64,000 nucleotides of DNA from positions 124,001 through 188,000 of the forward strand of contig NZ_CP072350.1 in assembly GCF_018127965.1 (NCBI RefSeq), read 5' to 3'. Shown one piece after another: positions 1 to 64,000 of the stretch (its first letter is position 1; every line of letters begins with the position of its first letter). Source of the DNA: Prevotella melaninogenica (lineage in GTDB: Bacteria > Bacteroidota > Bacteroidia > Bacteroidales > Bacteroidaceae). Position numbers and translations under genes: made by a program. The notes beneath the pieces were generated by a model. The model did no database searches. It had not been told where the DNA came from and saw nothing but the letters and a program-made list of their open reading frames with translations.

Positions 1-84
1 TAATTCTATTTAGACCTAAAAAACGGATAAATTGCCATACACTGTATATCCCCTGTCATTGTTGAATAGTTACACGTAAAATAT

Positions 85-786
85 ATGATGGACAATAAGA
101 ATAACTTTATTAATGCAGAAATATTCCTTGATAACATTATTAGGAAATATAAAGTTAAAACGACTTCTAAGTATACGATCTCTGGTAGATCCCTATTTGA
201 GGTAAGTTCAAAGAAAGAAATGAGTATTGTATGCTCTGAGATTGTAGATAATCATTATTTACTTGACATTAAAATACTAAACCAGACCAACACCTACGGT
301 TTAGAATTTTTAGAGCAGAAATCCCTTGAGTTACTTGATAAAGTTAATGATATTCAATCCCACCTACTTATATCAATGGATTTATGTGGTAAGTTGAAGG
401 ATGTATTAAATTTTACAGAACTACATGAAAAATGGGAAAGAATTAAAACAGATATAAGAAACTCATCAGTAGAGATTTCCAAAATAATATCAGATGGAAA
501 TCAGTTATATGCTCATGGTTCGCAATCTTTTGCTGCAGAACTTAATAAAACGATATTTTATAAAGCTCTTGGAATGAGTTTGATACCTTTTGATGGAATA
601 AAAAAAGAAGGTAACAAGACTTTCCTTTATAATACTTCCTCACTTTTATTCCCTCAAATTGAGAAGAAAGTTTCTATTGTATTAGATGATATTGTTCACT
701 TTAGTGATACACCAGCAACTCTACTAACCTTAAAAAATAAGGTTCATCCGACATTTCGAGTGATACGGCAGTCATGCAGTGCATAA
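85..786 (+). pseudogene. Unknown protein gene, 3' end replaced by an insertion sequence
   Basis: I do not recognise this 233-residue product. It is AT-rich, rich in Lys, Ile and Asn, has no signal peptide or clear membrane segment, and its middle (about residues 75-140) looks helical. From about residue 219 the reading frame runs into the end of the adjacent ISL3-family element, which begins at 741. The last 14 or so residues and the stop codon are therefore IS-encoded, and the natural C-terminus is missing. The start may be the ATG at 85 or the next one at 88. No continuation of the protein is evident on the far side of the element, so material may have been lost. Its base composition differs from the efflux operon downstream, which suggests an accessory gene. 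Confidence 0.55.
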
Positions 787-2054
787 AGTCGTAGAGTAAA
801 GTATTTCTCGTCCCTAAATCCATACGCATTTCGTTTCATAACCTTTATCTTGTTATTAATACCTTCAACTTTTCCCGTTGATAGATGGCAATCGTACCAG
901 GCAAGGATCCCTTTCTTATAGGTTTTCACGGTAACAGCCATTTTCTGTAATTGTGTTATCTTACTTTGTTCAGCCTGTCTTATCCAGTCATCAAGCACTT
1001 TTTCTGCCATAGCCTTCATGGATTGCGACCATATCTGATGGAGTTGTTCCTTCAAATAGTATGCTTTTGACAATGGCTCATTCATAGCTAAGGCATTCTC
1101 AAGCCTTGTCTTGTGCTGTTTATCAAAGATGTCTACACCATTGCCGAGTAGCAGATACCTTGTTCCTTTGAGTACTTTACGCTTATTTATATCTTTCTCC
1201 ATACTATAAACTTTACGTCTGATATCATCAAGTTTCTCGTTCATTAACTTCACTACATGGAAATGATCAAATACATGTACTGCATCGGGACAATTCTCCA
1301 TAACAGAGGCTATGAAAGCCGCAGACAAGTCTGTTGCCACATGCTTTATCTTTATATTCTTACGTTTGACTTTCCGCCAGAATTTCTTCAGAGCTTCACT
1401 ACCCTTGCCATCGCCAACATAGATTATCCTGCCACTGTCCAAATCAACGACGATTGTCTTATAGACATGTCCTTTCCTAACAGCAAACTCATCTATACCA
1501 ATATTCTCTACACCCTCTAAAGATGGAGGACTATAATGACGCTTAAGGTAAGAGGAGTGTATTTCCTTTACAGTATCCCATGATACGCCCAAATGATTCG
1601 ATACGTCCTGAAGCGTCATGCCACGAAGTAAATCTACTACATACTTAGCAAAACGGTGAGTATAGCCGCAACTGCCAGTGGCAAAAGGAATTTTCTCCTG
1701 CTGATCGAAGTCACATTCCTTACATTTATAGCGTTGTACCTTCATGCGTATAGTTACTCGCTTGCCACCTATGGGAAGTCCAACAAAGTCTCGTAAACGA
1801 TACCCATTCTTTACTATGGAGCGGGCATCACAAGAAGGGCAACATCTTATTCGTTCTTTTGCTTGCACATGCAAAATAATTCTATTACCTTTGTACTCTT
1901 CACAAGTGCATTCGTGGGTATAAAGACCCCAAGCATGATATAGGAAACTGCTGTTCATATTTGTACATTTGTTGGTGCATATTCAAATATACAATATTTA
2001 CAGCGGTTTCTTTTCGTATTTTATGTATTTATCACTCCAAATTCCGGAAGAACC
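741..2054 (-). mobile_element. Complete ISL3-family insertion sequence
   Basis: The 1314-bp element carries one transposase gene and is bounded by imperfect terminal inverted repeats. The left end starts GGTTCATCCGACATTTCGAG at 741. The reverse complement of the right end, starting at 2054, reads GGTTCTTCCGGAATTTGGAG. Both continue into GTGATA. The expected 8-bp target duplication is not visible (733-740 is aaaaataa, 2055-2062 is atatttgt), so the insertion may have been followed by a deletion or recombination. The right end lies only 62 bp upstream of the efflux operon start. Confidence 0.88.
744..1958 (-). CDS. ISL3-family DDE transposase
   Basis: This 404-residue protein moves the surrounding element. 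The N-terminus has a zinc-ribbon-like region with paired cysteines (CCPSC near residue 38 and CKEC near 78). It is followed by a helix-turn-helix-like segment (DVSNHLGVSWDTVKEIH) and the DDE domain, with candidate acidic residues in GIDEFAVRKGH, HVATDLSAAF and GKVEGINNKIK. Length and layout match full-length ISL3 transposases, and no frameshift is seen, so the copy looks functional. The stop codon lies 4 bp inside the left terminal repeat. It may also mobilise the MITEs at 9.4 and 30.0 kb, which share its end sequences (inference). Confidence 0.93.
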   Translation of the reverse strand: MNSSFLYHAWGLYTHECTCEEYKGNRIILHVQAKERIRCCPSCDARSIVKNGYRLRDFVGLPIGGKRVTIRMKVQRYKCKECDFDQQEKIPFATGSCGYTHRFAKYVVDLLRGMTLQDVSNHLGVSWDTVKEIHSSYLKRHYSPPSLEGVENIGIDEFAVRKGHVYKTIVVDLDSGRIIYVGDGKGSEALKKFWRKVKRKNIKIKHVATDLSAAFIASVMENCPDAVHVFDHFHVVKLMNEKLDDIRRKVYSMEKDINKRKVLKGTRYLLLGNGVDIFDKQHKTRLENALAMNEPLSKAYYLKEQLHQIWSQSMKAMAEKVLDDWIRQAEQSKITQLQKMAVTVKTYKKGILAWYDCHLSTGKVEGINNKIKVMKRNAYGFRDEKYFTLRLYALHDCRITRNVG

Positions 2055-2116
2055 ATATTTGTATCGTTCAGATAAAGAAGGGATTAAACCACAGTAAATA
2101 AGCTTAAAATAAAGGT

Positions 2117-3394
2117 ATGAATATGAAGAAAATAATGATAAGTCTTGCCTTAATAATGCTATCTTCCGTTAGTCGAGCACAAACATTGGAAGAGTGTCAA
2201 CAGGCAGCAGAGAAGAATTATCCCCTTATCAAGCAGTATGGATTGATTGCTAAGACAACGCAACTGACGGTTAAGAACATTCAGAAAGGGTGGCTTCCAC
2301 AAGTCACGGCATCAGCTCAAGCAACCTATCAGAGTGCTGTTACGGCTTGGCCAGAGAGCATGCAGACGATGTATCAGCAGATGGGACTCAATATGAAAGG
2401 ACTGCGTAAGGATCAATATAAGATTGGTATTGACCTCCAGCAGACAATCTACGATGGCGGTGCTATTAGCTGTCAACGCAACATTGTACAGCAAGAGGGG
2501 AAAGTTGAGGAGGTACAGACGGAGACAAATCTATATCAGGTGCGTCGACGTGTCAATGAAATGTATTTCTCATTGCTGTTACTGAACGAACAAATCCAAC
2601 TCAATGAGGATGTAAAAGCCCTGTTACAGTCAAGTGAGAAAAAGCTTTCTGCCATGGTAAAAGGCGGTACGGCTGCTACGAGCGACCTTGACAATGTGCG
2701 AGCAGAACGACTCAGTGTTGAGCAACAGAACGAGAATCTAAAGCAGCAAAAGCTAATGCTACAGCGTATGTTAAGCGTCTTCTGTGGTCTCGAGGTGAAC
2801 AATACTCAAAAACCTGCGCCTATCCAGATAGCTTCGCCAGTAAATAATCGTCCTGAGATGCGCCTATACAATAGTCAATTAGAACTTACTGAAGCTAAGG
2901 AGAAGGCCTTAGACACACAGCTACGACCCAAGTTAGGACTTTTTGCACAAGGCTTTTACGGCTATCCTGGACTGAATATGTTTGAGGATATGATGAATCG
3001 CAAGTGGAGTCTTAATGGTATCGTTGGAATCAAATTGTCATGGAATGTAAGTGCATTCTACACGCATAAGAACGACAAAGCAAGGCTAAACGCCCAACGA
3101 GAAATGATAGAGAATGCTCGGGAAGTGTTTCTTTTCAACAATAAACTGGAGGAGATACAGCAATCGGAGAACATCAGTCGCTATCAAACAATGATGAAAA
3201 GCGACGATGAAATCATCGTATTGCGCACGAATGTACGTAAGGCAGCAGAATCAAAACTTGCTCACGGAATCATAGACGTCATTAGCTTGCTGCGAGAGAT
3301 AAACAATGAGAATGCAGCTAAGACACAACAAAGCATCCACGAGATTGATATGCTCAAGGAGATGTATAACTTGAAATATACAAACAACGAATAA
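2117..3394 (+). CDS. TolC-family outer membrane efflux channel
   Basis: This 425-residue protein has a signal peptide (hydrophobic core about residues 7-17, likely cleavage after SRA). The mature part begins with the typical TLEECQQAAEKNYPLIKQ opening of outer membrane efflux proteins. Two long alpha-helical halves rich in Gln, Glu and Lys follow, as expected for the periplasmic tunnel of a TolC trimer. It is the first gene of a five-gene same-strand run, and the adaptor starts 19 bp downstream. It should form the exit duct of the exporter encoded next to it. A second ATG lies two codons in. The substrate cannot be read from the sequence. Confidence 0.9.
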   Translation: MNMKKIMISLALIMLSSVSRAQTLEECQQAAEKNYPLIKQYGLIAKTTQLTVKNIQKGWLPQVTASAQATYQSAVTAWPESMQTMYQQMGLNMKGLRKDQYKIGIDLQQTIYDGGAISCQRNIVQQEGKVEEVQTETNLYQVRRRVNEMYFSLLLLNEQIQLNEDVKALLQSSEKKLSAMVKGGTAATSDLDNVRAERLSVEQQNENLKQQKLMLQRMLSVFCGLEVNNTQKPAPIQIASPVNNRPEMRLYNSQLELTEAKEKALDTQLRPKLGLFAQGFYGYPGLNMFEDMMNRKWSLNGIVGIKLSWNVSAFYTHKNDKARLNAQREMIENAREVFLFNNKLEEIQQSENISRYQTMMKSDDEIIVLRTNVRKAAESKLAHGIIDVISLLREINNENAAKTQQSIHEIDMLKEMYNLKYTNNE

Positions 3395-3413
3395 AAACAA
3401 CCAAACAAAGGAT

Positions 3414-4430
3414 ATGAAGAAGATCGTTATATTAGCAAGTCTTGCCTTTATCATGGCATCTTGCGGAAAAGATAAGAAGGATTATGATGCTACAGGAACA
3501 TTCGAAGCAACTGAAGTGACGGTATCGGCGGAGTCTAATGGTCAGCTGATAAGCTTCAACGTTACTGAAGGACAGATGCTTAACAACGGACTAACAGTTG
3601 GTCAGATTGACGCTCACCAACTCACATTGAAGCGTGAACAATTGGCTACAAGCAACGAACAACTAACTGCAACACATAGTCAGCTCGAGGCAAATAAGCG
3701 TCAGTTAGAAGCAAATAGACAAGCAACAGCAAGCAGACAGTTAGACCTTGAGAAGCAAGTGGCATCTATTCGTCAACAAATTGCTAATCAGCAACGTGAG
3801 CGTGAACGCTTCTCTGAACTCTTAAAAGACGGTGCTGTGCCACGTAAACAGGTTGATGACATTGATTATCAGATACAAGTATTGCAGAAACAACTCGTGG
3901 CTACGCAGGAACAGATTGCCAGTCAGAATGCATCTTTAGCCGAACAGAATAAGGGGTTGGCTGCTCAAATGGACGGAATCAGCTCACAGCAGACAGGAGT
4001 AAGTGCACAGCAGGCGGGTGTTCGCAATCAACAAGCCCAGATTGACGACCAAATTGCTCACACCTTTGTGAAGAGTCCGCTCACAGGAACAGTCTTAGAG
4101 AAGTATGTTGAACGAGGTGAATTTGTCTCTGTAGGCAAACCTTTGTTCAAAATAGCAGACACCAAGCGTATGTATATACGGGCATATATCACCTCTGAAC
4201 AGCTGAAAAACGTCAAGTTAGGACAGAAAGTAAAGGTGATGGCAGACTATGGCGGTGGCGAGAAAAAGCAATATGATGGTGTCGTTACATGGATATCAAG
4301 TCGATCAGAGTTCACGCCAAAGAGTATTGTCACCGATGATGAACGTGCCGACTTGGTCTATGCTATTAAGATACAGTTCCAAAACGACGGTTATGCAAAG
4401 ATAGGAATGTATGGCGAAGTGAAGTTTTAA
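3414..4430 (+). CDS. HlyD/YbhG-like periplasmic adaptor lipoprotein
   Basis: This 338-residue membrane-fusion protein starts with a lipoprotein signal ending in IMASC, so it is probably lipid-anchored. Residues about 28-60 resemble the first half of a biotinyl-lipoyl domain (VSAESNGQLISFNVTEGQML). A long Gln-rich coiled coil covers about 75-215. The second lipoyl half follows (SPLTGTVLEKYVERGEFV) and then a beta-barrel region. It bridges the inner-membrane ABC permeases and the TolC-like channel. The order channel, adaptor, ATPase, two permeases resembles the enterobacterial ybhGFSR exporter with the channel gene added. Confidence 0.9.
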   Translation: MKKIVILASLAFIMASCGKDKKDYDATGTFEATEVTVSAESNGQLISFNVTEGQMLNNGLTVGQIDAHQLTLKREQLATSNEQLTATHSQLEANKRQLEANRQATASRQLDLEKQVASIRQQIANQQRERERFSELLKDGAVPRKQVDDIDYQIQVLQKQLVATQEQIASQNASLAEQNKGLAAQMDGISSQQTGVSAQQAGVRNQQAQIDDQIAHTFVKSPLTGTVLEKYVERGEFVSVGKPLFKIADTKRMYIRAYITSEQLKNVKLGQKVKVMADYGGGEKKQYDGVVTWISSRSEFTPKSIVTDDERADLVYAIKIQFQNDGYAKIGMYGEVKF

Positions 4431-4445
4431 AGCAAGAAATAAACG

Positions 4446-5924
4446 ATGACTGCAATAGAAGTAAACAACATATCAAAGTATTACGGAAAGGTACAAGCAT
4501 TGAAGGATGTTAGCTTCTCGGTGAATAAAGGTGAGATATTCGGTCTCATCGGACCTGACGGAGCTGGCAAGACTTCTATGTTTCGCATCCTTTGTTCGCT
4601 GCTTTTGCCTAAGACAGGGACTGCTACAGTAGACGGATTTGACGTAGTAAGCCAGATGAAAGAGGTACGTAAGCGAGTCGGTTATATGCCTGGAAGATTC
4701 TCACTCTATGAAGATTTGACGATAGAAGAGAACCTTCACTTCTTTGCCACACTCTTCAATACAACGGTAGAAGAGAACTATGATGCCATCAAACCTATCT
4801 ATTCGCAGATCGAACGATTTAAGGATAGAAAGGCAGGAGCACTCTCTGGAGGTATGAAACAGAAGTTAGCACTCTGCTGTGCATTGGTCCATCAGCCAAG
4901 TGTTCTCTTCCTTGACGAGCCAACAACAGGTGTAGATCCAGTCAGCCGGAAGGAGTTTTGGGAGATTCTCAACCAACTGAAGGAGCGCGATATAACCATC
5001 GTTGCCTCCACGCCTTACCTCGATGAGGTGAGAAGTTGCGAGCGAGTAGCCTTCCTTTCAGAAGGAGTTGTACAAGGAATTGGTACAGCTGACGATATTC
5101 TTACAGCGTTTAAAGACATCTTCAACCCACCAGCTATCGAACGAACAACGGACAATAAGGCGATTAACGATACAAACAAAGAAACAGAAAAGGTCATTGA
5201 AGTAGAGCATCTTATCAAGGCCTTCGGTTCATTCCATGCTGTAGACGACATCTCCTTTACGGTGACGAAGGGCGAAATCTTTGGTTTCCTCGGTGCTAAC
5301 GGAGCCGGAAAGACCACGGCTATGCACATGCTTACGGGCCTCAACCAGCCTACCAGCGGCACAGGAAAGGTTGTTGGCTTTGATATTCGTACCGAGTATG
5401 AACAGATTAAACGGCATATCGGTTACATGAGTCAGAAGTTTTCGCTCTATGATGACCTCACCGTTACCGAAAATATCAGCCTTTTTGCTGGTATCTATGG
5501 TATGAAGGACGACGAAATACGCCGTAAAACAGATGCGCTATTAGAGCGTTTGAACTTCTCAGAGCACCGCAATACGTTGGTAACTAACCTACCTTTAGGA
5601 TGGAAACAAAAGCTTGCTTTCTCTGTAAGTATCTTCCATGAGCCAGGTGTTGTGTTCCTTGATGAACCCACAGGAGGCGTCGACCCAGCTACACGTCGCC
5701 AGTTCTGGGAGCTTATCTATGATGCTGCAAGGCGAGGGATAACGATCTTTGTGACCACACACTATATGGATGAAGCTGAGTATTGCGACCGTATTTCGAT
5801 CATGGTAGACGGTAAGATAAAGGCTTTGGGGACACCCGACGAACTAAAGCGGACACTCAATCAACCCGATATGGACCATGTATTTACTTATCTGGCACGC
5901 CAAGCAAAGCGCAGTTCAGATTAA
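4446..5924 (+). CDS. Tandem ABC transporter ATPase (YbhF-like)
   Basis: Two ATP-binding domains are fused in 492 residues. Domain 1 (about 1-225) has Walker A GPDGAGKTS, signature LSGGMKQKLAL and Walker B LFLDEPTTGVDP. Domain 2 (about 240-490) has Walker A GANGAGKTT, a degenerate signature (NLPLGWKQKLAF in place of LSGG) and Walker B VFLDEPTGGVDP. The linker around residues 226-242 is polar. It powers the two permeases encoded just downstream (gap 33 bp). The degenerate second signature suggests that the two ATP sites are not equivalent, as in other asymmetric ABC proteins (inference). Confidence 0.93.
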   Translation: MTAIEVNNISKYYGKVQALKDVSFSVNKGEIFGLIGPDGAGKTSMFRILCSLLLPKTGTATVDGFDVVSQMKEVRKRVGYMPGRFSLYEDLTIEENLHFFATLFNTTVEENYDAIKPIYSQIERFKDRKAGALSGGMKQKLALCCALVHQPSVLFLDEPTTGVDPVSRKEFWEILNQLKERDITIVASTPYLDEVRSCERVAFLSEGVVQGIGTADDILTAFKDIFNPPAIERTTDNKAINDTNKETEKVIEVEHLIKAFGSFHAVDDISFTVTKGEIFGFLGANGAGKTTAMHMLTGLNQPTSGTGKVVGFDIRTEYEQIKRHIGYMSQKFSLYDDLTVTENISLFAGIYGMKDDEIRRKTDALLERLNFSEHRNTLVTNLPLGWKQKLAFSVSIFHEPGVVFLDEPTGGVDPATRRQFWELIYDAARRGITIFVTTHYMDEAEYCDRISIMVDGKIKALGTPDELKRTLNQPDMDHVFTYLARQAKRSSD

Positions 5925-5957
5925 GATTACCTATCCATTTAAAACAAACAATTATAG

Positions 5958-7016
5958 ATGAACCCATTTTCTTCATTTGTTATCAAGGAAACCAAGCATA
6001 TTCTTCGCGACAAACGTACGATGTTGATGCTGTTTGGTATGCCCCTCGTAATGATGCTTCTCTTTGGTTTTGCCGTCACCAATGATGTGCGAAACGTACG
6101 CATTATTATCGTAATGAGCAATGCTGACAATGCCACTCAGCAAGTAGCAGACCGCTTGGCAGCCTCTGAATACTTCACATTGACAAAGGTTGTGACGACT
6201 CCTAACGAAGCCGAGAAAGCTATCCGTGACCAAAAAGCCGACATGGCAATCGTCTTTTCACAGGATTTTGCAAGTAAGAAGTCGGGCTATCAACTCATTG
6301 TCGATGGCGCAGACCCCAACATGGCACAGCAATGGACCATCTATGCCAATGCCGTTATCAATAATACTGAGGCAAAGGCGGTGAACACAAAGCTACTTTA
6401 CAACCCTCGGATGAAGTCTACTTATAACTTCGTTCCTGCCATTATGGGTACGTTGCTGATGCTCGTATGTGCTATGATGACCTCTATCTCTATAGTCCGT
6501 GAGAAGGAGAAAGGGACCATGGAGGTACTGCTTGTATCGCCAACAAAGCCCTTAATGATTATTGTTGCGAAGTTAGTACCCTATCTTGTGCTTGCCTTCA
6601 CCATCCTTTCAATCATCTTACTCATGTCGTCCTACGTATTAGGCGTACCTATAAAGGGTTCCTTGTTCTGGATATATGTGGTTTCAACTATCTATATCCT
6701 ATTAGCGCTATCATTAGGAATCCTTGTGTCAACAATAGCCGAGACACAACTCGTTGCCCTCCTCATATCAGCGATGTTATTAATGATGCCTGTCATTATG
6801 CTCTCTGGAATGATGTTCCCAATAGAGTCAATGCCAAAGATATTACAATACATCTCAGCCATTGTCCCTACTCGTTATTACATCAGTGCGATGCGTAAAC
6901 TGATGATTATGGGTGTCGGAATTGAAGAAGTTTACTTTGAAGTGACCGTGCTTATAAGTATGCTCATAGCCTTGATGTCGCTTGCACTGGCAAAGTTTAA
7001 CAAACGATTAGAATAG
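5958..7016 (+). CDS. ABC-2 type permease, YbhS-like
   Basis: This 352-residue inner-membrane protein has the ABC-2 layout. An amphipathic N-terminal segment (KETKHILRDKRTMLMLF) leads into one membrane helix, followed by a periplasmic domain of about 130 residues. Five to six further helices begin near residue 160, including the SIVREKEKGTMEVLLVSP coupling segment typical of this family. It is 6 bp upstream of a second permease of similar size and layout, so the two probably form a heterodimeric channel served by the double ATPase. Confidence 0.9.
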   Translation: MNPFSSFVIKETKHILRDKRTMLMLFGMPLVMMLLFGFAVTNDVRNVRIIIVMSNADNATQQVADRLAASEYFTLTKVVTTPNEAEKAIRDQKADMAIVFSQDFASKKSGYQLIVDGADPNMAQQWTIYANAVINNTEAKAVNTKLLYNPRMKSTYNFVPAIMGTLLMLVCAMMTSISIVREKEKGTMEVLLVSPTKPLMIIVAKLVPYLVLAFTILSIILLMSSYVLGVPIKGSLFWIYVVSTIYILLALSLGILVSTIAETQLVALLISAMLLMMPVIMLSGMMFPIESMPKILQYISAIVPTRYYISAMRKLMIMGVGIEEVYFEVTVLISMLIALMSLALAKFNKRLE

Positions 7017-7022
7017 AAAACT

Positions 7023-8111
7023 ATGATACTAAAATATCTTTTAAGAAAGGAATTCACCCAGATTCGTCGTAACTCCTTTCTGCCAAGACTTATCATTACT
7101 TTCCCGATAATGATTATGTGTGTTATGCCATGGGTAATGAATATGGAGGTTAAGAACATTGTTGTGGATGTTGTCGACAACGACCGCTCTACCCTCTCAC
7201 AACAATTGGTACACGAGATAGAAGCAAACAAATACTTCATCTTCCATGGGCAGCAGCCAACCTACGCCCAAGCACTCAAGAATATAGAACATTCTGAGGC
7301 GGATATCGTGGTTGTTATCCCCCAGAACTATAGCCGTGATTTAAACTCAGGACGTGTTCCACAGGTCCTGATTGCTGCTAATGCTGTCAATGGAACAAAG
7401 GGAGCACTGGGTTCGGGATACCTTTCTCAGATTGTTTCTGCAAATATCTTGCCCTCTACAACAGCTATAAAGTCAAAGATTGACACGCTTTATCTCTACA
7501 ATAAATATCTTAACTTCAAGGTCTTTATGATTCCCGCACTGTTGGCTATGGTGATGATGATGATAACTGGTTACCTACCAACACTTAACATCGTCAGTGA
7601 AAAAGAGAAGGGAACAATTGAACAGATAAACGTGACACCAGTGAGCAAATGGACTTTCATACTTTCGAAGTTGATTCCTTATTGGATGATAGCTTTCTTC
7701 ATCGTGACGGTTTGTCTGTTGTTGTCTTGGCTTCTCTACGACATCACCCCTGTAGGGAATATGGCCCTCACCTATCTCCTTTCGATGTTGCTTGCACTGT
7801 TCTTCTCATCCTTTGGACTGATTATTTCTAATTACTCCGATACCATGCAGCAGGCAATCTTCGTGATGTGGTTCTTCATGGTTATACTCCTGTTGCTCTC
7901 AGGACTATTCACCCCGACACGTTCGATGCCTCCTTTTGCTTATCTTTCCACTTATATCAACCCTGTGAGCTACTTCATTGAGGCGATGCGTACGGTATTT
8001 ATCCGCGGTGGAAACATCAGTAGCATAAGTCATCAGTTGCTTGCCCTCTCGGGAATAGGTATCTTTATGGGAACTTGGGCGGTAGTGAGTTATAAGAAGA
8101 ACAAAAGATAG
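7023..8111 (+). CDS. ABC-2 type permease, YbhR-like
   Basis: This 362-residue permease is the partner of the preceding gene. It has an N-terminal helix, an extracytoplasmic domain, and a C-terminal cluster of helices starting near residue 165. The coupling motif NIVSEKEKGTIEQINVTPVS matches the sister protein. It is the last gene of the efflux operon. No hairpin terminator is seen after its stop codon, and the sequence passes directly into a tandem minisatellite. Confidence 0.9.
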   Translation: MILKYLLRKEFTQIRRNSFLPRLIITFPIMIMCVMPWVMNMEVKNIVVDVVDNDRSTLSQQLVHEIEANKYFIFHGQQPTYAQALKNIEHSEADIVVVIPQNYSRDLNSGRVPQVLIAANAVNGTKGALGSGYLSQIVSANILPSTTAIKSKIDTLYLYNKYLNFKVFMIPALLAMVMMMITGYLPTLNIVSEKEKGTIEQINVTPVSKWTFILSKLIPYWMIAFFIVTVCLLLSWLLYDITPVGNMALTYLLSMLLALFFSSFGLIISNYSDTMQQAIFVMWFFMVILLLLSGLFTPTRSMPPFAYLSTYINPVSYFIEAMRTVFIRGGNISSISHQLLALSGIGIFMGTWAVVSYKKNKR

Positions 8112-8535
8112 GGTAACGTTTGTTTAGTTGACGAGTTAACGAGTAGACGAGTTAACGAATTGCTTGTAGACAGGGTAATTGAAAGACAAAGTAACAGGAG
8201 AACGATTATTGGGTAGACAAGGTAACGAGTAGACGAGTTAACGAGTTGCTTGTAGACAGGGTAAATGAAAGACAAAGTAACAGGAGAACGATTATTGGGT
8301 AGACAAGTTAACGAGAAGACAAGTTGACGAGTTGCTTGTAGACAGGGTAATTGGAAGACAAAGTAACAGGAGAACGATTATTTGGTAGACAAGGTAACGA
8401 GTAGATGAGTTAACGAGTTGCTTGTAGACAGGGTAATTGAAAGACAGAGTAACAGGAGAACGATTATTTAGTTGACAAGTTAACAAGTAGACAAGGTAAC
8501 GAGTTGCTTGTAGACAGGGTAACAGAAGAACGATT
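8112..8535. repeat. 86-bp tandem minisatellite, about five copies
   Basis: The motif tgcttgtaga recurs at 8161, 8247, 8333, 8419 and 8505, exactly 86 bp apart. Each unit contains sub-repeats of the form gttaacgagtagac and the block caggagaacgatta. Copies differ by point changes only. Short minus-strand open frames inside it are by-products of the repeat. It lies directly 3' of the efflux operon. Confidence 0.93.
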
Positions 8536-8621
8536 GATTTTAGCTTACTTCTGCCTTTTAAATTCTCTATAGCTTTTGTAAGAACGAGGGGGGTGTAAAG
8601 AATATTCTAAGACTGCAAACG

Positions 8622-8724
8622 AAAAGGGCGTAAATTGGCTTCCAATTAACGCCCTTTTGGCTTGTAAAAGACGCCCTTTTGAGGTCCAAGTAACGCCCTT
8701 TTGAAGGCTTACTAAGCACCTTTT
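8622..8724 (-). repeat. 22-bp-period dispersed repeat array, copy 1 (inverted orientation)
   Basis: Read on the minus strand this holds four units of exactly 22 bp, each opening with AAAAGGTGC or AAAAGGGCG. The same family occurs on the plus strand at 21439, 30503, 43745 and 60372. The left end (8622-8658) forms a near-perfect palindrome in which AAAAGGGCGT and ACGCCCTTTT face each other. It lies in a gap of about 900 bp between genes, with AT-rich sequence and no recognisable gene on its right. Confidence 0.9.
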
Positions 8725-9016
8725 AAAACGCAACTTCGCAACTATCTGATTCTATGCAACTTACAAAGGCTGCCTTTTAGCTCGTTTTTTCGACTTTTAA
8801 AGCCTGAAAGCACGTAATGCTTTGTAAATAAAATTCAAATATCAAAGAAGTATTTTACGACTTTTGTAATCATCAAAAAAAACATTCTACTAAGCAATTT
8901 TATGGTGGTAATGGCGTTTATTACATAAAAGGGCTAAAGACTATAATTCTGTTTTGGTCAGCCTTTTAGGGCATATGCACTTATCCTGATTGTTGATATT
9001 GGTAAATTCGTGAGGT
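8725..9016. other. AT-rich intergenic remainder
   Basis: This stretch between the 22-bp array and the next gene contains no open frame that I can support. It probably includes the promoter of the small lipoprotein gene at 9017, but no clear TAnnTTTG element could be assigned. Confidence 0.4.
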
Positions 9017-9391
9017 ATGAGATACTACTTACTTTCTATTCTCTTGTCAGTTTTGCTCGCTGCTTGCGGCAGAAACGATGGACCCGTTTATCCCAAAGAC
9101 TTCATAGGGAACTGGGCAGGTGTGGAAAAGACAGACATTGGTATATATCCAATCCTTGAAGTGACGGATTCTACCGTTGCATACGACCCAGGCATAGGCG
9201 ATACTTGCAGGTGGTTTAATAGTTATCACTTTGTGAACGACTCGCTTTTTTTAGTCTATGAGGAAAAAGATACCAACCGTTGTAAGATCATAGAGCTACA
9301 CGATAGCATACTGATTATCAAAGGCTTGCCATGGAACGAGGAGAAAGCAGTTAGCTTTGTACAGCAAAAAGGAGGGTCTCCAAGACTTTAG
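9017..9391 (+). CDS. Small lipoprotein of unknown function, C-terminus altered by a MITE
   Basis: The 124-residue product has a lipoprotein signal (VLLAAC, Cys at about residue 17) and a short polar mature domain containing FIGNWAGVEKTDIGIYPILEV, which resembles small lipocalin-like lipoproteins of Bacteroidota (weak resemblance only). The last five or six residues and the stop codon fall inside the left terminal repeat of the MITE that starts at about 9374. The original C-terminus may therefore have been longer or different. Confidence 0.65.
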   Translation: MRYYLLSILLSVLLAACGRNDGPVYPKDFIGNWAGVEKTDIGIYPILEVTDSTVAYDPGIGDTCRWFNSYHFVNDSLFLVYEEKDTNRCKIIELHDSILIIKGLPWNEEKAVSFVQQKGGSPRL

Positions 9392-9718
9392 AGTGATAAG
9401 GTTTGCTACTTAAGGTTAGGTTTCTGAAGAAATGTCACACGGAGGGACGGAGAGGACGGAGGGATATCAAAGCAAAGCAATGAAAATAACGGAAGCACCG
9501 TCGGTGCATAGAGCAACGGAGGTTGTTTGCACACTTTTTTAGCAACTTTATGCCCAAAGCATTTATCCCAAAAGTTATCAAGAATCTGTAGGCTACACCT
9601 CCGTCGCTCTTTGTGCCGTAGGCACCTCCGTGACATAGCATTACCTCCGTCCCCTCCGTGACTCCGTGTGCCTATTATATATGACTTTTAGTTTATCACT
9701 CCATCTTTCGGAAGAACA
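9374..9718. mobile_element. MITE copy A with ISL3-like ends
   Basis: This element of about 345 bp is non-coding. Its ends resemble those of the ISL3 element at 741-2054: the right end, reverse-complemented, reads GTTCTTCCGAAAGATGGAG followed by TGATAAAC. Inside are two nested inverted-repeat pairs built from CACGGAGG and CCTCCGTG motifs. The flanks aaaaagga (9366-9373) and aaaaaaga (9719-9726) match at 7 of 8 positions, consistent with an 8-bp target duplication. Copy B at 30025 aligns along its whole length. Confidence 0.85.
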
Positions 9719-9749
9719 AAAAAAGATAAGTAACGTAACTAAAAACACC

Positions 9750-10262
9750 CTATTCATTTACAACAACTCCTTTATCCAAGTTTATTGTAAGCCTCTTACG
9801 CTCCTTTCCAAGGTCCTTCAGGAACTTAAATTTCACTCTATAGTCTTCACGAGTAATCCCTGCAACGCCCTTTTGATAGATGACTCTATAATATGAAAAT
9901 AAAGCAACATCCGCCATCAAAACACCCTCTTTCTTATAACCTAAGTATTGCTGAAAATAGGAGTCAAAGGGAAGAAAATCATCCTGATGCCTATGAATAT
10001 ACTTCCTTACGACAGCTTTAGCGAGTTCAAACTCTTTATCATTCAGTTGCTTTGGAACCTCTGTTCTAATCTTACCAAACAACGAGTCGCCATTAGCCGT
10101 TACCGCTTTCTCGGAAATAACATTGTATATTTTTTGCCCCGTCTCATCCTTTGCGTAGACATACACAGTATCATATGGAGAATGAACGGTTGTTACTTTT
10201 CGCTTCTCTGTTGTGCAACTGAGTAGAAGGAGACAAGAAAGGATAAGTAGTATAGTCTTCAT
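9750..10262 (-). CDS. Lipoprotein of unknown function
   Basis: The 170-residue product has a lipoprotein signal (LLLLSC, Cys at about 16). The mature part is polar, with a predicted beta-rich start (VHSPYDTVYVYAKDETGQKIYNV) and a helical middle (ELAKAVVRKYIHRHQDD). I recognise no family. Its start lies 9 bp from the stop of the upstream lipoprotein gene (10272-10820), so the two are probably cotranscribed and may act together at the envelope. Confidence 0.65.
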   Translation of the reverse strand: MKTILLILSCLLLLSCTTEKRKVTTVHSPYDTVYVYAKDETGQKIYNVISEKAVTANGDSLFGKIRTEVPKQLNDKEFELAKAVVRKYIHRHQDDFLPFDSYFQQYLGYKKEGVLMADVALFSYYRVIYQKGVAGITREDYRVKFKFLKDLGKERKRLTINLDKGVVVNE

Positions 10263-10271
10263 ATGCTTCGA

Positions 10272-10820
10272 TTAATTGTTTTTCAACGGAATATCTCCTA
10301 CAAAAATCCATACAGATTGACTCTTTCCGTTCTCTCTTTTCATTAAAGGTGAGAAGATACTATCAGCATTTTCTCGTGTAATGGGATACCGCTTATTCAT
10401 AAACCAAACGACATCCTTCGTGCGATAAAGATTCATTTTAATGTAGGGTTTGTCTGATACATAATAGCCGCCAGACGCCTTTAAGTCCTCACGGTTGGGG
10501 AAGTCTTGCACCAATATTCCCTCTGTCAGTCCCTCACTTGTTATGGTATGCGAGAGGACTCCATCGGTATATACCCATCCACGTAACAGTGTAAAGAACT
10601 TATTTCCGATACCTATTGGAGCCGTGTTGAAGTCGTAATCTTCACATTCCATGATGACTATATCGTCCTTGAACGCCTTTAGATGTTCCCTCTGGTCAGG
10701 AAAATGAAATACTGCGACACCTGAATCCTTCTGCACTTCAGCCGTCTTTGTCTTGCAGGCAGTCAGTAGAAAGAAAAGAAAGAGCAGTGTTAGGGCTGTT
10801 TGATATCGTTTCATACGCAT
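10272..10820 (-). CDS. Lipoprotein of unknown function
   Basis: The 182-residue product begins with a long hydrophobic stretch (LLFLFFLLTAC), giving a lipobox Cys near residue 22. The mature domain is soluble and mixed alpha/beta; I recognise no family. A -7-type promoter motif (TATCTTTG on the minus strand, 10869-10876) lies about 50 bp upstream, so this is probably the first gene of a two-gene lipoprotein operon. Confidence 0.65.
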   Translation of the reverse strand: MRMKRYQTALTLLFLFFLLTACKTKTAEVQKDSGVAVFHFPDQREHLKAFKDDIVIMECEDYDFNTAPIGIGNKFFTLLRGWVYTDGVLSHTITSEGLTEGILVQDFPNREDLKASGGYYVSDKPYIKMNLYRTKDVVWFMNKRYPITRENADSIFSPLMKRENGKSQSVWIFVGDIPLKNN

Positions 10821-10868
10821 CGTTGTTGTTCGTTTGTAGTGTTCGAAAATAGGTGCTATTACCTACGC

Positions 10869-10876
10869 CAAAGATA
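10869..10876 (-). promoter_or_regulatory. Bacteroidota -7 element for the lipoprotein pair
   Basis: TATCTTTG on the minus strand matches TAnnTTTG and sits about 50 bp before the ATG at 10820. Confidence 0.5.
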
Positions 10877-10926
10877 ATAAAAGTTTTGCAGACAACAATG
10901 TAATTCTACTGATTTTCAGCCATAAA

Positions 10927-10961
10927 AGAAAAATCTTCTTCACCCGAAAGAATGAAGAGGA
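10927..10961 (-). terminator. Probable terminator of the SemiSWEET gene
   Basis: On the minus strand CTCTTCA and TGAAGAAG flank a loop of about ten bases and are followed by ATTTTTCTTTT. The stem is short and imperfect. Confidence 0.5.
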
Positions 10962-10985
10962 CGCACATTTTATATTGTTTTGAAC

Positions 10986-11246
10986 TTACAATGCAGTGAA
11001 AGCAGCTACAAAACCAAAGATGATACCCGGTGTGTTAGCAATCGCCAAAGGCCAGTCACGCTTCTCCTTGAACAATCCGTAAGCAACCCACAAGGTACAG
11101 TTTACACCTGCCATAAATGGCTGAATGAAGGTTCCCTTCTGCCCTGCTAAGTTGTTCTCTATCTGTGGGAAATAGAAGACATACATTAAAACTGATGTTA
11201 CCATACCAATCCATCCCATAGATGTGAAGAACTTTTCTTTTGTCAT
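10986..11246 (-). CDS. SemiSWEET-family sugar transporter
   Basis: This 86-residue protein has three hydrophobic segments (about 9-27, 40-57 and 66-85) and the PQ-loop signature FYFPQIENNL in the first helix. That is the single triple-helix bundle of bacterial SemiSWEETs, which dimerise to move small sugars across the inner membrane. The conserved inter-helix region CTLWVAYGL matches the MtN3/SWEET pattern. It is probably a separate small unit, with a weak terminator at 10927-10961. The substrate is not predictable from the sequence. Confidence 0.82.
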   Translation of the reverse strand: MTKEKFFTSMGWIGMVTSVLMYVFYFPQIENNLAGQKGTFIQPFMAGVNCTLWVAYGLFKEKRDWPLAIANTPGIIFGFVAAFTAL

Positions 11247-11306
11247 AATTGTATTTATTAATTGTTATCTATAAACTGAACGACTATTATCCTATGTGGT
11301 TAATCG

Positions 11307-11612
11307 TTATCTATCTTGTAAACCAGTGTTATCCTTACCAATGCAGAAAAGGATTAAGATCATCAACCATGGTGTTCCCAATAAGCTAAAGAGGAGCCAT
11401 AAAGCAATGCTTCTGTTTCTCTTTCGTGCCATCATGGCAACAATAATGTAACCAATGACACAGAAAAAACCAATAATAAGCAAGGTACTGAAAGCAATTG
11501 TGCCCCCTAAAACTCTCGATGCCATGTCTTGTGCACCCTGATTATTGATAGCAAAAGCCGACAACGCCATGAGCATTGACGCACTTGATGCGAGTAATCT
11601 CTTTGAAATCAT
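11307..11612 (-). CDS. Small membrane protein of unknown function
   Basis: The 101-residue product has an N-terminal signal-like segment (LLASSASMLMALSAFA). A hydrophobic helix follows (about 38-60), then a basic stretch (MMARKRNRS) and a second helix (about 70-92). The pattern suggests an inner-membrane protein with a short cytoplasmic loop. I recognise no family. A -7-like motif (TACCTTTG, minus strand, 11641-11648) lies about 30 bp upstream of the ATG. Confidence 0.6.
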   Translation of the reverse strand: MISKRLLASSASMLMALSAFAINNQGAQDMASRVLGGTIAFSTLLIIGFFCVIGYIIVAMMARKRNRSIALWLLFSLLGTPWLMILILFCIGKDNTGLQDR

Positions 11613-11640
11613 CCTTTGAAACTTTAATTATATCTGCGCA

Positions 11641-11648
11641 CAAAGGTA
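11641..11648 (-). promoter_or_regulatory. -7 element for the small membrane protein
   Basis: TACCTTTG on the minus strand fits TAnnTTTG, 29 bp before the ATG at 11612. Confidence 0.5.
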
Positions 11649-11720
11649 ATCTTTTCAAATCAGAAAACTATCTTTTATGTATAAAAGTTATTTATTTATA
11701 TTGTAAAAGAGGTGTTTTAT

Positions 11721-14411
11721 CTAATTAAAATACTTTTGAATACTATCCATTAGGGGTGTCAAATCACGATTGAAAACCCTTCCATGACGGTCAACCCTCT
11801 GCAGAGCATAGGCTATGAAAAGCCTACGTTTAGCGCGTGACATGGCTACATAGAACTTACGAGCATCTTCTTCGTCTTGCTGTTTCGTCGTGTTATAGGC
11901 GTTCGGGTAGCGCCCATCGGCTGCATCAAAGATGATAACATTATCAAACTCCAGTCCCTTTGCCTTGTGAACGGTCGTCACATAGATGCGCTCAAGAATA
12001 CTCTTACTATTGCAGAAGTCGGCTTCTTTCAGCGTATTAATATCCATTACATACTGCGAGAGCTGTGGTGCAAGGGCATTAGCTACCGTCTCATCCGCCA
12101 GCATATCTATGCGGAGATAACGGAGGATATAGTCTAATCGGGGAATATCATTGATTAAACCATCTGAACGAAAGGCATTATAAGCAGCAGAGAGCTCGCT
12201 GACAAGGGCTGGCTCATGGTCGGCTGATAGTTTATAAAGTCGGTTGACAGCCTCTCGATAGCATTCGCCATAATTGCTACGCAGCACATTGGCAAAGGGT
12301 TTCACCTTCGGATGACGGATGAAAGCCGCTTGCTGTGCTTGCTTCTCACGAGCTTTCTCAGCACAGAGGCTCACAAGACTGACCGTTGCCTTCACATCAT
12401 CAATTGCCTGATGACTATTAACACCTGCCAAATGGAAGGTTTCAAGTAGGCTTTCCAACTTATAAGAATGAAGGCTCGGAACCAATAGTCTTATCAGTTT
12501 GAGCGAGTCAAAGCAACGAGTATCATGTGCCTGCATCGTGTCATTGCAGTAACGTTGCAGATTATTATCCAATATGTTGTAATCGTAATTGGCGTTATGA
12601 CCGAGGATAGGACTGGTCCCAACGTAGGCAAGGAAACGCTGTAAGGCTTCAGAAGGAGAGAGTAATTCGCCAGCAGACATCTTCTCATGATAGATAGCAT
12701 ACATCGGATTCTCCTTGTCTCCGAGCATTGGTAGAATAGGTTTATCGGTTTCAATGTAGAGATCAAGTGGTTCGCCAACCACATCCCCACCCTTTATTCG
12801 GATGGCAGCTATCTCTATAATGTCATCTTGAAAGACATTCAAGCCCGTTGTTTCAGTATCGAAGACAACGATTTCTTCCTCGTTGTAGGCACGAAGAAAC
12901 TCTGCCGTATAACAGCTTTCGAGATAGAGAAGGAAGTCGGATGGCGATAGTGCCAACTGCTTTAGCTTCCAATTAAATCGGCGAGCAAGGGCATGAGAAG
13001 GGAAGGCACGCACCCCTTTCATGATACGTGTCCACGCTATAGAATTATATTCATTGGAGAGTACACTCAAATGTGCCAACAACAGCTTGACATCTGGTGT
13101 ATCGAAGAGATCGCGACCAGACACCTTAAAGTGGGTCAGACCTGCTTCCGTCATAGCTTCACTGATACGATCAGCATCCGAATTAGCACTGACGATGACG
13201 GCTGTACGCTCCTCCTTATTCTGCTCATAAAGGGAGAGTGCCTCAGTGGTAATATCCTTGTGTTCAGCTTCTATCGTACTGCTATGTATGATTCTCAAGT
13301 CACCCGACGTAGCCTTAGTGTCATTATCGGAAAGAGGGAGCAGTTCGCGATCTATCTTCAGTTGCTTTTCTGCATAGTCATTGAAGACATCGAGCAAGTA
13401 TTTTGGCGAACGGTGATTACGCTGTAGATGATGAATATTACCCTTACAGCGCATCTTCAAGAGGGTTAGTGTTTCCACTTTCGCCCCCATAAAAGAGAAG
13501 ATAGCCTGCTGTTCGTCACCTAAGTACATCACCATTGGCTTGTCTTCTGCTGTCAGTAGGTCGATGATAGCAAGCTGCATACCGTTAAGATCCTGCACCT
13601 CGTCCACTTGTATCCACGGATATCGCTTGCAAGTAGGGTCAGAACGATAGATATCGTAAGTATAGAGCAGTAGATCTTCGAAGTCGAAGAGGTGATTCTC
13701 CTCCTTGTATCGAGCGTAACAGCCAGCGTAATACATCTTCCAAAGCAGTACACGAATCCTATCTGCCGTCTTCCCATCAAGCCCTGGCGCATTCGCCTCG
13801 TCCATGTATTCCTGTGCATGATGATAGATATTCACTACCGCCTGCTCGTCGTATTCTATCTTTTGTGAGGCACAGATATGCTTTACTGCTTCTCGATCAT
13901 CATCCGTGAAACTCTCTGGATGAAGGTAATACTTCCATGGGTGCTGGTGTTCCAGCTGATAGATGAAATGCTGAAAGAAGATAATCGTCTGATAACCTTT
14001 GTATCGGTTGAAGTCTCTTGTCACTCCTTCCTCATCTTCGTTGCGATAATCAGCGATAATACTCACCGCCTCTTTGTCGTCAATGATAGCTGAGTCGGCT
14101 GGTATCCTACCCTGTTCAAACAGGAACTTAGAACAGAAACGATGCACATTACCCACCATGAGTTCAGAGAAATCACCTCCCACAACCTTCTGAATACGGT
14201 TGGTCATCTCTCTTGCAGCACGGTTTGTGAACGTAAGACAGAGCATATCCTCATACTTCACACCCCTTTCTCGTGCGTATCTTATCCTCTCTGCGAGGAT
14301 ATGTGTCTTACCACATCCTGGCGATGCAAGCACAAGATGGTATCCCTGACTTGCCTCAACGACAGGAATCTGATATTTATCTAAACTTGATGTGCAATTG
14401 TTTTCTCCCAT
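11721..14411 (-). CDS. UvrD/Rep-type helicase with embedded DEDDh 3'-5' exonuclease domain
   Basis: The 896-residue protein carries superfamily-1A helicase motifs: Walker A ASPGCGKTH (about 29-37), motif II VDEVQD (about 270), LQRNHRSP, motif V TTVHKAKGLEFDNVIIFD (about 805) and motif VI YVAMSRAKRR. Between them, at about 512-685, sits a DnaQ-like exonuclease with ExoI VFDTETTGLN, ExoII LGHNANYDYNIL and ExoIII HQAIDDVKATVSL, so all four DEDD acids and the catalytic His are present. It probably unwinds DNA and trims 3' ends in repair. Its promoter faces away from the DUF6155-like gene. The insertion point is inside the second helicase half, so the helicase core is split in the primary sequence. 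Confidence 0.9.
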   Translation of the reverse strand: MGENNCTSSLDKYQIPVVEASQGYHLVLASPGCGKTHILAERIRYARERGVKYEDMLCLTFTNRAAREMTNRIQKVVGGDFSELMVGNVHRFCSKFLFEQGRIPADSAIIDDKEAVSIIADYRNEDEEGVTRDFNRYKGYQTIIFFQHFIYQLEHQHPWKYYLHPESFTDDDREAVKHICASQKIEYDEQAVVNIYHHAQEYMDEANAPGLDGKTADRIRVLLWKMYYAGCYARYKEENHLFDFEDLLLYTYDIYRSDPTCKRYPWIQVDEVQDLNGMQLAIIDLLTAEDKPMVMYLGDEQQAIFSFMGAKVETLTLLKMRCKGNIHHLQRNHRSPKYLLDVFNDYAEKQLKIDRELLPLSDNDTKATSGDLRIIHSSTIEAEHKDITTEALSLYEQNKEERTAVIVSANSDADRISEAMTEAGLTHFKVSGRDLFDTPDVKLLLAHLSVLSNEYNSIAWTRIMKGVRAFPSHALARRFNWKLKQLALSPSDFLLYLESCYTAEFLRAYNEEEIVVFDTETTGLNVFQDDIIEIAAIRIKGGDVVGEPLDLYIETDKPILPMLGDKENPMYAIYHEKMSAGELLSPSEALQRFLAYVGTSPILGHNANYDYNILDNNLQRYCNDTMQAHDTRCFDSLKLIRLLVPSLHSYKLESLLETFHLAGVNSHQAIDDVKATVSLVSLCAEKAREKQAQQAAFIRHPKVKPFANVLRSNYGECYREAVNRLYKLSADHEPALVSELSAAYNAFRSDGLINDIPRLDYILRYLRIDMLADETVANALAPQLSQYVMDINTLKEADFCNSKSILERIYVTTVHKAKGLEFDNVIIFDAADGRYPNAYNTTKQQDEEDARKFYVAMSRAKRRLFIAYALQRVDRHGRVFNRDLTPLMDSIQKYFN

Positions 14412-14446
14412 AGAAAGTATTCTTTATAGCAATAGATGCTCCTCCT

Positions 14447-14455
14447 GCAAAAGTA
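14447..14455 (-). promoter_or_regulatory. -7 element for the helicase-exonuclease gene
   Basis: TACTTTTGC on the minus strand matches TAnnTTTGC, about 36 bp before the ATG at 14411. It is divergent from the element at 14520. Confidence 0.55.
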
Positions 14456-14519
14456 AGAAAAAGATTGGAAATAACTCGTTATCAACCTAAAAGAATAGAA
14501 ATAAAGTTGTAACTTTGTG

Positions 14520-14527
14520 CGTAGCAA
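14520..14527 (+). promoter_or_regulatory. -7 element for the DUF6155-like gene
   Basis: TAACTTTG matches TAnnTTTG, about 43 bp before the ATG at 14570. Confidence 0.55.
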
Positions 14528-14569
14528 CTTTATGTTACCAACAAACACTAATATGGAGAGGACTCTGAT

Positions 14570-15091
14570 ATGACCAAATTAAAACTAAAGAAGCATCTGG
14601 CAGTACTACCAAAGGAAGACGTAATGAACCTTGTGTTGAGTCTGTATGATGCAAGTGCAGAAGCGAAGATGTATCTGGAAATGTATCTTACGCCTGATTA
14701 TAGTGCTGCTTTAGAAAAGTACAAAAAGATTATTCGCAACGAATTCTTCCCTGATCGGGGCTTTTCTGATAAGCCTTCATTTGCAACTTGCCGCAAGGCA
14801 ATCTCCGACTTCAAGAAGTTGAAGGCTGATGCCGTTAGTCTTGGAGATTTAATGCTTTACTATATAGAATTGGGATGTGAATATACAATGACCTTCGGTG
14901 ATATGTGGGAACAGTATTATACTACATTAGAAACGAATTTTGAGAAAGCTCTAAAGCATATTTCCGACCACAACCTTGAGGAACATTTCAGACCGAGAAT
15001 TGAAAGTATGCTTAATTCAACACAATGTGGTTGGGGCTTTTCCGATACCTTATGGGATATGTACTATGACTATTATGGTTGTCAAGAATGA
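14570..15091 (+). CDS. DUF6155-like protein
   Basis: The 173-residue soluble protein is mostly alpha-helical. It opens with KLKLKKHLAVLPKEDVMNLVLSLYDAS and ends with a Trp- and Tyr-rich tail (GWGFSDTLWDMYYDYYGCQE). It resembles the small DUF6155 family of Bacteroidota (recalled resemblance, not searched), whose function is unknown. It is divergent from the helicase-exonuclease gene, with about 160 bp between the start codons holding two back-to-back -7 motifs. The following exonuclease gene is on the same strand 86 bp away and may be cotranscribed. Confidence 0.65.
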   Translation: MTKLKLKKHLAVLPKEDVMNLVLSLYDASAEAKMYLEMYLTPDYSAALEKYKKIIRNEFFPDRGFSDKPSFATCRKAISDFKKLKADAVSLGDLMLYYIELGCEYTMTFGDMWEQYYTTLETNFEKALKHISDHNLEEHFRPRIESMLNSTQCGWGFSDTLWDMYYDYYGCQE

Positions 15092-15176
15092 ACAAAGAGA
15101 GTTTGTCTAAACAAACATAGAGCCTCATTTATAGATTTAAGATGTAGCAAACGACTAACAAATTTATAAAGAAACT

Positions 15177-15668
15177 ATGCAGGATTTTGCAGCGATTGAC
15201 TTTGAGACAGCTAACTTTGAACGGTGTAGTGTATGCTCGGTGGGCGTGGTGATAGTAAGAAGAGGAGAGATTGTTGACAGTTTCTATTCGCTTATACAGC
15301 CCGAACCGAATTACTATCATTGGCGATGTACGCAGGTTCATGGGCTTACGTGTGCAGATACTGACGGTGCACCCGTATTCTGTGAGGTATGGAAGCAGAT
15401 AGAACCAATGATTGAAGGCTTACCACTTGTAGCCCATAACGCATCTTTCGACAAATCTTGTCTGAAGGCATCCTTCTATACCTACCAAATGGATTACCCT
15501 GATTATGAGTTCCTTGATACACTGAAGGCTGCACGACGCCACTTCCCTCACCTCCCCGACCATCAGTTACATACGGTTTCTTCAGCCTGTGGCTATGAAC
15601 TAACCGACCACCATCACGCCCTCGCAGACGCTGAAGCTTGTGCATGGATAGCAAGAGAAATATTGTAG
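15177..15668 (+). CDS. DnaQ-like DEDDh 3'-5' exonuclease
   Basis: This is a single-domain exonuclease of 163 residues. ExoI is FAAIDFETAN (Asp and Glu near residues 7-9), ExoII is VAHNASFDKSCL (about 85-96) and ExoIII is HHALADAEACAW (about 145-157), with His and Asp in place. Such proteins resemble the DNA polymerase III epsilon proofreading domain but act as free-standing nucleases. The length is a minimal catalytic core without a polymerase-binding tail. It lies near the helicase that carries a second exonuclease of the same superfamily, which may reflect a shared DNA-repair role (inference). Confidence 0.85.
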   Translation: MQDFAAIDFETANFERCSVCSVGVVIVRRGEIVDSFYSLIQPEPNYYHWRCTQVHGLTCADTDGAPVFCEVWKQIEPMIEGLPLVAHNASFDKSCLKASFYTYQMDYPDYEFLDTLKAARRHFPHLPDHQLHTVSSACGYELTDHHHALADAEACAWIAREIL

Positions 15669-15780
15669 GGTGATGGGTGGTAGGTGATGGATGTTAGGTG
15701 ATGATGGTCACTTGGGTGGTAGGTGGTGGATGTTAGGTGGTGATGATATGCTACGTGAGAGGTGTTGGTGATAACTATGA
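15669..15780. repeat. GGTGATGG-type low-complexity repeat
   Basis: Immediately 3' of the exonuclease stop, variants of ggtgatggatgttaggtg recur about five times. Their complements (catcaacacccat, caacacctaacac) occur at about 16344-16430, on the other side of the same gap. Confidence 0.7.
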
Positions 15781-15812
15781 TGAGCTTTTTCGAGAGGGTT
15801 TGTCTTCATAGT

Positions 15813-15868
15813 CTTTATATAAAGTCACCATTATATTTATATAAAGTCATCATCGTCTTTATATAAAG
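15813..15868. repeat. Three palindromes at 22-bp spacing
   Basis: The 12-bp palindrome CTTTATATAAAG occurs at 15813 and 15857, with the one-mismatch variant ATTTATATAAAG at 15835. The starts are exactly 22 bp apart, joined by similar spacers (tcaccattat, tcatcatcgt). This is an operator-like layout, but no gene start lies close by. Confidence 0.75.
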
Positions 15869-16130
15869 AGGATGTCAATAATAAGGCTCGCACCCCTCTT
15901 CAACGAACGTACAGAGCACCCGCACATGTTGTGCTAAGGCTCCGAACATATAGTGTTAAGGCTTAATAGTAATCTTATTAGACAATGACTACATAAAAGA
16001 ACATTATTGATACGAATACACTATGACGTTAGAAAGAAGTTAGGATAGCCTTAGGGAGTGAGAAACATCTGAAAGATTCGGGGTTATCCGTTATCAGAGA
16101 CGAATCATTAAGCAGAATAGAGAGAGACGA

Positions 16131-16173
16131 AAATGGGTGTTGACGAATTGTTTAAAACTTGATCAACACCCAT
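16131..16173. repeat. Inverted repeat built on a GGGTGTTGA/TCAACACCC pair
   Basis: AATGGGTGTTGA and TCAACACCCATT face each other across about 19 bases. There is no T-run after either strand, so it is not an obvious terminator. Confidence 0.6.
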
Positions 16174-16432
16174 TACTTATTATCAAAACTCTATATAGTC
16201 TTTACTTTTACAGCGTATAACTCAAAGATGTCAAGTATAGAAAGGGCAAATCATCAACACCCATCACCTATTATCAAAATTCTATATAGTTTTTACTTTT
16301 ACAGCGTATAACTCAAAGATGTCAAGTATAGAAAGGGCAAATCATCAACACCCATTACCCATTACCCAACACCTAAGTGCCCATCAACACCTAACACTTA
16401 ACACTCATCACCCAACACTACGCTCCCTCAAA
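16162..16432. repeat. 91-bp direct repeat followed by CATCAACACC low-complexity sequence
   Basis: The string atcaacacc starts at 16162, 16253 and 16344, 91 bp apart, and the intervening blocks are nearly identical. The tail to about 16432 is built of caacacctaacac-like units and reaches the stop codon of pheS. Confidence 0.85.
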
Positions 16433-17455
16433 CTCGCGGAGGAAGCGAGTATCGTTCTCAGAGAAGAGGCGGAGATCGCTTACACGGTACTTGAGGTTAG
16501 CAATACGCTCAACACCCATACCGAAGGCATAACCTGTATATACGCTTGAATCAATACCACAAGCCTCAAGGTCGTGTGGATCAACCATACCACAACCAAG
16601 AATCTCAACCCATCCAGTGTGCTTACAGAAGCCGCAGCCCTCACCGCCACAGATGTTACAGCTGATATCCATCTCTGCGCTTGGCTCAGTGAATGGGAAG
16701 TAACTTGGACGAAGACGAATCTTTGTATCAGCACCAAACATCTCACGAGCAAAGGTGAGAAGCACCTGCTTAAGGTCCGTAAAGCTAACGTTCTTATCAA
16801 CGTAAAGACCCTCTACCTGATGGAAGAAGCAGTGTGCACGAGCCGAGATAGCCTCATTACGATATACACGACCTGGACAAAGAACACGGATTGGAGGTTC
16901 GTGTGTAGACATATAGTGTGCCTCATCATTAGAAGTGTGGCTACGGAGAAGAACGTTCTTCGTAACGTCCATCGTACTGCTGCGCTCAATGAAGAAGGTA
17001 TCTTGCATATCACGTGCAGGATGATCAGCAGCAAAGTTCAACATAGTAAACACGTGCTGGTCGTCATCAATCTCAGGACCCTGATAGAGTGTGAAACCCA
17101 TACGAGCAAAGATATCAATAATCTCGTTCTTTACAAGTGTCAACGGATGACGTGTACCGAGGTTAATAGGATAAGCAGTACGTGTCAAGTCGATATCATC
17201 ACTCTGTGCCTCACTTGTTTCAAGCTGGTCCTTGAGTTCGTTGATCTTGTCCTGTGCACTCTGCTTAAGTTCATTAATCTTCATGCCGACAACCTTCTTC
17301 TGGTCGGTTGCCACATTACGGAACTCACCCATCAACGCATTGATTTCGCCCTTCTTACTAAGGTATTTCAGACGGAGTTGCTCCACATCATCAGCACTCT
17401 TAGCCGTGAGTGCGCTCACTTCCTTGAGAAGTTCTTCTATCTTGTCTAATAACAT
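16418..17455 (-). CDS. pheS: Phenylalanine-tRNA ligase alpha subunit
   Basis: The 345-residue class II synthetase subunit charges tRNA-Phe as an alpha2-beta2 enzyme. The N-terminal coiled coil (about 1-90) precedes the catalytic core. Core motifs include HPLTLVKNEIIDIFARMGF, HPARDMQDTFFIE, LLRSHTSNDEAHYM and the C-terminal SYFPFTEPSAEMDI with GYAFGMGVERIANLKY. A CNICGGEGCGFCKHTGW cysteine cluster (about residues 269-285) is notable and could bind zinc. Length is normal for the family. Its promoter is divergent from the lipoprotein gene, and pheT is not in this window. Confidence 0.96.
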   Translation of the reverse strand: MLLDKIEELLKEVSALTAKSADDVEQLRLKYLSKKGEINALMGEFRNVATDQKKVVGMKINELKQSAQDKINELKDQLETSEAQSDDIDLTRTAYPINLGTRHPLTLVKNEIIDIFARMGFTLYQGPEIDDDQHVFTMLNFAADHPARDMQDTFFIERSSTMDVTKNVLLRSHTSNDEAHYMSTHEPPIRVLCPGRVYRNEAISARAHCFFHQVEGLYVDKNVSFTDLKQVLLTFAREMFGADTKIRLRPSYFPFTEPSAEMDISCNICGGEGCGFCKHTGWVEILGCGMVDPHDLEACGIDSSVYTGYAFGMGVERIANLKYRVSDLRLFSENDTRFLREFEGA

Positions 17456-17474
17456 AGTTCTTGATTATTTTCCT

Positions 17475-17483
17475 GCAAAGGTA
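17475..17483 (-). promoter_or_regulatory. -7 element for pheS
   Basis: TACCTTTGC on the minus strand, 20 bp before the pheS ATG, fits TAnnTTTGC and implies a very short leader. Confidence 0.6.
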
Positions 17484-17558
17484 CAATTTATAATCGTAAC
17501 GGAGAAATTACCCTAATATAAATTTATAAAAATCCTATCTTATTAGAAATAAATATTG

Positions 17559-17566
17559 TACATTTG
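17559..17566 (+). promoter_or_regulatory. -7 element for the DUF4348-like lipoprotein
   Basis: TACATTTG is followed by C. It lies 31 bp upstream of the ATG at 17597, which begins the out-of-frame signal peptide. Confidence 0.6.
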
Positions 17567-17619
17567 CAGGAAATTTGAGATGAATAAAAAGAGAGTATGA
17601 AAAAGCTTTTTTACTTATT

Positions 17620-18453
17620 GTGTGTGTTTGTGTAGCTATGGTAGCTGTTACTACAGGTTGCACAAGCAAGAAAGTTGATGGCGATGACAGTACAACTACT
17701 GATTCTACAGCAGCAGAAGACACTGACACTGTAGATAGCGTTGACTCTGCCACGGAGGTGATTGCTGCTACTCCTATGCCAAAGGCAGCAGACCAATTGT
17801 TTGATGACTTCTTCTTTAACTTTATTGCTAATAAGAAGTTGCAGATGAATCGTATTAAGTTTCCACTGCCTGTAGTCAATGGTACAAAGACTACGGAACT
17901 GACACGTGGAAACTGGAAGATGGATTATTTCTTCCGCAAACAGGGCTATTACACGCTTATCTTTGATAATGAGAAACAGATAAAGTTCTCTAAGTCTACC
18001 GACTTGGATAGTGTCATCGTTGAGAAGATACATTTAAAGAGAGGTACGATAGAGCAGTATTGGTTCGATCATCAGGATGGTAGCTGGAAGTTGAATCAGA
18101 TTCGTAACATCACATTCAAGGATAGTTATAACGCATCTTTCTATACCTTCCTGTCACACTTCTTCGCAACTGGTGGTAAAGGGGCTGTGAAGAGTTCATT
18201 AGCTTATTCTGGTCCAGACCCTAATGGAGAGGAGACAAATGTAGTCAACACGACTATCCCTGCCGAAGAATGGTCATCATTCTTGCCAGAACTTCCACAC
18301 GAAATGATTTATAACATCCTTTATGGTCAGAAGTATTCAGACACTGATCGCAGGATTGTTACCTTCCGTGGGTTGGCTAATGGTGCTGAAACGCAGCTCA
18401 TCTTTAAGCAGAATGGTAAGAGTTGGCGCTTAGAGAAGGTTGTAGCTTATTAA
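17620..18453 (+). CDS. DUF4348-like lipoprotein with an apparent frameshift in its signal peptide
   Basis: The mature domain (about residues 55-277) contains FDDFFFNFIANKKLQMNRIK, FPLPVVNGTK and an immunoglobulin- or NTF2-like beta-rich tail. It resembles Bacteroidota DUF4348 proteins, whose function is unknown. As sequenced, the frame opens only at a GTG (17620) or the ATG at 17638, leaving half a signal peptide. An ATG at 17597 starts MKKLFYLLCVFV but stops at 17633. Removing one GT from the short TG run at 17619-17627 would join the two into a complete lipoprotein signal ending VAVTTGC. The gene may be phase-variable or disrupted, or the read may contain an error. Confidence 0.65.
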   Translation: MCVCVAMVAVTTGCTSKKVDGDDSTTTDSTAAEDTDTVDSVDSATEVIAATPMPKAADQLFDDFFFNFIANKKLQMNRIKFPLPVVNGTKTTELTRGNWKMDYFFRKQGYYTLIFDNEKQIKFSKSTDLDSVIVEKIHLKRGTIEQYWFDHQDGSWKLNQIRNITFKDSYNASFYTFLSHFFATGGKGAVKSSLAYSGPDPNGEETNVVNTTIPAEEWSSFLPELPHEMIYNILYGQKYSDTDRRIVTFRGLANGAETQLIFKQNGKSWRLEKVVAY

Positions 18454-18528
18454 CGAACAGCCCCCTGCCTACCTTGGTAGTGGGTCTTTCTTTAAGCAAT
18501 ATACTCAACAATTTAAAACCTTTTGCTT

Positions 18529-19101
18529 ATGAAAAGTGAACGTCAGAAAGCCTTAGATGGTGAGTTTTTTAATGCTGTTGACCCAGAATTGCAGCAGATA
18601 ATATTACGTACAAAACGCTTATTGCGCAAGTTGAACGATTGCGACTATGCTGACCACGAAAGCAAGCACAGGATTTTTGAGCAGTTATTTGGCTCTATCG
18701 GTGAGCAGATTCATATCGATGTGGATTTTCATTGTGAGTATGGTGTCAATATCCACATGGGGAACTGGGTTGTTATCAATATGAACTGTACGTTTGTAGA
18801 CAATAACCGTATTGATATAGGCAATCATGTTCTAATCGCTTCAGACGTGAAAATCTATACAGCAGCGCATCCTGTCACTGCCAAGGAACGAATGATTCCT
18901 GGTGGAGGATGGAATATCTATGCCCAACCTGTCAAGATAGAAGATGGCGTGTGGATTGGTGGAGGAGCAATTATCCTACCTGGTGTGACGATAGGTCGTA
19001 ATGCTGTAATAGGCGCAGGAGCAGTTGTAACAAAGGACATTCCTGCCAATGCTGTTGCTGTCGGCAGTCCTGCAAAGGTTCTCAGATATCAGGAAGAATA
19101 A
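18529..19101 (+). CDS. Hexapeptide-repeat sugar O-acetyltransferase (Maa/LacA/NodL type)
   Basis: The protein is 190 residues from the ATG at 18529; a TTG six bases upstream is a poorer start. The N-terminal helical part (SERQKALDGEFFNAVDPELQ) is the maltose-acetyltransferase-type domain. The left-handed beta-helix follows, with hexapeptide turns such as INMNCTFVDNNRIDIGNHVLI, VWIGGGAIILPGVTIG and AVIGAGAVVTKDIPANAVAVG. The likely catalytic His is in AAHPV. It uses acetyl-CoA to acetylate a sugar hydroxyl; the natural acceptor is unknown. It stands between the lipoprotein gene and murB. Confidence 0.9.
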   Translation: MKSERQKALDGEFFNAVDPELQQIILRTKRLLRKLNDCDYADHESKHRIFEQLFGSIGEQIHIDVDFHCEYGVNIHMGNWVVINMNCTFVDNNRIDIGNHVLIASDVKIYTAAHPVTAKERMIPGGGWNIYAQPVKIEDGVWIGGGAIILPGVTIGRNAVIGAGAVVTKDIPANAVAVGSPAKVLRYQEE

Positions 19102-19153
19102 ATCCTTGTTATAAACAGAAACAAAGGAAAACGCAAAAACGATATAAGTTAAA

Positions 19154-20164
19154 ATGAGAATAGAGTTTAACTATAGTCTACTAAAACATAATACCTTCGG
19201 CATTGACGCTAAATGTCAGCGTTTTGTCGAATACGAATCAGTAGAGGAAGCACAAGAACTTGTGCGCTCGTTGAAGGAAGACGACTATCCACTACTGATT
19301 CTCGGTGGGGGTAGTAACCTTCTACTCACTGGTGATTTCAGGGGAACCGTACTCCACTCTGGCATCTCTTTTATCGAGCAAATCGACGAAGAACGTGTAC
19401 GTTGTGGGTCTGCTTACGTATGGGATGACTTTGTAGACTATTGCGTTTCTCACGGTCTCTATGGTGCAGAAAACCTTTCTATCATTCCAGGTGAGTGTGG
19501 TGCGAGTGCTGTTCAAAATATCGGAGCCTATGGTGTGGAAGCTAAAGACCTGATTGATGAGGTTGAAGCGGTGGAGATTGCCACTGGTGAAGTGCATCAT
19601 TTCAAGAATGCTGATTGCGAATACAGCTATCGACAGAGTAAGTTTAAGCATGAATGGCGCAATAAGTATCTTATCACATCGGTGACCTATCGCCTTTCTA
19701 AGACTTATCAACCTAAACTCGATTATGGTAATATTCGTGCGGCATTGGCTGAACAAGGCATAGAGAATCCTACTGCAGCAGAACTTCGTCAGACGATTAC
19801 TGACATCCGTAATGCGAAACTTCCTGACCCAAAGAAGATTGGTAATGCGGGTAGTTTCTTTATGAATCCTATTGTTCCTAAGGTCAAATACGAGGAGTTG
19901 GCAGCGCAATATGAACGGATGCCCCACTATACTATTGATGCTGACCATGAGAAGATTCCAGCTGGTTGGATGATTGAACAATGCGGTTGGAAGGGTAAGG
20001 CATTAGGTCCTGCAGGTGTTTACGATAAGCAGGCTTTGGTATTGGTGAACCTTGGTGGTGCAACAGGTGCTGACGTAGTCAGACTCTACCAGACGATTCA
20101 GCATGATGTGAAGGAGAAGTTTGGGATTGAGATACATCCGGAGGTGAATACCTTTCCAAATTAA
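19154..20164 (+). CDS. murB: UDP-N-acetylenolpyruvoylglucosamine reductase (MurB, type I)
   Basis: This 336-residue FAD enzyme reduces UDP-GlcNAc-enolpyruvate to UDP-MurNAc in peptidoglycan synthesis. The FAD-binding region holds NTFGIDAKC, LILGGGSNLLL and IPGECGASAVQNIGAYGVE. The substrate domain has the YRQSKFKH segment and GNAGSFFMNP with the catalytic Ser. The C-terminal IHPEVNTF carries the conserved Glu. It has the full type I layout (E. coli-like, with the extra Tyr loop). It is followed by a GC-rich inverted repeat and then the metallo-hydrolase gene. Confidence 0.95.
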   Translation: MRIEFNYSLLKHNTFGIDAKCQRFVEYESVEEAQELVRSLKEDDYPLLILGGGSNLLLTGDFRGTVLHSGISFIEQIDEERVRCGSAYVWDDFVDYCVSHGLYGAENLSIIPGECGASAVQNIGAYGVEAKDLIDEVEAVEIATGEVHHFKNADCEYSYRQSKFKHEWRNKYLITSVTYRLSKTYQPKLDYGNIRAALAEQGIENPTAAELRQTITDIRNAKLPDPKKIGNAGSFFMNPIVPKVKYEELAAQYERMPHYTIDADHEKIPAGWMIEQCGWKGKALGPAGVYDKQALVLVNLGGATGADVVRLYQTIQHDVKEKFGIEIHPEVNTFPN

Positions 20165-20349
20165 AGCCTCCCCCAACCCCTCCGAAAGGAGGGGAGTGCT
20201 AATGGAGGTAACATAAACAGAAAAAGAAAAGTATTCTTTGAAGAAAGAAGAACTTATAAACAACAATATCCATTGAAGCAAGAAGAACTTATAAGCAACG
20301 AACTATCCATTAAGGGCTCCCCTCCCTTCGGAGGGGTCGGGGGAGGCTT
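20164..20349. repeat. GC-rich interspersed repeat pair with internal direct repeat
   Basis: Outer arms AAGCCTCCCCC (20164-20174) and GGGGGAGGCTT (20339-20349) face each other. Each half also has its own 7-bp hairpin: CCCCTCC-gaaa-GGAGGGG at 20177-20194 and CCCCTCC-cttc-GGAGGGG at 20319-20336. Between them lies a direct repeat of about 36 bp (gaagaacttataa at 20247 and 20282). The right half lies inside the next coding region. A related copy is at about 60505-60552. Confidence 0.85.
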
Positions 20350-21103
20350 CACCTTCCTCGGCACTGGCACCTCCAATGGTGTTCCTGTACTTGGCTGTAG
20401 CTGCGATGTTTGTAAGAGTAAGGACCCACGCGACAACCGATTGCGCACCTCTGCTTTATTGGAAACGGCAAAGACGCGTATTGTCATTGACAGCGGTCCT
20501 GACTTTCGTCAACAGATGCTGCCACAACCTTTCCGTAAGATTGATGGTTTATTGATTACACATATCCACTATGATCATGTAGGAGGGATTGATGATGTAC
20601 GCCCTTATTGTGCATTGGGGGATATAGAGGTATATGCCAACGAAAACACTTGCAATGGTTTACGCCATAACTTCCCTTATTGTTTCACGGACAATCCCTA
20701 TCCAGGAGTTCCAAAACTGAACCTTCATAGTATTCAACCGCATGTAAAGTTTATGATTGGCGACATCGAAGTGATGCCTATCTCTGTAATGCATGGCGAA
20801 CTACCCATCCTTGGTTATCGCTTTGGGAAACTCGCTTATATAACAGATATGAAAACTATTAAGGATGAGGAACTTCCCTATCTTGATGGTGTTGACACTT
20901 TGGTTGTAAACGCTTTGCGCTGGGAACGTGAGCACCACTCCCATCAGTTGATATCTGATGCCATTGATTTCAGTCGAAAGATAGGAGCAAAACGCACTTA
21001 TTTAACCCATCTCACCCATAAGATTGGCTTACATGAAGAGGCACAAAAACTTCTTCCAAATGATATTTTCTTTGCATACGATGGTTTGAAGATTCATTTT
21101 TAA
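20273..21103 (+). CDS. MBL-fold metallo-hydrolase (PhnP-like) with a repeat-derived N-terminus
   Basis: The 276-residue protein has the metallo-beta-lactamase fold. The usual family N-terminus, FTFLGTGTSNGVPVLGC, begins only at about residue 26. The metal site is THIHYDHVGGIDD (about 96-108), with further histidines in VMHGELPILGYRFG and THLTHKIGLHEE. The first 25 residues, including SPPFGGVGGG, are encoded by the intergenic repeat. No ATG or GTG lies near residue 26, so translation probably starts at the TTG at 20273. PhnP relatives are cyclic phosphodiesterases; the substrate here is unknown. Confidence 0.8.
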   Translation: MKQEELISNELSIKGSPPFGGVGGGFTFLGTGTSNGVPVLGCSCDVCKSKDPRDNRLRTSALLETAKTRIVIDSGPDFRQQMLPQPFRKIDGLLITHIHYDHVGGIDDVRPYCALGDIEVYANENTCNGLRHNFPYCFTDNPYPGVPKLNLHSIQPHVKFMIGDIEVMPISVMHGELPILGYRFGKLAYITDMKTIKDEELPYLDGVDTLVVNALRWEREHHSHQLISDAIDFSRKIGAKRTYLTHLTHKIGLHEEAQKLLPNDIFFAYDGLKIHF

Positions 21104-21438
21104 CCGTAGTCGTATTAATGAACCTATAACTACAAAACAAGTTTGTTTTTAGTTTCCTGTCACTTTTAACATTTAAGGTTATATCATTGTAGGATAGCCT
21201 GTTAAGCATCTAAAAAGAGTGACGACAGTGACAGGAAACGTAAACTTTAATATCTTTTTCTCTCCCCTTACCCAAAACCCAAGCCAGTAATTAGTGTGCC
21301 TCTGTGTAAGACATGTCCAAAAACAAAGAAATTTATTTACAAAACGTTCGAAGAAAAGGTAGAAAAATGGGGTAAACATGAGATATTTTAATACCTACGC
21401 AAGTTACTTGTTTTCAAATAGTTGCAAAGAGGCAATCC
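21104..21438. other. Intergenic stretch without a recognised gene
   Basis: This AT-rich sequence after the metallo-hydrolase stop contains the short direct repeat gtcactttt / gtgacaggaaacg (about 21158-21240). No coding region or terminator is evident. Confidence 0.4.
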
Positions 21439-21526
21439 AAAAGGTGCTTAATAAGGGTTCAAAAGGGCGTTAGTAAGACCTCAAAAGGGCATCTTTTGCA
21501 AGCTAAAAGGGCGTTAATTGCAAGCC
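21439..21526 (+). repeat. 22-bp-period dispersed repeat array, copy 2
   Basis: Four consecutive 22-bp units begin AAAAGGTGCTTAAT, AAAAGGGCGTTAGT, AAAAGGGCATCTTT and AAAAGGGCGTTAAT, followed by a decayed fifth unit. They match the unit order of the copies at 30503 and 43745. Confidence 0.9.
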
Positions 21527-21680
21527 TTTTGATGGTCTTTAAAAAATCAATATGTGAAAAATTCGGACAAAAAGGATTTTTCAGAAGTTTGGATTGACAA
21601 GCTCTGCTTTTTGTGTTTAGGATATTAGAAATATCCCACAGAGCAAATCTATGTTTCTTGCTTCAAACTTAGAGTTGCAC

Positions 21681-21730
21681 TGTGTGCCTTATTATAATAG
21701 CTTTTTATCACTCCATATTTCAGAAGAAGC
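21681..21730. mobile_element. Right-end remnant of the ISL3-type MITE
   Basis: The sequence tgtgtgcc, then tatcactccatatttcagaa and gaagc, aligns with the right ends of MITE copies A and B. No matching left end was found upstream, so it looks like a decayed or partial copy. Confidence 0.6.
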
Positions 21731-21817
21731 AGAATTATACATATTGTGGGGGCATGAGATTTGGGTTAAAGGACATAAAAACAGAGTTTTTCATTAGCAT
21801 TTTTCAGATTTTATGAG

Positions 21818-21826
21818 TAACTTTGC
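21818..21826 (+). promoter_or_regulatory. -7 element for hflX
   Basis: TAACTTTGC fits TAnnTTTGC, 81 bp before the hflX ATG. Confidence 0.6.
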
Positions 21827-21906
21827 CATGTGCCAGTGTATACCAGTTCAAACGATAGGGAAGTACACTTTTCAACACAAAAATAAGCAATAATAGAAAT
21901 TACTGA

Positions 21907-23157
21907 ATGAAAGAATTTATCATATCTGACGTCAAGGCGGAAACTGCCATCCTTGTGGGTCTTATTACAAAGGACCAGAATGAGGAGAAGACGAAAGAAT
22001 ATCTTGACGAATTAGAGTTCCTCGCTGATACTGCAGGTGCTGTCACGGTGAAGCGATTCACACAGAGGGTGACAGGTCCAAGTGCTGTTACCTATGTCGG
22101 CAAGGGTAAACTTGAGGAGATAAGAGATTACATCAAGATGATGGAGGACGAGGAGGAGCCTATCGGTATGGTCATCTTCGACGATGAATTGTCGGCAAAG
22201 CAGATGCGTAATATCGAACAGGAACTCGGTGTGAAGATATTAGACCGTACCTCTCTCATCCTCGACATCTTTGCTATGCGCGCCCAAACAGCCAACGCAA
22301 AGACACAGGTAGAGTTGGCACAGTACCGCTATATGCTTCCACGTCTGCAACGTTTGTGGACTCACTTGGAGCGTCAGGGCGGTGGTTCAGGCTCTGGTGG
22401 CGGTAAAGGTTCGGTAGGTCTGCGTGGTCCGGGTGAGACCCAGTTGGAGATGGACCGCCGTATCATCTTGCAGCGTATGACCCTCTTGAAGCAAAGACTT
22501 GCTGAGATTGATAAGCAGAAGGTGACACAGCGTAAGAACCGTGGGCGTATGATTCGTGTTGCCTTGGTGGGTTACACGAACGTGGGTAAGTCAACTACTA
22601 TGAACCTCTTGGCTAAGAGCGAGGTATTTGCAGAGAATAAACTCTTCGCAACACTCGACACAACCGTGCGCAAAGTGGTTGTAGACAATCTTCCTTTCCT
22701 GTTAGCTGACACCGTTGGATTTATCCGTAAGTTACCAACCGACTTGGTTGATTCGTTTAAGTCAACACTCGATGAGGTGCGCGAAGCCGACCTTCTCTTG
22801 CACGTTGTGGACATCTCACATCCTGACTTTGAGGAACAGATACAGGTGGTTAACCAGACATTGTCTGAACTTGGCTGTGCTGACAAGCCATCGATGATTA
22901 TCTTCAACAAGATTGACAACTATCATTGGGTGGAGAAAGAGGAAGACGACCTCACACCAGCAACCAAAGAGAATATCACCTTGGACGAACTGAAGAAGAC
23001 ATGGATGGCTAAGGAGCATGAGAACTGTCTCTTTATTTCAGCCAAGGAAAAGGAGAATATTGACGAGTTCAGAGAGGTACTTTACAAGAAAGTACGCGAA
23101 CTCCACGTGCAGAAGTATCCTTACAATGACTTCCTTTACAATATCGAAGAGGAATAA
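21907..23157 (+). CDS. hflX: Ribosome-associated GTPase HflX
   Basis: This 416-residue GTPase binds the 50S subunit and helps rescue or split stalled ribosomes. The N-terminal HflX domain (about 1-190) includes the Gly-rich linker GGGSGSGGGKGSVGLRGPGETQLE and a coiled coil. The GTPase domain has G1 GYTNVGKST (about 221), G3 DTVGFIRKLP and G4 NKID. The C-terminal tail is longer than in some relatives. It is transcribed from its own promoter and followed by a GGCTAATAAG-rich spacer. Confidence 0.95.
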   Translation: MKEFIISDVKAETAILVGLITKDQNEEKTKEYLDELEFLADTAGAVTVKRFTQRVTGPSAVTYVGKGKLEEIRDYIKMMEDEEEPIGMVIFDDELSAKQMRNIEQELGVKILDRTSLILDIFAMRAQTANAKTQVELAQYRYMLPRLQRLWTHLERQGGGSGSGGGKGSVGLRGPGETQLEMDRRIILQRMTLLKQRLAEIDKQKVTQRKNRGRMIRVALVGYTNVGKSTTMNLLAKSEVFAENKLFATLDTTVRKVVVDNLPFLLADTVGFIRKLPTDLVDSFKSTLDEVREADLLLHVVDISHPDFEEQIQVVNQTLSELGCADKPSMIIFNKIDNYHWVEKEEDDLTPATKENITLDELKKTWMAKEHENCLFISAKEKENIDEFREVLYKKVRELHVQKYPYNDFLYNIEEE

Positions 23158-23277
23158 AGACTCTTGGGCATATTTGCCTTAGTGGGCTTATTTGCCCAAT
23201 TAGGCTAATGGGGCTAATAAGCCTAATATGCCCAATAAGGCTAATAAGGCTAATAACAACAACTAAAAGAAAAGTTT
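23158..23277. repeat. GGCTAATAAG microsatellite-like spacer
   Basis: Short units such as gggctaataa, gcctaatatgcccaat and ggctaataaggctaat alternate in both orientations. The same kind of sequence is at 60570-60715. Confidence 0.75.
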
Positions 23278-25131
23278 ATGCAATATCGTTCCCTTACCTT
23301 TGAAGAGATTGAGATACTCGAGAGCAATAGCTGCTGGGCAGAAGATTGGAGTCGAGTAGAGGTTGCGGAGGACGGATTTCAAGCGAAATTCTTCCACCGT
23401 GTCATGTTCTATGGTGACGTACAGTTGGGAAGTGTCCAGAAAGAAGTCGAGATAACAAAGGGCTTCGTCAAGCATTCTGGTATCAATGATGCTACCCTAC
23501 GCAATGTGACCGTTGGTAACGACTGCCTGATTGAGAAGGTGGGGAATTATATTAATAACTATACAATCGGTGACGACTGCCTCATCTCTAACATCTCTGT
23601 CATGGAGACTACGGAAGGAGCTACCTATGGAGAAGGTAACCTTATCTCGGTATTGAATGAGGTGGGCGACGGCAATGTGATCTTCTTCCACGACCTCAAT
23701 AGCCAGTTTGCAGCCTTTATGGTGAAGCATTTCAACGACAAAGACCTCAAGAATGCTATCCGAAGATTAGTGAAAGAGGAGATTGCTCGTACCAATCCTG
23801 AACGTGGAACAATTGGCAACAATGTGAAGATTGTCAACACAAGGGAGATTACCAACACGGTTATTCAGGACGATTGCGAGATATCTGGTGCAAGTCGTTT
23901 GAGCGATTGTACCATTCTCAGCTCTGAATATGCCAGTGTTTACATCGGTACAGGTGTCATCTGCGAGAACTCTATCATATCAGATGGGTCAAGTATCGTG
24001 AACAGTGTGAAGATGCAAGACTGCTTCGTGGGTGAAGCTTGTCAGATAAGCAATGGCTTTACAGCCTCACAGAGTGTTTTCTTTGCCAATTCCTTTATGT
24101 CAAACGGTGAGGCGTGCGCTGCTTTCTGCGGTCCGTTCTGTGCCTCACATCATAAGAGTTCACTGCTCATTGGTGGTATGTTCTCTTTCTATAATGCAGG
24201 TTCTGGGACCAACTTCTCTAACCATGCCTATAAGATGGGACCAATGCACTGGGGCATCTTGGAGCGTGGAACGAAGACTGCCAGTGGTAGTTATCTGCTC
24301 ATGCCAGCAACGATTGGTACGTTCTCCGTATGTTTCGGTAAGCTGATGCACCACCCTAACACGACTGCCCTACCCTTCTCTTACCTCATTGCAGAGGCTG
24401 ATAAGATGTATCTCGTGCCTGGTCGCAACATCACAACGGTTGGTCTTTATCGTGATATACGCAAGTGGCCAAAGCGTGATATGCGTCCACAGCAGACGCA
24501 GAAGAGTATTGTCAACTTCGATTGGCTATCACCTTACTCTGTTGGAGAGATTCTGCAGGGAAAGAAGATACTTGAGAATCTGCGCCAGGCAAGTGGCGAC
24601 AATGTTTCATCTTATAACTATCATGAATACGTTATCAATGCTACCAGTCTAAGAAAAGGTATCAAATATTATGACATCGCACTACGTATTTACATGGGAG
24701 CGGTACTGAAACGTGCACACAAATGGGGCTTCTTTGGTAAGCCACAGACCGAAGTAGGACTCGGACGATGGGACGACCTCTCTGGTCTTCTGCTCCCAGT
24801 ATCAGAAGAGCGACGCCTCATTGAGGATATCAAGAGCGGTAGTCTTGAAACGATAGAAGAGGTGGTTAACCGCTTCCGAGAAATTAACGAGAACTATCGT
24901 ATCTATCAATGGGCATGGACCTATCGCATGATTTTAGAATACTACGGCATTAATGAGATTTCTCCCGAGGACGATGCACGCATCAAACGGGATTATATCG
25001 AGGCACGCCGTGCATGGATTGCAGAGATTAAAAAGGATGCCGAGAAGGAGTTTGAGATGGGCGATGTAGACAGAGAGGTCTTTGAATCGTTCGTTAATAG
25101 CCTTGATCATGAGGTTGATTTTGAGAATTAA
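23278..25131 (+). CDS. DUF4954 family protein (beta-helix, putative nucleotidyl/acyltransferase-like)
   Basis: This 617-residue protein is typical of Bacteroidota genomes. Residues about 60-270 contain irregular hexapeptide-like turns (GNDCLIEKVGNYINNYTIGDDCLI, IGTGVICENSIISDG), suggesting a left-handed beta-helix related to sugar-nucleotide transferases. The C-terminal 180 residues are helical. The family has no assigned reaction. It is a full-length, intact gene, 47 bp before the M16 peptidase and perhaps cotranscribed with it. Confidence 0.85.
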   Translation: MQYRSLTFEEIEILESNSCWAEDWSRVEVAEDGFQAKFFHRVMFYGDVQLGSVQKEVEITKGFVKHSGINDATLRNVTVGNDCLIEKVGNYINNYTIGDDCLISNISVMETTEGATYGEGNLISVLNEVGDGNVIFFHDLNSQFAAFMVKHFNDKDLKNAIRRLVKEEIARTNPERGTIGNNVKIVNTREITNTVIQDDCEISGASRLSDCTILSSEYASVYIGTGVICENSIISDGSSIVNSVKMQDCFVGEACQISNGFTASQSVFFANSFMSNGEACAAFCGPFCASHHKSSLLIGGMFSFYNAGSGTNFSNHAYKMGPMHWGILERGTKTASGSYLLMPATIGTFSVCFGKLMHHPNTTALPFSYLIAEADKMYLVPGRNITTVGLYRDIRKWPKRDMRPQQTQKSIVNFDWLSPYSVGEILQGKKILENLRQASGDNVSSYNYHEYVINATSLRKGIKYYDIALRIYMGAVLKRAHKWGFFGKPQTEVGLGRWDDLSGLLLPVSEERRLIEDIKSGSLETIEEVVNRFREINENYRIYQWAWTYRMILEYYGINEISPEDDARIKRDYIEARRAWIAEIKKDAEKEFEMGDVDREVFESFVNSLDHEVDFEN

Positions 25132-25178
25132 TCATTACATTCTCTACCCAATTATAACAATAAACAAATACTGATTGT

Positions 25179-28109
25179 ATGAAAAAACATTTCCTTAACA
25201 GTACCCTTATGCAGGGGCTAAGCTTAGGACTATTGTTCCTATTTGCATCTGTGGCGGCTTATGCGCAGCGTTACAGCTATGAAAGCATACCGAATGACCC
25301 GATGCAGACACGTATCTACACACTGAAAAACGGTCTGAAAATCTATCTTTCTGTCAACAAAGAGAAGCCACGTGTACAGACATATATCGCTGTGCGCACA
25401 GGTTCTCGCAATGACCCAAAGGAAACAACAGGTCTTGCACACTACTTAGAGCACCTTATGTTTAAGGGTACTACCCACTTTGGTTCGTCTAATGTGGAGG
25501 CTGAACGCCCTTACCTTGACTCTATCGAGGCTCGTTTCGAGCAGTATCGCCGTATTACTGACCCAACTGCACGCAAGCAATGGTACCACCAGATTGACTC
25601 TATCTCACAACTTGCTGCTCGTTATAACATTCCAAACGAATATGACAAGATGATGACTGCCATCGGTAGTGAGGGTACAAACGCTTATACTTCTAATGAC
25701 GTAACTTGCTATGTAGAGAATATTCCATCTAACGAGATTGACACTTGGGCAAGAGTTCAGGGCGATCGTTTCCAGAATATGGTTATCCGTGGCTTCCATA
25801 CAGAGTTAGAAGCGGTGTATGAGGAGTATAACATTGGTCTTTCAAGTGATTGGCGTAAGGTTTATGCAGCACTCTTTGCAAAGCTTTTCCCTACCCACCC
25901 ATACGGTACACAGACCACTATCGGACTTGGTGAGCACCTGAAGAATCCTTCAATCACCAATATCAAGAACTATTTTAACAAATACTACGTACCAAACAAC
26001 ATCGCTATCTGTCTTTCAGGCGACCTCGACCCAGACAAGACGGTAGCTTCGATTGAGAAGTATTTTGGCGATTGGAAGCCAAGTGCACACATCGATGTAC
26101 CACAGTTCCCAGCTCAACCAACACTCACAGCACCTGTTGACACGACGGTTGTTGGTAAGGAAGCTCCTATGCTCTTCATGGGTTGGCGCGCTGATGCAAG
26201 TAAGTCTTTGCAGATAGATACATTAGAGATTGTAGCACAACTCTTGTCTAACGGACAAGCAGGACTCTTCGACCTCGACCTCAGCCAGAAGCTAAAAGTA
26301 CAAGAGATAGAGGCTGGAGTGACCGATATGGACGAATATTCGGTCTTCTATGTCTATGGACAGCCAAAGAGTGGACAGACTTTGCAGGAGGTTCGCAGCC
26401 TTGCTTTGTCTGAAATAGAGAAACTCAAGAAGGGTAACTTCTCTGATGATCTCTTGCCATCTATCGTTAACAACTACAAGCGTTACTATTATACGCAGTT
26501 AGATAACAACCAGTTCCGTGCAAACCAGTATGTGGATGCCTTCATCAACCACAAAGACTGGAAGCAGGAAGTGGATAAACTCAATCGTATTTCAAAGTTA
26601 ACAAAGGCTGAAGTTGTTAGATTTGCTAATGAATTTTTCCATAACGACTTCGCTTGTGTCTACAAGGAGCAGGGCAACGATACTACTATTAAGAAGGTAG
26701 AGAAGCCGACGATCACTCCAATCCCAACCAACAACGACAAGCAGAGTGACTTCCTGAAGGAGATTGTAAACACCAAGACAACTCCTATCCAGCCACAGTT
26801 CGTTGACTATAAGCGTGACCTTACCAAGGCAACAACAAAGAAAGGGCTGCCAGTTCTCTACAAGCAGGACACATCAAACGACCTCTTTACACTTTGCTTT
26901 GTAGTTCCTTACGGTGACGAACATAACCCAATGCTCAGCTATGCAGCTGGTTATCTTGATTACTTAGGAACCAATAAGCTCACCAACGAGCAGATTAAGC
27001 AGCAGTTCTATAAGTTGGCTTGCGACTATAACCTCTCTGAAAGAAACGAAGTTTCGTACATTACCTTAAGTGGTCTCAACTCTAACCTGCCTCAGGCACT
27101 TGCGCTATTGAACAACTTACTCAGTAATGCAAAGGTTGATAAGGAGGCTTACGACCTCTATGTAGAGCAGATTCTTAAGTCACGCCGCGATAAAAAAGCA
27201 AACCAACAGGCTAACTTCGCTGCCCTCAGAGACTATGCTACCTACGGAAAGTACAACCCTACTCGTAACATTCCAAGCGAACAAGAGTTGAAGGCAATCA
27301 GCCCACAGGTACTGCTCAACCTTTTAAAGAACTTGAAGAACTACAAGTTGACAGTGCTTTACTACGGTCCTTCAAGCCTGAAAGAGATTGACCAGCTTGT
27401 CAGCAAGACTATCCAGACACCAAAGAAGTTTGCTGCGGTGCCTGCTATCAAGCGTTATACTGAGGAGACAACACCTAAGAACGAAGTCCTCATTGCACCT
27501 TACGATGCAAAGAATATCTACATGGTTCAGCTCCACAATCAGAACCAGAAGTGGTCTGCTGACCGTGCTCCTATCATCGCCCTCTTCAATGAATACTTCG
27601 GAGGTGGTATGAATGCCATAGTCTTCCAAGAGTTACGTGAGGCACGTGGTTTGGCTTATTCAGCTTCAGCTGTCTATGCATCTCCTTATCGTTTAGGAGG
27701 TAATGAGAGTTTCTACACCTACATCATCACACAGAACGATAAGATGATGGACTGTGTAACAGAGTTCAACAAGCTTCTCAACAACGTACCTGTACGCCAG
27801 AGTGGCTTTGACCTTGCAAAGCAAAGTTTGATGAAGAGCCTTGCTTCACAGCGCACAACAAAGTACTCTATCCTCACCTCTTATCTTGCAGCACAGCGTT
27901 TAGGCATCGACTATTCATTGAGTGAAAAGATTTACAATGCTCTGCCAAGTCTGCAACTGCAGGATGTTATCAACTTCGAGAAGGAGTATATTGCCAATAA
28001 GCCATTCAAGTATATCATCCTTGGCAACGAGAAAGAGCTTGACCTCAAGGCTTTGGAGAAGATTGCACCTATCAAGAAAGTGACAACAGAAGAAATCTTC
28101 GGCTATTAA
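25179..28109 (+). CDS. M16-family zinc metallopeptidase (pitrilysin/insulinase type)
   Basis: The 976-residue protein has a signal peptide (about residues 1-29, ending AYAQ) and two M16 repeats. The active N-terminal half holds HYLEHLMFKG, the inverted zinc motif HxxEH (about residues 88-92). The third ligand Glu lies in LEAVYEEYN, about 80 residues later. The C-terminal half has the M16C fold, with RGLAYSASA, but lacks HxxEH. It is probably periplasmic and degrades peptides entering a clam-shell chamber. Length is normal for fused double-repeat members. Confidence 0.93.
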   Translation: MKKHFLNSTLMQGLSLGLLFLFASVAAYAQRYSYESIPNDPMQTRIYTLKNGLKIYLSVNKEKPRVQTYIAVRTGSRNDPKETTGLAHYLEHLMFKGTTHFGSSNVEAERPYLDSIEARFEQYRRITDPTARKQWYHQIDSISQLAARYNIPNEYDKMMTAIGSEGTNAYTSNDVTCYVENIPSNEIDTWARVQGDRFQNMVIRGFHTELEAVYEEYNIGLSSDWRKVYAALFAKLFPTHPYGTQTTIGLGEHLKNPSITNIKNYFNKYYVPNNIAICLSGDLDPDKTVASIEKYFGDWKPSAHIDVPQFPAQPTLTAPVDTTVVGKEAPMLFMGWRADASKSLQIDTLEIVAQLLSNGQAGLFDLDLSQKLKVQEIEAGVTDMDEYSVFYVYGQPKSGQTLQEVRSLALSEIEKLKKGNFSDDLLPSIVNNYKRYYYTQLDNNQFRANQYVDAFINHKDWKQEVDKLNRISKLTKAEVVRFANEFFHNDFACVYKEQGNDTTIKKVEKPTITPIPTNNDKQSDFLKEIVNTKTTPIQPQFVDYKRDLTKATTKKGLPVLYKQDTSNDLFTLCFVVPYGDEHNPMLSYAAGYLDYLGTNKLTNEQIKQQFYKLACDYNLSERNEVSYITLSGLNSNLPQALALLNNLLSNAKVDKEAYDLYVEQILKSRRDKKANQQANFAALRDYATYGKYNPTRNIPSEQELKAISPQVLLNLLKNLKNYKLTVLYYGPSSLKEIDQLVSKTIQTPKKFAAVPAIKRYTEETTPKNEVLIAPYDAKNIYMVQLHNQNQKWSADRAPIIALFNEYFGGGMNAIVFQELREARGLAYSASAVYASPYRLGGNESFYTYIITQNDKMMDCVTEFNKLLNNVPVRQSGFDLAKQSLMKSLASQRTTKYSILTSYLAAQRLGIDYSLSEKIYNALPSLQLQDVINFEKEYIANKPFKYIILGNEKELDLKALEKIAPIKKVTTEEIFGY

Positions 28110-28158
28110 TCGGCAGTAGAAAGAAAATACAAAACATAGTATAAACAAAAAGTAAAAA

Positions 28159-28191
28159 CCCTGTCTGCCCTACTGACAAAGGGCAGACAGG
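28159..28191 (+). promoter_or_regulatory. Perfect 11-bp hairpin in front of the fumarase gene
   Basis: CCTGTCTGCCC and GGGCAGACAGG form a perfect 11-bp stem with an 11-base loop, ending 13 bases before the ATG at 28205. No T-tract follows, so it is more likely an mRNA processing, stability or translation element than a terminator. Confidence 0.6.
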
Positions 28192-28204
28192 TAAACAAAA
28201 CATT

Positions 28205-29851
28205 ATGGCAGAATTCAAGTATGCACCCATGTTCCAATTGGGCAAAGATGACACCGAGTATCGTTTGGTATCAAAGGAAGGTATCAGCGTAGGTGAGTTT
28301 GAAGGTAACGAAATCCTGAAGGTAAGCAAAGAAGCACTTACCTTACTGGCACAGGAGGCTTTCCACGATTGTGAGTTCATGCTCCGTCGTGCACACAACG
28401 AGCAAGTTGCAAAGATTCTGACCGACCCAGAGGCATCAGAGAACGACAAGTACGTAGCTCTCCAGTTCCTCCGCAATGCTGAGACAGCTGTGAAGGGTGT
28501 ACTGCCTTTCTGCCAGGACACGGGTACTGCTATCATTCACGGTGAGAAGGGTCAGCAGGTATGGACTGGTTTTGAGGACGAGGAGGCACTCTCTCGTGGT
28601 GTCTTCAACACCTTTACAGAGGAGAATCTCCGCTACTCACAGAATGCTCCGCTCAATATGTACGACGAGGTGAATACCAAGTGTAACCTCCCTGCACAGA
28701 TTGACATCGAGGCTGTTGAGGGTGCTGAATATCGTTTCATAATGGTAGCAAAGGGTGGTGGCTCTGCTAATAAGACCTACTTCTACCCAATGACCAAAGC
28801 TACTATACAGAATGAGGGTACGCTCATTCCTTTCCTCGTTGAGAAAATGAAGAGCCTCGGTACTGCTGCTTGTCCTCCTTATCACATCTGCTTCGTGATT
28901 GGTGGTACTTCTGCAGAAAAGAACCTCCTCACCGTTAAGCTCGGAAGTATCAAGTATTACGACAATCTTCCTACTACTGGCGACGAGACAGGACGTGCTT
29001 TCCGCGACATCGACCTTGAGGAGAAGCTCCTCAAAGAGGCTCATAAGATTGGCCTCGGTGCACAGTTTGGTGGCAAGTATCTTGCTCACGACATCCGCAT
29101 CATCCGTCTGCCACGTCACGGTGCAAGCTGCCCTATCGGTATGGGTGTTAGCTGTTCTGCTGACCGTAACATCAAAGCGAAGATCAATAAGGACGGTATT
29201 TGGTTGGAGAAGATGGACACTAACCCAAGCGAGTTGATTCCAGAGGAGTACCGCAAGCCAGGAGAAGGCGCAAAGGGTATCGAGATTGACCTTGACAAGG
29301 GTATGGATGCTGTTCGTGCTGAACTGACAAAGTATCCTGTTTCAACACGTGTTAACCTCAAGGGTACTATTATCGTGGCGCGTGATATTGCTCACGCTAA
29401 GCTCAAGGCTCGTTTGGATGCTGGCGAGGAATTGCCTGATTACATCAAGAATTACCCTGTCCTCTATGCAGGACCAGCCAAGACACCAGAGGGCTACCCA
29501 TGTGGTTCAATGGGTCCTACCACCGCCAACCGTATGGACCCATACGTAGATGAGTTCCAAGCACACGGCGCATCACTCGTGATGATTGCTAAGGGTAACC
29601 GTACACAGATGGTTACAGATGCTTGTCAGAAGCATGGTGGTTTCTACCTCGGTACTATCGGTGGTGTGGCTGCCGTTCTCTCACAGAGCAGCATCAAGAG
29701 TATTGAGTGCGTAGAATATCCAGAACTCGGTATGGAAGCTGTTTGGAAGATTACCGTTGAGGACTTCCCAGCCTTCATCCTTGTTGACGATAAGGGTCAT
29801 GACTTCTTCAAAGAGCTAAAGCCTTGGACAGGCTGCAGCTGCGAGAAGTAA
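28205..29851 (+). CDS. Class I fumarate hydratase (iron-sulfur type)
   Basis: This 548-residue enzyme interconverts fumarate and malate. Candidate [4Fe-4S] ligands are Cys in [10 protein letters not shown] (about residue 103), [13 protein letters not shown] (about 220) and [14 protein letters not shown] (about 310). The C-terminal beta domain has [24 protein letters not shown]. It has the same two-domain fusion as E. coli FumA/FumB. In an anaerobe using a fumarate-reducing pathway it would supply fumarate. A terminator is present downstream at 29956-30004. Confidence 0.95.
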
Positions 29852-29955
29852 TCTCCACAGCACATAAATCAGCTATACCAACGATGCTATCAAGCGTAAA
29901 TCGCAGGAAAGGATACCCCTTTTCCTAACGAAACATAGGTATAGCCTCATCTTAC

Positions 29956-30004
29956 AAAGCGGTATAAGACGAACTTTTATGACGTCTTTATACCGCTTTT
30001 TTCG
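29956..30004 (+). terminator. Rho-independent terminator of the fumarase gene
   Basis: AAAGCGGTATAA-GACG and CGTC-TTTATACCGC pair across an 11-base loop and run into a T-rich tract (cttttttcg). Confidence 0.85.
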
Positions 30005-30024
30005 TTTGCTTTTTTCTTAAAAGT

Positions 30025-30371
30025 GGCTCTTCAGGAATTTGGAATGATAAGTTTTGCCACTTAAGGTTAGGTTTCTGAGGAAATGTCACACGGAGGCACG
30101 GAGAGGACAGAGGATTATTAAACCCAAGCAATAAAAGTCACGGAGGCACCGTCGGTGCATGGAGCGACAGAGCTTGTTTGCCAATTCTATTAGCAATTTA
30201 TATACAAAGCGTTTACCCCAAAATAGTTATCAAGAATCTGTACGCTACACCTCCGTTGCTCTTTGTGCCGTCGGCACCTCCGTGACATTGCGTTTACCTC
30301 CGTCCCCTCCGTGACTCCGTGTGCCTATTATATAAGACTTTTAGTTTATCATTCCATATCTCGGAAGAACT
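30025..30371. mobile_element. MITE copy B with ISL3-like ends
   Basis: The 347-bp element is homologous to copy A (9374-9718). The left end GGCTCTTCAGGAATTTGGAA matches the ISL3 terminal repeat at 2054 closely. The right end, reverse-complemented, reads GTTCTTCCGAGATATGGAAT. Inner arms include GTCACACGGAGGCACGG and its partner CCGTGACTCCGTGTGCC. The flanks ttaaaagt and aaaaaagt match at 6 of 8 positions. There is no open frame of note. Confidence 0.88.
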
Positions 30372-30502
30372 AAAAAAGTATCGTTAACTGCGAAAAATAT
30401 TGACACAAAAACATTAGAAAACTCTCTAAAAAAGCCCCAAAAAGCCTCTTTCCGACACCTTTGTAACCCTCAGAGAATCAAACACTTGCAAAACGCGAAA
30501 GC

Positions 30503-30612
30503 AAAAGGTGCTTAATTGGACTCCAAAAGGGCGTTAGTTAGACCTCAAAAGGGCATCTTTTGCAAGCCAATTAGGCGTCTTTAAGAAGCTAAAAGAGCAT
30601 CTTTTAAAAAGC
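30503..30612 (+). repeat. 22-bp-period dispersed repeat array, copy 3
   Basis: Five consecutive units of exactly 22 bp begin AAAAGGTGCTTAATT, AAAAGGGCGTTAGTT, AAAAGGGCATCTTTT, AATTAGGCGTCTTTA and AAAAGAGCATCTTTT. This is the clearest copy and defines the period. Confidence 0.93.
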
Positions 30613-30725
30613 ATGTTGTGAATTTATTTTACATTAATCACAAAAACTACAATTCCTATAACTCCGCTCTAATAAAACTTTGCAATATATTTATTCAAAT
30701 AGTTGCGCCGTATTGAATATTATTA

Positions 30726-30734
30726 TATATTTGC
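30726..30734 (+). promoter_or_regulatory. Promoter of the GLPGLI operon
   Basis: TATATTTGC (-7) with TTG at 30703-30705 (-33), spaced 20 bp, fits the Bacteroidota promoter. The gene starts about 80 bp downstream. Confidence 0.65.
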
Positions 30735-30814
30735 GATATCTTAATCAATGAGACCTATAAAGGAAAGAGACTAATGCACAAAGGATTATCTCTAAACAAG
30801 TTAATCAAAAAATA

Positions 30815-31576
30815 ATGATTATGAAACTATACGCTTTCTGTATCACATTCATGTTGTCTCTGCTTAGTTGCTTTGGACAAGAGACACATATCATCGAACC
30901 GAGCATACTCGAAATCAGTTATCATACAAAGTATCTTGATAGTTATGATGACTATGCACTTAGGATAGGAAAAAATGTAAGTGAATACTTTAGCTATCAT
31001 ACTTTGCGCTTCGATTCCTTAGGGAGCAACCCTGAGACAGCTTTGGCGATAATTAATGAAAAGATAAAAGCAATTCAAAATAATAATAAGACTACCCATA
31101 AGGTAGTAAGTCCTGGTCATGGTGACTATCTTTATAGAAATCTTGAAGAAGGCAAAATGACAACTTATACACAGGTATGGGACTCTCATTATAAGATAAC
31201 AGAGGACATACCCACACCGGAATGGGTTATTCACGAAGATAGTACACGAAGTGTCATAGGCTTTAATTGCACGATGGCGACCACACATTTCCGTGGACGA
31301 GACTGGAAGGTGTGGTTCAGTGAGGAGATTCCTTTACCGCTCGGTCCGTGGAAATTAGGTGGACTACCCGGTTTAATCTTAGCTGCACATTGCGATGGCT
31401 ATTTAGACATAATTGCAAGTAACATTAAAAGAGAACAGTTGTCACCTGTCAAGTTTTATAATTTCTGGGAGAAAAAGTATAAGGATATAGACCGACTCTC
31501 TTATTTAAAAAAGGCTTCAGACCCTACGATCTATCCAAAGAATACAACCATGATTCCCAAAATGGAGTTAGAATAA
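30815..31576 (+). CDS. GLPGLI family protein
   Basis: The 253-residue exported protein has a signal peptide (about 1-22, ending CFG) and the family hallmark WKLGGLPGLILAA near residue 185, preceded by FRGRDWKVWFSEEIPLPLGPW. The family occurs in Bacteroidota next to carboxypeptidase-regulatory/TonB-receptor-like outer membrane proteins, as here: the next gene starts 11 bp after this stop. Its function is unknown, but the pairing suggests a periplasmic or surface partner. ATGs at 30815 and 30821 are both usable. Confidence 0.88.
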   Translation: MIMKLYAFCITFMLSLLSCFGQETHIIEPSILEISYHTKYLDSYDDYALRIGKNVSEYFSYHTLRFDSLGSNPETALAIINEKIKAIQNNNKTTHKVVSPGHGDYLYRNLEEGKMTTYTQVWDSHYKITEDIPTPEWVIHEDSTRSVIGFNCTMATTHFRGRDWKVWFSEEIPLPLGPWKLGGLPGLILAAHCDGYLDIIASNIKREQLSPVKFYNFWEKKYKDIDRLSYLKKASDPTIYPKNTTMIPKMELE

Positions 31577-31586
31577 GATATTACTG

Positions 31587-34139
31587 ATGAAGAAATATAT
31601 TATCTTATGTTTGCTTATCCTACTTGTACAATCAATAAGTGCACAGAGGATTGTGGAAGGTGTCGTTACTGACGTAGGAGGACACCCTGTGTCTGCAGCT
31701 ATTATCAAGACTGTAGATGCAACCACAAAAAAGACATTACATTTCTGTCAGACAGATACTAAAGGGAAATTTACTATCACAGCGCAAGAAGGTAATATTC
31801 TATCTATTTCAGCAATAAGCTATAAAAAGCAGGAACTAAAGGTTACAATGGATATGCCTGCACAGCATATCACTTTAGAGGAAGATACGAAAACGTTATC
31901 GGAGATAACGGTGAAGGCAAAACCAATTAAGATAAAAGGCGATACCATTCAATATCTGCTCACTACCTATAAAAAAGAAGGAGACCGAACATTAGCTGAT
32001 GTTCTTGCACGTGTCCCTGGCTTTGATGTGAATAAAGAGAATGGCGAGATACAATACGAGGGAAAGTCTATCAGCAACTTCTATATAGAAGGTATGGATC
32101 TGATGGGAGGGAAATATGGCTTGGCAACAAAGTCATTGCCCCAAGAGGATGTAGCAACTGTAGAAGTAATGAAGCATCATCAACCTATCCGTGTGTTAGA
32201 TGATTTTACTTATTCTGACGATAATGCTATCAATATTAAGATGAAACAAGGAGCCAAGGCACGCTGGATGACGACCTATAGTGGTGGCATAGGACTAAAG
32301 AGTCATGGAGGATTGTGGAATTATGAAACCTTTGCCATGCGCCTGAAGCCTTCTTTTCAGACAATTCTCACCTATAAGACAAATAATATAGGTAAGAATA
32401 TAAGGAGAGAGACGGACAAACTTTTAAGTTTTGATGAGCTACAAAGTCCTTTGTCAGCTATGCTCGCCCTTCCTTCTCCATCGCCTCTATTGCTCAAAGG
32501 ACGTTCATTATTTAACCGCTCACATGCTGTTAGTTTGAATGCGCTACAGCGTATAGACGAAAATTCTCAAGTAAGCGTGCAGATTACATTTGCCAATGAC
32601 CGCAATGAGGCTACCTCTTTGCGCCATTCAGACTTTTATACGAATAGCGGTATAAAGACAATAGAAAACAGAAAACAGTATTTGGAGAAAAGTAATGACC
32701 TCTTTGCAAAGATAAAATACGAGAATAACGCTAAAAATCATTATCTTAAAAATGAACTTTCTGGTGACTTCTCTTGGAACAAACAATGGCTGAATGAACA
32801 GGGGACTCATCCTCATAAGATGATGGGTAATCTTCCGATTTATACATTAAAAGATAATTTCAGTATAATGAAGAAATATGGCAAACGCCTTGTTACCCTA
32901 CAATCAAAGAATATAATGGATATACGTCCGCAACAACTATATGTCGATTCGCTGGTACAGTCTATTAATCAACATTACTATGAAACGAATACAGACGTAA
33001 GAGGAAGTTTTAGAATAGGGAGATTTATTCTATCAGGACAAATAGGAGTAAATGCAGGAGAACACCGCTTTACTTCTGATTTAGTGGGAGTTCCAGATAG
33101 TATCGGACTACTGATGGGCAAAAGCAGCTTTACATTTGCAAGGTTATATGCCAATCCGAGCATTGAATATATGGTGAAGGACTTTGACTTCACATTATCT
33201 GGCGATATGTCGTACAACCATTATAAGTATAGTTTAGATAATGGTCAGTCTAAATTCTTACTATCTCCTAACCTCCGTATAAGATGGAAAGCCACAGCAT
33301 CATGGACTTTCTCGGCTGATGCATCCATTAATACAATGCAGATAAATGCTGCCCAATTTTATCCAACTTTGGTACTGCAAGATTATCAATATATGAATAA
33401 AGGTCTGGCAGGCTATAACCTAAACAAAGAGAAAAGCGTAGGAATAGGAGTTGTTTATAGCGATGCTCTGAAAGGGACTTCTATACGATTACGCATAACA
33501 AGATCGTTTGGTACCTCTTCTTATACATCAACCCAAGATTTTGTGGGCAACTATATCGTAGAATCATTGACGTCAGGAGACACGAAGTACAATAGCTGGA
33601 ATATGTTCCTAATGGGTTCACAAGGCATAGGCTTCTTAAAAGGAAAGCTAAATGTAAAGGCTTTATATAATGCCATGAATAGTTATATGGTTCAGAATAG
33701 CCAACGAATGCCTTACGACACAAAGAACTTAAATATAACCTCTAACCTTGATATTGGTTTAATAAAGGGTATCGATTTAGCTTATAAACTTACTTATGGT
33801 TTTCACCAGATGAAGATGCCTGCTTTCGGGAAAACGTCTAATCTAAATAGTTGGAAGCATGAGGGAAGCCTTAGAATACCGCTTTGTAAGGTTTTGAGTT
33901 TGGAAACTTTGACGGAATACTATCATAACGAGGTAGCACAAAAGAAGTTTAAGGATATGTTCTTTCAAGACTTCACTTTGATATTCAAAGCTAAACACTT
34001 CGACTTGAGTCTTGCTTGGAACAATGTCTTTAATAATAAAAGCTATAGCTATGGACTTAACAATACGCTTTCAAGTAGCTTTAGTAATCAAGACATTAGA
34101 GGAAGAGAGCTGATGCTTAGTTTCTATTATAAACCTTGA
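31587..34139 (+). CDS. Carboxypeptidase-regulatory-like / beta-barrel outer membrane protein, GLPGLI partner
   Basis: The 850-residue protein has a signal peptide (about 1-19, ending ISA). A carboxypeptidase regulatory-like domain follows (about 20-100: RIVEGVVTDVGGHPVSAAIIKT), then a plug-like region (about 125-215: LADVLARVPGFDVNKENGEIQYEGKSISNFYIEGMDL). A long C-terminal beta-barrel ends in LMLSFYYKP. There is no SusD-like neighbour and no clear TonB box. The barrel and its tight coupling to the GLPGLI gene suggest a conserved two-component outer-membrane unit. Confidence 0.85.
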   Translation: MKKYIILCLLILLVQSISAQRIVEGVVTDVGGHPVSAAIIKTVDATTKKTLHFCQTDTKGKFTITAQEGNILSISAISYKKQELKVTMDMPAQHITLEEDTKTLSEITVKAKPIKIKGDTIQYLLTTYKKEGDRTLADVLARVPGFDVNKENGEIQYEGKSISNFYIEGMDLMGGKYGLATKSLPQEDVATVEVMKHHQPIRVLDDFTYSDDNAINIKMKQGAKARWMTTYSGGIGLKSHGGLWNYETFAMRLKPSFQTILTYKTNNIGKNIRRETDKLLSFDELQSPLSAMLALPSPSPLLLKGRSLFNRSHAVSLNALQRIDENSQVSVQITFANDRNEATSLRHSDFYTNSGIKTIENRKQYLEKSNDLFAKIKYENNAKNHYLKNELSGDFSWNKQWLNEQGTHPHKMMGNLPIYTLKDNFSIMKKYGKRLVTLQSKNIMDIRPQQLYVDSLVQSINQHYYETNTDVRGSFRIGRFILSGQIGVNAGEHRFTSDLVGVPDSIGLLMGKSSFTFARLYANPSIEYMVKDFDFTLSGDMSYNHYKYSLDNGQSKFLLSPNLRIRWKATASWTFSADASINTMQINAAQFYPTLVLQDYQYMNKGLAGYNLNKEKSVGIGVVYSDALKGTSIRLRITRSFGTSSYTSTQDFVGNYIVESLTSGDTKYNSWNMFLMGSQGIGFLKGKLNVKALYNAMNSYMVQNSQRMPYDTKNLNITSNLDIGLIKGIDLAYKLTYGFHQMKMPAFGKTSNLNSWKHEGSLRIPLCKVLSLETLTEYYHNEVAQKKFKDMFFQDFTLIFKAKHFDLSLAWNNVFNNKSYSYGLNNTLSSSFSNQDIRGRELMLSFYYKP

Positions 34140-34188
34140 TAACTAAGTTGATTGATACTACATAAATAAAATTAAAACAAGTTGAGAT

Positions 34189-34923
34189 ATGATAGACATC
34201 ATTATAACACTACTGATGAGCTTACCGCTGATTGTTCTCGGAAGCACTATCGGACCAGATTCTTCTATCAATTTTGGGTCAAGAATACCGAAAGCGAAAC
34301 TTAAAAGTGAGGAAGGACTTAAAAGATTGAGGAGAATAAAGATAGCACTAATATTAGCAGGTAGCATCATCCTTGTCGGTGGTTTCGCTTGTCTTGCCTT
34401 TCATTGGGAAGATTATCAACTTGTCGTTATACTCATCCCCGAAATAGTAGCTATCGTTTACATGCTGTTACAGCTGTACAAGATAGAGAAGAAGGGGAAG
34501 GGCTTGCTCGTGCTCATGCTCTCTATCATTGTGATATTAGGTATGATTCCCCTCATTGCAGCCCTCCCAATCACAGGCACCGACAATAATACGACGATTA
34601 GAAATGACACGTTGTTTATTGAAGGGTTATACGCTAAGGAAATACCGATAGCAAGTATTACACAAGTAGACGGCAACGCAACGGTGCCAGACATAAAGAT
34701 GAGAACAAACGGAATGTCACTTGGCGAGAATAATGTGGGGCATTTCCAGACAAAAGAAGGGGAGAATGTGCTATTATACTTACATTCAGACGATACGAAT
34801 GTGACACATATCAAGACAAAAAACAACGAAGACATCTACATTAACTTCAAAGATTCAGCCCTGTCGGTTGACTTCCCTAATCAGCTGAAAGCCGCATTTC
34901 TTCGACCTGTCAAAGGCAAGTAA
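34189..34923 (+). CDS. Membrane protein of unknown function with PH-like C-terminal domain
   Basis: The 244-residue product has four hydrophobic segments (about 2-20, 52-72, 79-97 and 105-126). A soluble C-terminal domain follows (about 130-240, RNDTLFIEGLYAKEIPIASITQVDG) with a strand pattern like a bacterial PH domain (tentative). It follows the beta-barrel gene by 49 bp on the same strand and may be the third member of that operon. No catalytic motif is seen. Confidence 0.65.
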   Translation: MIDIIITLLMSLPLIVLGSTIGPDSSINFGSRIPKAKLKSEEGLKRLRRIKIALILAGSIILVGGFACLAFHWEDYQLVVILIPEIVAIVYMLLQLYKIEKKGKGLLVLMLSIIVILGMIPLIAALPITGTDNNTTIRNDTLFIEGLYAKEIPIASITQVDGNATVPDIKMRTNGMSLGENNVGHFQTKEGENVLLYLHSDDTNVTHIKTKNNEDIYINFKDSALSVDFPNQLKAAFLRPVKGK

Positions 34924-35100
34924 CGCCGTTATCTAAAATTCTCTGATGAGAAAGTATTCAGCGATTTAGAGCCTCTAACAGTAGGGGTTCTATCAGCTTT
35001 CACAGCCATAATGGTTTGTGAAAGTTGTCCTTGTACAATCATAATAAAGTGTAAATGCGTTAAACCTCTTATTTCCTGCATCTATTACAGTGTTTTTTAG
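34924..35100. other. Intergenic stretch with a short hairpin
   Basis: The gap before ftsE holds an imperfect hairpin at 34997-35025 (CTTTCACA and TGTGAAAG around an 11-base loop). It could end the upstream transcript, although no strong T-run follows. Confidence 0.45.
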
Positions 35101-35109
35101 TATCTTTGC
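35101..35109 (+). promoter_or_regulatory. -7 element for ftsE
   Basis: TATCTTTGC fits TAnnTTTGC exactly, 72 bp before the preferred ftsE start. Confidence 0.65.
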
Positions 35110-35180
35110 AGAATAAATCCTTGCCAATAGGTAATGGACAGAAGTATCAATTGACAATAATAAATCATACAGAGATAATC

Positions 35181-35927
35181 ATGTTAATAGACTACAAGAA
35201 GGTAAACATATATCAAGATGAACGCCTAATTCTGAAAGATGTTGACTTTCAGGCAGAAACAGGAGAGTTTATCTATCTCATCGGCCGTGTTGGTTCGGGC
35301 AAGAGTTCGCTATTGAAAACCATCTATGGCGAATTGGATATTGACAGCGAAGATGCTGAAAAGGCTGTTGTTCTCGACGAGAGTATGCCTAATATTAAGC
35401 GTAGTCGTATCCCTGCACTCCGCAAACAGATGGGTATTATCTTCCAAGATTTCCAACTCTTGCATGACCGCTCTGTAGCAAAAAACCTCAAGTTTGTCTT
35501 GCAGGCAACGGGTTGGACCAGCAAACAGAAGATTGACCGACGTATTGAAGAAGTGTTGGCACAGGTGGGTATGACCGATAAGAAGAACAAGATGCCAAGT
35601 GAACTCTCTGGTGGTGAGCAGCAGCGTATTGCCATTGCACGTGCCTTGCTGAACACTCCTAAGATTATTATTGCCGATGAGCCTACGGGTAATCTTGACC
35701 CAGAGACGGCTGCGAACATCGTTAGCATCCTCAAAGACTCATGCCAAGCAGGTACAACGGTTATCATGTCTACCCATAACATCAACCTCATTGACCAGTT
35801 CCCTGGTAAGGTTTATCGCTGTCATGAGGGCGAACTTCACCAACTCACCGACAAGAAAGAAGTTTGCGAATTAGCAGAAGAGACGGCTCCAGTAGAAACG
35901 ATTGACGAGCCAGAACAAAACGATTAA
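35181..35927 (+). CDS. ftsE: Cell-division ATP-binding protein FtsE
   Basis: The protein is 248 residues from the ATG at 35181. The frame extends upstream to about 35106, but that overlaps the promoter motif and gives an atypical tail. It is an ABC ATPase with Walker A GRVGSGKSS, Q-loop GIIFQDFQLL, signature LSGGEQQRIAIARAL and Walker B IIADEPTGNLDP. FtsE pairs with FtsX to control septal peptidoglycan hydrolases; ftsX is not adjacent here. The C-terminal tail is acidic. The stop is 43 bp before the aspartokinase start. Confidence 0.9.
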   Translation: MLIDYKKVNIYQDERLILKDVDFQAETGEFIYLIGRVGSGKSSLLKTIYGELDIDSEDAEKAVVLDESMPNIKRSRIPALRKQMGIIFQDFQLLHDRSVAKNLKFVLQATGWTSKQKIDRRIEEVLAQVGMTDKKNKMPSELSGGEQQRIAIARALLNTPKIIIADEPTGNLDPETAANIVSILKDSCQAGTTVIMSTHNINLIDQFPGKVYRCHEGELHQLTDKKEVCELAEETAPVETIDEPEQND

Positions 35928-35970
35928 GCGCATAGAACTCAGCATAAATCCACATTTAGAAAGATTGAAG

Positions 35971-37290
35971 ATGATGAAAGTAATGAAATTTGGAGGTACA
36001 TCCGTTGGTTCACCAGAACGTATGAAGGGTGTAGCTTCCTTGATAACAAAGTCAGGAGAACCTACATTTATCGTGCTCTCCGCAATGAGTGGAACGACAA
36101 ACACACTGATAGAAATATCTGATTACCTCTATCGCAAGAACCCAGAGGGAGCAAACGAACTTATCAACAACCTCGAACAGAAATATCTCTGCCACGTTGA
36201 AGAGCTTTACTCTACTGAGGAATACAAGCAGAAGACACGCCAGTTCTTGGCTGAAGAGTTCAACTATCTGCGTACTTTCACAAAGGACTTGTTCACCTCT
36301 TTTGAGGAAAAGAGTATCGTTGCACAGGGTGAGGTACTCTCAACCAACATGGTTGTAAACTATCTGCAGGAGCAGGGAATCAAAGCAACATTACTTTCTG
36401 CACTCGACTTTATGCGCACTGACAAGAATGCGGAGCCAGACAGTCAGTATATCAAAGAGCATCTGACAGCGATCATGGATGAGAATCAGGGCTATCAGAT
36501 CTATATCACACAGGGCTTCATCTGCCGTAATGCCTATGGTGAGGTAGACAACTTGCAGCGTGGTGGTTCTGACTATACCGCTTCACTTGTGGGTGCTGCT
36601 ATCAACGCAGAGGAGATTCAGATATGGACAGATATCGACGGAATGCACAACAATGACCCACGTGTCGTTGAGAAGACAGAGGCTGTACGCCAGCTGAACT
36701 TCGAAGAAGCATCGGAGTTGGCTTACTTCGGTGCGAAGATTCTCCACCCTACTTGCGTCCAACCAGCTAAGTATGCTGGTATTCCTGTTCGTCTGAAGAA
36801 CACGATGGACCCAGATGCAGAGGGTACAATCATCGACAACACATTGGTGAGAAGAAAGATTAAAGCTGTTGCAGCCAAAGACAATATCACTGCTATCAAG
36901 ATTAAGTCAAGTCGTATGTTAGGTGCATCGGGCTTCTTACGTAAGGTATTTGAAATCTTCGAGAGCTATCAGACGTCTATCGACATGATTACTACCAGTG
37001 AGGTGGGTGTGTCAATGACGATTGAGAACAATAGCCATTTGGCTGAGATTGTTGATGAGTTGAAGAAGTATGGCACCGTAACCGTTGACACAGAGATGTG
37101 TATTGTCTGCGTTGTCGGCGACCTTGATTGGAGCAACGTTGGCTTTGAGACATTGGCAACTGACGCAATGAAGGACATCCCTGTACGTATGATTAGCTAC
37201 GGTGGCAGCAACTACAACATCTCTTTCTTGATTCGTGAGGCTGACAAGCAGCGTGCTTTGCAGTCACTATCAAACGTGCTCTTTAACTAA
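35971..37290 (+). CDS. Monofunctional aspartate kinase
   Basis: The protein is 439 residues from the ATG at 35971; an upstream extension overlaps ftsE and is unlikely. It phosphorylates aspartate, the first step toward lysine/DAP, threonine and methionine. The N-terminal KVMKFGGTSVGSPERMKG and the core WTDIDGMHNNDPRVV and ELAYFGAKILHP are diagnostic. Two ACT-type regulatory domains follow (about 300-435), with no homoserine dehydrogenase fused. lysA comes 123 bp downstream, so flux to lysine/DAP is the likely link. Confidence 0.92.
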   Translation: MMKVMKFGGTSVGSPERMKGVASLITKSGEPTFIVLSAMSGTTNTLIEISDYLYRKNPEGANELINNLEQKYLCHVEELYSTEEYKQKTRQFLAEEFNYLRTFTKDLFTSFEEKSIVAQGEVLSTNMVVNYLQEQGIKATLLSALDFMRTDKNAEPDSQYIKEHLTAIMDENQGYQIYITQGFICRNAYGEVDNLQRGGSDYTASLVGAAINAEEIQIWTDIDGMHNNDPRVVEKTEAVRQLNFEEASELAYFGAKILHPTCVQPAKYAGIPVRLKNTMDPDAEGTIIDNTLVRRKIKAVAAKDNITAIKIKSSRMLGASGFLRKVFEIFESYQTSIDMITTSEVGVSMTIENNSHLAEIVDELKKYGTVTVDTEMCIVCVVGDLDWSNVGFETLATDAMKDIPVRMISYGGSNYNISFLIREADKQRALQSLSNVLFN

Positions 37291-37303
37291 AAGAAATATT
37301 TAT

Positions 37304-37380
37304 TGTAGGGACGAACGCCCTCGCCTGTTCATTACTGGAAGCAGACAACTGGACATACGAGGGCGTATGTCTCCTCTACA
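37304..37380. repeat. Inverted repeat between aspartokinase and lysA
   Basis: The left arm TGTAGGGACGAACGCCCTCG and the right arm CGAGGGCGTATGTCTCCTC + TACA face each other across about 34 bases. The right arm can also fold alone (CATACG / CGTATG). There is no T-run. It looks like an interspersed palindromic repeat rather than a terminator. Confidence 0.7.
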
Positions 37381-37413
37381 ACTCAGATAAACAAACTTCA
37401 CGACACAACACAC

Positions 37414-38571
37414 ATGATGCAAAAATTCCCTATAGATAAGTTTGAGAAGATTGAAACTCCCTTTTATTATTATGACTGTGAGCTCTTGAGAGAGACCTTA
37501 CAGGCGATTAATAATGAATTGAAAAAATATGAGAACTTCGTCGTCCACTATGCTATTAAAGCCAATGCGAACGCTAAGGTGCTGAATATTATCCAGCAGA
37601 CGGGTATGGGAGCTGACTGTGTGAGTGGTGGAGAGATACAGCGTTGCTTAGACTGTGGCTTCCCAGCAGACAAGATTGTCTATGCAGGTGTGGGAAAGTC
37701 AGACTGGGAAATCAACCTCGGATTAGATCATGACATCTTCTGCTTCAACGTAGAGAGTGTGGCTGAGTTAGAGGTTATCAATGAGTTGGCAGCGAAAAAG
37801 GGTAAGACGGCAAACGTATGTTTCCGTATCAACCCTGACGTAGGAGCACATACACACGAGAAGATTACCACCGGATTAGCTGAGAATAAGTTTGGTATTG
37901 CCATGCAAGACATGCTACCTACCATCCTTGAAGCAAGCAGGATGCCGAACATTCACTTTATCGGTTTGCACTTCCACATCGGTTCACAGCTGCTCGAAAT
38001 GACTGATTTCCGTCATCTCTGCAGCCGTATCAACGAGATACAAGACGGTTTAGAGCAGGAGAATATAAAGATTAAGAATATCAATGTTGGTGGTGGATTG
38101 GGCATCGATTACGACAATCCTGACAACCATCCAATCCCTGATTTCAAGTCTTATTTCTATACCTTCGCACGCTATCTGAAACTAAGAGAAGGACAGAAAC
38201 TCCACTTCGAATTAGGTCGTGCAGTAGTAGGACAGATGGGAAGTCTCATCACTCGCACCCTTTATGTGAAGCAAGGAACAGCAAAACAGTTTGCGATTGT
38301 CGATGCAGGAATGACCGACTTGATTCGTCCTGCTCTCTATCAGGCAAGCCATAAGATAGAAAATCTATCAAGCGATGGCGCTTTACACGCTTATGATGTG
38401 GTAGGACCAATTTGCGAATCGAGTGATGTCTTCGCAAAAGGAATCGAACTTAACACCGTTCATCGAGGCGACTTGATTGCGATGCGTTCAGCTGGAGCAT
38501 ATGGAGAAATCATGGCTTCGCAATATAACTGTAGGAAACTGCCTGTAGGCTATACCTCTGACGAACTATAA
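37414..38571 (+). CDS. lysA: Diaminopimelate decarboxylase
   Basis: This 385-residue PLP enzyme of fold type III makes lysine from meso-DAP. The PLP lysine is in VHYAIKANAN (about residue 50). HFHIGSQL, the phosphate-binding GGGLGIDYD and the interface CESSD are all present. The C-terminal AGAYGEIMASQYN matches the family. An extra Met lies at codon 2. It acts in the same pathway as the aspartate kinase encoded just upstream. Confidence 0.94.
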   Translation: MMQKFPIDKFEKIETPFYYYDCELLRETLQAINNELKKYENFVVHYAIKANANAKVLNIIQQTGMGADCVSGGEIQRCLDCGFPADKIVYAGVGKSDWEINLGLDHDIFCFNVESVAELEVINELAAKKGKTANVCFRINPDVGAHTHEKITTGLAENKFGIAMQDMLPTILEASRMPNIHFIGLHFHIGSQLLEMTDFRHLCSRINEIQDGLEQENIKIKNINVGGGLGIDYDNPDNHPIPDFKSYFYTFARYLKLREGQKLHFELGRAVVGQMGSLITRTLYVKQGTAKQFAIVDAGMTDLIRPALYQASHKIENLSSDGALHAYDVVGPICESSDVFAKGIELNTVHRGDLIAMRSAGAYGEIMASQYNCRKLPVGYTSDEL

Positions 38572-38590
38572 TCCATAACATAACGAATAA

Positions 38591-39826
38591 ATGTTCACTT
38601 TTGATAATACGACCATCATCATCTCAGTAGTGTTGCTTTTAGTAGCATTGCTGACCTCTTTTCTCAATCCTTTCTTCCGAAAAGTAAGGATTGCAGCGTA
38701 TGGTGTGCCAACTTCCACAGCCGAAAGTGAAGAAACAAGTAACGAAGATGAGCCTATAGAGGAGAAGGAAGCAATAACGGAACCTGTTGTCACTGAAGAG
38801 CAACTCCCTACTTACCCCCCTATCTCGATCATCTTCACGCCCCATGACAATGCACAGGAGCTTGCAAAGAACCTCCCACTCTATCTGAATCAGGACTATC
38901 CAGCAGACTTTCAGGTGATTGTTGTGGCACCACAGAATGATCATGAGACGAGTGATGTGTTAAAACGCTTTGCATCTAACTCGCATCTATACACTACCTT
39001 CATCCCTGAATCATCACGCTATATGAGCAAGAAGAAGCTTGCCATTACGCTTGGTGTTAAGGCAGCGAAGTATGATTGGGTGATAATGGCAGACATCTGT
39101 TGCTATCCGACGGGTGATAATTGGCTGCAAGCTATAGCCCGAAACTGTAAGGAAGGGAAAGATCTCGTGGTGGGTTACACTCGTTATGAGGACGAAACAC
39201 CTGCTTATCGACACTTCGAAAGACATTATTTGGCACGCTATTTTATGCGTGAATATCAGCATAATAAGTCCTATGCGTGTCCGTTTAATACTTTAGCTTT
39301 CCGTAAAAGTCGTTTCTTACGTGAGGAAGGATTCCGCGGAAACCTCAAGTATATACGTGGAGAATACGACTTCATGGTAAACAAATATGCAAGTAGTAAC
39401 AACCTTGTGTTTGAAAACTCGTTTGAGGGAACACTCATAGAAGAGGCTCCAACAGAGAAGGTTTGGCTCGGCACACACCTTTTCTATATGGAGAATCGCC
39501 AACACTTGGAACGTACACCACAGCATCGTTTCCTCCCGTATATCGACCAAACGGCACTACATGGTAATTACTTCTTACTGTGTATTGCACTTGCACTCTC
39601 TCTCCTATTGGGTATGTGGACCATTTCTGTTGCTGCAGGATTATCCCTTATCATCTCTATCATTCTGCGCTTAGTCATTGGAAAGAAAGCACTGAGACGC
39701 TTCGATATAGAGATTCCAGCATGGAAGATTATCCCATACGAGATTGCTATCGCATGGAAGCACCTTGGTTATAAGTTGAAATACCATCGTGCAGACAAGT
39801 ATGACTTCATATCTCACAAACTATAA
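38591..39826 (+). CDS. Membrane glycosyltransferase, family 2
   Basis: The 411-residue protein has an N-terminal membrane anchor (about 5-24) and a charged linker with many Glu residues (about 40-75). A GT-A catalytic domain follows (PISIIFTPHDNAQELAKNLPLYLNQ, VIMADICCYPTGDNW as the DxD-like site, YIRGEYDFMV). Two C-terminal membrane helices span about 330-365. It transfers a sugar from an activated donor; the acceptor is unknown. The stop directly abuts the ATG of the next gene (39827), so the two are probably translationally coupled. Confidence 0.85.
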   Translation: MFTFDNTTIIISVVLLLVALLTSFLNPFFRKVRIAAYGVPTSTAESEETSNEDEPIEEKEAITEPVVTEEQLPTYPPISIIFTPHDNAQELAKNLPLYLNQDYPADFQVIVVAPQNDHETSDVLKRFASNSHLYTTFIPESSRYMSKKKLAITLGVKAAKYDWVIMADICCYPTGDNWLQAIARNCKEGKDLVVGYTRYEDETPAYRHFERHYLARYFMREYQHNKSYACPFNTLAFRKSRFLREEGFRGNLKYIRGEYDFMVNKYASSNNLVFENSFEGTLIEEAPTEKVWLGTHLFYMENRQHLERTPQHRFLPYIDQTALHGNYFLLCIALALSLLLGMWTISVAAGLSLIISIILRLVIGKKALRRFDIEIPAWKIIPYEIAIAWKHLGYKLKYHRADKYDFISHKL

Positions 39827-40984
39827 ATGCGCATCATCCATTACATAGACAACATAAAGGCAGGCAATCTGCTTTCTGATTACCTTCTACGACTCACCAC
39901 AGCGCAGAAAGAATATGCTGATGTCAAGACGATTACACAACAGGGGGATTTCAAGAAGCTCCTTGCTGACTTCCAACCTGACATCGTTCATATTCATACC
40001 TGTTGGGAGTATCAAGCTGCCACACACGCTTATTGGGCTGCTAAGAAGCAGTGTGCAGTAGTGTTCTCACCGCATTGGGAACTCGATGCGAGAGCAAGAA
40101 CGACCGAACAGAAGTCTACTAAGAAGGTGAAGACACTGCTCTATCAAGCGGAGATGGTGAGAAGAATGGATGCGCTCCTTGTGAGTAGCGAGCAAGAAAG
40201 GCAAGACATTCTAAAGTTAGGCTGGACGAAACGCATTGATATCGTACAGGACAGTGTTCTTAATAGTTCGCTGAGCGATGACGATATGGCACTGCAAACG
40301 ATTTCTTTCTATCGTAAAGTGCTTGACACACGCTATCAATTTGCCATGACAGCAATGGAGAAAGATGCTATTTCAAGCCTACTACACGTTGGTTTAGCAC
40401 AAGAGACAACCCACAACCTCTTGCCCAGCGACCAACTTCTGAACCTACGAAGTCTGAATCCAGAACAATGGCGAAGAATCTTCCTCTATGCTGATGACGA
40501 GGGAATAAGAGAAATTGTGGACAACTGTATCAGCCGTCTACAACTCAATGCGCCCACTATCGACACTGCTGCCATACAGCGATTCCCACTCTTGTCACCA
40601 AAGGAAACGACCTCGGTTGACACAGATAAGCTGATAGGAAACCAACCCATGACACGACAGCGACTCGCTAACTACTCCAATGAGGAAGATGCTATCATCA
40701 AGAAGATAGCAACCATCATTGCAAACACACGACAGGTAGAGCGGAAGAAGAAACTTTCCCTACGTCTGTTAGCTGATTTATACACAGTTATAAAGTATAA
40801 TGACTACGACGAAGACCGACTTGCAGACGTGCTCCGCCACCTTCGTCTCTATCGCTATTCACGTCGTATGATACAGCTCCTTGCCGAGAAGGTGCTTCTT
40901 AAAGAGGGATTCATGCCCGTCCCTCCACGTGATGACAGGAAAACAAAGGGCATCAAAAGAAATAATTTCGTACAAAGACATTAA
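39827..40984 (+). CDS. Glycosyltransferase-like protein (GT-B N-terminal type)
   Basis: The first 165 or so of its 385 residues resemble the N-terminal half of GT4-type glycosyltransferases (FQPDIVHIHTCWEY, FSPHWELDARAR, DALLVSSEQERQDILKLG). The usual donor-binding second half (GxxxEGFG region) is absent. Instead the C-terminus is helical, polar and unlike known transferases. It may therefore be a degenerate or non-catalytic partner of the membrane glycosyltransferase whose gene abuts it, or a Bacteroidota-specific variant. fbp follows 3 bp later, making a tight three-gene run. Confidence 0.7.
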   Translation: MRIIHYIDNIKAGNLLSDYLLRLTTAQKEYADVKTITQQGDFKKLLADFQPDIVHIHTCWEYQAATHAYWAAKKQCAVVFSPHWELDARARTTEQKSTKKVKTLLYQAEMVRRMDALLVSSEQERQDILKLGWTKRIDIVQDSVLNSSLSDDDMALQTISFYRKVLDTRYQFAMTAMEKDAISSLLHVGLAQETTHNLLPSDQLLNLRSLNPEQWRRIFLYADDEGIREIVDNCISRLQLNAPTIDTAAIQRFPLLSPKETTSVDTDKLIGNQPMTRQRLANYSNEEDAIIKKIATIIANTRQVERKKKLSLRLLADLYTVIKYNDYDEDRLADVLRHLRLYRYSRRMIQLLAEKVLLKEGFMPVPPRDDRKTKGIKRNNFVQRH

Positions 40985-40987
40985 CGC

Positions 40988-43000
40988 ATGACACAGAAGA
41001 AATACGATTTAAAAAAGGATGAACGCTACTTACGACTATTAGCAAAGTCGTTCCCAAATATTGCTGACGCTGCAACTGAGATTATCAACCTTGAGGCTAT
41101 CGCACACCTCCCAAAAGGTACTGAACACTTCCTTGCCGACATTCATGGCGAGTATCAAGCGTTCCAACACGTACTTAAAAATGCCTCTGGTAACATCAAG
41201 AGAAAGGTTAACGAGCTCTTTGGTGAAAGACTCAGAAACATTGAAAAGCAAGAACTTTGCACTCTGATTTATTATCCAGAACAGAAACTCGAGCTCGTTA
41301 AGAAAGAGGAAAAGGATATCAAAGACTGGTATCATATCACCATACACCGACTGATAGAGGTATGTCGTGATGTGTCCAGCAAATATACACGCTCAAAGGT
41401 TCGGAAGTCTTTGCCGGATGATTTCTCTTATATCATCCAAGAGTTACTGCACGAACATGCAGACGACAAAGACAAGACTGACTATGTGAGTGCTATCATC
41501 AAGACGATTATCTCTACTGGACGAGCTGATGACTTCATCATTGCGATTTGTGAGGTTATCCAACGATTAGTCATCGACCAGCTGCATATCTTAGGTGATG
41601 TGTACGATCGTGGACCGGGTGCTCACATCGTAATGGACACCTTAAAGAACTATCACAACTGGGATATCACATGGGGAAACCATGATATCCTATGGATGGG
41701 AGCCTGTGCTGGTAACGACGCTTGTATCTGTAATGTCATTCGCATAGCCCTGCGTTATGCAAACATGGCTACTATTGAGGATGGATATGGTATCAACCTT
41801 ATTCAGTTGGCTACCTTTGCAATGGACGTATATGGTGATGACCCATGCGAGGAGTTCATGCCAAAGATATCGAAAGACAATCCACTCGACGAACGTAGCA
41901 AGACACTGACAGCGCAGATGCACAAGGCTATCAGTATCCTTCAGTTTAAGATTGAATCACAGATGATCAGCCGTCATCCGCTTTGGAAGATGGACGACCG
42001 TCGTTTGCTCAAAGCTATCGACTATAAGAAGGGTACGATTACCCTCGATGGTAAGGAATATAAGATGCGTTCATGCAACTTCCCAACCATCGATCCAAAG
42101 AATCCAGAGCAGCTTACAGAGGCTGAACAGGCACTCATCGATCGTCTTCATCAGTCGTTTACAGGCAGTGAGAAGTTACGCAGTCATATCCGTTCTCTGC
42201 TCCGCCACGGCTGTATGTATAACGTCTTCAACCACAATCTCCTTTATCATGCCTCTATCCCACTCACAAAAGAGGGCAAACTAAAAGAGGTTGAGATTGG
42301 TCCAGGTGTGAAGTTGAAGGGTAAGGAGTTGCTTTATCAGACTGGTATGAAGATTCGTTCTGCCTTCCAGACAAACAATGAACTGCAGACAGAAGAAGAA
42401 CGTCAAGATGCTATCGACTTCTTCCTCTTCCTATGGTGTGGACCTGATAGTCCGCTCTTCGACAAGGCAAAGATGGCTACTTTCGAACGCTACTTCATTG
42501 CTGAGAAGGAAACTCACCATGAGGAGAAAGGCTACTACTTTGGTATGCGAGACAATGAGGAGATTGCCGATATGATCTTAGATGAGTTTGATGTGCCACA
42601 GCCTAACCGTCACATCATCAATGGTCATGTCCCTGTTCATGTTGTCAAGGGTGAGAATCCTATCAAGGCAAATGGTAAACTGATGGTGATTGATGGTGGT
42701 TTCTCACAAGCCTATCACAAGGAAACGGGTATTGCAGGCTACACCCTCGTCTATCACTCACGTGGCTTCCAGCTCGTACAACACGAGCCTTTCACATCAA
42801 CAGAAGATGCCATCAAGCGAGGAACAGACATTGTTTCAACCATCCAGATTGTTGAGATGAACCAACAGCGCCTACGCGTTGAGGACACCGACAAGGGTAC
42901 AGAACTCCGTCTACAGATTGAAGCCCTTAAAGAGCTCCTCTATGCTTACCGCTGCGGCTTCCTCACCGAGCATGAGCGTAAAACTCCACCAAAGGTATAA
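40988..43000 (+). CDS. fbp: Fructose-1,6-bisphosphatase, class III
   Basis: This 670-residue gluconeogenic enzyme is of the Firmicutes/Bacteroidota type, unrelated to the FbpA/GlpX classes. Calcineurin-like metal motifs are visible: ADIHGEYQAF (about residues 44-53), LGDVYDRGPGAH, WGNHDILWMGA and, near the C-terminus, INGHVPVHVVKGE. The length matches the family. It converts fructose-1,6-bisphosphate to fructose-6-phosphate. It follows the glycosyltransferase-like genes with a 3-bp gap and may be cotranscribed. A hairpin terminator is found only about 550 bp downstream. Confidence 0.95.
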   Translation: MTQKKYDLKKDERYLRLLAKSFPNIADAATEIINLEAIAHLPKGTEHFLADIHGEYQAFQHVLKNASGNIKRKVNELFGERLRNIEKQELCTLIYYPEQKLELVKKEEKDIKDWYHITIHRLIEVCRDVSSKYTRSKVRKSLPDDFSYIIQELLHEHADDKDKTDYVSAIIKTIISTGRADDFIIAICEVIQRLVIDQLHILGDVYDRGPGAHIVMDTLKNYHNWDITWGNHDILWMGACAGNDACICNVIRIALRYANMATIEDGYGINLIQLATFAMDVYGDDPCEEFMPKISKDNPLDERSKTLTAQMHKAISILQFKIESQMISRHPLWKMDDRRLLKAIDYKKGTITLDGKEYKMRSCNFPTIDPKNPEQLTEAEQALIDRLHQSFTGSEKLRSHIRSLLRHGCMYNVFNHNLLYHASIPLTKEGKLKEVEIGPGVKLKGKELLYQTGMKIRSAFQTNNELQTEEERQDAIDFFLFLWCGPDSPLFDKAKMATFERYFIAEKETHHEEKGYYFGMRDNEEIADMILDEFDVPQPNRHIINGHVPVHVVKGENPIKANGKLMVIDGGFSQAYHKETGIAGYTLVYHSRGFQLVQHEPFTSTEDAIKRGTDIVSTIQIVEMNQQRLRVEDTDKGTELRLQIEALKELLYAYRCGFLTEHERKTPPKV

Positions 43001-43014
43001 ACGCTAACCTTTGA

Positions 43015-43410
43015 ACATTGAGGTTTGAACTTTGAACTTTATAATTTGAACTTCAAACAACTACGAATGGCACTAATGACACGAATGCTTATTGCTAAGT
43101 GATTCGTGCAATTTGCGTAATTCGTAGTCCCTTTGAATTTAAGGTTTGGACATTGAACTTTATAATTAGGACTACGAATATTGAACGACTACGAATGGCA
43201 CGAATGCTTATTGCTAAGTGATTTGTGCAATTTGCGTAATTCGTAGTCCCTTTGAATTTGAGGTTTGGACATTGAACTTGATAATTAGAACTACGAACAT
43301 TGAACAACTACGAATGGCACTAATGACACGAATGCTTATTGCTGAGTGATTCGTGCAATTTGCGTAATTCGTAGTCCCTTTGAATTTGAGGTTTGAACAT
43401 TGAACTTGAT
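43015..43410. repeat. Tandem minisatellite, units of 119-128 bp, three copies plus a partial
   Basis: The marker atttgcgtaa starts at 43111, 43230 and 43358. Units contain ctacgaatggcac, cgaatgcttattgct and gtagtccctttgaattt. The length difference is a 9-bp block (taatgacac) that is present or absent. Open frames on the minus strand through it are repeat artefacts. Confidence 0.9.
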
Positions 43411-43437
43411 AATTAGAGTTTATAGCTTTGAGATTTC

Positions 43438-43502
43438 CCTTATCGGTAATCATAATTATGAATTATAAATTATGAATTATAGATTATGAATTATAAATTA
43501 TG
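43438..43502. repeat. ATTATGAATTATA microsatellite
   Basis: About four near-copies of a 13-bp AT-only unit that is itself close to palindromic. Confidence 0.75.
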
Positions 43503-43545
43503 ATGCGCTGATGAGATCTTCGTTCGAATAATTATGAATTGAATT

Positions 43546-43586
43546 AAACCTCACACAGAGTACACTCCTCTGTGCGAGGTTTTTTA
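43546..43586 (+). terminator. Rho-independent terminator
   Basis: AACCTCACACAGAG and CTCTGTGCGAGGTT pair with one mismatch around a 7-base loop, followed by TTTTTT. It is the first good terminator after fbp. Confidence 0.8.
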
Positions 43587-43744
43587 TGTTAACCATTGAT
43601 GTCTGAACTTTAAATCCTAATGTTTGCTATCTTGAAATATAATTACAAAATAGATAAATAAAAGTCAGGTAAAGAGCCAGAAAACCTACGGTTTTTACGC
43701 CTTTCTAAGTTATTTGATATCAGCGAATTACTGAGATGCTTTTC

Positions 43745-43854
43745 AAAAGGTGCTTAATTAGCCTTCAAAAGGGCATTAGTTAGACCCCAAAAGGGCATCT
43801 TTTGCAAGCCAATTAGGCGTCTTTTAGAAGCTAAAAGAGTATCAATCAAAAACG
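43745..43854 (+). repeat. 22-bp-period dispersed repeat array, copy 4
   Basis: Five units of 22 bp begin AAAAGGTGCTTAATT, AAAAGGGCATTAGTT, AAAAGGGCATCTTTT, AATTAGGCGTCTTTT and AAAAGAGTATC. They are nearly identical in order to copy 3 at 30503. The array sits at the border of the AT-rich ATPase/HNH island. Confidence 0.92.
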
Positions 43855-44061
43855 AGCATTTGAAAAATAATGACAAAAGAACCCCTCCAAGTAAAGAGGG
43901 GATGTAAACACCATAAACAGATATAAGAGTTATTGATGGTTCATAAAAAAGAAAATACAATAAGACTCTGTTTATGGTAATTCAAGCATTCTTAAATATA
44001 AGCCAAAATTTCAATCCATTAAATAGTTGCTATTTAAAAACTATTACTTTGGCTCTCTTAT

Positions 44062-45126
44062 TTATTCAAGCCCCATTTCTTTCGATATACTCTGCTTCAA
44101 TAAAGTCAAAGGACGTTTATGCACATCCTTAGCATCAGGATAGAATCCAAGGTAAAAACGCTTGAAAGCATACATATTAAAAGGGAATTTTTATTATATG
44201 CAGCCAACAACTGGTTTCTATAAGACTCATTATATATTTTCGCCTTCCATATTATTTCTTCTATTTCATCAGAGAATTGAGAATATAAACCACCAAGATG
44301 AAAAAGTTAAAATGCTCTTCTGCCTCTTTAGTAAATTTATCAGATTTCAAATTAACCTTTAACAAATCAGCATTATTAAACAACATATACTTGATAATAC
44401 TTTTATCATCTATAGAAAACTTAAAAGGGTCAAGTTCATTAGGTTCTTCTGTATATAAACAAAATTTATAAGTGCGCGAATCACTCTTTATCTGATTACA
44501 ATGCATACAAGCAGGATATAGATTGAAAAAAGATATACATAGAAATGGATACTCTGACTTTGGCAGCCAGTGATCTACCTGAAAAGTAGCTTTTCTATCA
44601 TCAGTAGCAACAGCATAGGAAGCATTACAATAAACACAAGTATTAAGACCCATTCTTTTCATATATGGTCTTATTACTGTTTTCTGCACCTCATTATAGC
44701 ACATAGCTTTTACTATCAACTCATAAAATTTCTTTTCTCCAAAGTTAAATGATTCTTTTTATAAGATATCCCCTGTGAAAGTTTTGCCACAGCTTCATCA
44801 ATTTGCTTATCTGTAAGATCTGGAACCTTGTCACGAAGTTGTTCCGAAGTAAGATTATTAAAATGTTTATCTTTAAAACTGTCAAATTCACTTGGCTTCA
44901 ATTTTATAATCTTTGGTAGTTCCTTTATTATATTCTCCACATATTTTCTATATTTACTTCGCTTTCTTGTAACCAGTTTCATAGACAAGTCTGTAAGTTT
45001 TTTACGTATCTTATCTAAATTAACCGTACTCAGGTCTTGCGTATTAATCGTTTGTACTTTAAGGAGTTTATCAGTATACTCTTCCGCAATAGCTTCTATC
45101 TTACTATTTATTAATATCTTTCTCAT
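44062..45126 (-). pseudogene. HNH endonuclease gene (Septu PtuB-like) with three apparent -1 frameshifts
   Basis: Read as three frames, this encodes one product of about 355 residues. Frame 1 (45126-44716) gives a helical N-terminus of 136 residues. Frame 2 (to about 44303) holds the HNH core: CVYC near residue 168, FQVDHWLPKSEYPF, and NLYPACMHCNQIKS. The C-terminus continues as GGLYSQFSDEIEEIIWKAK and then FPFNMYAFKRFYLGFYPDAK to a stop at 44062. Adding one T near 44726, one T near 44311 and one A near 44194 restores a single frame. All three sites are homopolymer runs, and frame 2 has no ATG start at its beginning. Either the gene is dead or the assembly has homopolymer errors. It lies 3 bp after the ATPase stop, as expected for an operon. 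Confidence 0.8.
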
Positions 45127-45129
45127 TAT

Positions 45130-47067
45130 TCAGCTGTTCTTTTTACGTTCGACCATATTTTGTAAGTGACTTTGCACAATTGGTTCACCAACTGATTTAA
45201 CTACCTCTTCAGCTTTAACCATATTCCATCCCTCATTAGTATTCCCCTCTAACCAATTAAGCAAAGATAATATCTTCTTACACGCAAATTCTCCAACAAA
45301 ACCATTTCTTAGGAAAAAACTTTGTACTAAAATATCATTCATATTAGCCCCAAAAGGATTTAACATATCTTCCTTATCAATTTTCTTGCCATCTTCTATA
45401 TAGAGAATATTGCTCTTTCTCAAGTCACTTAGCATAAAAGGGGAATGCGTTGTTATTAAAAAATGAATCCCTAAATATTTAGAGAGTTCCAGCCTTTCAA
45501 ATGTTTCTATGAGAAAGCATATAAACATTCTCTGATATTCTGGATGGAAGCCTAACTCAACTTCATCCAAAACAATGGCAATATTATTATAACACACTCG
45601 GTCTTCTTTCACAGATTTAATATTTAATACATGATAAACGAGCGTACTAATAATATAATAAAGCTGCCGTTCACCAGCACTCATATTTTCAATTGAAAAC
45701 TCTTCTTCGGAACATTCTTTTCTTAAATAAATTTTATATTCAAAAAAAGATGGGGGGAGACGCCTTATTTCATTCTCAAGTGCTGAAGACCCATTAATTC
45801 TATTTTTAATCCTGATACTCTTATAATCAGCCTCAGTAAAACTGGTAAACTCATCACATCGAAATCCCTTTTTATTTTTTTTTATAAAATTTATTGCCTG
45901 ACAAATCTTATTAGTTATGTGAGAATGGTCAAACAGTAACTCTCCCGCAAGATCATAAAAAATATGTTCAGAATCCACTTCTTTATACAAATCTATAGCA
46001 TCTGATTCTATTACGCCAGAGTACCCAGAATAAGAAGGGTATGTATTAGCAATACTTAAGGCTTTATTTACTATATAAAGACAAGCATATAATAATATAG
46101 GATTTGCAATTGTATCATCATTAAAATTACGACCTAAAAGTTTACTCAATATTCGCTTAGCAATTGTAGGTTGAGTTGAAGTTAAAGCATTTTTAAATTC
46201 TATAACTATACGGCTCCACTCTTCTTTCTTCTGCTCTTCTGTTAAGACTTCCACCTTGTTTTTCTTAAATTTATCATATAAACTCTCCCAATTAAACTTG
46301 TATTCTATTCGTGACAGTTTGTAACCTTTAATAAAATCCTTGCTTTTTTTATAAAAATGAAGAAGAAGGGCTTGCATTCTTTGTCTTTCTAACTTCTCTT
46401 CTCTAAACATATCTATTACACCCTTATCTCTAAAAGGGTTAATATTGATTGCAGTTAGATACCCATCATTTTTATGGAAAACGGAATGTAACCATACTTG
46501 CCCAGATTTTTTATTTGACAAACTTCCCTTTTCAATAATATTATAAGTCACTTCATCCGCATAATCAGCTTCGATATACGACTGTATCGAATAATTTGAT
46601 ATTAATGTAAAAAATAAATTCTTACACATTTCTTTCTTTTGATCAGGAGACATCCTATTCCCATCTGTATAACTAGAAAATTCGTTAAGTCGATTACCAA
46701 ATATCCATTTGTTTTCACCGCAGACAAGCGCAAGACTCTTATTCCTGCTTTTAAGTATATAGTTATTGTCATCAATACTATAATATAAGTCAGCATATAT
46801 GCCCCCTACAAAAACTATATTTATTGAACTATCTATGTTAACTCCATGAGCAATATAGGCACTTAAATTATTCATCATTCTGAAAATGATTTCCAGCAAA
46901 GAAGACTTCCCACTACCATTCTTACCAACAATTACACTAATTTCTATATTCGTACCATAAAAACCATCGATAGAACCGTCATCAAGGAATTCATAGAAAC
47001 CTGACTTCAACTTCTTGCGATAGTTACAATTCTTATAGATATAGAGTTTCTTCAATTTTAAGGACAT
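45130..47067 (-). CDS. AAA/ABC-type ATPase, Septu PtuA-like (RecF/OLD-type fold)
   Basis: The 645-residue ATPase has Walker A VIVGKNGSGKSS (about 45-56), an ABC-type signature NMSAGERQLYY (about 465), Walker B AIVLDEVELGFHPEYQR (about 510) and the switch histidine FLITTHSPFMLSDL (about 550). The middle is helical and probably forms a coiled-coil arm. Such ATPases paired with an HNH nuclease are the layout of Septu-type anti-phage defence; the partner here is the broken gene downstream. The region is visibly more AT-rich than its neighbours, which suggests acquisition by transfer. The ATPase frame itself is intact. The family assignment is by motif only. Confidence 0.8.
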   Translation of the reverse strand: MSLKLKKLYIYKNCNYRKKLKSGFYEFLDDGSIDGFYGTNIEISVIVGKNGSGKSSLLEIIFRMMNNLSAYIAHGVNIDSSINIVFVGGIYADLYYSIDDNNYILKSRNKSLALVCGENKWIFGNRLNEFSSYTDGNRMSPDQKKEMCKNLFFTLISNYSIQSYIEADYADEVTYNIIEKGSLSNKKSGQVWLHSVFHKNDGYLTAININPFRDKGVIDMFREEKLERQRMQALLLHFYKKSKDFIKGYKLSRIEYKFNWESLYDKFKKNKVEVLTEEQKKEEWSRIVIEFKNALTSTQPTIAKRILSKLLGRNFNDDTIANPILLYACLYIVNKALSIANTYPSYSGYSGVIESDAIDLYKEVDSEHIFYDLAGELLFDHSHITNKICQAINFIKKNKKGFRCDEFTSFTEADYKSIRIKNRINGSSALENEIRRLPPSFFEYKIYLRKECSEEEFSIENMSAGERQLYYIISTLVYHVLNIKSVKEDRVCYNNIAIVLDEVELGFHPEYQRMFICFLIETFERLELSKYLGIHFLITTHSPFMLSDLRKSNILYIEDGKKIDKEDMLNPFGANMNDILVQSFFLRNGFVGEFACKKILSLLNWLEGNTNEGWNMVKAEEVVKSVGEPIVQSHLQNMVERKKNS

Positions 47068-47361
47068 GGTTTCTGTTATTTAAGTTATAAAAATCTAACT
47101 ATTAGGTTACAAAGAAATTAAATATCTCTTTTAAAATTATAATTACATACAAAGATTATAAAAATGATTGACACATACAAGTTATCAAGCAAAAAATTAT
47201 CAATTAATTGGAATAAAATGAATTTGTAGCACAATTTTTACTATTTCTACTAAAGAGACGTGGATTCAAGGTTATTTAATGACTTGACAATAAGCCACAA
47301 TTAAAACACCGACAAAACAATTTAAAAAGCTTTAAGAAACTAACATCTTGACAGCACCAAC
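47068..47361. other. AT-rich intergenic stretch
   Basis: This gap between the ATPase start and the nqrF terminator holds no open frame that I can support and no clear promoter match. It may contain the defence operon promoter. Confidence 0.4.
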
Positions 47362-47400
47362 AAAAAAGCGAGGAGCCCAATAAGGTTCCTCGCTTTATTT
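47362..47400 (-). terminator. Rho-independent terminator of the nqr operon
   Basis: On the minus strand AGCGAGGA and TCCTCGCT pair (with internal ACC/GGGC mismatches) around TTATT, followed by TTTTTTG. Confidence 0.85.
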
Positions 47401-47415
47401 GAATAGGATATTGAA

Positions 47416-48684
47416 TTATCCAAAGTTATCATACATGATTGCATCCTGATCAACACCGATGCTATCAAGATAATCAGTAACAGTCTTGATAAGCATTGGA
47501 GGTCCACAGAGGTAGTACTCACAATCCTCTGGTGCCTCGTGATCCTTTAGATACTCATCACGGATGCAGTTTACAGCAAAACCTGTGTAATACTTCACGC
47601 CAGCCTCATCAGCCTTAGGGTCTTGACGGTCGAGAGAGAGGTGGAAATGGAAGTTAGGATATTCCTTCTCAAGCTCCCAGAAGTCCTCAAGGAAGAATGC
47701 CTCACTGAGTGAACGCGCACCATAGAAGAAGTGCATCTCACGATCACGAGTGTGGAGAGTCTTCGTCATATGCATAATCTGTGCACGCAAAGGAGCCATA
47801 CCAGCACCACCACCAATCCAAATCATCTCCTTACCAGAAGTGAAGTTAGGATGGAAGTCGCCGTAAGGACCACTCATCATTACCTTATCACCCTCCTTAA
47901 GAGAGAAGATATAAGTAGAACCAATACCAGTTGGTACGTTCTGGAAACCAACCTGCGGACGTGGCAGGAATGGAGGTGTTGCAATACGAACAGTCAGTGT
48001 GATGATATCACCCTCAGCTGGATAGTTCGCCATAGAGTAAGCACGAACAGTTGGCTCAGGATTCCTTCCCTTCAAAGAAAGGAGGTTAAACTGCTTCCAA
48101 GGACCGAGGTATTCCTCACCGATATCGTTCTTATCGAAGTCCTTATCATAGTCGATGCAGTCGTAAGCTGGAATAGAAATCTGTGCGTAAGAACCAGGAA
48201 CGAAGTCCATATGCTCGCCTGGAGGCAAGGCAACCTTGAACTCTTTGATAAAGCTTGACACGTTCTTGTTAGAGATAACAGTACACTCCCACTCCTTAAC
48301 GCCCATGACAGACTCTGGAACCTTGAGCGACATATCACCCTTCACCTTACACTGACATCCGAGACGCCAATGATCTTTAACATCCTTACGGCTAAAGTGA
48401 GGACGCTCTGAATCGAGAATCTCACCACCACCTTCTACTACCTGCAACTTACACTGGCCACAGCTACCCTTACCACCACAAGCAGAAGGGAGGAACACAC
48501 CGTTCTCATTCAGCATAGACAGAACTGAGCTACCCTGATCAACGGTCATCTCCTTATCACCGTTAATTGTTATCTTTACCTTTCCGCTTGGACTGAGATA
48601 CTTCTTAGACACAAGCAGGAGAATCACCAACACAAGGATGGTGATAAGGAATACCACAATACTTATTGTTATGAATTGTCCCAT
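47416..48684 (-). CDS. nqrF: Na+-translocating NADH-quinone reductase subunit F
   Basis: The 422-residue subunit takes electrons from NADH. It has an N-terminal membrane helix (about 5-27). A 2Fe-2S ferredoxin domain follows with [12 protein letters not shown] (about 68-79) and the fourth Cys in WRLGCQCKV. The FAD domain has RAYSMANYP, and the NAD-binding part has [15 protein letters not shown] and the C-terminal [10 protein letters not shown]. It is the last gene of nqrABCDEF, 7 bp after nqrE, and ends at a clear terminator. Confidence 0.97.
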
Positions 48685-48691
48685 TGTTTAC

Positions 48692-49318
48692 TTAGATTTT
48701 AAGACCTGAGAAGCACATCATTGCCATTGCCATCAGTCCTACTGTAATAAATGTGATGCCAAGACCCTGCAAAGGCTTTGGTACATCAGAATATTCCATC
48801 TTCTCACGAATAGCACCCATTGCCACGATAGCCAATGTCCAGCCAAGACCAGAACCTGTACCATAGACAAGTGCGTCCCATACAGTACCGATATACTGTG
48901 TGCTTGCTGGGTCAAGACCGATACGCTGCTGCATAAAGAGTGAAGCACCCATAATAGCACAGTTAACGGCAATCAGCGGAAGGAAGATACCCAACGCACC
49001 ATAAAGTGAAGGTGAGAACTTCTCAACAGCCATCTCCACAATCTGTACGATACCAGCAATGACAGCGATAAAGAGAATGAAACTAAGATAAGTAAGGTCA
49101 ACACCCTCTGCAAGACAGTCTGGTCCAAGAACCTTAGTCAGCAAAAGATAGTTGATTGGTGTGGTAACGAGCAACACGAATGTTACGGCTACACCAAGAC
49201 CCAATGAAGTCTTTACGCTCTTAGATACCGCAAGGTATGAACACATACCGAGGAAGAACGCAAATATCATATTGTCCACAAAGATGGACCGGAAGAATAA
49301 ACTAATAAGATGTTCCAT
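48692..49318 (-). CDS. nqrE: Na+-translocating NADH-quinone reductase subunit E
   Basis: The 208-residue integral membrane protein has six hydrophobic helices and no large loop. It is homologous in pattern to NqrD in the preceding gene; the two form the pseudo-symmetric core of the pump. [12 protein letters not shown] near residue 24 carries the conserved Cys thought to bind an intramembrane iron-sulfur cofactor with NqrD. The nqrD stop is 2 bp upstream, so translation is probably coupled. Confidence 0.96.
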
Positions 49319-49320
49319 AA

Positions 49321-49950
49321 TTACTTCTTGTCTTCTTTATAGAAATATGCACGATGAACCCAAATAACACAACCGAGAAGGATGAGTGCCATCGCTGGCA
49401 TTGACATCATTCCGTTGTCCATATAACCTGCATCATAGAGGCTTTGTGGGAGAATCTTGAAACCGAGCAATGAGCCACGACCAAAGAACTCACGAACAGC
49501 ACCTACAACAACAAGTATCATAGCGTAACCCAAACCATTGCCGACACCATCAAGGAAACTTGGCCAAGGCTTGTTTGTCATAGCAAAAGCCTCAAGACGT
49601 CCCATAAGGATACAGTTGGTAATGATAAGTCCTACGTAGACAGAAAGCTCTACACTCACATCGTAAGCTACAGCCTTAAGAATCTGACTAACAACTGTTA
49701 CCAAAGCAGCAACAACCACCAACTGTACGATAATACGAATACGGTTAGGGATTGTGTTACGGATAAGTGAAATAATAACATTAGAGAATGCCGTAATAAT
49801 GGTAACGGCAAGTCCCATAACAATCGCCGGCTTCAGCTGTGAAGTTACGGCAAGGGCAGAACAGATACCGAGCACCTGGACCATAATTGGGTTGTCCAGA
49901 TTCAGCGGATTGCTGAACACCTCTCTATTTTGTTTTGAGAATAAATCCAT
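49321..49950 (-). CDS. nqrD: Na+-translocating NADH-quinone reductase subunit D
   Basis: The 209-residue six-helix membrane protein is paired with NqrE. The N-terminal [26 protein letters not shown] includes the conserved Cys-containing helix, and [15 protein letters not shown] carries the second motif of the family. It is spaced 27 bp after nqrC. Length and motifs are normal, and no frameshift is seen. Confidence 0.96.
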
Positions 49951-49977
49951 ATTCTTATTGTTCTAAAGATTAGAATA

Positions 49978-50691
49978 TTATTTGCTGTTCAGGAATTTAA
50001 CGTAAGGCTGAAGTCCACCCTTGTCTGCATGGAACATCTCTGTTACACCATTACTGGTAAGTGTTGCACCCGTTACGGCATCTACCTGTGTAGATGGGTC
50101 TTCGATCTTCTTTTCAACAGCAAGTGCTATCTTCTGAGTATCGTTTCCGCTAAAGAGGTGCTTACCCTTGAACAAATCCTGCCATGCCTTATTGTCTTTG
50201 ATTTCAGCACCAAGACCAGCTGTCTCGCTCTCGTGGTTGAAGTAAGCACCAAAGACGGTTCTCTTATCACCATTGATAGCGATGAAACCATTGATAGGTC
50301 CCCAAAGACCGTTACCATAAACAGGGATAACATACTTATCCTCGCCGTTCACCTTGCAACGGAACAAAGCGAGCTTGCCTTCCTTGGCATCCTTACTATT
50401 CAACTTAAAGCCAGCATCAACGCCACCCTGCTTTCCAGCCTCAACGACCTTACCATCTGCATTGATGATGTCATCTGCCACGATGATCTGCTTCCAAAGC
50501 TTAACAGCCTCCTCATTAGTCATATCACGATTCTGATTGAGTGCAAAGAGAATCTGCTTCTGCTGATCAAGCTGTACATTAGCATCCTGCATTGGCTTCA
50601 ATGCTTGGAATACGAATGCAAGCAAAAAGGCTACAATCAACACGAGGATGACAGAATAGATAATTGTATAAGAATTACTATTTGTTTTCAT
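49978..50691 (-). CDS. nqrC: Na+-translocating NADH-quinone reductase subunit C
   Basis: The 237-residue subunit is anchored by one N-terminal helix (about 8-28), with an extracytoplasmic FMN-binding domain. The covalent FMN attachment motif is DAVTGATLTSNG (about 206-217), where a Thr is joined to FMN by a phosphoester bond. The GLWGPINGFIAI and ETAGLGAEI segments match the family. It sits between nqrB (17 bp upstream) and nqrD. Confidence 0.96.
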   Translation of the reverse strand: MKTNSNSYTIIYSVILVLIVAFLLAFVFQALKPMQDANVQLDQQKQILFALNQNRDMTNEEAVKLWKQIIVADDIINADGKVVEAGKQGGVDAGFKLNSKDAKEGKLALFRCKVNGEDKYVIPVYGNGLWGPINGFIAINGDKRTVFGAYFNHESETAGLGAEIKDNKAWQDLFKGKHLFSGNDTQKIALAVEKKIEDPSTQVDAVTGATLTSNGVTEMFHADKGGLQPYVKFLNSK

Positions 50692-50708
50692 TTCTTCGTC
50701 CTCCTTAT

Positions 50709-51860
50709 TTATTTAGCACGCTTTGCGCGCTTGCTGATGTTTGACTGAACTACACAGTAGTCGATGAGTGGGGCGAACATATTACCAAAGAGGATGGCAA
50801 GCATTATACCCTCTGGATAACCTGGGTTCAACACACGGATGATGATAGCCATCGCACCGATGAAGAAACCATATACCCACTTACCTGTCTCTGTACGTGC
50901 TGAGGTTACTGGGTCGGTTGCCATGAATACTGCACCGAAGCAGAAACCACCTAAGACGAGGTGCTCATACCACTGAATTGGTGTTGCACCAGTTGAATGG
51001 AAGATAAGTCCCATCACGGTACCACCAAGGAATACGCTCAACATTGTCTTCCAGCTGGCGATGTTTGTCCAAAGAAGGATTACAGCACCGATAGCGATAG
51101 CGATGACAGATGTCTCACCCACAGAACCAGGGATAAGACCTAATACCATATCACATACAGATGCGTTCACACTTGTTCCCTGAGCTATCTCACCCAATGG
51201 TGTTGCCATAGTGAAACCGTCAGGCAAGGTATAGCCGAAACCTAAGATAGAATCCTTTGCTACCCAGATGCTATCACCTGTCATCTTACTTGGATAAGAG
51301 AAGAAGAGGAAGGCACGTGCAGCCAAGGCAACGTTGAAGATATTCATACCTGTTCCACCGAAGATTTCCTTCGTGAATATGACAGCAAAGGCTACAGCAA
51401 GCACAAGAATCCAAAGTGGTGTGGTTACAGGAATAATCAATGGAATCAGAATACCTGACACAAGATAACCTTCTTGAATCTCCTCACCTTTCCACTGTGC
51501 CCAAGCAAACTCAATACCTAAGCCGACAATGTAAGACACAAGAATCTTTGGCAACAGGGCAAGCATACCATAAAAGAACATTCCCCAGCAGGTAGCATCA
51601 GCCAACTTACCAGCTGCTAAAGCGTTCTGATAGCCGATATTATACATACCGAAGAGCATAGCTGGTACCAATGAAAGTACCACCAAACTCATAATTCGCT
51701 TCGAGTCAATAGCGTCATGGATAGAAGTTCCGCTCTTTGATGTCTCGTTAGGAACATAAAGGAACGTCTCGAAACCATCGTAGACACTCTTGAAAGCGTG
51801 AAGCTTTCCGCCCTCCTCAAAGTTTGGGCGTATCTTATCGAGATAATTTCTTAAACTCAT
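50709..51860 (-). CDS. nqrB: Na+-translocating NADH-quinone reductase subunit B
   Basis: The 383-residue main membrane subunit has a soluble N-terminal 55 residues followed by about ten helices. The FMN-linked Thr is in FHSTGATPIQWYEHL (about residue 290), and the riboflavin-proximal GGTGMNIFNVALAARAFLFF is conserved. It provides the Na+ path. It is separated from nqrA by 236 bp, much more than the 2-27 bp between the other subunits of this operon. Confidence 0.96.
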   Translation of the reverse strand: MSLRNYLDKIRPNFEEGGKLHAFKSVYDGFETFLYVPNETSKSGTSIHDAIDSKRIMSLVVLSLVPAMLFGMYNIGYQNALAAGKLADATCWGMFFYGMLALLPKILVSYIVGLGIEFAWAQWKGEEIQEGYLVSGILIPLIIPVTTPLWILVLAVAFAVIFTKEIFGGTGMNIFNVALAARAFLFFSYPSKMTGDSIWVAKDSILGFGYTLPDGFTMATPLGEIAQGTSVNASVCDMVLGLIPGSVGETSVIAIAIGAVILLWTNIASWKTMLSVFLGGTVMGLIFHSTGATPIQWYEHLVLGGFCFGAVFMATDPVTSARTETGKWVYGFFIGAMAIIIRVLNPGYPEGIMLAILFGNMFAPLIDYCVVQSNISKRAKRAK

Positions 51861-52096
51861 AATACTTTTATTATAGGGTTCTTAAAGTCCAAAGTTTCTG
51901 TTTCTTGAATTGTTACCAAACGTTTGTAATGTTTGTACAAGCCGTTTGTAATCGTCTTACTAAGCTCTGCCAACATCATTCTCTGCCAACGAGAACTTTC
52001 CGTTACGTCAATGACTGCTGGCTGACTGCTGACGGATAACATTCTGAGAAAACTGAACTGAAACTGAAGTTAAAGTCATTGTGGGCTCATAAGACC
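51861..52096. other. Unusually long nqrA-nqrB spacer
   Basis: A 61-codon frame on the minus strand (51857-52042) starts with ATG and overlaps the nqrB start as ATGA. Its product has no recognisable features, so I do not call it a gene. The spacer also contains the self-similar ctgctggctgactgctgac. Confidence 0.4.
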
Positions 52097-53446
52097 CTAC
52101 GCATTCTCTTTTCTAAGAATATCCAAGCCCTCACGAACTATCTTCTGCAAAGGTAACTTAGAACTATCAACGAACTCAGCGAGTGCAAAGTCTTCTGGAC
52201 TTACCTCATAGATGCCCAACTGCTCTTGGCTATCAATATTGCCTGAGATAATTGACTTGATGAGGTACTCACTGTAGATATCCATTGGTAACACTCTGTC
52301 GTACTCGCCACTCATAATCATGTGACGCTCTCCACCCTTGAGACGTGCATCGAGATTGTACGCCTTCTTGCCCTGCAACCAAGTGAAGTAGCTGCGAGAA
52401 GTAGAGAAGTCTTTGAAACGAGGGAGCATCCAACCGAAGATTTCATGTACATCATCACCCTCTGGAATCAATGTTACCTCTGAAGTATGTGCACCAAGCA
52501 CAGACTCTTCATTAGCGATGACACCAGTGAGAGGATTACCATTAAGGATGCGAACGTTACAACCGTCAGCGATGTTGTCTGCAAGAATCTGCTTCAATGG
52601 AGTACCAACGAGGGTATCAACATAACCTGTCTGCTTTACCATACTACCTGCAATGGCTACACGACGAGTGAGGTTTACCTTACCTGTATTGAACAAGCGA
52701 CCAAAGAAGATAACAGCTGTAGGGTCAACAGTCCATACCACTTCGCCCTTATTAACTGGATCGATATGATTTACCTGTACACCAACATTACCTGCTGGGC
52801 AAGGACCATCGAAAACAGTTACTTCTACATCCTTTGCACCAGTCAACGCTGAAGCCGACTGCTTAGCACCAATACCCAAATAAACCTTTGCAATCTTGGC
52901 GAGAGCTATCAAACCAGTCTGGAAGTCTTTCTCCTGACCATTCAACTCAAACTCGAAGTCACCCTGCAAAGGTTTATCACGAAGTGCAGACACGAAAATT
53001 GCCTTTGGTTCTGTGTCTGGACGTGTAGCAATAGCATAAGGCAGCTGATTGATATAACCAAACAATCCCGCCTGCAGCAATGAAGCCTTGACATCATCAG
53101 CGGATAAGCCCGCCACGTCCTTCACGCCGAAGTCAGCATATTCCTGCTGCGCATCAGCAGCAATCTTCACACGCAACACCTTACGTCTTTCTCCGCGCTC
53201 AACAGCTGTGACGGTACCGCTCACAGGAGAAGCGAAGCTAACTTCAGTGCACCCTTTGTCAACAAACAATGGGTCACCAGCTCGGACATGATCACCTTCA
53301 CGAACGGTTACCTTAGGTGTCAATCCTGGGAAGTCATCTGGAACCAATGCATATTCCGTAGATGATTTCACAGGCAACATCTGTTCCTGCGCGCGTCCTG
53401 TAAGGTTAATGTCTAAGCCCTTTCGTAACTTAATTACATTTGCCAT
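52097..53446 (-). CDS. nqrA: Na+-translocating NADH-quinone reductase subunit A
   Basis: The 449-residue peripheral subunit is the first gene of the operon. The N-terminal barrel-sandwich (VTVREGDHVRAGDPLFVDKG, FASPVSGTVTAVERGERRKVL) resembles RnfC-type domains. The rest includes GVQVNHIDPVNKGEVVWTVDP and SRSYFTWLQGKKAYNLD. It has no membrane helix and docks on NqrB near the quinone site. The leader is long, about 180 nt from the promoter at 53626-53634. Confidence 0.96.
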   Translation of the reverse strand: MANVIKLRKGLDINLTGRAQEQMLPVKSSTEYALVPDDFPGLTPKVTVREGDHVRAGDPLFVDKGCTEVSFASPVSGTVTAVERGERRKVLRVKIAADAQQEYADFGVKDVAGLSADDVKASLLQAGLFGYINQLPYAIATRPDTEPKAIFVSALRDKPLQGDFEFELNGQEKDFQTGLIALAKIAKVYLGIGAKQSASALTGAKDVEVTVFDGPCPAGNVGVQVNHIDPVNKGEVVWTVDPTAVIFFGRLFNTGKVNLTRRVAIAGSMVKQTGYVDTLVGTPLKQILADNIADGCNVRILNGNPLTGVIANEESVLGAHTSEVTLIPEGDDVHEIFGWMLPRFKDFSTSRSYFTWLQGKKAYNLDARLKGGERHMIMSGEYDRVLPMDIYSEYLIKSIISGNIDSQEQLGIYEVSPEDFALAEFVDSSKLPLQKIVREGLDILRKENA

Positions 53447-53536
53447 AACAATGATAAAGCGATTTTTATATTATTTCATCTTAATATTTTCCACCCTAAA
53501 TAAGCTTCACAAAACATAAGGTAAACAACCCTTTGC

Positions 53537-53627
53537 TTGCCGAGCGTAGCTTATTTTCTGCTAAAATAATGCAAGCGAGAGCAAAGAAAGGAGACTTTCT
53601 ATTTGCCGAGCGTAGCTTATTTTCTGC
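53537..53627. repeat. Perfect 25-bp direct repeat in the nqrA leader
   Basis: The block ttgccgagcgtagcttattt + tctgc occurs at 53537-53561 and 53603-53627, 66 bp apart. The second copy touches the minus-strand promoter element, so both copies are transcribed in the nqr leader. Confidence 0.85.
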
Positions 53628-53634
53628 AAATGTA
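53626..53634 (-). promoter_or_regulatory. -7 element for the nqr operon
   Basis: TACATTTGC on the minus strand fits TAnnTTTGC. It is divergent from the tamB promoter, with about 64 bp between the two -7 elements. Confidence 0.6.
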
Positions 53635-53697
53635 GCAAATTTTAAGCAGATTTGGCACATTTAGATATAATAATTTCAGTATAAAATGGTTTTTTTG

Positions 53698-53705
53698 TAG
53701 TTTTG
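53698..53705 (+). promoter_or_regulatory. -7 element for the tamB-like gene
   Basis: TAGTTTTG fits TAnnTTTG and ends 8 bp before the TTG start codon, implying an almost leaderless transcript. Confidence 0.55.
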
Positions 53706-53713
53706 TAGACGCA

Positions 53714-56700
53714 TTGAAGAAACTTAGAACAATTATACGATGGGTTATATGGACCATAGCGGGTCTTTATATAACCACAATCGTACTGCTGCACATACCA
53801 GCAGTACAGGGTTTCCTTGCCCAAAAAGTAGGCGACGTAACGGGCAACAAATTGGGTACAGAAGTACACGTAGGACGCATTGATTTAGGCTTTATCAATC
53901 GCTTCGTATTAGACGATATTCTCATCTATGACCAAAGTCACAAGAAGATGTTATCGGCATCACGTGTAGGAGCAAGGGTCGATATCTGGCATCTCTTACG
54001 TACAGGTGAGATTAATATCTCCTCTGCACAGCTTTTTGGTTTGCGGGCAGAACTATACAAAACAAGCAAGGATGCCAAACCTAACTTCCAATTTATATTG
54101 GATTCATTGGCATCTAAGGATACCACAAGTCACACCCCTTTACACTTGTCTATTAATAGTCTTGTGATTCGACATGGCAGCATTAAATACGATTGTTTAG
54201 ATGTACCTACCACGGCTAACAGACTGAATCTGAACCATATCAACGTAAGTGAAATCTCGTCTTATCTCATTCTTAATAAGTTGGACGACACGAGTGTGTG
54301 GGCTGACCTTAGGGCATTGGCTTTCAAAGAAGCATCAGGCTTAGAGGTGAAGCAGTTGGCTTTTGAATTAAAAGCTAATCAGCAGCAAGCCACATTACGT
54401 GACTTTATCTTCGATGGAACTAACAGTAAGATTGCGCTAAAGGAGTTATTTACGACCTACAAGTTCAATAACAAGAATTTGGATTTCAACACCTTATGCT
54501 ACACTATCAAGGACTTCAAAGCCGCAATAAAGCCTTCCGACTTTGCCCCTATCCTCCCCGAATTAAAGCCATTGACGACCAACTATACTGCTACAGTTGA
54601 TGCAGAAGGTACAAGTCAATCTGTGTTGGTAAAACATCTTAATGTCTCTGACCAAACTCTTTCAACCCAAATTAAGGCAAAAGGATGGGTAAGAAACATC
54701 CAAAAGAGTCCTGTTTGGGACTTTACTTTCAGTCCACTGAAGGTTAGCAAAAACACCCTTCAAACCATCACCAAGGTTACGCATAAACCCCTCCCTAAGC
54801 CATTGAGTAACATTGGCAGTATCTACTATCGTGGTACCTTCGCACATAACATGGGGAAATACATAGCAAAGGGACTGTTAAACACAGATGCTGGCAACGT
54901 TCAGTTGGCTACTGTTATTCACGGAAAGAACATCCAAGGAACGGTTAGCACTACCGAATTGAATCTTGCGAAAGTACTTGACAATAACGACTTTGGCAAG
55001 TTAAGCACGAATATCAAGGTGGAAGGTAATACCGACCTATCCTATATCGCCGCAAAGGGAGACGTTTCCTCCTTCTATTATAAGGGCTATACCTATAAGA
55101 ATATCCATCTTGACGGAATCTATAAGAACGATATTTTCACAGGTAAGGCAGCAATTAACGACCCTAATGGAAAGCTGAATGTTGACGGAAAAGCTGCCAA
55201 CATAATGGCTTTCATGCAACACAAAGGAAAACTGTCTACCGACATCTCAATCATTGCTGATGCCGTCAACTTACACAAACTTCAGCTAACAGAGGCGTTG
55301 GGCAATAGAACAATCTCCTTTACTTCTAAGATTAAAGGACAGGGTGCAAGCTTGAATGATATCATAGGAAACCTTGATGTCAGCAACTTTGCTATGACTG
55401 GAGAAGGTCAGAACATTATCCTTAACCAGGTAAGTATCAAGACAAACAACGGACTCTTGGGTAAGTCGCTTGACGCAGAGACTGACTTTGGTGAGCTACA
55501 CCTCGCTGGACAGTACGATTATAACCAACTCCCACAAAGCATAAGACGTATCTTAGGGCATTATATCCCAAGCCTTTTCCCACCAACTCCACGCTTTAAC
55601 ATGGGTATTGGCAAGGCAAACTACGCTTTCACTTTGCGCCTAAATGACACAAAGTTTATCAATAGTTTGCTGAATACTAATATTGTTTCTTCACATGCTA
55701 TAAGGCTCGCAGGACTTGTAAGGGAACGCCAGAACGAAATAGACTTACACGTCAATGCGCCTGATGTAATCTACTCAGGACACCAGATAAAGAATCTCGT
55801 CTTGAATATTAAGAGTGAGCCACAAGGCTTGCAGACCAGTATTTCTGGTGAACGAAAGGGAGAAACAGGACCGCATATCCTTATCAATGCACAGGGATTG
55901 ATTGCAAACAATACGGTTAATTCCAACATTTCTTTCCGTATACCGGGACTTTCTACTATATACGGAAATGTCAATAGCATTGCCTCTTTCTCACGTCGTC
56001 ATGGCGACTTGGAGACTCGCTTGCACCTCAACCCATCGGAAATCAACTTTGATTCTATTGCGTTACAAGTGCAACCTTCCGATATCTCTTATCATCAGAA
56101 CAATCTTACCATCGACCATTTTGAACTTTCCAACCACGACCAGCATATCATTGCTAATGGTCAGACGTCTGGAAATCAAAGCGATTCTATCCTTGTAAGA
56201 TTCAAGGATGTCAATGTTCCATATATTCTTAACCTTGTTGACTTCCAAAGCGTTAAGTTTGCTGGTACGGCTTCTGGTACAGCTTCTATCAAGTCGTTCT
56301 TCCATCATCCACAGATGCAAGCGAAACTGGAGGTGCAAGACTTCCAATTTGAAGATGGAGATATGGGTACGCTCTTTGCGGAAGCAAACTATAATGACAA
56401 AGAAGGCAAGATTAATATCGACGCCTATGCTGACCCTGGTGATGGCACACGAACAGACATCCAAGGCTATGTGGACATTAAGAAAAGCTATATCAACCTC
56501 CCTATCTTTGCCAATAACACGCATCTCTACTTCCTAAAGAGTTTCTGTGGCTCTTTCATGGACAAGATTCAAGTGCAAGGAAACGGCTGGTGTAAAGTCG
56601 TCGGACCCCTTAGTGCCATCAATCTTGAAGGTGACATGCAAGTGCATGGAAGCGTATATGTAAAGCCAACAGGTGTTACCTATAAGATGCGCGACGCACG

Positions 56701-58186
56701 GGTTCGCATCATTCCAAACGAAATTATCTTTGGAAATGACACCATTACTGACTCACAAGGACATATCGGTATCGTTACAGGTGGATTACATCACAAGAAT
56801 CTTAGCCACCTCACTTTCGACATCAATATCCTTGCAAGAAACCTCTTAGCCTATAACTTCCCTAAGAAACAAGGGAAAGACTCGTTCTGGGGTGTAGTAT
56901 ATGGAACTGGCAAATGTAATATAAAAGGTGAACCGGGTTCAACAACAATGAACATTGATATGGAACCGGAAAAGAACACCTATATAACTTATGATGCCTC
57001 TTCGACCAATGATGCAAGTACAAGTAACTTCATTCGCTGGATTAACGTACCAAAGGATAGCACTGGAGTTTTAATCCCTGAGGCTGCGGACACACTCAGT
57101 TTTGCGGCAAAACCAGCTCCTAAGAAGGCATCAGATATCGTCAAATTCAGAGACATACCGAGCGACCTACACATCAACTTCCTCGTACATTCAAATCCAA
57201 ATCTTACGCTTGGTGTCTTACTTGATGATGCCACTGGCGACAATATCCGTCTGAATGGTTCGGGTATGATTCGTGCGTCCTATTATAATAAGGGAGCCTT
57301 CCAACTCTTTGGAAACTATAACGTAGACTACGGACAGTACAACCTCACGATTCAGAATATTATCAAGAAGCAGTTTATCTTCCAGCCGGGTTCAACGATT
57401 GCCTTCGGTGGCGATCCGTTCAATGCTGCGTTGAATCTTAAAGCCAACTATATCATCAATTCTGTTCCTTTGGGCGACCTTGGAATGGGTAAGTCCTTCA
57501 CATCCAATAACACAAAGGTTAACTGCTTGCTGAACATCGAAGGAACGCCAAGCGCACCGACCGTTTCTTTCGGTCTCGACCTCCCAACGCTCTCGCCCGA
57601 TGCACAACAGATGATACGCTCTATCCTCAACTCTGAGCAAGAGCTTAACCAGCAAGTACTCTATCTTTTAGCAGTCGGACGCTTCTATCCACAGAGCAAG
57701 AATAACAATCCAGCACGAGATAGTGAATCGCCAAGTCGTGCATCTCTTGCTATGCAGAGTCTACTCTCTGGTACGATTTCACAACAAATCAACACCGTGT
57801 TGTCCAATGTTGTGAAGGATAACAACTGGAACTTCGGTGCCAATATTGCGACAGGTAATGAAGGTTTCGACAATGCAGAATACGAAGGACTACTCTCAGG
57901 AAGCATGCTTAACAACCGTCTGCTCTTCAACGGACAGTTTGGTTATCGAGACAATGTAGCCAAGGACAAATCATCCTTCATAGGCGACTTCGACATTCGT
58001 TACCTCCTCTTCCCAAGCGGTAACGTAGCCTTCCGTGTCTATAACCAAACCAACGACCGTTACTTCACACGTAACTCTCTGACAACGCAGGGTATAGGCT
58101 TGATTCTGAAGAAAGACTTCAACAGATTGAGCGATATTTTCGGAAGTAGAAAGAAAAAAACAAAAAAACAGAAGCAAAAGCACTAA
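53714..58186 (+). CDS. TamB-like translocation and assembly module protein (DUF490)
   Basis: The 1490-residue protein has one N-terminal membrane anchor (about residues 6-28). A very long beta-rich region with repeated short strands follows, and the TamB/DUF490 C-terminal domain covers about 1080-1460 (GSTIAFGGDPFNAALNLKANY, LNSEQELNQQVLYLLAVGRF). Such proteins span the periplasm as a hydrophobic groove and move lipids or help insert outer-membrane proteins. The start must be the TTG at 53714, since the next in-frame Met would remove the membrane anchor. The C-terminus is strongly basic (KKKTKKQKQKH). rpsA follows from its own promoter. Confidence 0.88.
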   Translation: MKKLRTIIRWVIWTIAGLYITTIVLLHIPAVQGFLAQKVGDVTGNKLGTEVHVGRIDLGFINRFVLDDILIYDQSHKKMLSASRVGARVDIWHLLRTGEINISSAQLFGLRAELYKTSKDAKPNFQFILDSLASKDTTSHTPLHLSINSLVIRHGSIKYDCLDVPTTANRLNLNHINVSEISSYLILNKLDDTSVWADLRALAFKEASGLEVKQLAFELKANQQQATLRDFIFDGTNSKIALKELFTTYKFNNKNLDFNTLCYTIKDFKAAIKPSDFAPILPELKPLTTNYTATVDAEGTSQSVLVKHLNVSDQTLSTQIKAKGWVRNIQKSPVWDFTFSPLKVSKNTLQTITKVTHKPLPKPLSNIGSIYYRGTFAHNMGKYIAKGLLNTDAGNVQLATVIHGKNIQGTVSTTELNLAKVLDNNDFGKLSTNIKVEGNTDLSYIAAKGDVSSFYYKGYTYKNIHLDGIYKNDIFTGKAAINDPNGKLNVDGKAANIMAFMQHKGKLSTDISIIADAVNLHKLQLTEALGNRTISFTSKIKGQGASLNDIIGNLDVSNFAMTGEGQNIILNQVSIKTNNGLLGKSLDAETDFGELHLAGQYDYNQLPQSIRRILGHYIPSLFPPTPRFNMGIGKANYAFTLRLNDTKFINSLLNTNIVSSHAIRLAGLVRERQNEIDLHVNAPDVIYSGHQIKNLVLNIKSEPQGLQTSISGERKGETGPHILINAQGLIANNTVNSNISFRIPGLSTIYGNVNSIASFSRRHGDLETRLHLNPSEINFDSIALQVQPSDISYHQNNLTIDHFELSNHDQHIIANGQTSGNQSDSILVRFKDVNVPYILNLVDFQSVKFAGTASGTASIKSFFHHPQMQAKLEVQDFQFEDGDMGTLFAEANYNDKEGKINIDAYADPGDGTRTDIQGYVDIKKSYINLPIFANNTHLYFLKSFCGSFMDKIQVQGNGWCKVVGPLSAINLEGDMQVHGSVYVKPTGVTYKMRDARVRIIPNEIIFGNDTITDSQGHIGIVTGGLHHKNLSHLTFDINILARNLLAYNFPKKQGKDSFWGVVYGTGKCNIKGEPGSTTMNIDMEPEKNTYITYDASSTNDASTSNFIRWINVPKDSTGVLIPEAADTLSFAAKPAPKKASDIVKFRDIPSDLHINFLVHSNPNLTLGVLLDDATGDNIRLNGSGMIRASYYNKGAFQLFGNYNVDYGQYNLTIQNIIKKQFIFQPGSTIAFGGDPFNAALNLKANYIINSVPLGDLGMGKSFTSNNTKVNCLLNIEGTPSAPTVSFGLDLPTLSPDAQQMIRSILNSEQELNQQVLYLLAVGRFYPQSKNNNPARDSESPSRASLAMQSLLSGTISQQINTVLSNVVKDNNWNFGANIATGNEGFDNAEYEGLLSGSMLNNRLLFNGQFGYRDNVAKDKSSFIGDFDIRYLLFPSGNVAFRVYNQTNDRYFTRNSLTTQGIGLILKKDFNRLSDIFGSRKKKTKKQKQKH

Positions 58187-58204
58187 TATACAGAATATTA
58201 TTCG

Positions 58205-58213
58205 TAACTTTGC
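58205..58213 (+). promoter_or_regulatory. -7 element for rpsA
   Basis: TAACTTTGC fits TAnnTTTGC, 81 bp before the rpsA ATG, leaving a leader of about 75 nt. Confidence 0.65.
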
Positions 58214-58294
58214 ACCCGATTTGGGCGAACTACGCCCATATTACAGGTAATATAAAGTCGAACTTTATTAATTAAATTATTTTTTAAACACTTT

Positions 58295-60079
58295 ATGACA
58301 AATTTCAAAGACGTCCAGAATGTACAGCCTTTAGCTGACTTCAACTGGGATGAGTTCGAGAACGGCGCACACGCTGAGGCAAGTAAGAACGAACTTACTA
58401 AGGCTTATGACGAAACTCTTAACAAGATCCAGGAACACCAGGTAGTTGAAGGTACTGTTATTTCAGTTGACAAGAAGGAAGTAGTTGTTAACATCGGCTA
58501 CAAGAGCGATGGTATCATCCCTGCTTCTGAATTCCGTTACAACCCAGAGCTCAAGGCTGGTGACAAGGTAGAGGTTTATGTTGAGAACCAGGAGGACAAG
58601 CGCGGTCAGCTCGTTCTTTCTCACAAGAAGGCTCGCCTCCAGAAGAGCTGGGAGAATATCAACAAGGCACTGGAGAACGACGAGGTTATCCAGGGTTACA
58701 TCAAGAGCCGCACTAAGGGTGGTATGATTGTTGACGTATTCGGTATCGAGGCATTCCTTCCAGGCAGCCAGATTGACGTTCATCCTATACGCGACTACGA
58801 CGTATTCGTTGGTAAGACAATGGAGTTCAAGGTTGTTAAGATTAACCAGGAGTTCCGTAACGTAGTCGTTTCACACAAGGCACTCATCGAGGCTGAGCTC
58901 GAGGCACAGCGTAAGGAGATTATCTCTCACCTTGAGAAGGGTCAGATCCTCGAGGGTACTGTTAAGAACATCACATCTTACGGTGTATTCGTTGACCTCG
59001 GTGGTGTTGACGGACTCGTACATATCACTGACCTCTCTTGGGGTCGCGTAAGCGATCCACATGAGGTTGTTGCTCTCGACCAGAAGATTAACGTTGTTAT
59101 CCTCGACTTCGATGAGGAGAAGAAGCGTATCGCTCTTGGTCTCAAGCAGCTCACTCAGCACCCTTGGGATTCTTTGGATCCTAACCTTAAGGTTGGCGAC
59201 CACGTTAAGGGTAAGGTAGTTGTTATGGCTGACTACGGTGCATTTGTAGAGATTCAGCCAGGCGTAGAGGGCTTGATCCACGTTTCAGAGATGAGCTGGA
59301 GCCAGCACTTGCGTTCTGCACAGGAGTTCATGAAGGTTGGTGACGAGGTTGAGGCAGTTATCCTCACACTCGACCGCGACGAGCGTAAGATGTCTCTCGG
59401 TATCAAGCAGCTCAAGGAAGACCCATGGGAGGCTATCGAGGTTAAGTATCCAGTAGGCTCTAAGCACATCGCAAAGGTTCGTAACTTCACTAACTTCGGT
59501 ATCTTCGTAGAGCTCGAGGAAGGTGTTGACGGTCTTATCCACATCAGCGACCTCTCTTGGACTAAGAAGGTTAAGCACCCATCTGAGTTCACTTCACAGG
59601 GTTCTGAGATTGAGGTTGTTGTTCTCGAAATCGATAAGGAGAATCGTCGCTTGAGCCTCGGCCACAAGCAGCTCGAGTCTAATCCTTGGGATGAGTACGA
59701 GGCAATCTACACTCCAGGTTCAATCCACGAGGGTAAGATTACCGAGTCTATGGACAAGGGCGCTGTTATCACTCTCAGCGAGGGTGGTGAGGGCTTCGCT
59801 ACTCCAAAGCACCTTGTTAAGCAGGACGGCACACAGGCACAGCTTGGTGAGGTTCTCCCATTCATGGTAATCGAGTTCGTTAAGGACACTAAGCGTATCA
59901 TCCTTTCTCACTCTCGTACATTCGAGGAGGTTAAGGAAGAGCCACGTCGCCAGCGTCCAGCAGCTCAGAGCAAGCCAAAGAATGACGCAGCTGCTATCAA
60001 CAACGTTGCTGCTGGTACATCTCTCGGTGACCTCGGTGTTCTCGCTGACTTGAAGAAGAAGATGGAGGGTGGCAAGTAA
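58295..60079 (+). CDS. rpsA: 30S ribosomal protein S1
   Basis: The 594-residue protein helps mRNA bind the 30S subunit. Consecutive S1 (OB-fold) domains are visible as repeated lines such as GTVISVDKKEVVVNIGYKSDG, GTVKNITSYGVFVDLGGVDG, GKVVVMADYGAFVEIQPGVEG and AKVRNFTNFGIFVELEEGVDG, each followed by LIHISDLSW-like text. I count about six domains, the last ones more diverged, and a low-complexity tail (about 555-594). Codon use is strongly biased toward a small codon set, as expected for a highly expressed gene. Confidence 0.96.
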   Translation: MTNFKDVQNVQPLADFNWDEFENGAHAEASKNELTKAYDETLNKIQEHQVVEGTVISVDKKEVVVNIGYKSDGIIPASEFRYNPELKAGDKVEVYVENQEDKRGQLVLSHKKARLQKSWENINKALENDEVIQGYIKSRTKGGMIVDVFGIEAFLPGSQIDVHPIRDYDVFVGKTMEFKVVKINQEFRNVVVSHKALIEAELEAQRKEIISHLEKGQILEGTVKNITSYGVFVDLGGVDGLVHITDLSWGRVSDPHEVVALDQKINVVILDFDEEKKRIALGLKQLTQHPWDSLDPNLKVGDHVKGKVVVMADYGAFVEIQPGVEGLIHVSEMSWSQHLRSAQEFMKVGDEVEAVILTLDRDERKMSLGIKQLKEDPWEAIEVKYPVGSKHIAKVRNFTNFGIFVELEEGVDGLIHISDLSWTKKVKHPSEFTSQGSEIEVVVLEIDKENRRLSLGHKQLESNPWDEYEAIYTPGSIHEGKITESMDKGAVITLSEGGEGFATPKHLVKQDGTQAQLGEVLPFMVIEFVKDTKRIILSHSRTFEEVKEEPRRQRPAAQSKPKNDAAAINNVAAGTSLGDLGVLADLKKKMEGGK

Positions 60080-60107
60080 TTGCACACTAAACCATAAAAT
60101 AAATAAT

Positions 60108-60144
60108 AAAGTACCAAACCTTCGCGGGTTTGGTACTTTTTTTT
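60108..60144 (+). terminator. Rho-independent terminator of rpsA
   Basis: AAAGTACCAAACC and GGTTTGGTACTTT form a 13-bp stem around TTCGC-G and run into eight T residues. Confidence 0.93.
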
Positions 60145-60371
60145 GGCTCTACCGAAATATAGTGTGAGAAACTAAGGTACTTCATGAAAAGGCTTACAGA
60201 GTAACTTTGAACTTCTAATAAGAACTAAATCAAAAGACTAAAACCTTTCTTTACGGCTATGAAAATTAATTACAAAAACTTAGAACTTTTACACCTAAAA
60301 ACATAGAAAAAGGAGGATTATAAGTAAGCGTGCAACGTATTGAGCATCAAGTCGTTATTAAGTAGCATTTC

Positions 60372-60481
60372 ACAAGGTGCTCTTTAAGCCTTCAAAAGGG
60401 CGTCTATTGAAGCCTTAAAGAGCACCTTTTGTAAGCCTGTTGGGCATCTTTTAGAAGGCAATTAAGCATTAATTGGGAAGG
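60372..60481 (+). repeat. 22-bp-period dispersed repeat array, copy 5 (most diverged)
   Basis: Five 22-bp units begin ACAAGGTGCTCTTT, AAAAGGGCGTCTAT, TAAAGAGCACCTTT, TGTTGGGCATCTTT and AATTAAGCATTAAT. The phase is kept although the sequence has drifted. Confidence 0.8.
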
Positions 60482-60504
60482 GATGGGATGAAAAGTTAGG
60501 ACAA

Positions 60505-60552
60505 AAGGGAAGCAGCCCCTCCCCCATCCCCTCCCCCGAAGGGAGGGGCGTG
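60505..60552. repeat. GC-rich interspersed repeat
   Basis: CCCCTCCC and GGGAGGGG flank ccgaa; this is the same type of sequence as at 20164-20349. Confidence 0.7.
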
Positions 60553-60569
60553 ATTACCGTGAGAGTATA

Positions 60570-60715
60570 ATTATTGGGCTTATAAGGCTAATTGGGCTAA
60601 TAAGGCTAATTAACTATTAGGCTAATTAACTATTAGGCTAATTAATTATTAGGCCAATTGGGCTAATAAGGCTTATTAATTATTAGGCTAATTAGCCTAA
60701 TTAGCCCAATTAATC
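60570..60715. repeat. GGCTAATTA microsatellite-like block
   Basis: Runs of ggctaataa, ggctaattaactatta and their complements form many small overlapping palindromes, as at 23158-23277. Confidence 0.8.
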
Positions 60716-60753
60716 AAAAAAAAACAGGGACAAGCAAAGAGCTTATCCCTGTC
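60716..60753 (-). terminator. Rho-independent terminator of the ATP synthase operon
   Basis: On the minus strand ACAGGGATAAGC and GCTTGTCCCTGT form the stem with loop TCTTT, followed by nine T residues. Confidence 0.9.
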
Positions 60754-60796
60754 TATTAGATTCTATTCACCACCTACCCCAAGGGCAAGCAGGAAG

Positions 60797-61774
60797 TTAG
60801 TTATTTACCGTACCGCCAACAATATCGAGCAACTCAGACGTAATGGCTGCCTGACGCGACTTGTTATACTGCAAGTTGAGTCCACGAAGCAGGTCGTCAG
60901 CATTATCTGTTGCGGTCTGCATGGCAACCATTCGCGCTGCATGTTCAGAGGCATTACTGTCAAGAAGAGCAGTATAAACCATGTTATTCAGCAGTTTCGG
61001 TACCAATGTTGTCAAGACTGTGCGCAGGTCTGGCTCAATGATGAAGTTATCATTCAGAGGAACAACAGCCTCATTATTAGACTTCTGTGTTCCAGACTGT
61101 CCTTTCCTCTTGAGATATTCCTGTGCAGCCTTCGTTGCGATATTTGATGAAAGATCGCGCGTAGAGTCGGCATTGACTTCTTCCTCAAGGTCAATTGGAA
61201 GGAAATTCTTACGTTGGAGAATCTGGCTTCCTGCACTCTTGAAATGATGGTAGATAATCTCCACCTTATCAAACTCGCCCTTCAACCATTTCTGGCTTAA
61301 CTCCATGGCAATATTGCGACACTCCTCAAAATTTGGTTTATCAGCAAGCAACGGATAAGGATATACACAGGTATACCCACGCTTTTTTGCTGATTCATAC
61401 ACCTTACGTCCTACAGGATAGATGACAATATCCTTGTCGGTCAAGCCCTGCGCATGATATTCGTCTATCGTATGCTGCATCAGCTTGATGACATTCGCAT
61501 TGAATCCACCACAGAGAGAACTGTTTGAGGAGAACACGAGTAAGGCAACACGTTTCACCGGTCTCTGCTCGTCGAACGGAGTATCCGTATCGGGCGTAGA
61601 GACAAGGAAAGCCTTGAGAATGTGTTCGAGCATAGCCGCGTATGGAAGCATACTCTCGATGGCATTCTGGGCATGGTGTAACTTACTCGACGCAACCATC
61701 TTCATCGCACTCGTAATCTTACGAGTACTCTGAACACTGGCTATACGAGTCTTGATTTCCTTTAAGGATGCCAT
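60797..61774 (-). CDS. atpG: F1 ATP synthase subunit gamma
   Basis: The 325-residue central-stalk subunit rotates inside the alpha3-beta3 ring. The N-terminal MASLKEIKTRIASVQSTRKITSAMKMVA helix and the C-terminal MVAMQTATDNADDLLRGLNLQYNKSRQAAITSELLDIVGG helix are the paired coiled coil of the shaft. The globular middle is slightly longer than in many gammas because of a polar insert (about 195-230, STRDLSSNIATKAAQEYLKRKGQ). It is last in the minus-strand operon, 12 bp after atpA, and ends before a strong terminator. atpD and atpC are not in the window. Confidence 0.96.
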   Translation of the reverse strand: MASLKEIKTRIASVQSTRKITSAMKMVASSKLHHAQNAIESMLPYAAMLEHILKAFLVSTPDTDTPFDEQRPVKRVALLVFSSNSSLCGGFNANVIKLMQHTIDEYHAQGLTDKDIVIYPVGRKVYESAKKRGYTCVYPYPLLADKPNFEECRNIAMELSQKWLKGEFDKVEIIYHHFKSAGSQILQRKNFLPIDLEEEVNADSTRDLSSNIATKAAQEYLKRKGQSGTQKSNNEAVVPLNDNFIIEPDLRTVLTTLVPKLLNNMVYTALLDSNASEHAARMVAMQTATDNADDLLRGLNLQYNKSRQAAITSELLDIVGGTVNN

Positions 61775-61786
61775 TCTGTATTGTCT

Positions 61787-63370
61787 TTATTTATATTGTC
61801 CGGCAATATTGCCCATGACTTCTTCGATTACCTTGATAGAAGTTTCTTCGAGGTTACCAGCAGCCAAATCGCTGATGACGTCGGCATGAGTAGTGCGCAT
61901 GGTCTCAAGGAACTGGTCCTGACACTGGCGAACCTGATCAACAGGTACGTCGCGCATCAAGCCGTGTACACCGCAGTAGAGGATAGCAATCTGCTCACCC
62001 ACAGGCATTGGACTGTACTGTGGCTGGATAAGTAACTGGTTGTTCTTACGTCCACGGTCGAGGGTCATCGCTGTAACCTTGTCCATATCTGATGAGAACT
62101 TAGAGAATGCCTCCAACTCACGATACTGTGCCATATCAATCTTCAACGTACCAGCTACCTTCTTCATACTCTTAACCTGCGCTGAACCACCCACACGAGA
62201 TACGGAGATACCTACGTTAATAGCTGGACGGAAGCCCTGATTGAAGAGGTCTGACTCAAGATAAATCTGACCGTCGGTAATGGAAATCACGTTAGTAGGG
62301 ATGTAGGCTGACACGTCACCTGCCTGTGTCTCAATGATAGGCAACGCCGTAAGCGAACCACCACCCTTTACATGGCCCTTCATACACTCTGGGAGGTCGT
62401 TCATCTTCTCTGCAATCTCCTGCTGGTTGTTGATACGTGCAGCACGCTCAAGCAGACGAGAGTGAAGATAGAAGACGTCACCAGGGTAAGCCTCACGACC
62501 TGAAGGACGACGGAGAATCAATGATACCTCACGATAGGCAACAGCCTGCTTTGACAAGTCATCGTAGATAACGAGGGCTGAGTAGCCACGATCGCGGAAG
62601 TACTCACCAATGGCAGCACCGGCAAATGGAGCATAATACTGCATCGCAGCAGGATCAGCCGCTGTAGCACTTACGATAATTGTATAAGGTAATGCGCCAC
62701 GCTCCTTGAGGTTCTGCACCAATGTAGCAACGGTAGAAGCTTTCTGACCGATGGCAACATAGATACAATAAACAGGATTACCCTGCTCGTAGAAGCTCTT
62801 CTGATTGATGATAGCATCAACGGCAATGGCTGTCTTACCTGTCTGGCGGTCACCAATGATAAGCTCACGCTGACCACGACCGATAGGAATCATTGAGTCA
62901 ACAGCCTTCAGACCCGTCTGGAGTGGTTCCTTCACTGGCTGACGATAGATAACACCTGGCGCCTTACGGTCCAATGGCATTTCGAAAGAGTCAGTCAAGT
63001 CGATTTCACCCTTACCATCGATAGCCTCTCCAAGCGGATTGACTACACGTCCCAAGAAGTTGTCATTGACACGGATAGAGGCAATACGGTGTGTACGCTT
63101 CACGCTCTGTCCCTCCTTGATACCTTCAGTAGGACCAAGAAGGACACAACCTACATTGTCTTCCTCCAAGTTCATGACAATAGCCATGGTGCCATTCTCA
63201 AATTCAAGCAACTCGTTGGCTTCAGCATTGCGAAGACCATAGACACGTGCTACACCGTCGCTGACGGTCAGTACGCTACCGACTTCATCAAACTTCTCCT
63301 CAGAGTTGATGCCTTGAAGTTCTTTCAAAAGAATCTCAGACACCTCACTTGGTTTAATTTTATCTGACAT
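61787..63370 (-). CDS. atpA: F1 ATP synthase subunit alpha
   Basis: The 527-residue non-catalytic nucleotide-binding subunit has the P-loop GDRQTGKTA (about residues 172-180). The conserved segment [34 protein letters not shown] and the arginine-finger region [14 protein letters not shown] are present. The N-terminal beta-barrel starts near residue 25. It is spaced 13 bp after atpH. Length is normal (E. coli 513). Confidence 0.97.
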
Positions 63371-63383
63371 GTTATTAATCTAA

Positions 63384-63920
63384 TTACTTTTTTAATTGTG
63401 TGAGGATAGCATTCAGTTTGCTCTTCACGCTGGCGTCCATTCTGTAAGTATCGTACTCAAGAATAAAGCCACCTATGAGTGAAGGGTCAACCTCAGTGTT
63501 GAACTCAACGGTTCCCTGTGCTCTGGATTGTACCAGTGCTTTCATCTTGTCTTCCGTCTGGGAAGAGACAGGCGAGGCTGTGATGACCTTTCCGCGAATG
63601 ATGTTCTTCTGCTTACGATACAGAGCGACATAGTCATTCGCCATAAGCTGTAGCAACTCCTCTCTATCTCCCTTCAAGACAAGGGAAAGGAAGTTACCAA
63701 CAAGCTCCGGACAATCGTCGCCACAGGCTACTTCCAATAGCTTGCGCTTCTTGTCCTTCGGAAGCATCGGGCTTTCAATCGTCATGCGGAGTTCGGGCAC
63801 CTGAAGGTAATTCTGGGCAAGTGTTTGCATGATAGCATACACCTTGTCCTCGATACCTTGCTCACAGGCAGACTTCAACAGCGCACGAGCATAGCGAACC
63901 GATATTACACCTATATTCAT
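63384..63920 (-). CDS. atpH: F1 ATP synthase subunit delta
   Basis: The 178-residue peripheral-stalk subunit has a helical N-terminal domain (MNIGVISVRYARALLKSACEQG) and a C-terminal part ending DPSLIGGFILEYDTYRMDASVKSKLNAI, the family signature. It links the top of the alpha3-beta3 ring to the b-subunit stalk. The preceding gene (atpF) ends 10 bp upstream. Confidence 0.95.
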   Translation of the reverse strand: MNIGVISVRYARALLKSACEQGIEDKVYAIMQTLAQNYLQVPELRMTIESPMLPKDKKRKLLEVACGDDCPELVGNFLSLVLKGDREELLQLMANDYVALYRKQKNIIRGKVITASPVSSQTEDKMKALVQSRAQGTVEFNTEVDPSLIGGFILEYDTYRMDASVKSKLNAILTQLKK

Positions 63921-63930
63921 AAGCGATTAT

Positions 63931-64000
63931 TTACTTTCTGTTCCGTTAGAAGAAGCAACTTCATCCAATAAGCTGTTGATAAGCTGAGTTTGCTCGGCAG
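63931..64000 (-). CDS. atpF: F0 ATP synthase subunit b, C-terminal end only
   Basis: The window edge cuts this gene. The visible minus-strand frame reads AEQTQLINSLLDEVASSNGT and then ESK before a stop at 63931. A helical, polar end immediately before atpH fits the standard order atpF-atpH-atpA-atpG. The identification rests mainly on position. Confidence 0.75.

Follow-up and report, generated by a model that had tools for sequence, protein, structure and literature searches.

The five arrays of 22-bp units in the window (the whole stretch of 64,000 nucleotides analysed here, G000:C2:124001-188000, in a genome of 3.2 Mb on two contigs) are copies of one intergenic repeat of 250 bp that is present in well over a hundred places. 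The same 22-bp step recurred in repeats of unrelated sequence, both in this genome and in other Prevotella, a hint that this DNA is bound or built by about two helical turns at a time. In our estimate there is an even chance of a class of intergenic arrays in Prevotella, and in some Bacteroides, whose common feature is an exact 22-bp step and not the sequence, with several unrelated, lineage-specific unit families per genome in the same phase.

Table 1. Copies of the repeat and other period-22 features in the window (positions from the first letter of the window).
Feature	Position	Strand	Basis
Copy 1, whole element of ~250 bp	8594..8838	-	Profile match and units; array about 8615-8724
Copy 2, whole element	21328..21572	+	Profile match and units; array 21439-21548
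Copy 3, whole element	30390..30632	+	Profile match and units; array 30503-30612
Copy 4, whole element	43632..43880	+	Profile match and units; array 43745-43854
Copy 5, whole element, most diverged	60258..60503	+	Profile match of 115 bits; array 60372-60481
GAAAAATATTGACA, left edge of copy 3 (a case of the GAAWWTNNTTKACA motif)	30392..30405	+	Alignment
Two more repeats with period 22 and unrelated units: TTTATATAAAGTC.. (about x3), ACATGTTGTGCTAAGGCTCCGA-like (x2)	15814..15967	+	TRF

Structure and copy number of the repeat

All five arrays of the preliminary description were confirmed in the window at their positions, together with the 22-bp spacing and the AAGGTGC of unit one. TRF called the 22-bp period in every array except that of copy 5. 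The four or five units counted earlier became up to five per array with the last two weaker, and the array, although real, proved to be only the centre of a conserved element of about 250 bp. The pattern AAAAGGTGCTTAAT at up to 1 mismatch produced 163 matches in the genome (85 on the plus and 78 on the minus strand) compared to 1 match for the backwards-read control, and A-rich noise as the source of the arrays was therefore ruled out. The column profile of 35 anchored sites showed strong conservation from about 110 bp before the array start to about 135 bp after it, and weak conservation from about 160 bp before it. In an alignment of 30 copies, the edges were GAAAAATNATTACA-like motifs on both sides, both carrying GAAWWTNNTTKACA in the same orientation. 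The layout is an edge motif, a variable leader of about 110 bp, five 22-bp units, a tail and a second edge motif in the same orientation as the first.

A profile scan of the whole genome and of related genomes, as had been proposed, found at least 150 copies in G000, the genome of the window, and also matches in relatives. Among the G000 matches listed for the 255-column core, the weakest had an E value of 8e-36 and nearly all were 241-253 bp long, with one of 192 bp. The G000 DNA examined with the profile contained 120 distinct matches, 109 of which covered more than 230 columns. None of these 120 copies overlapped an ORF of at least 120 codons, in agreement with the location outside genes described before. 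Overall, a clade-specific, non-coding, interspersed intergenic repeat of about 250 bp that forms a large family is supported. A profile score of 192 split the 120 copies into 51 of type A and 69 others (non-A); the five window copies scored below 192 and were without an ISL3-type shell.

Substitutions, gaps and constraint on spacing

Comparison of 14 ortholog pairs between G000 and G169 showed that the core was about 91% identical and the flanks 91% and 89% (one of two C1 copies without a flank match was paired by position for this comparison). Taken whole, the element is conserved only as well as its surroundings, so a function, if it has one, allows for considerable change. Within the element, the orthologs had 98 substitutions in 1518 array positions compared to 165 in 1507 leader positions. 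By phase of the unit, there were 35/907 substitutions in phases 0-13 (block) and 45/513 in phases 14-21 (linker) over 13 pairs (Fisher p 0.0002, with the boundary between block and linker chosen after the unit was seen and the badly aligned pair of window copy 5 left out). Between orthologs, the substitution rate of the 14-bp block is below half that of the linker.

The paralog set consisted of 51 of the 52 near-full-span non-A copies retrieved (58 of the 69 non-A copies have such a span), and L023, in which the array is altered, was left out. The paralog array had 0.188 substitutions per site with one gap cell and the leader 0.407 with ten gap cells. Gaps were plentiful in the paralog tail, which had 0.328 substitutions per site and 49 of the 60 gap cells. 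The paralogs had 60 gap events per 3,677 substitutions overall, and the orthologs 9 gap openings per 98 array substitutions. Since array gaps are scarce in the diverged paralogs compared to the ortholog gap rate, a scarcity that aligner bias and the selection of full-length matches also favour, we read this as a sign of long-term selection on spacing in the array. Gene conversion could be another way to keep the units alike. The preliminary description had offered selection for spacing or spread of the whole array as a unit. The few gaps among paralogs and the slower block support selection for spacing; spread is supported for type A only and not for copies of the window type.

The explanation that we favour, and hold to be about as probable as all others together, is that the array would be a same-face binding array for a candidate chromosome-organising or regulatory protein, placed within a clade-specific repeat of which one branch was captured by a MITE. 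Each unit would consist of a putative recognition block of about 14 bp and a linker of about 8 bp, and the 22-bp step would bring the four to five proteins bound to an array to the same side of the helix. Because the step would align the proteins in this way, the element may be a cooperative binding array. The data support the capture of one subfamily by an ISL3-family MITE and its multiplication by transposition. The other period-22 families, with their different units, may be arrays of this kind to which related proteins bind.

Type A copies and their relation to an ISL3-family MITE

Inverted ends were searched as GGTTCTTCCGTTAA on the left and its inverse on the right, with up to three mismatches and within 1,000 bp. 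Both ends were found at 17, one end at 30 and none at 73 of the 120 matches. The usual distances were about 166 bp on the left and 168, 215 or 234 bp on the right. At these distances, type A copies, whose ends are GGTTCTTCCGTTAAATG.., had both ends in 13/51, one in 21/51 and none in 17/51 (34/51 with at least one). For the non-A copies, 66/69 had no ISL3-type end at the type A distance and 3/69 had the right end only. Three of the window copies had no inverted ends and the other two had a distant left match (661 and 407 bp) with no right one. A target duplication of 8 bp, exact and abutting, was present in 5 of 20 end pairings from G000 and G169 stretches, two of which share one right end; two more had 7/8, one shifted by a base, and in the rest it was imperfect or absent.

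No parent IS was found inside the 20 end pairs, where the longest frame was 61 codons. An ISL3-family IS of about 1.3 kb with a 406-codon frame and the ends GGTTCTTCCGTTAAATGGATAGA and GGCTCTTCCGTTAAATGCGTAGA was identified in G371, and the IS ends GGYTCTTCCGTTAAATG were present in all four G371 loci examined. G000 produced ten ISL3 matches; in the four loci examined, the end was GGTTCTTCCGGAAT, which is related to that of the MITE without being identical, and no pair of MITE ends was present. From the inverted ends at fixed distance, the 8-bp duplications of some copies and the IS with matching ends, we conclude that type A descends from an ISL3-type MITE containing the core. Type A resembles ISL3-family MITEs in all three features, whereas the window copies do not, and the core also exists without MITE ends.

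Distribution in related genomes

Among 299 genomes of the genus, the AAAAGGTGCTTAAT pattern had at least one match in 171, a number at the level of the reversed control, and was abundant only in G000 (163), G169 (149) and G148 (44), followed by a genome with 8. Two genomes outside this sample, G371 (in part) and G333, had a copy at most about 1 kb away from dnaB. A profile scan of 60 genomes showed matches in 14, G000 included, with few strong matches outside G000. On C1, 13 G000 copies were far enough from the ends for comparison with G169, and 9 of them were at the same place, 2 were not and 2 had no flank match. In the window, four copies had a positional counterpart in G169 and copy 2 had none, its place being occupied by other DNA. 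Copies 1 and 3 had a G169 copy at the syntenic place. The counterpart of copy 4 was just past the end of the syntenic block, and the automatic flank test found no flanks for it; that of copy 5 was at the matching place and alignable only poorly. Elsewhere on C2, synteny with G169 was short and few copies were comparable. We infer that the element became common in an ancestor of the Prevotella melaninogenica-type clade and that most copies are now passed on at fixed places.

The preliminary description had also proposed to look for empty flanks in sister strains. Two type A copies were missing from G169, but the adjoining intergenic DNA differed too (about 876 compared to 18 bases and 1,289 compared to 28 bases), so neither is a precise empty site, and the comparison of G000 with G169 showed none for any non-A copy. 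A search with one copy and one exact pattern found no match in phages or plasmids, and spread by these was rejected.

A purely selfish repeat could account for these results, although we consider it a rather unlikely explanation. The element would be moved by some enzyme that reads the edges and the array, spacing would be constrained only in active masters and inserted copies would drift. The link of type A to a true MITE, the many copies within one clade, the drift of the core at the rate of its flanks between G000 and G169 and the lineage-specific units, as in REP families, are all consistent with it. However, it predicts equal rates for block and linker in inserted copies, and the block was slower. 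The shared positions on C1 and the lack of an empty site for non-A copies also argue against it, as does the lack of a Y1 transposase (PF01797) in G000 and G169, a family that 6 of the 26 genomes searched do encode. Finally, unrelated families with the same period would need the same mover.

Placement among genes and RNA structure

Placement was counted with genes taken from simple ORF calls. The non-A copies (n=69) were between tandem genes in 40 cases, convergent genes in 19 and divergent genes in 10; for type A (n=51) the numbers were 20, 17 and 14. In two G000 stretches, convergent neighbours were found at 12 of the 38 intergenic regions with the element and at 11 of the 61 regions of at least 300 bp without it. 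A strong gene-orientation rule was rejected on these neighbour counts. The element occupies 38 of the 99 intergenic regions of the two stretches that either bear it or reach 300 bp, and it could therefore affect chromosome structure and regulation, as well as genome assembly, in bacteria that are common in the mouth and gut.

The structured RNA suggested earlier, here taken as a transcribed RNA or bidirectional terminator with units pairing as tandem hairpins at gene 3' ends, is improbable and was rejected on covariation shuffles and Rfam negatives. AAAAGGTGC is able to pair with GCRYCTTTT, G-U variants fit one strand, and some excess of convergent neighbours was seen. Pairing was possible in 91.6% of cells compared to 41-59% when the partners were slid, as expected for a consensus-derived structure. 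However, 368 of 500 column shuffles paired at least as well and the compensatory pairs were matched in 413 of 500, and no Rfam family matched the window at gathering score. The only match of copy 3 was sub-threshold (E 0.05) and outside the element. In addition, copies occur in both orientations relative to genes, and tandem hairpins do not require an exact 22-bp step.

A 22-bp period without shared sequence

The element family lies 3' of dnaB in G000 and G169, and at this place G026 and G003 have arrays of period 22 built of another unit, AAACGTACCTCCGTTTTTGGTA. Lag-22 matches in these arrays were 70/88 in G026 and 54/88 in G003, with at most 40 at the other lags from 19 to 25. Both arrays stand behind GAAATATTCTTTACA or GATATATTCTTTACA, an edge motif resembling that of the element. 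G407 has a third unit at dnaB, around AGATATCT, with 71/88 lag-22 matches. The G026 unit is dispersed: 58 matches were counted in G026 and 44 in G003, but none in G000, and the controls did not exceed 1 per strand.

For non-coding arrays at lags 12-60, 18 Prevotella genomes were scanned, each represented by a single stretch of 20 kb. The scan produced 20 arrays, 14 at lag 22 (four of them from the single genome G099), 3 at lag 44, 2 at lag 41 and 1 at lag 27, and 11 of the 18 genomes had an array at lag 22 or 44. The stretches were chosen blind except for G218, which includes a dnaB locus whose period-44 array had already been seen; without this array, 14 of 19 were at lag 22 and 2 at lag 44. 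Mononucleotide shuffles of the same stretches gave no arrays. Other Bacteroidales families (580 kb, of which 60 kb is non-coding) had single arrays at lags 23 and 56 but no array at 22 or 44, and 50 kb of E. coli had no arrays at any lag. At 80 dnaB loci, mostly from Prevotella and some from Bacteroides, 8 of 12 arrays were at lag 22 and one at lag 44. In a threshold-free self-match, lag 22 came out highest for the two Prevotella-rich sets (z 6.1 and 5.4) but not for the other families.

With the main family masked in 854 kb of G000 and G169, 24 of the 48 remaining non-coding arrays were at lag 22 and 8 at lag 44 (21 and 5 of 42 at a stricter setting), not all of them independent events because the two genomes share synteny. 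Ten of the masked lag-22 arrays were of the GCACCATTGGTGC type, nine of the TTTTCATGAAAA type, three were simple repeat and two were others. Stretches of G148 entered the period counts only. A period common to unrelated units is supported by these counts. Four units were present in 15 of 25 such arrays, four being also the minimum of the scan. Dyad symmetry had p <0.05 in 13 of the 25 consensus units (combined p about 1e-10 if arrays from one genome are counted as independent), while no significant dyad was found in the G000 unit taken whole. Mean unit identity in the 25 arrays was 0.71-0.90 and most were degenerate, while a few had perfect units.

There is only a slim chance that the step is a trace of array making, in which duplication with a 22-nt step leaves a finished array without function: the identical period of unrelated units within and between genomes and the few arrays with perfect units are consistent with it, but finished arrays show constraint at the level of sites, most are degenerate, and we know of no duplication process with a 22-nt step.

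If the proposed class exists, it would mark a hitherto unknown chromosome-wide DNA-binding system or array-building process with a ruler of two helical turns. A step that outlives its sequence would be a handle on such a system and predicts phase-dependent binding. No description of a 22-bp array class in Prevotella was found among the open-licence papers that the literature searches ranked highest.

Comparison with known repeats

Plasmid iterons, which are bound by proteins and located at a single origin in each replicon, likewise consist of direct repeats of about 22 bp, whereas the element here is in a hundred intergenic places. REP/BIME families are species-specific palindromic intergenic repeats with RAYT transposases. 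They share with the element the many intergenic places and species specificity (PMC3733652), but the array here is head-to-tail with a fixed 22-bp step, and the lack of the Y1 transposase in G000 and G169 ruled out a REP/RAYT identity.

The closest known systems are PINSR and BrickBuilt. The earlier statement that no named family matches holds for sequence as far as this is searchable, but PINSR (PMC4755523) is a close counterpart and the period is common to unrelated repeats of the genus. PINSR of P. intermedia is described as 188 bp long, compared to about 250 bp here, with 177 and 184 copies in two strains and about three quarters of the regions common to both. By its description, it is likewise non-coding, intergenic, high in copy number and apparently clade-restricted. 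It is without terminal inverted repeats, as are the non-A copies but not type A, and the section describing it mentions no internal period. PCR-positive species were intermedia, nigrescens, falsenii and disiens, with melaninogenica not among the lanes. Clade-specific intergenic repeats of about 180 copies are thus on record in Prevotella without an ascribed function (PMC4755523).

The BrickBuilt MITE of Porphyromonas gingivalis is reported with 19 copies, a 23-nt unit and ends nearest to the IS5-family ISPg1/ISPg9, and tandem repeats of 22, 23 and 41 nt were noted in strain W83 (PMC4596501). As described there, it is similar in its intergenic location and in having a leader and a tail around tandem repeats whose unit is of comparable length, and it shares with type A the inverted ends in common with a full-length IS. 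It differs in the unit (23 nt compared to 22 bp) and in the inverted ends, which are like GAGACCTTTGCA compared to GGTTCTTCCGTTAAATG in type A; the window copies have same-orientation edges and no inverted ends. Finally, a guess at the PINSR sequence, TTATCTAAGCTTAGATAA, was found in G108 at 19 places that fell into about seven groups.

Other repeats and an ISL3-family transposase match

A single intergenic region of the window holds two further period-22 repeats, and one of these is a member of a second dispersed 22-bp family, which is also present in the relative G169. Outside the window, two adjacent period-22 arrays whose palindromic units differ between them lie behind dnaB in stretch L176, and a strong period-23 array with 62/66 matches was observed in L294, a stretch of a genome from another Bacteroidales family (G053). 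The period of the latter equals the length of the 23-nt unit of BrickBuilt, a MITE of Porphyromonas gingivalis.

An 86-bp tandem repeat closely adjoins copy 1 of the element, and a 119-bp one adjoins copy 4. The GGCTAATWAGG-like repeats of the window also occur close to certain elements elsewhere, e.g., in stretches L003 and G0C1 (near 83,900).

A domain search of the source genome produced 10 PF01610 matches, 9 of them with an identical score.

Coordinates of the repeats and the 404-codon frame
Feature	Position	Strand	Remark
404-codon frame	window 744-1958	-	overlaps ISL3-family transposase match at G000:C2:124789-125502
86-bp tandem repeat beside copy 1	window 8130-8522		4.6 copies, 91% (TRF)
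Two period-22 repeats	window 15814-15967
GGCTAATWAGG-like repeats	window 23185-23256 and 60573-60714		TRF
119-bp tandem repeat beside copy 4	window 43008-43417		3.3 copies, 87% (TRF)
Two period-22 arrays	L176:4441-4662
Period-23 array	L294:9648
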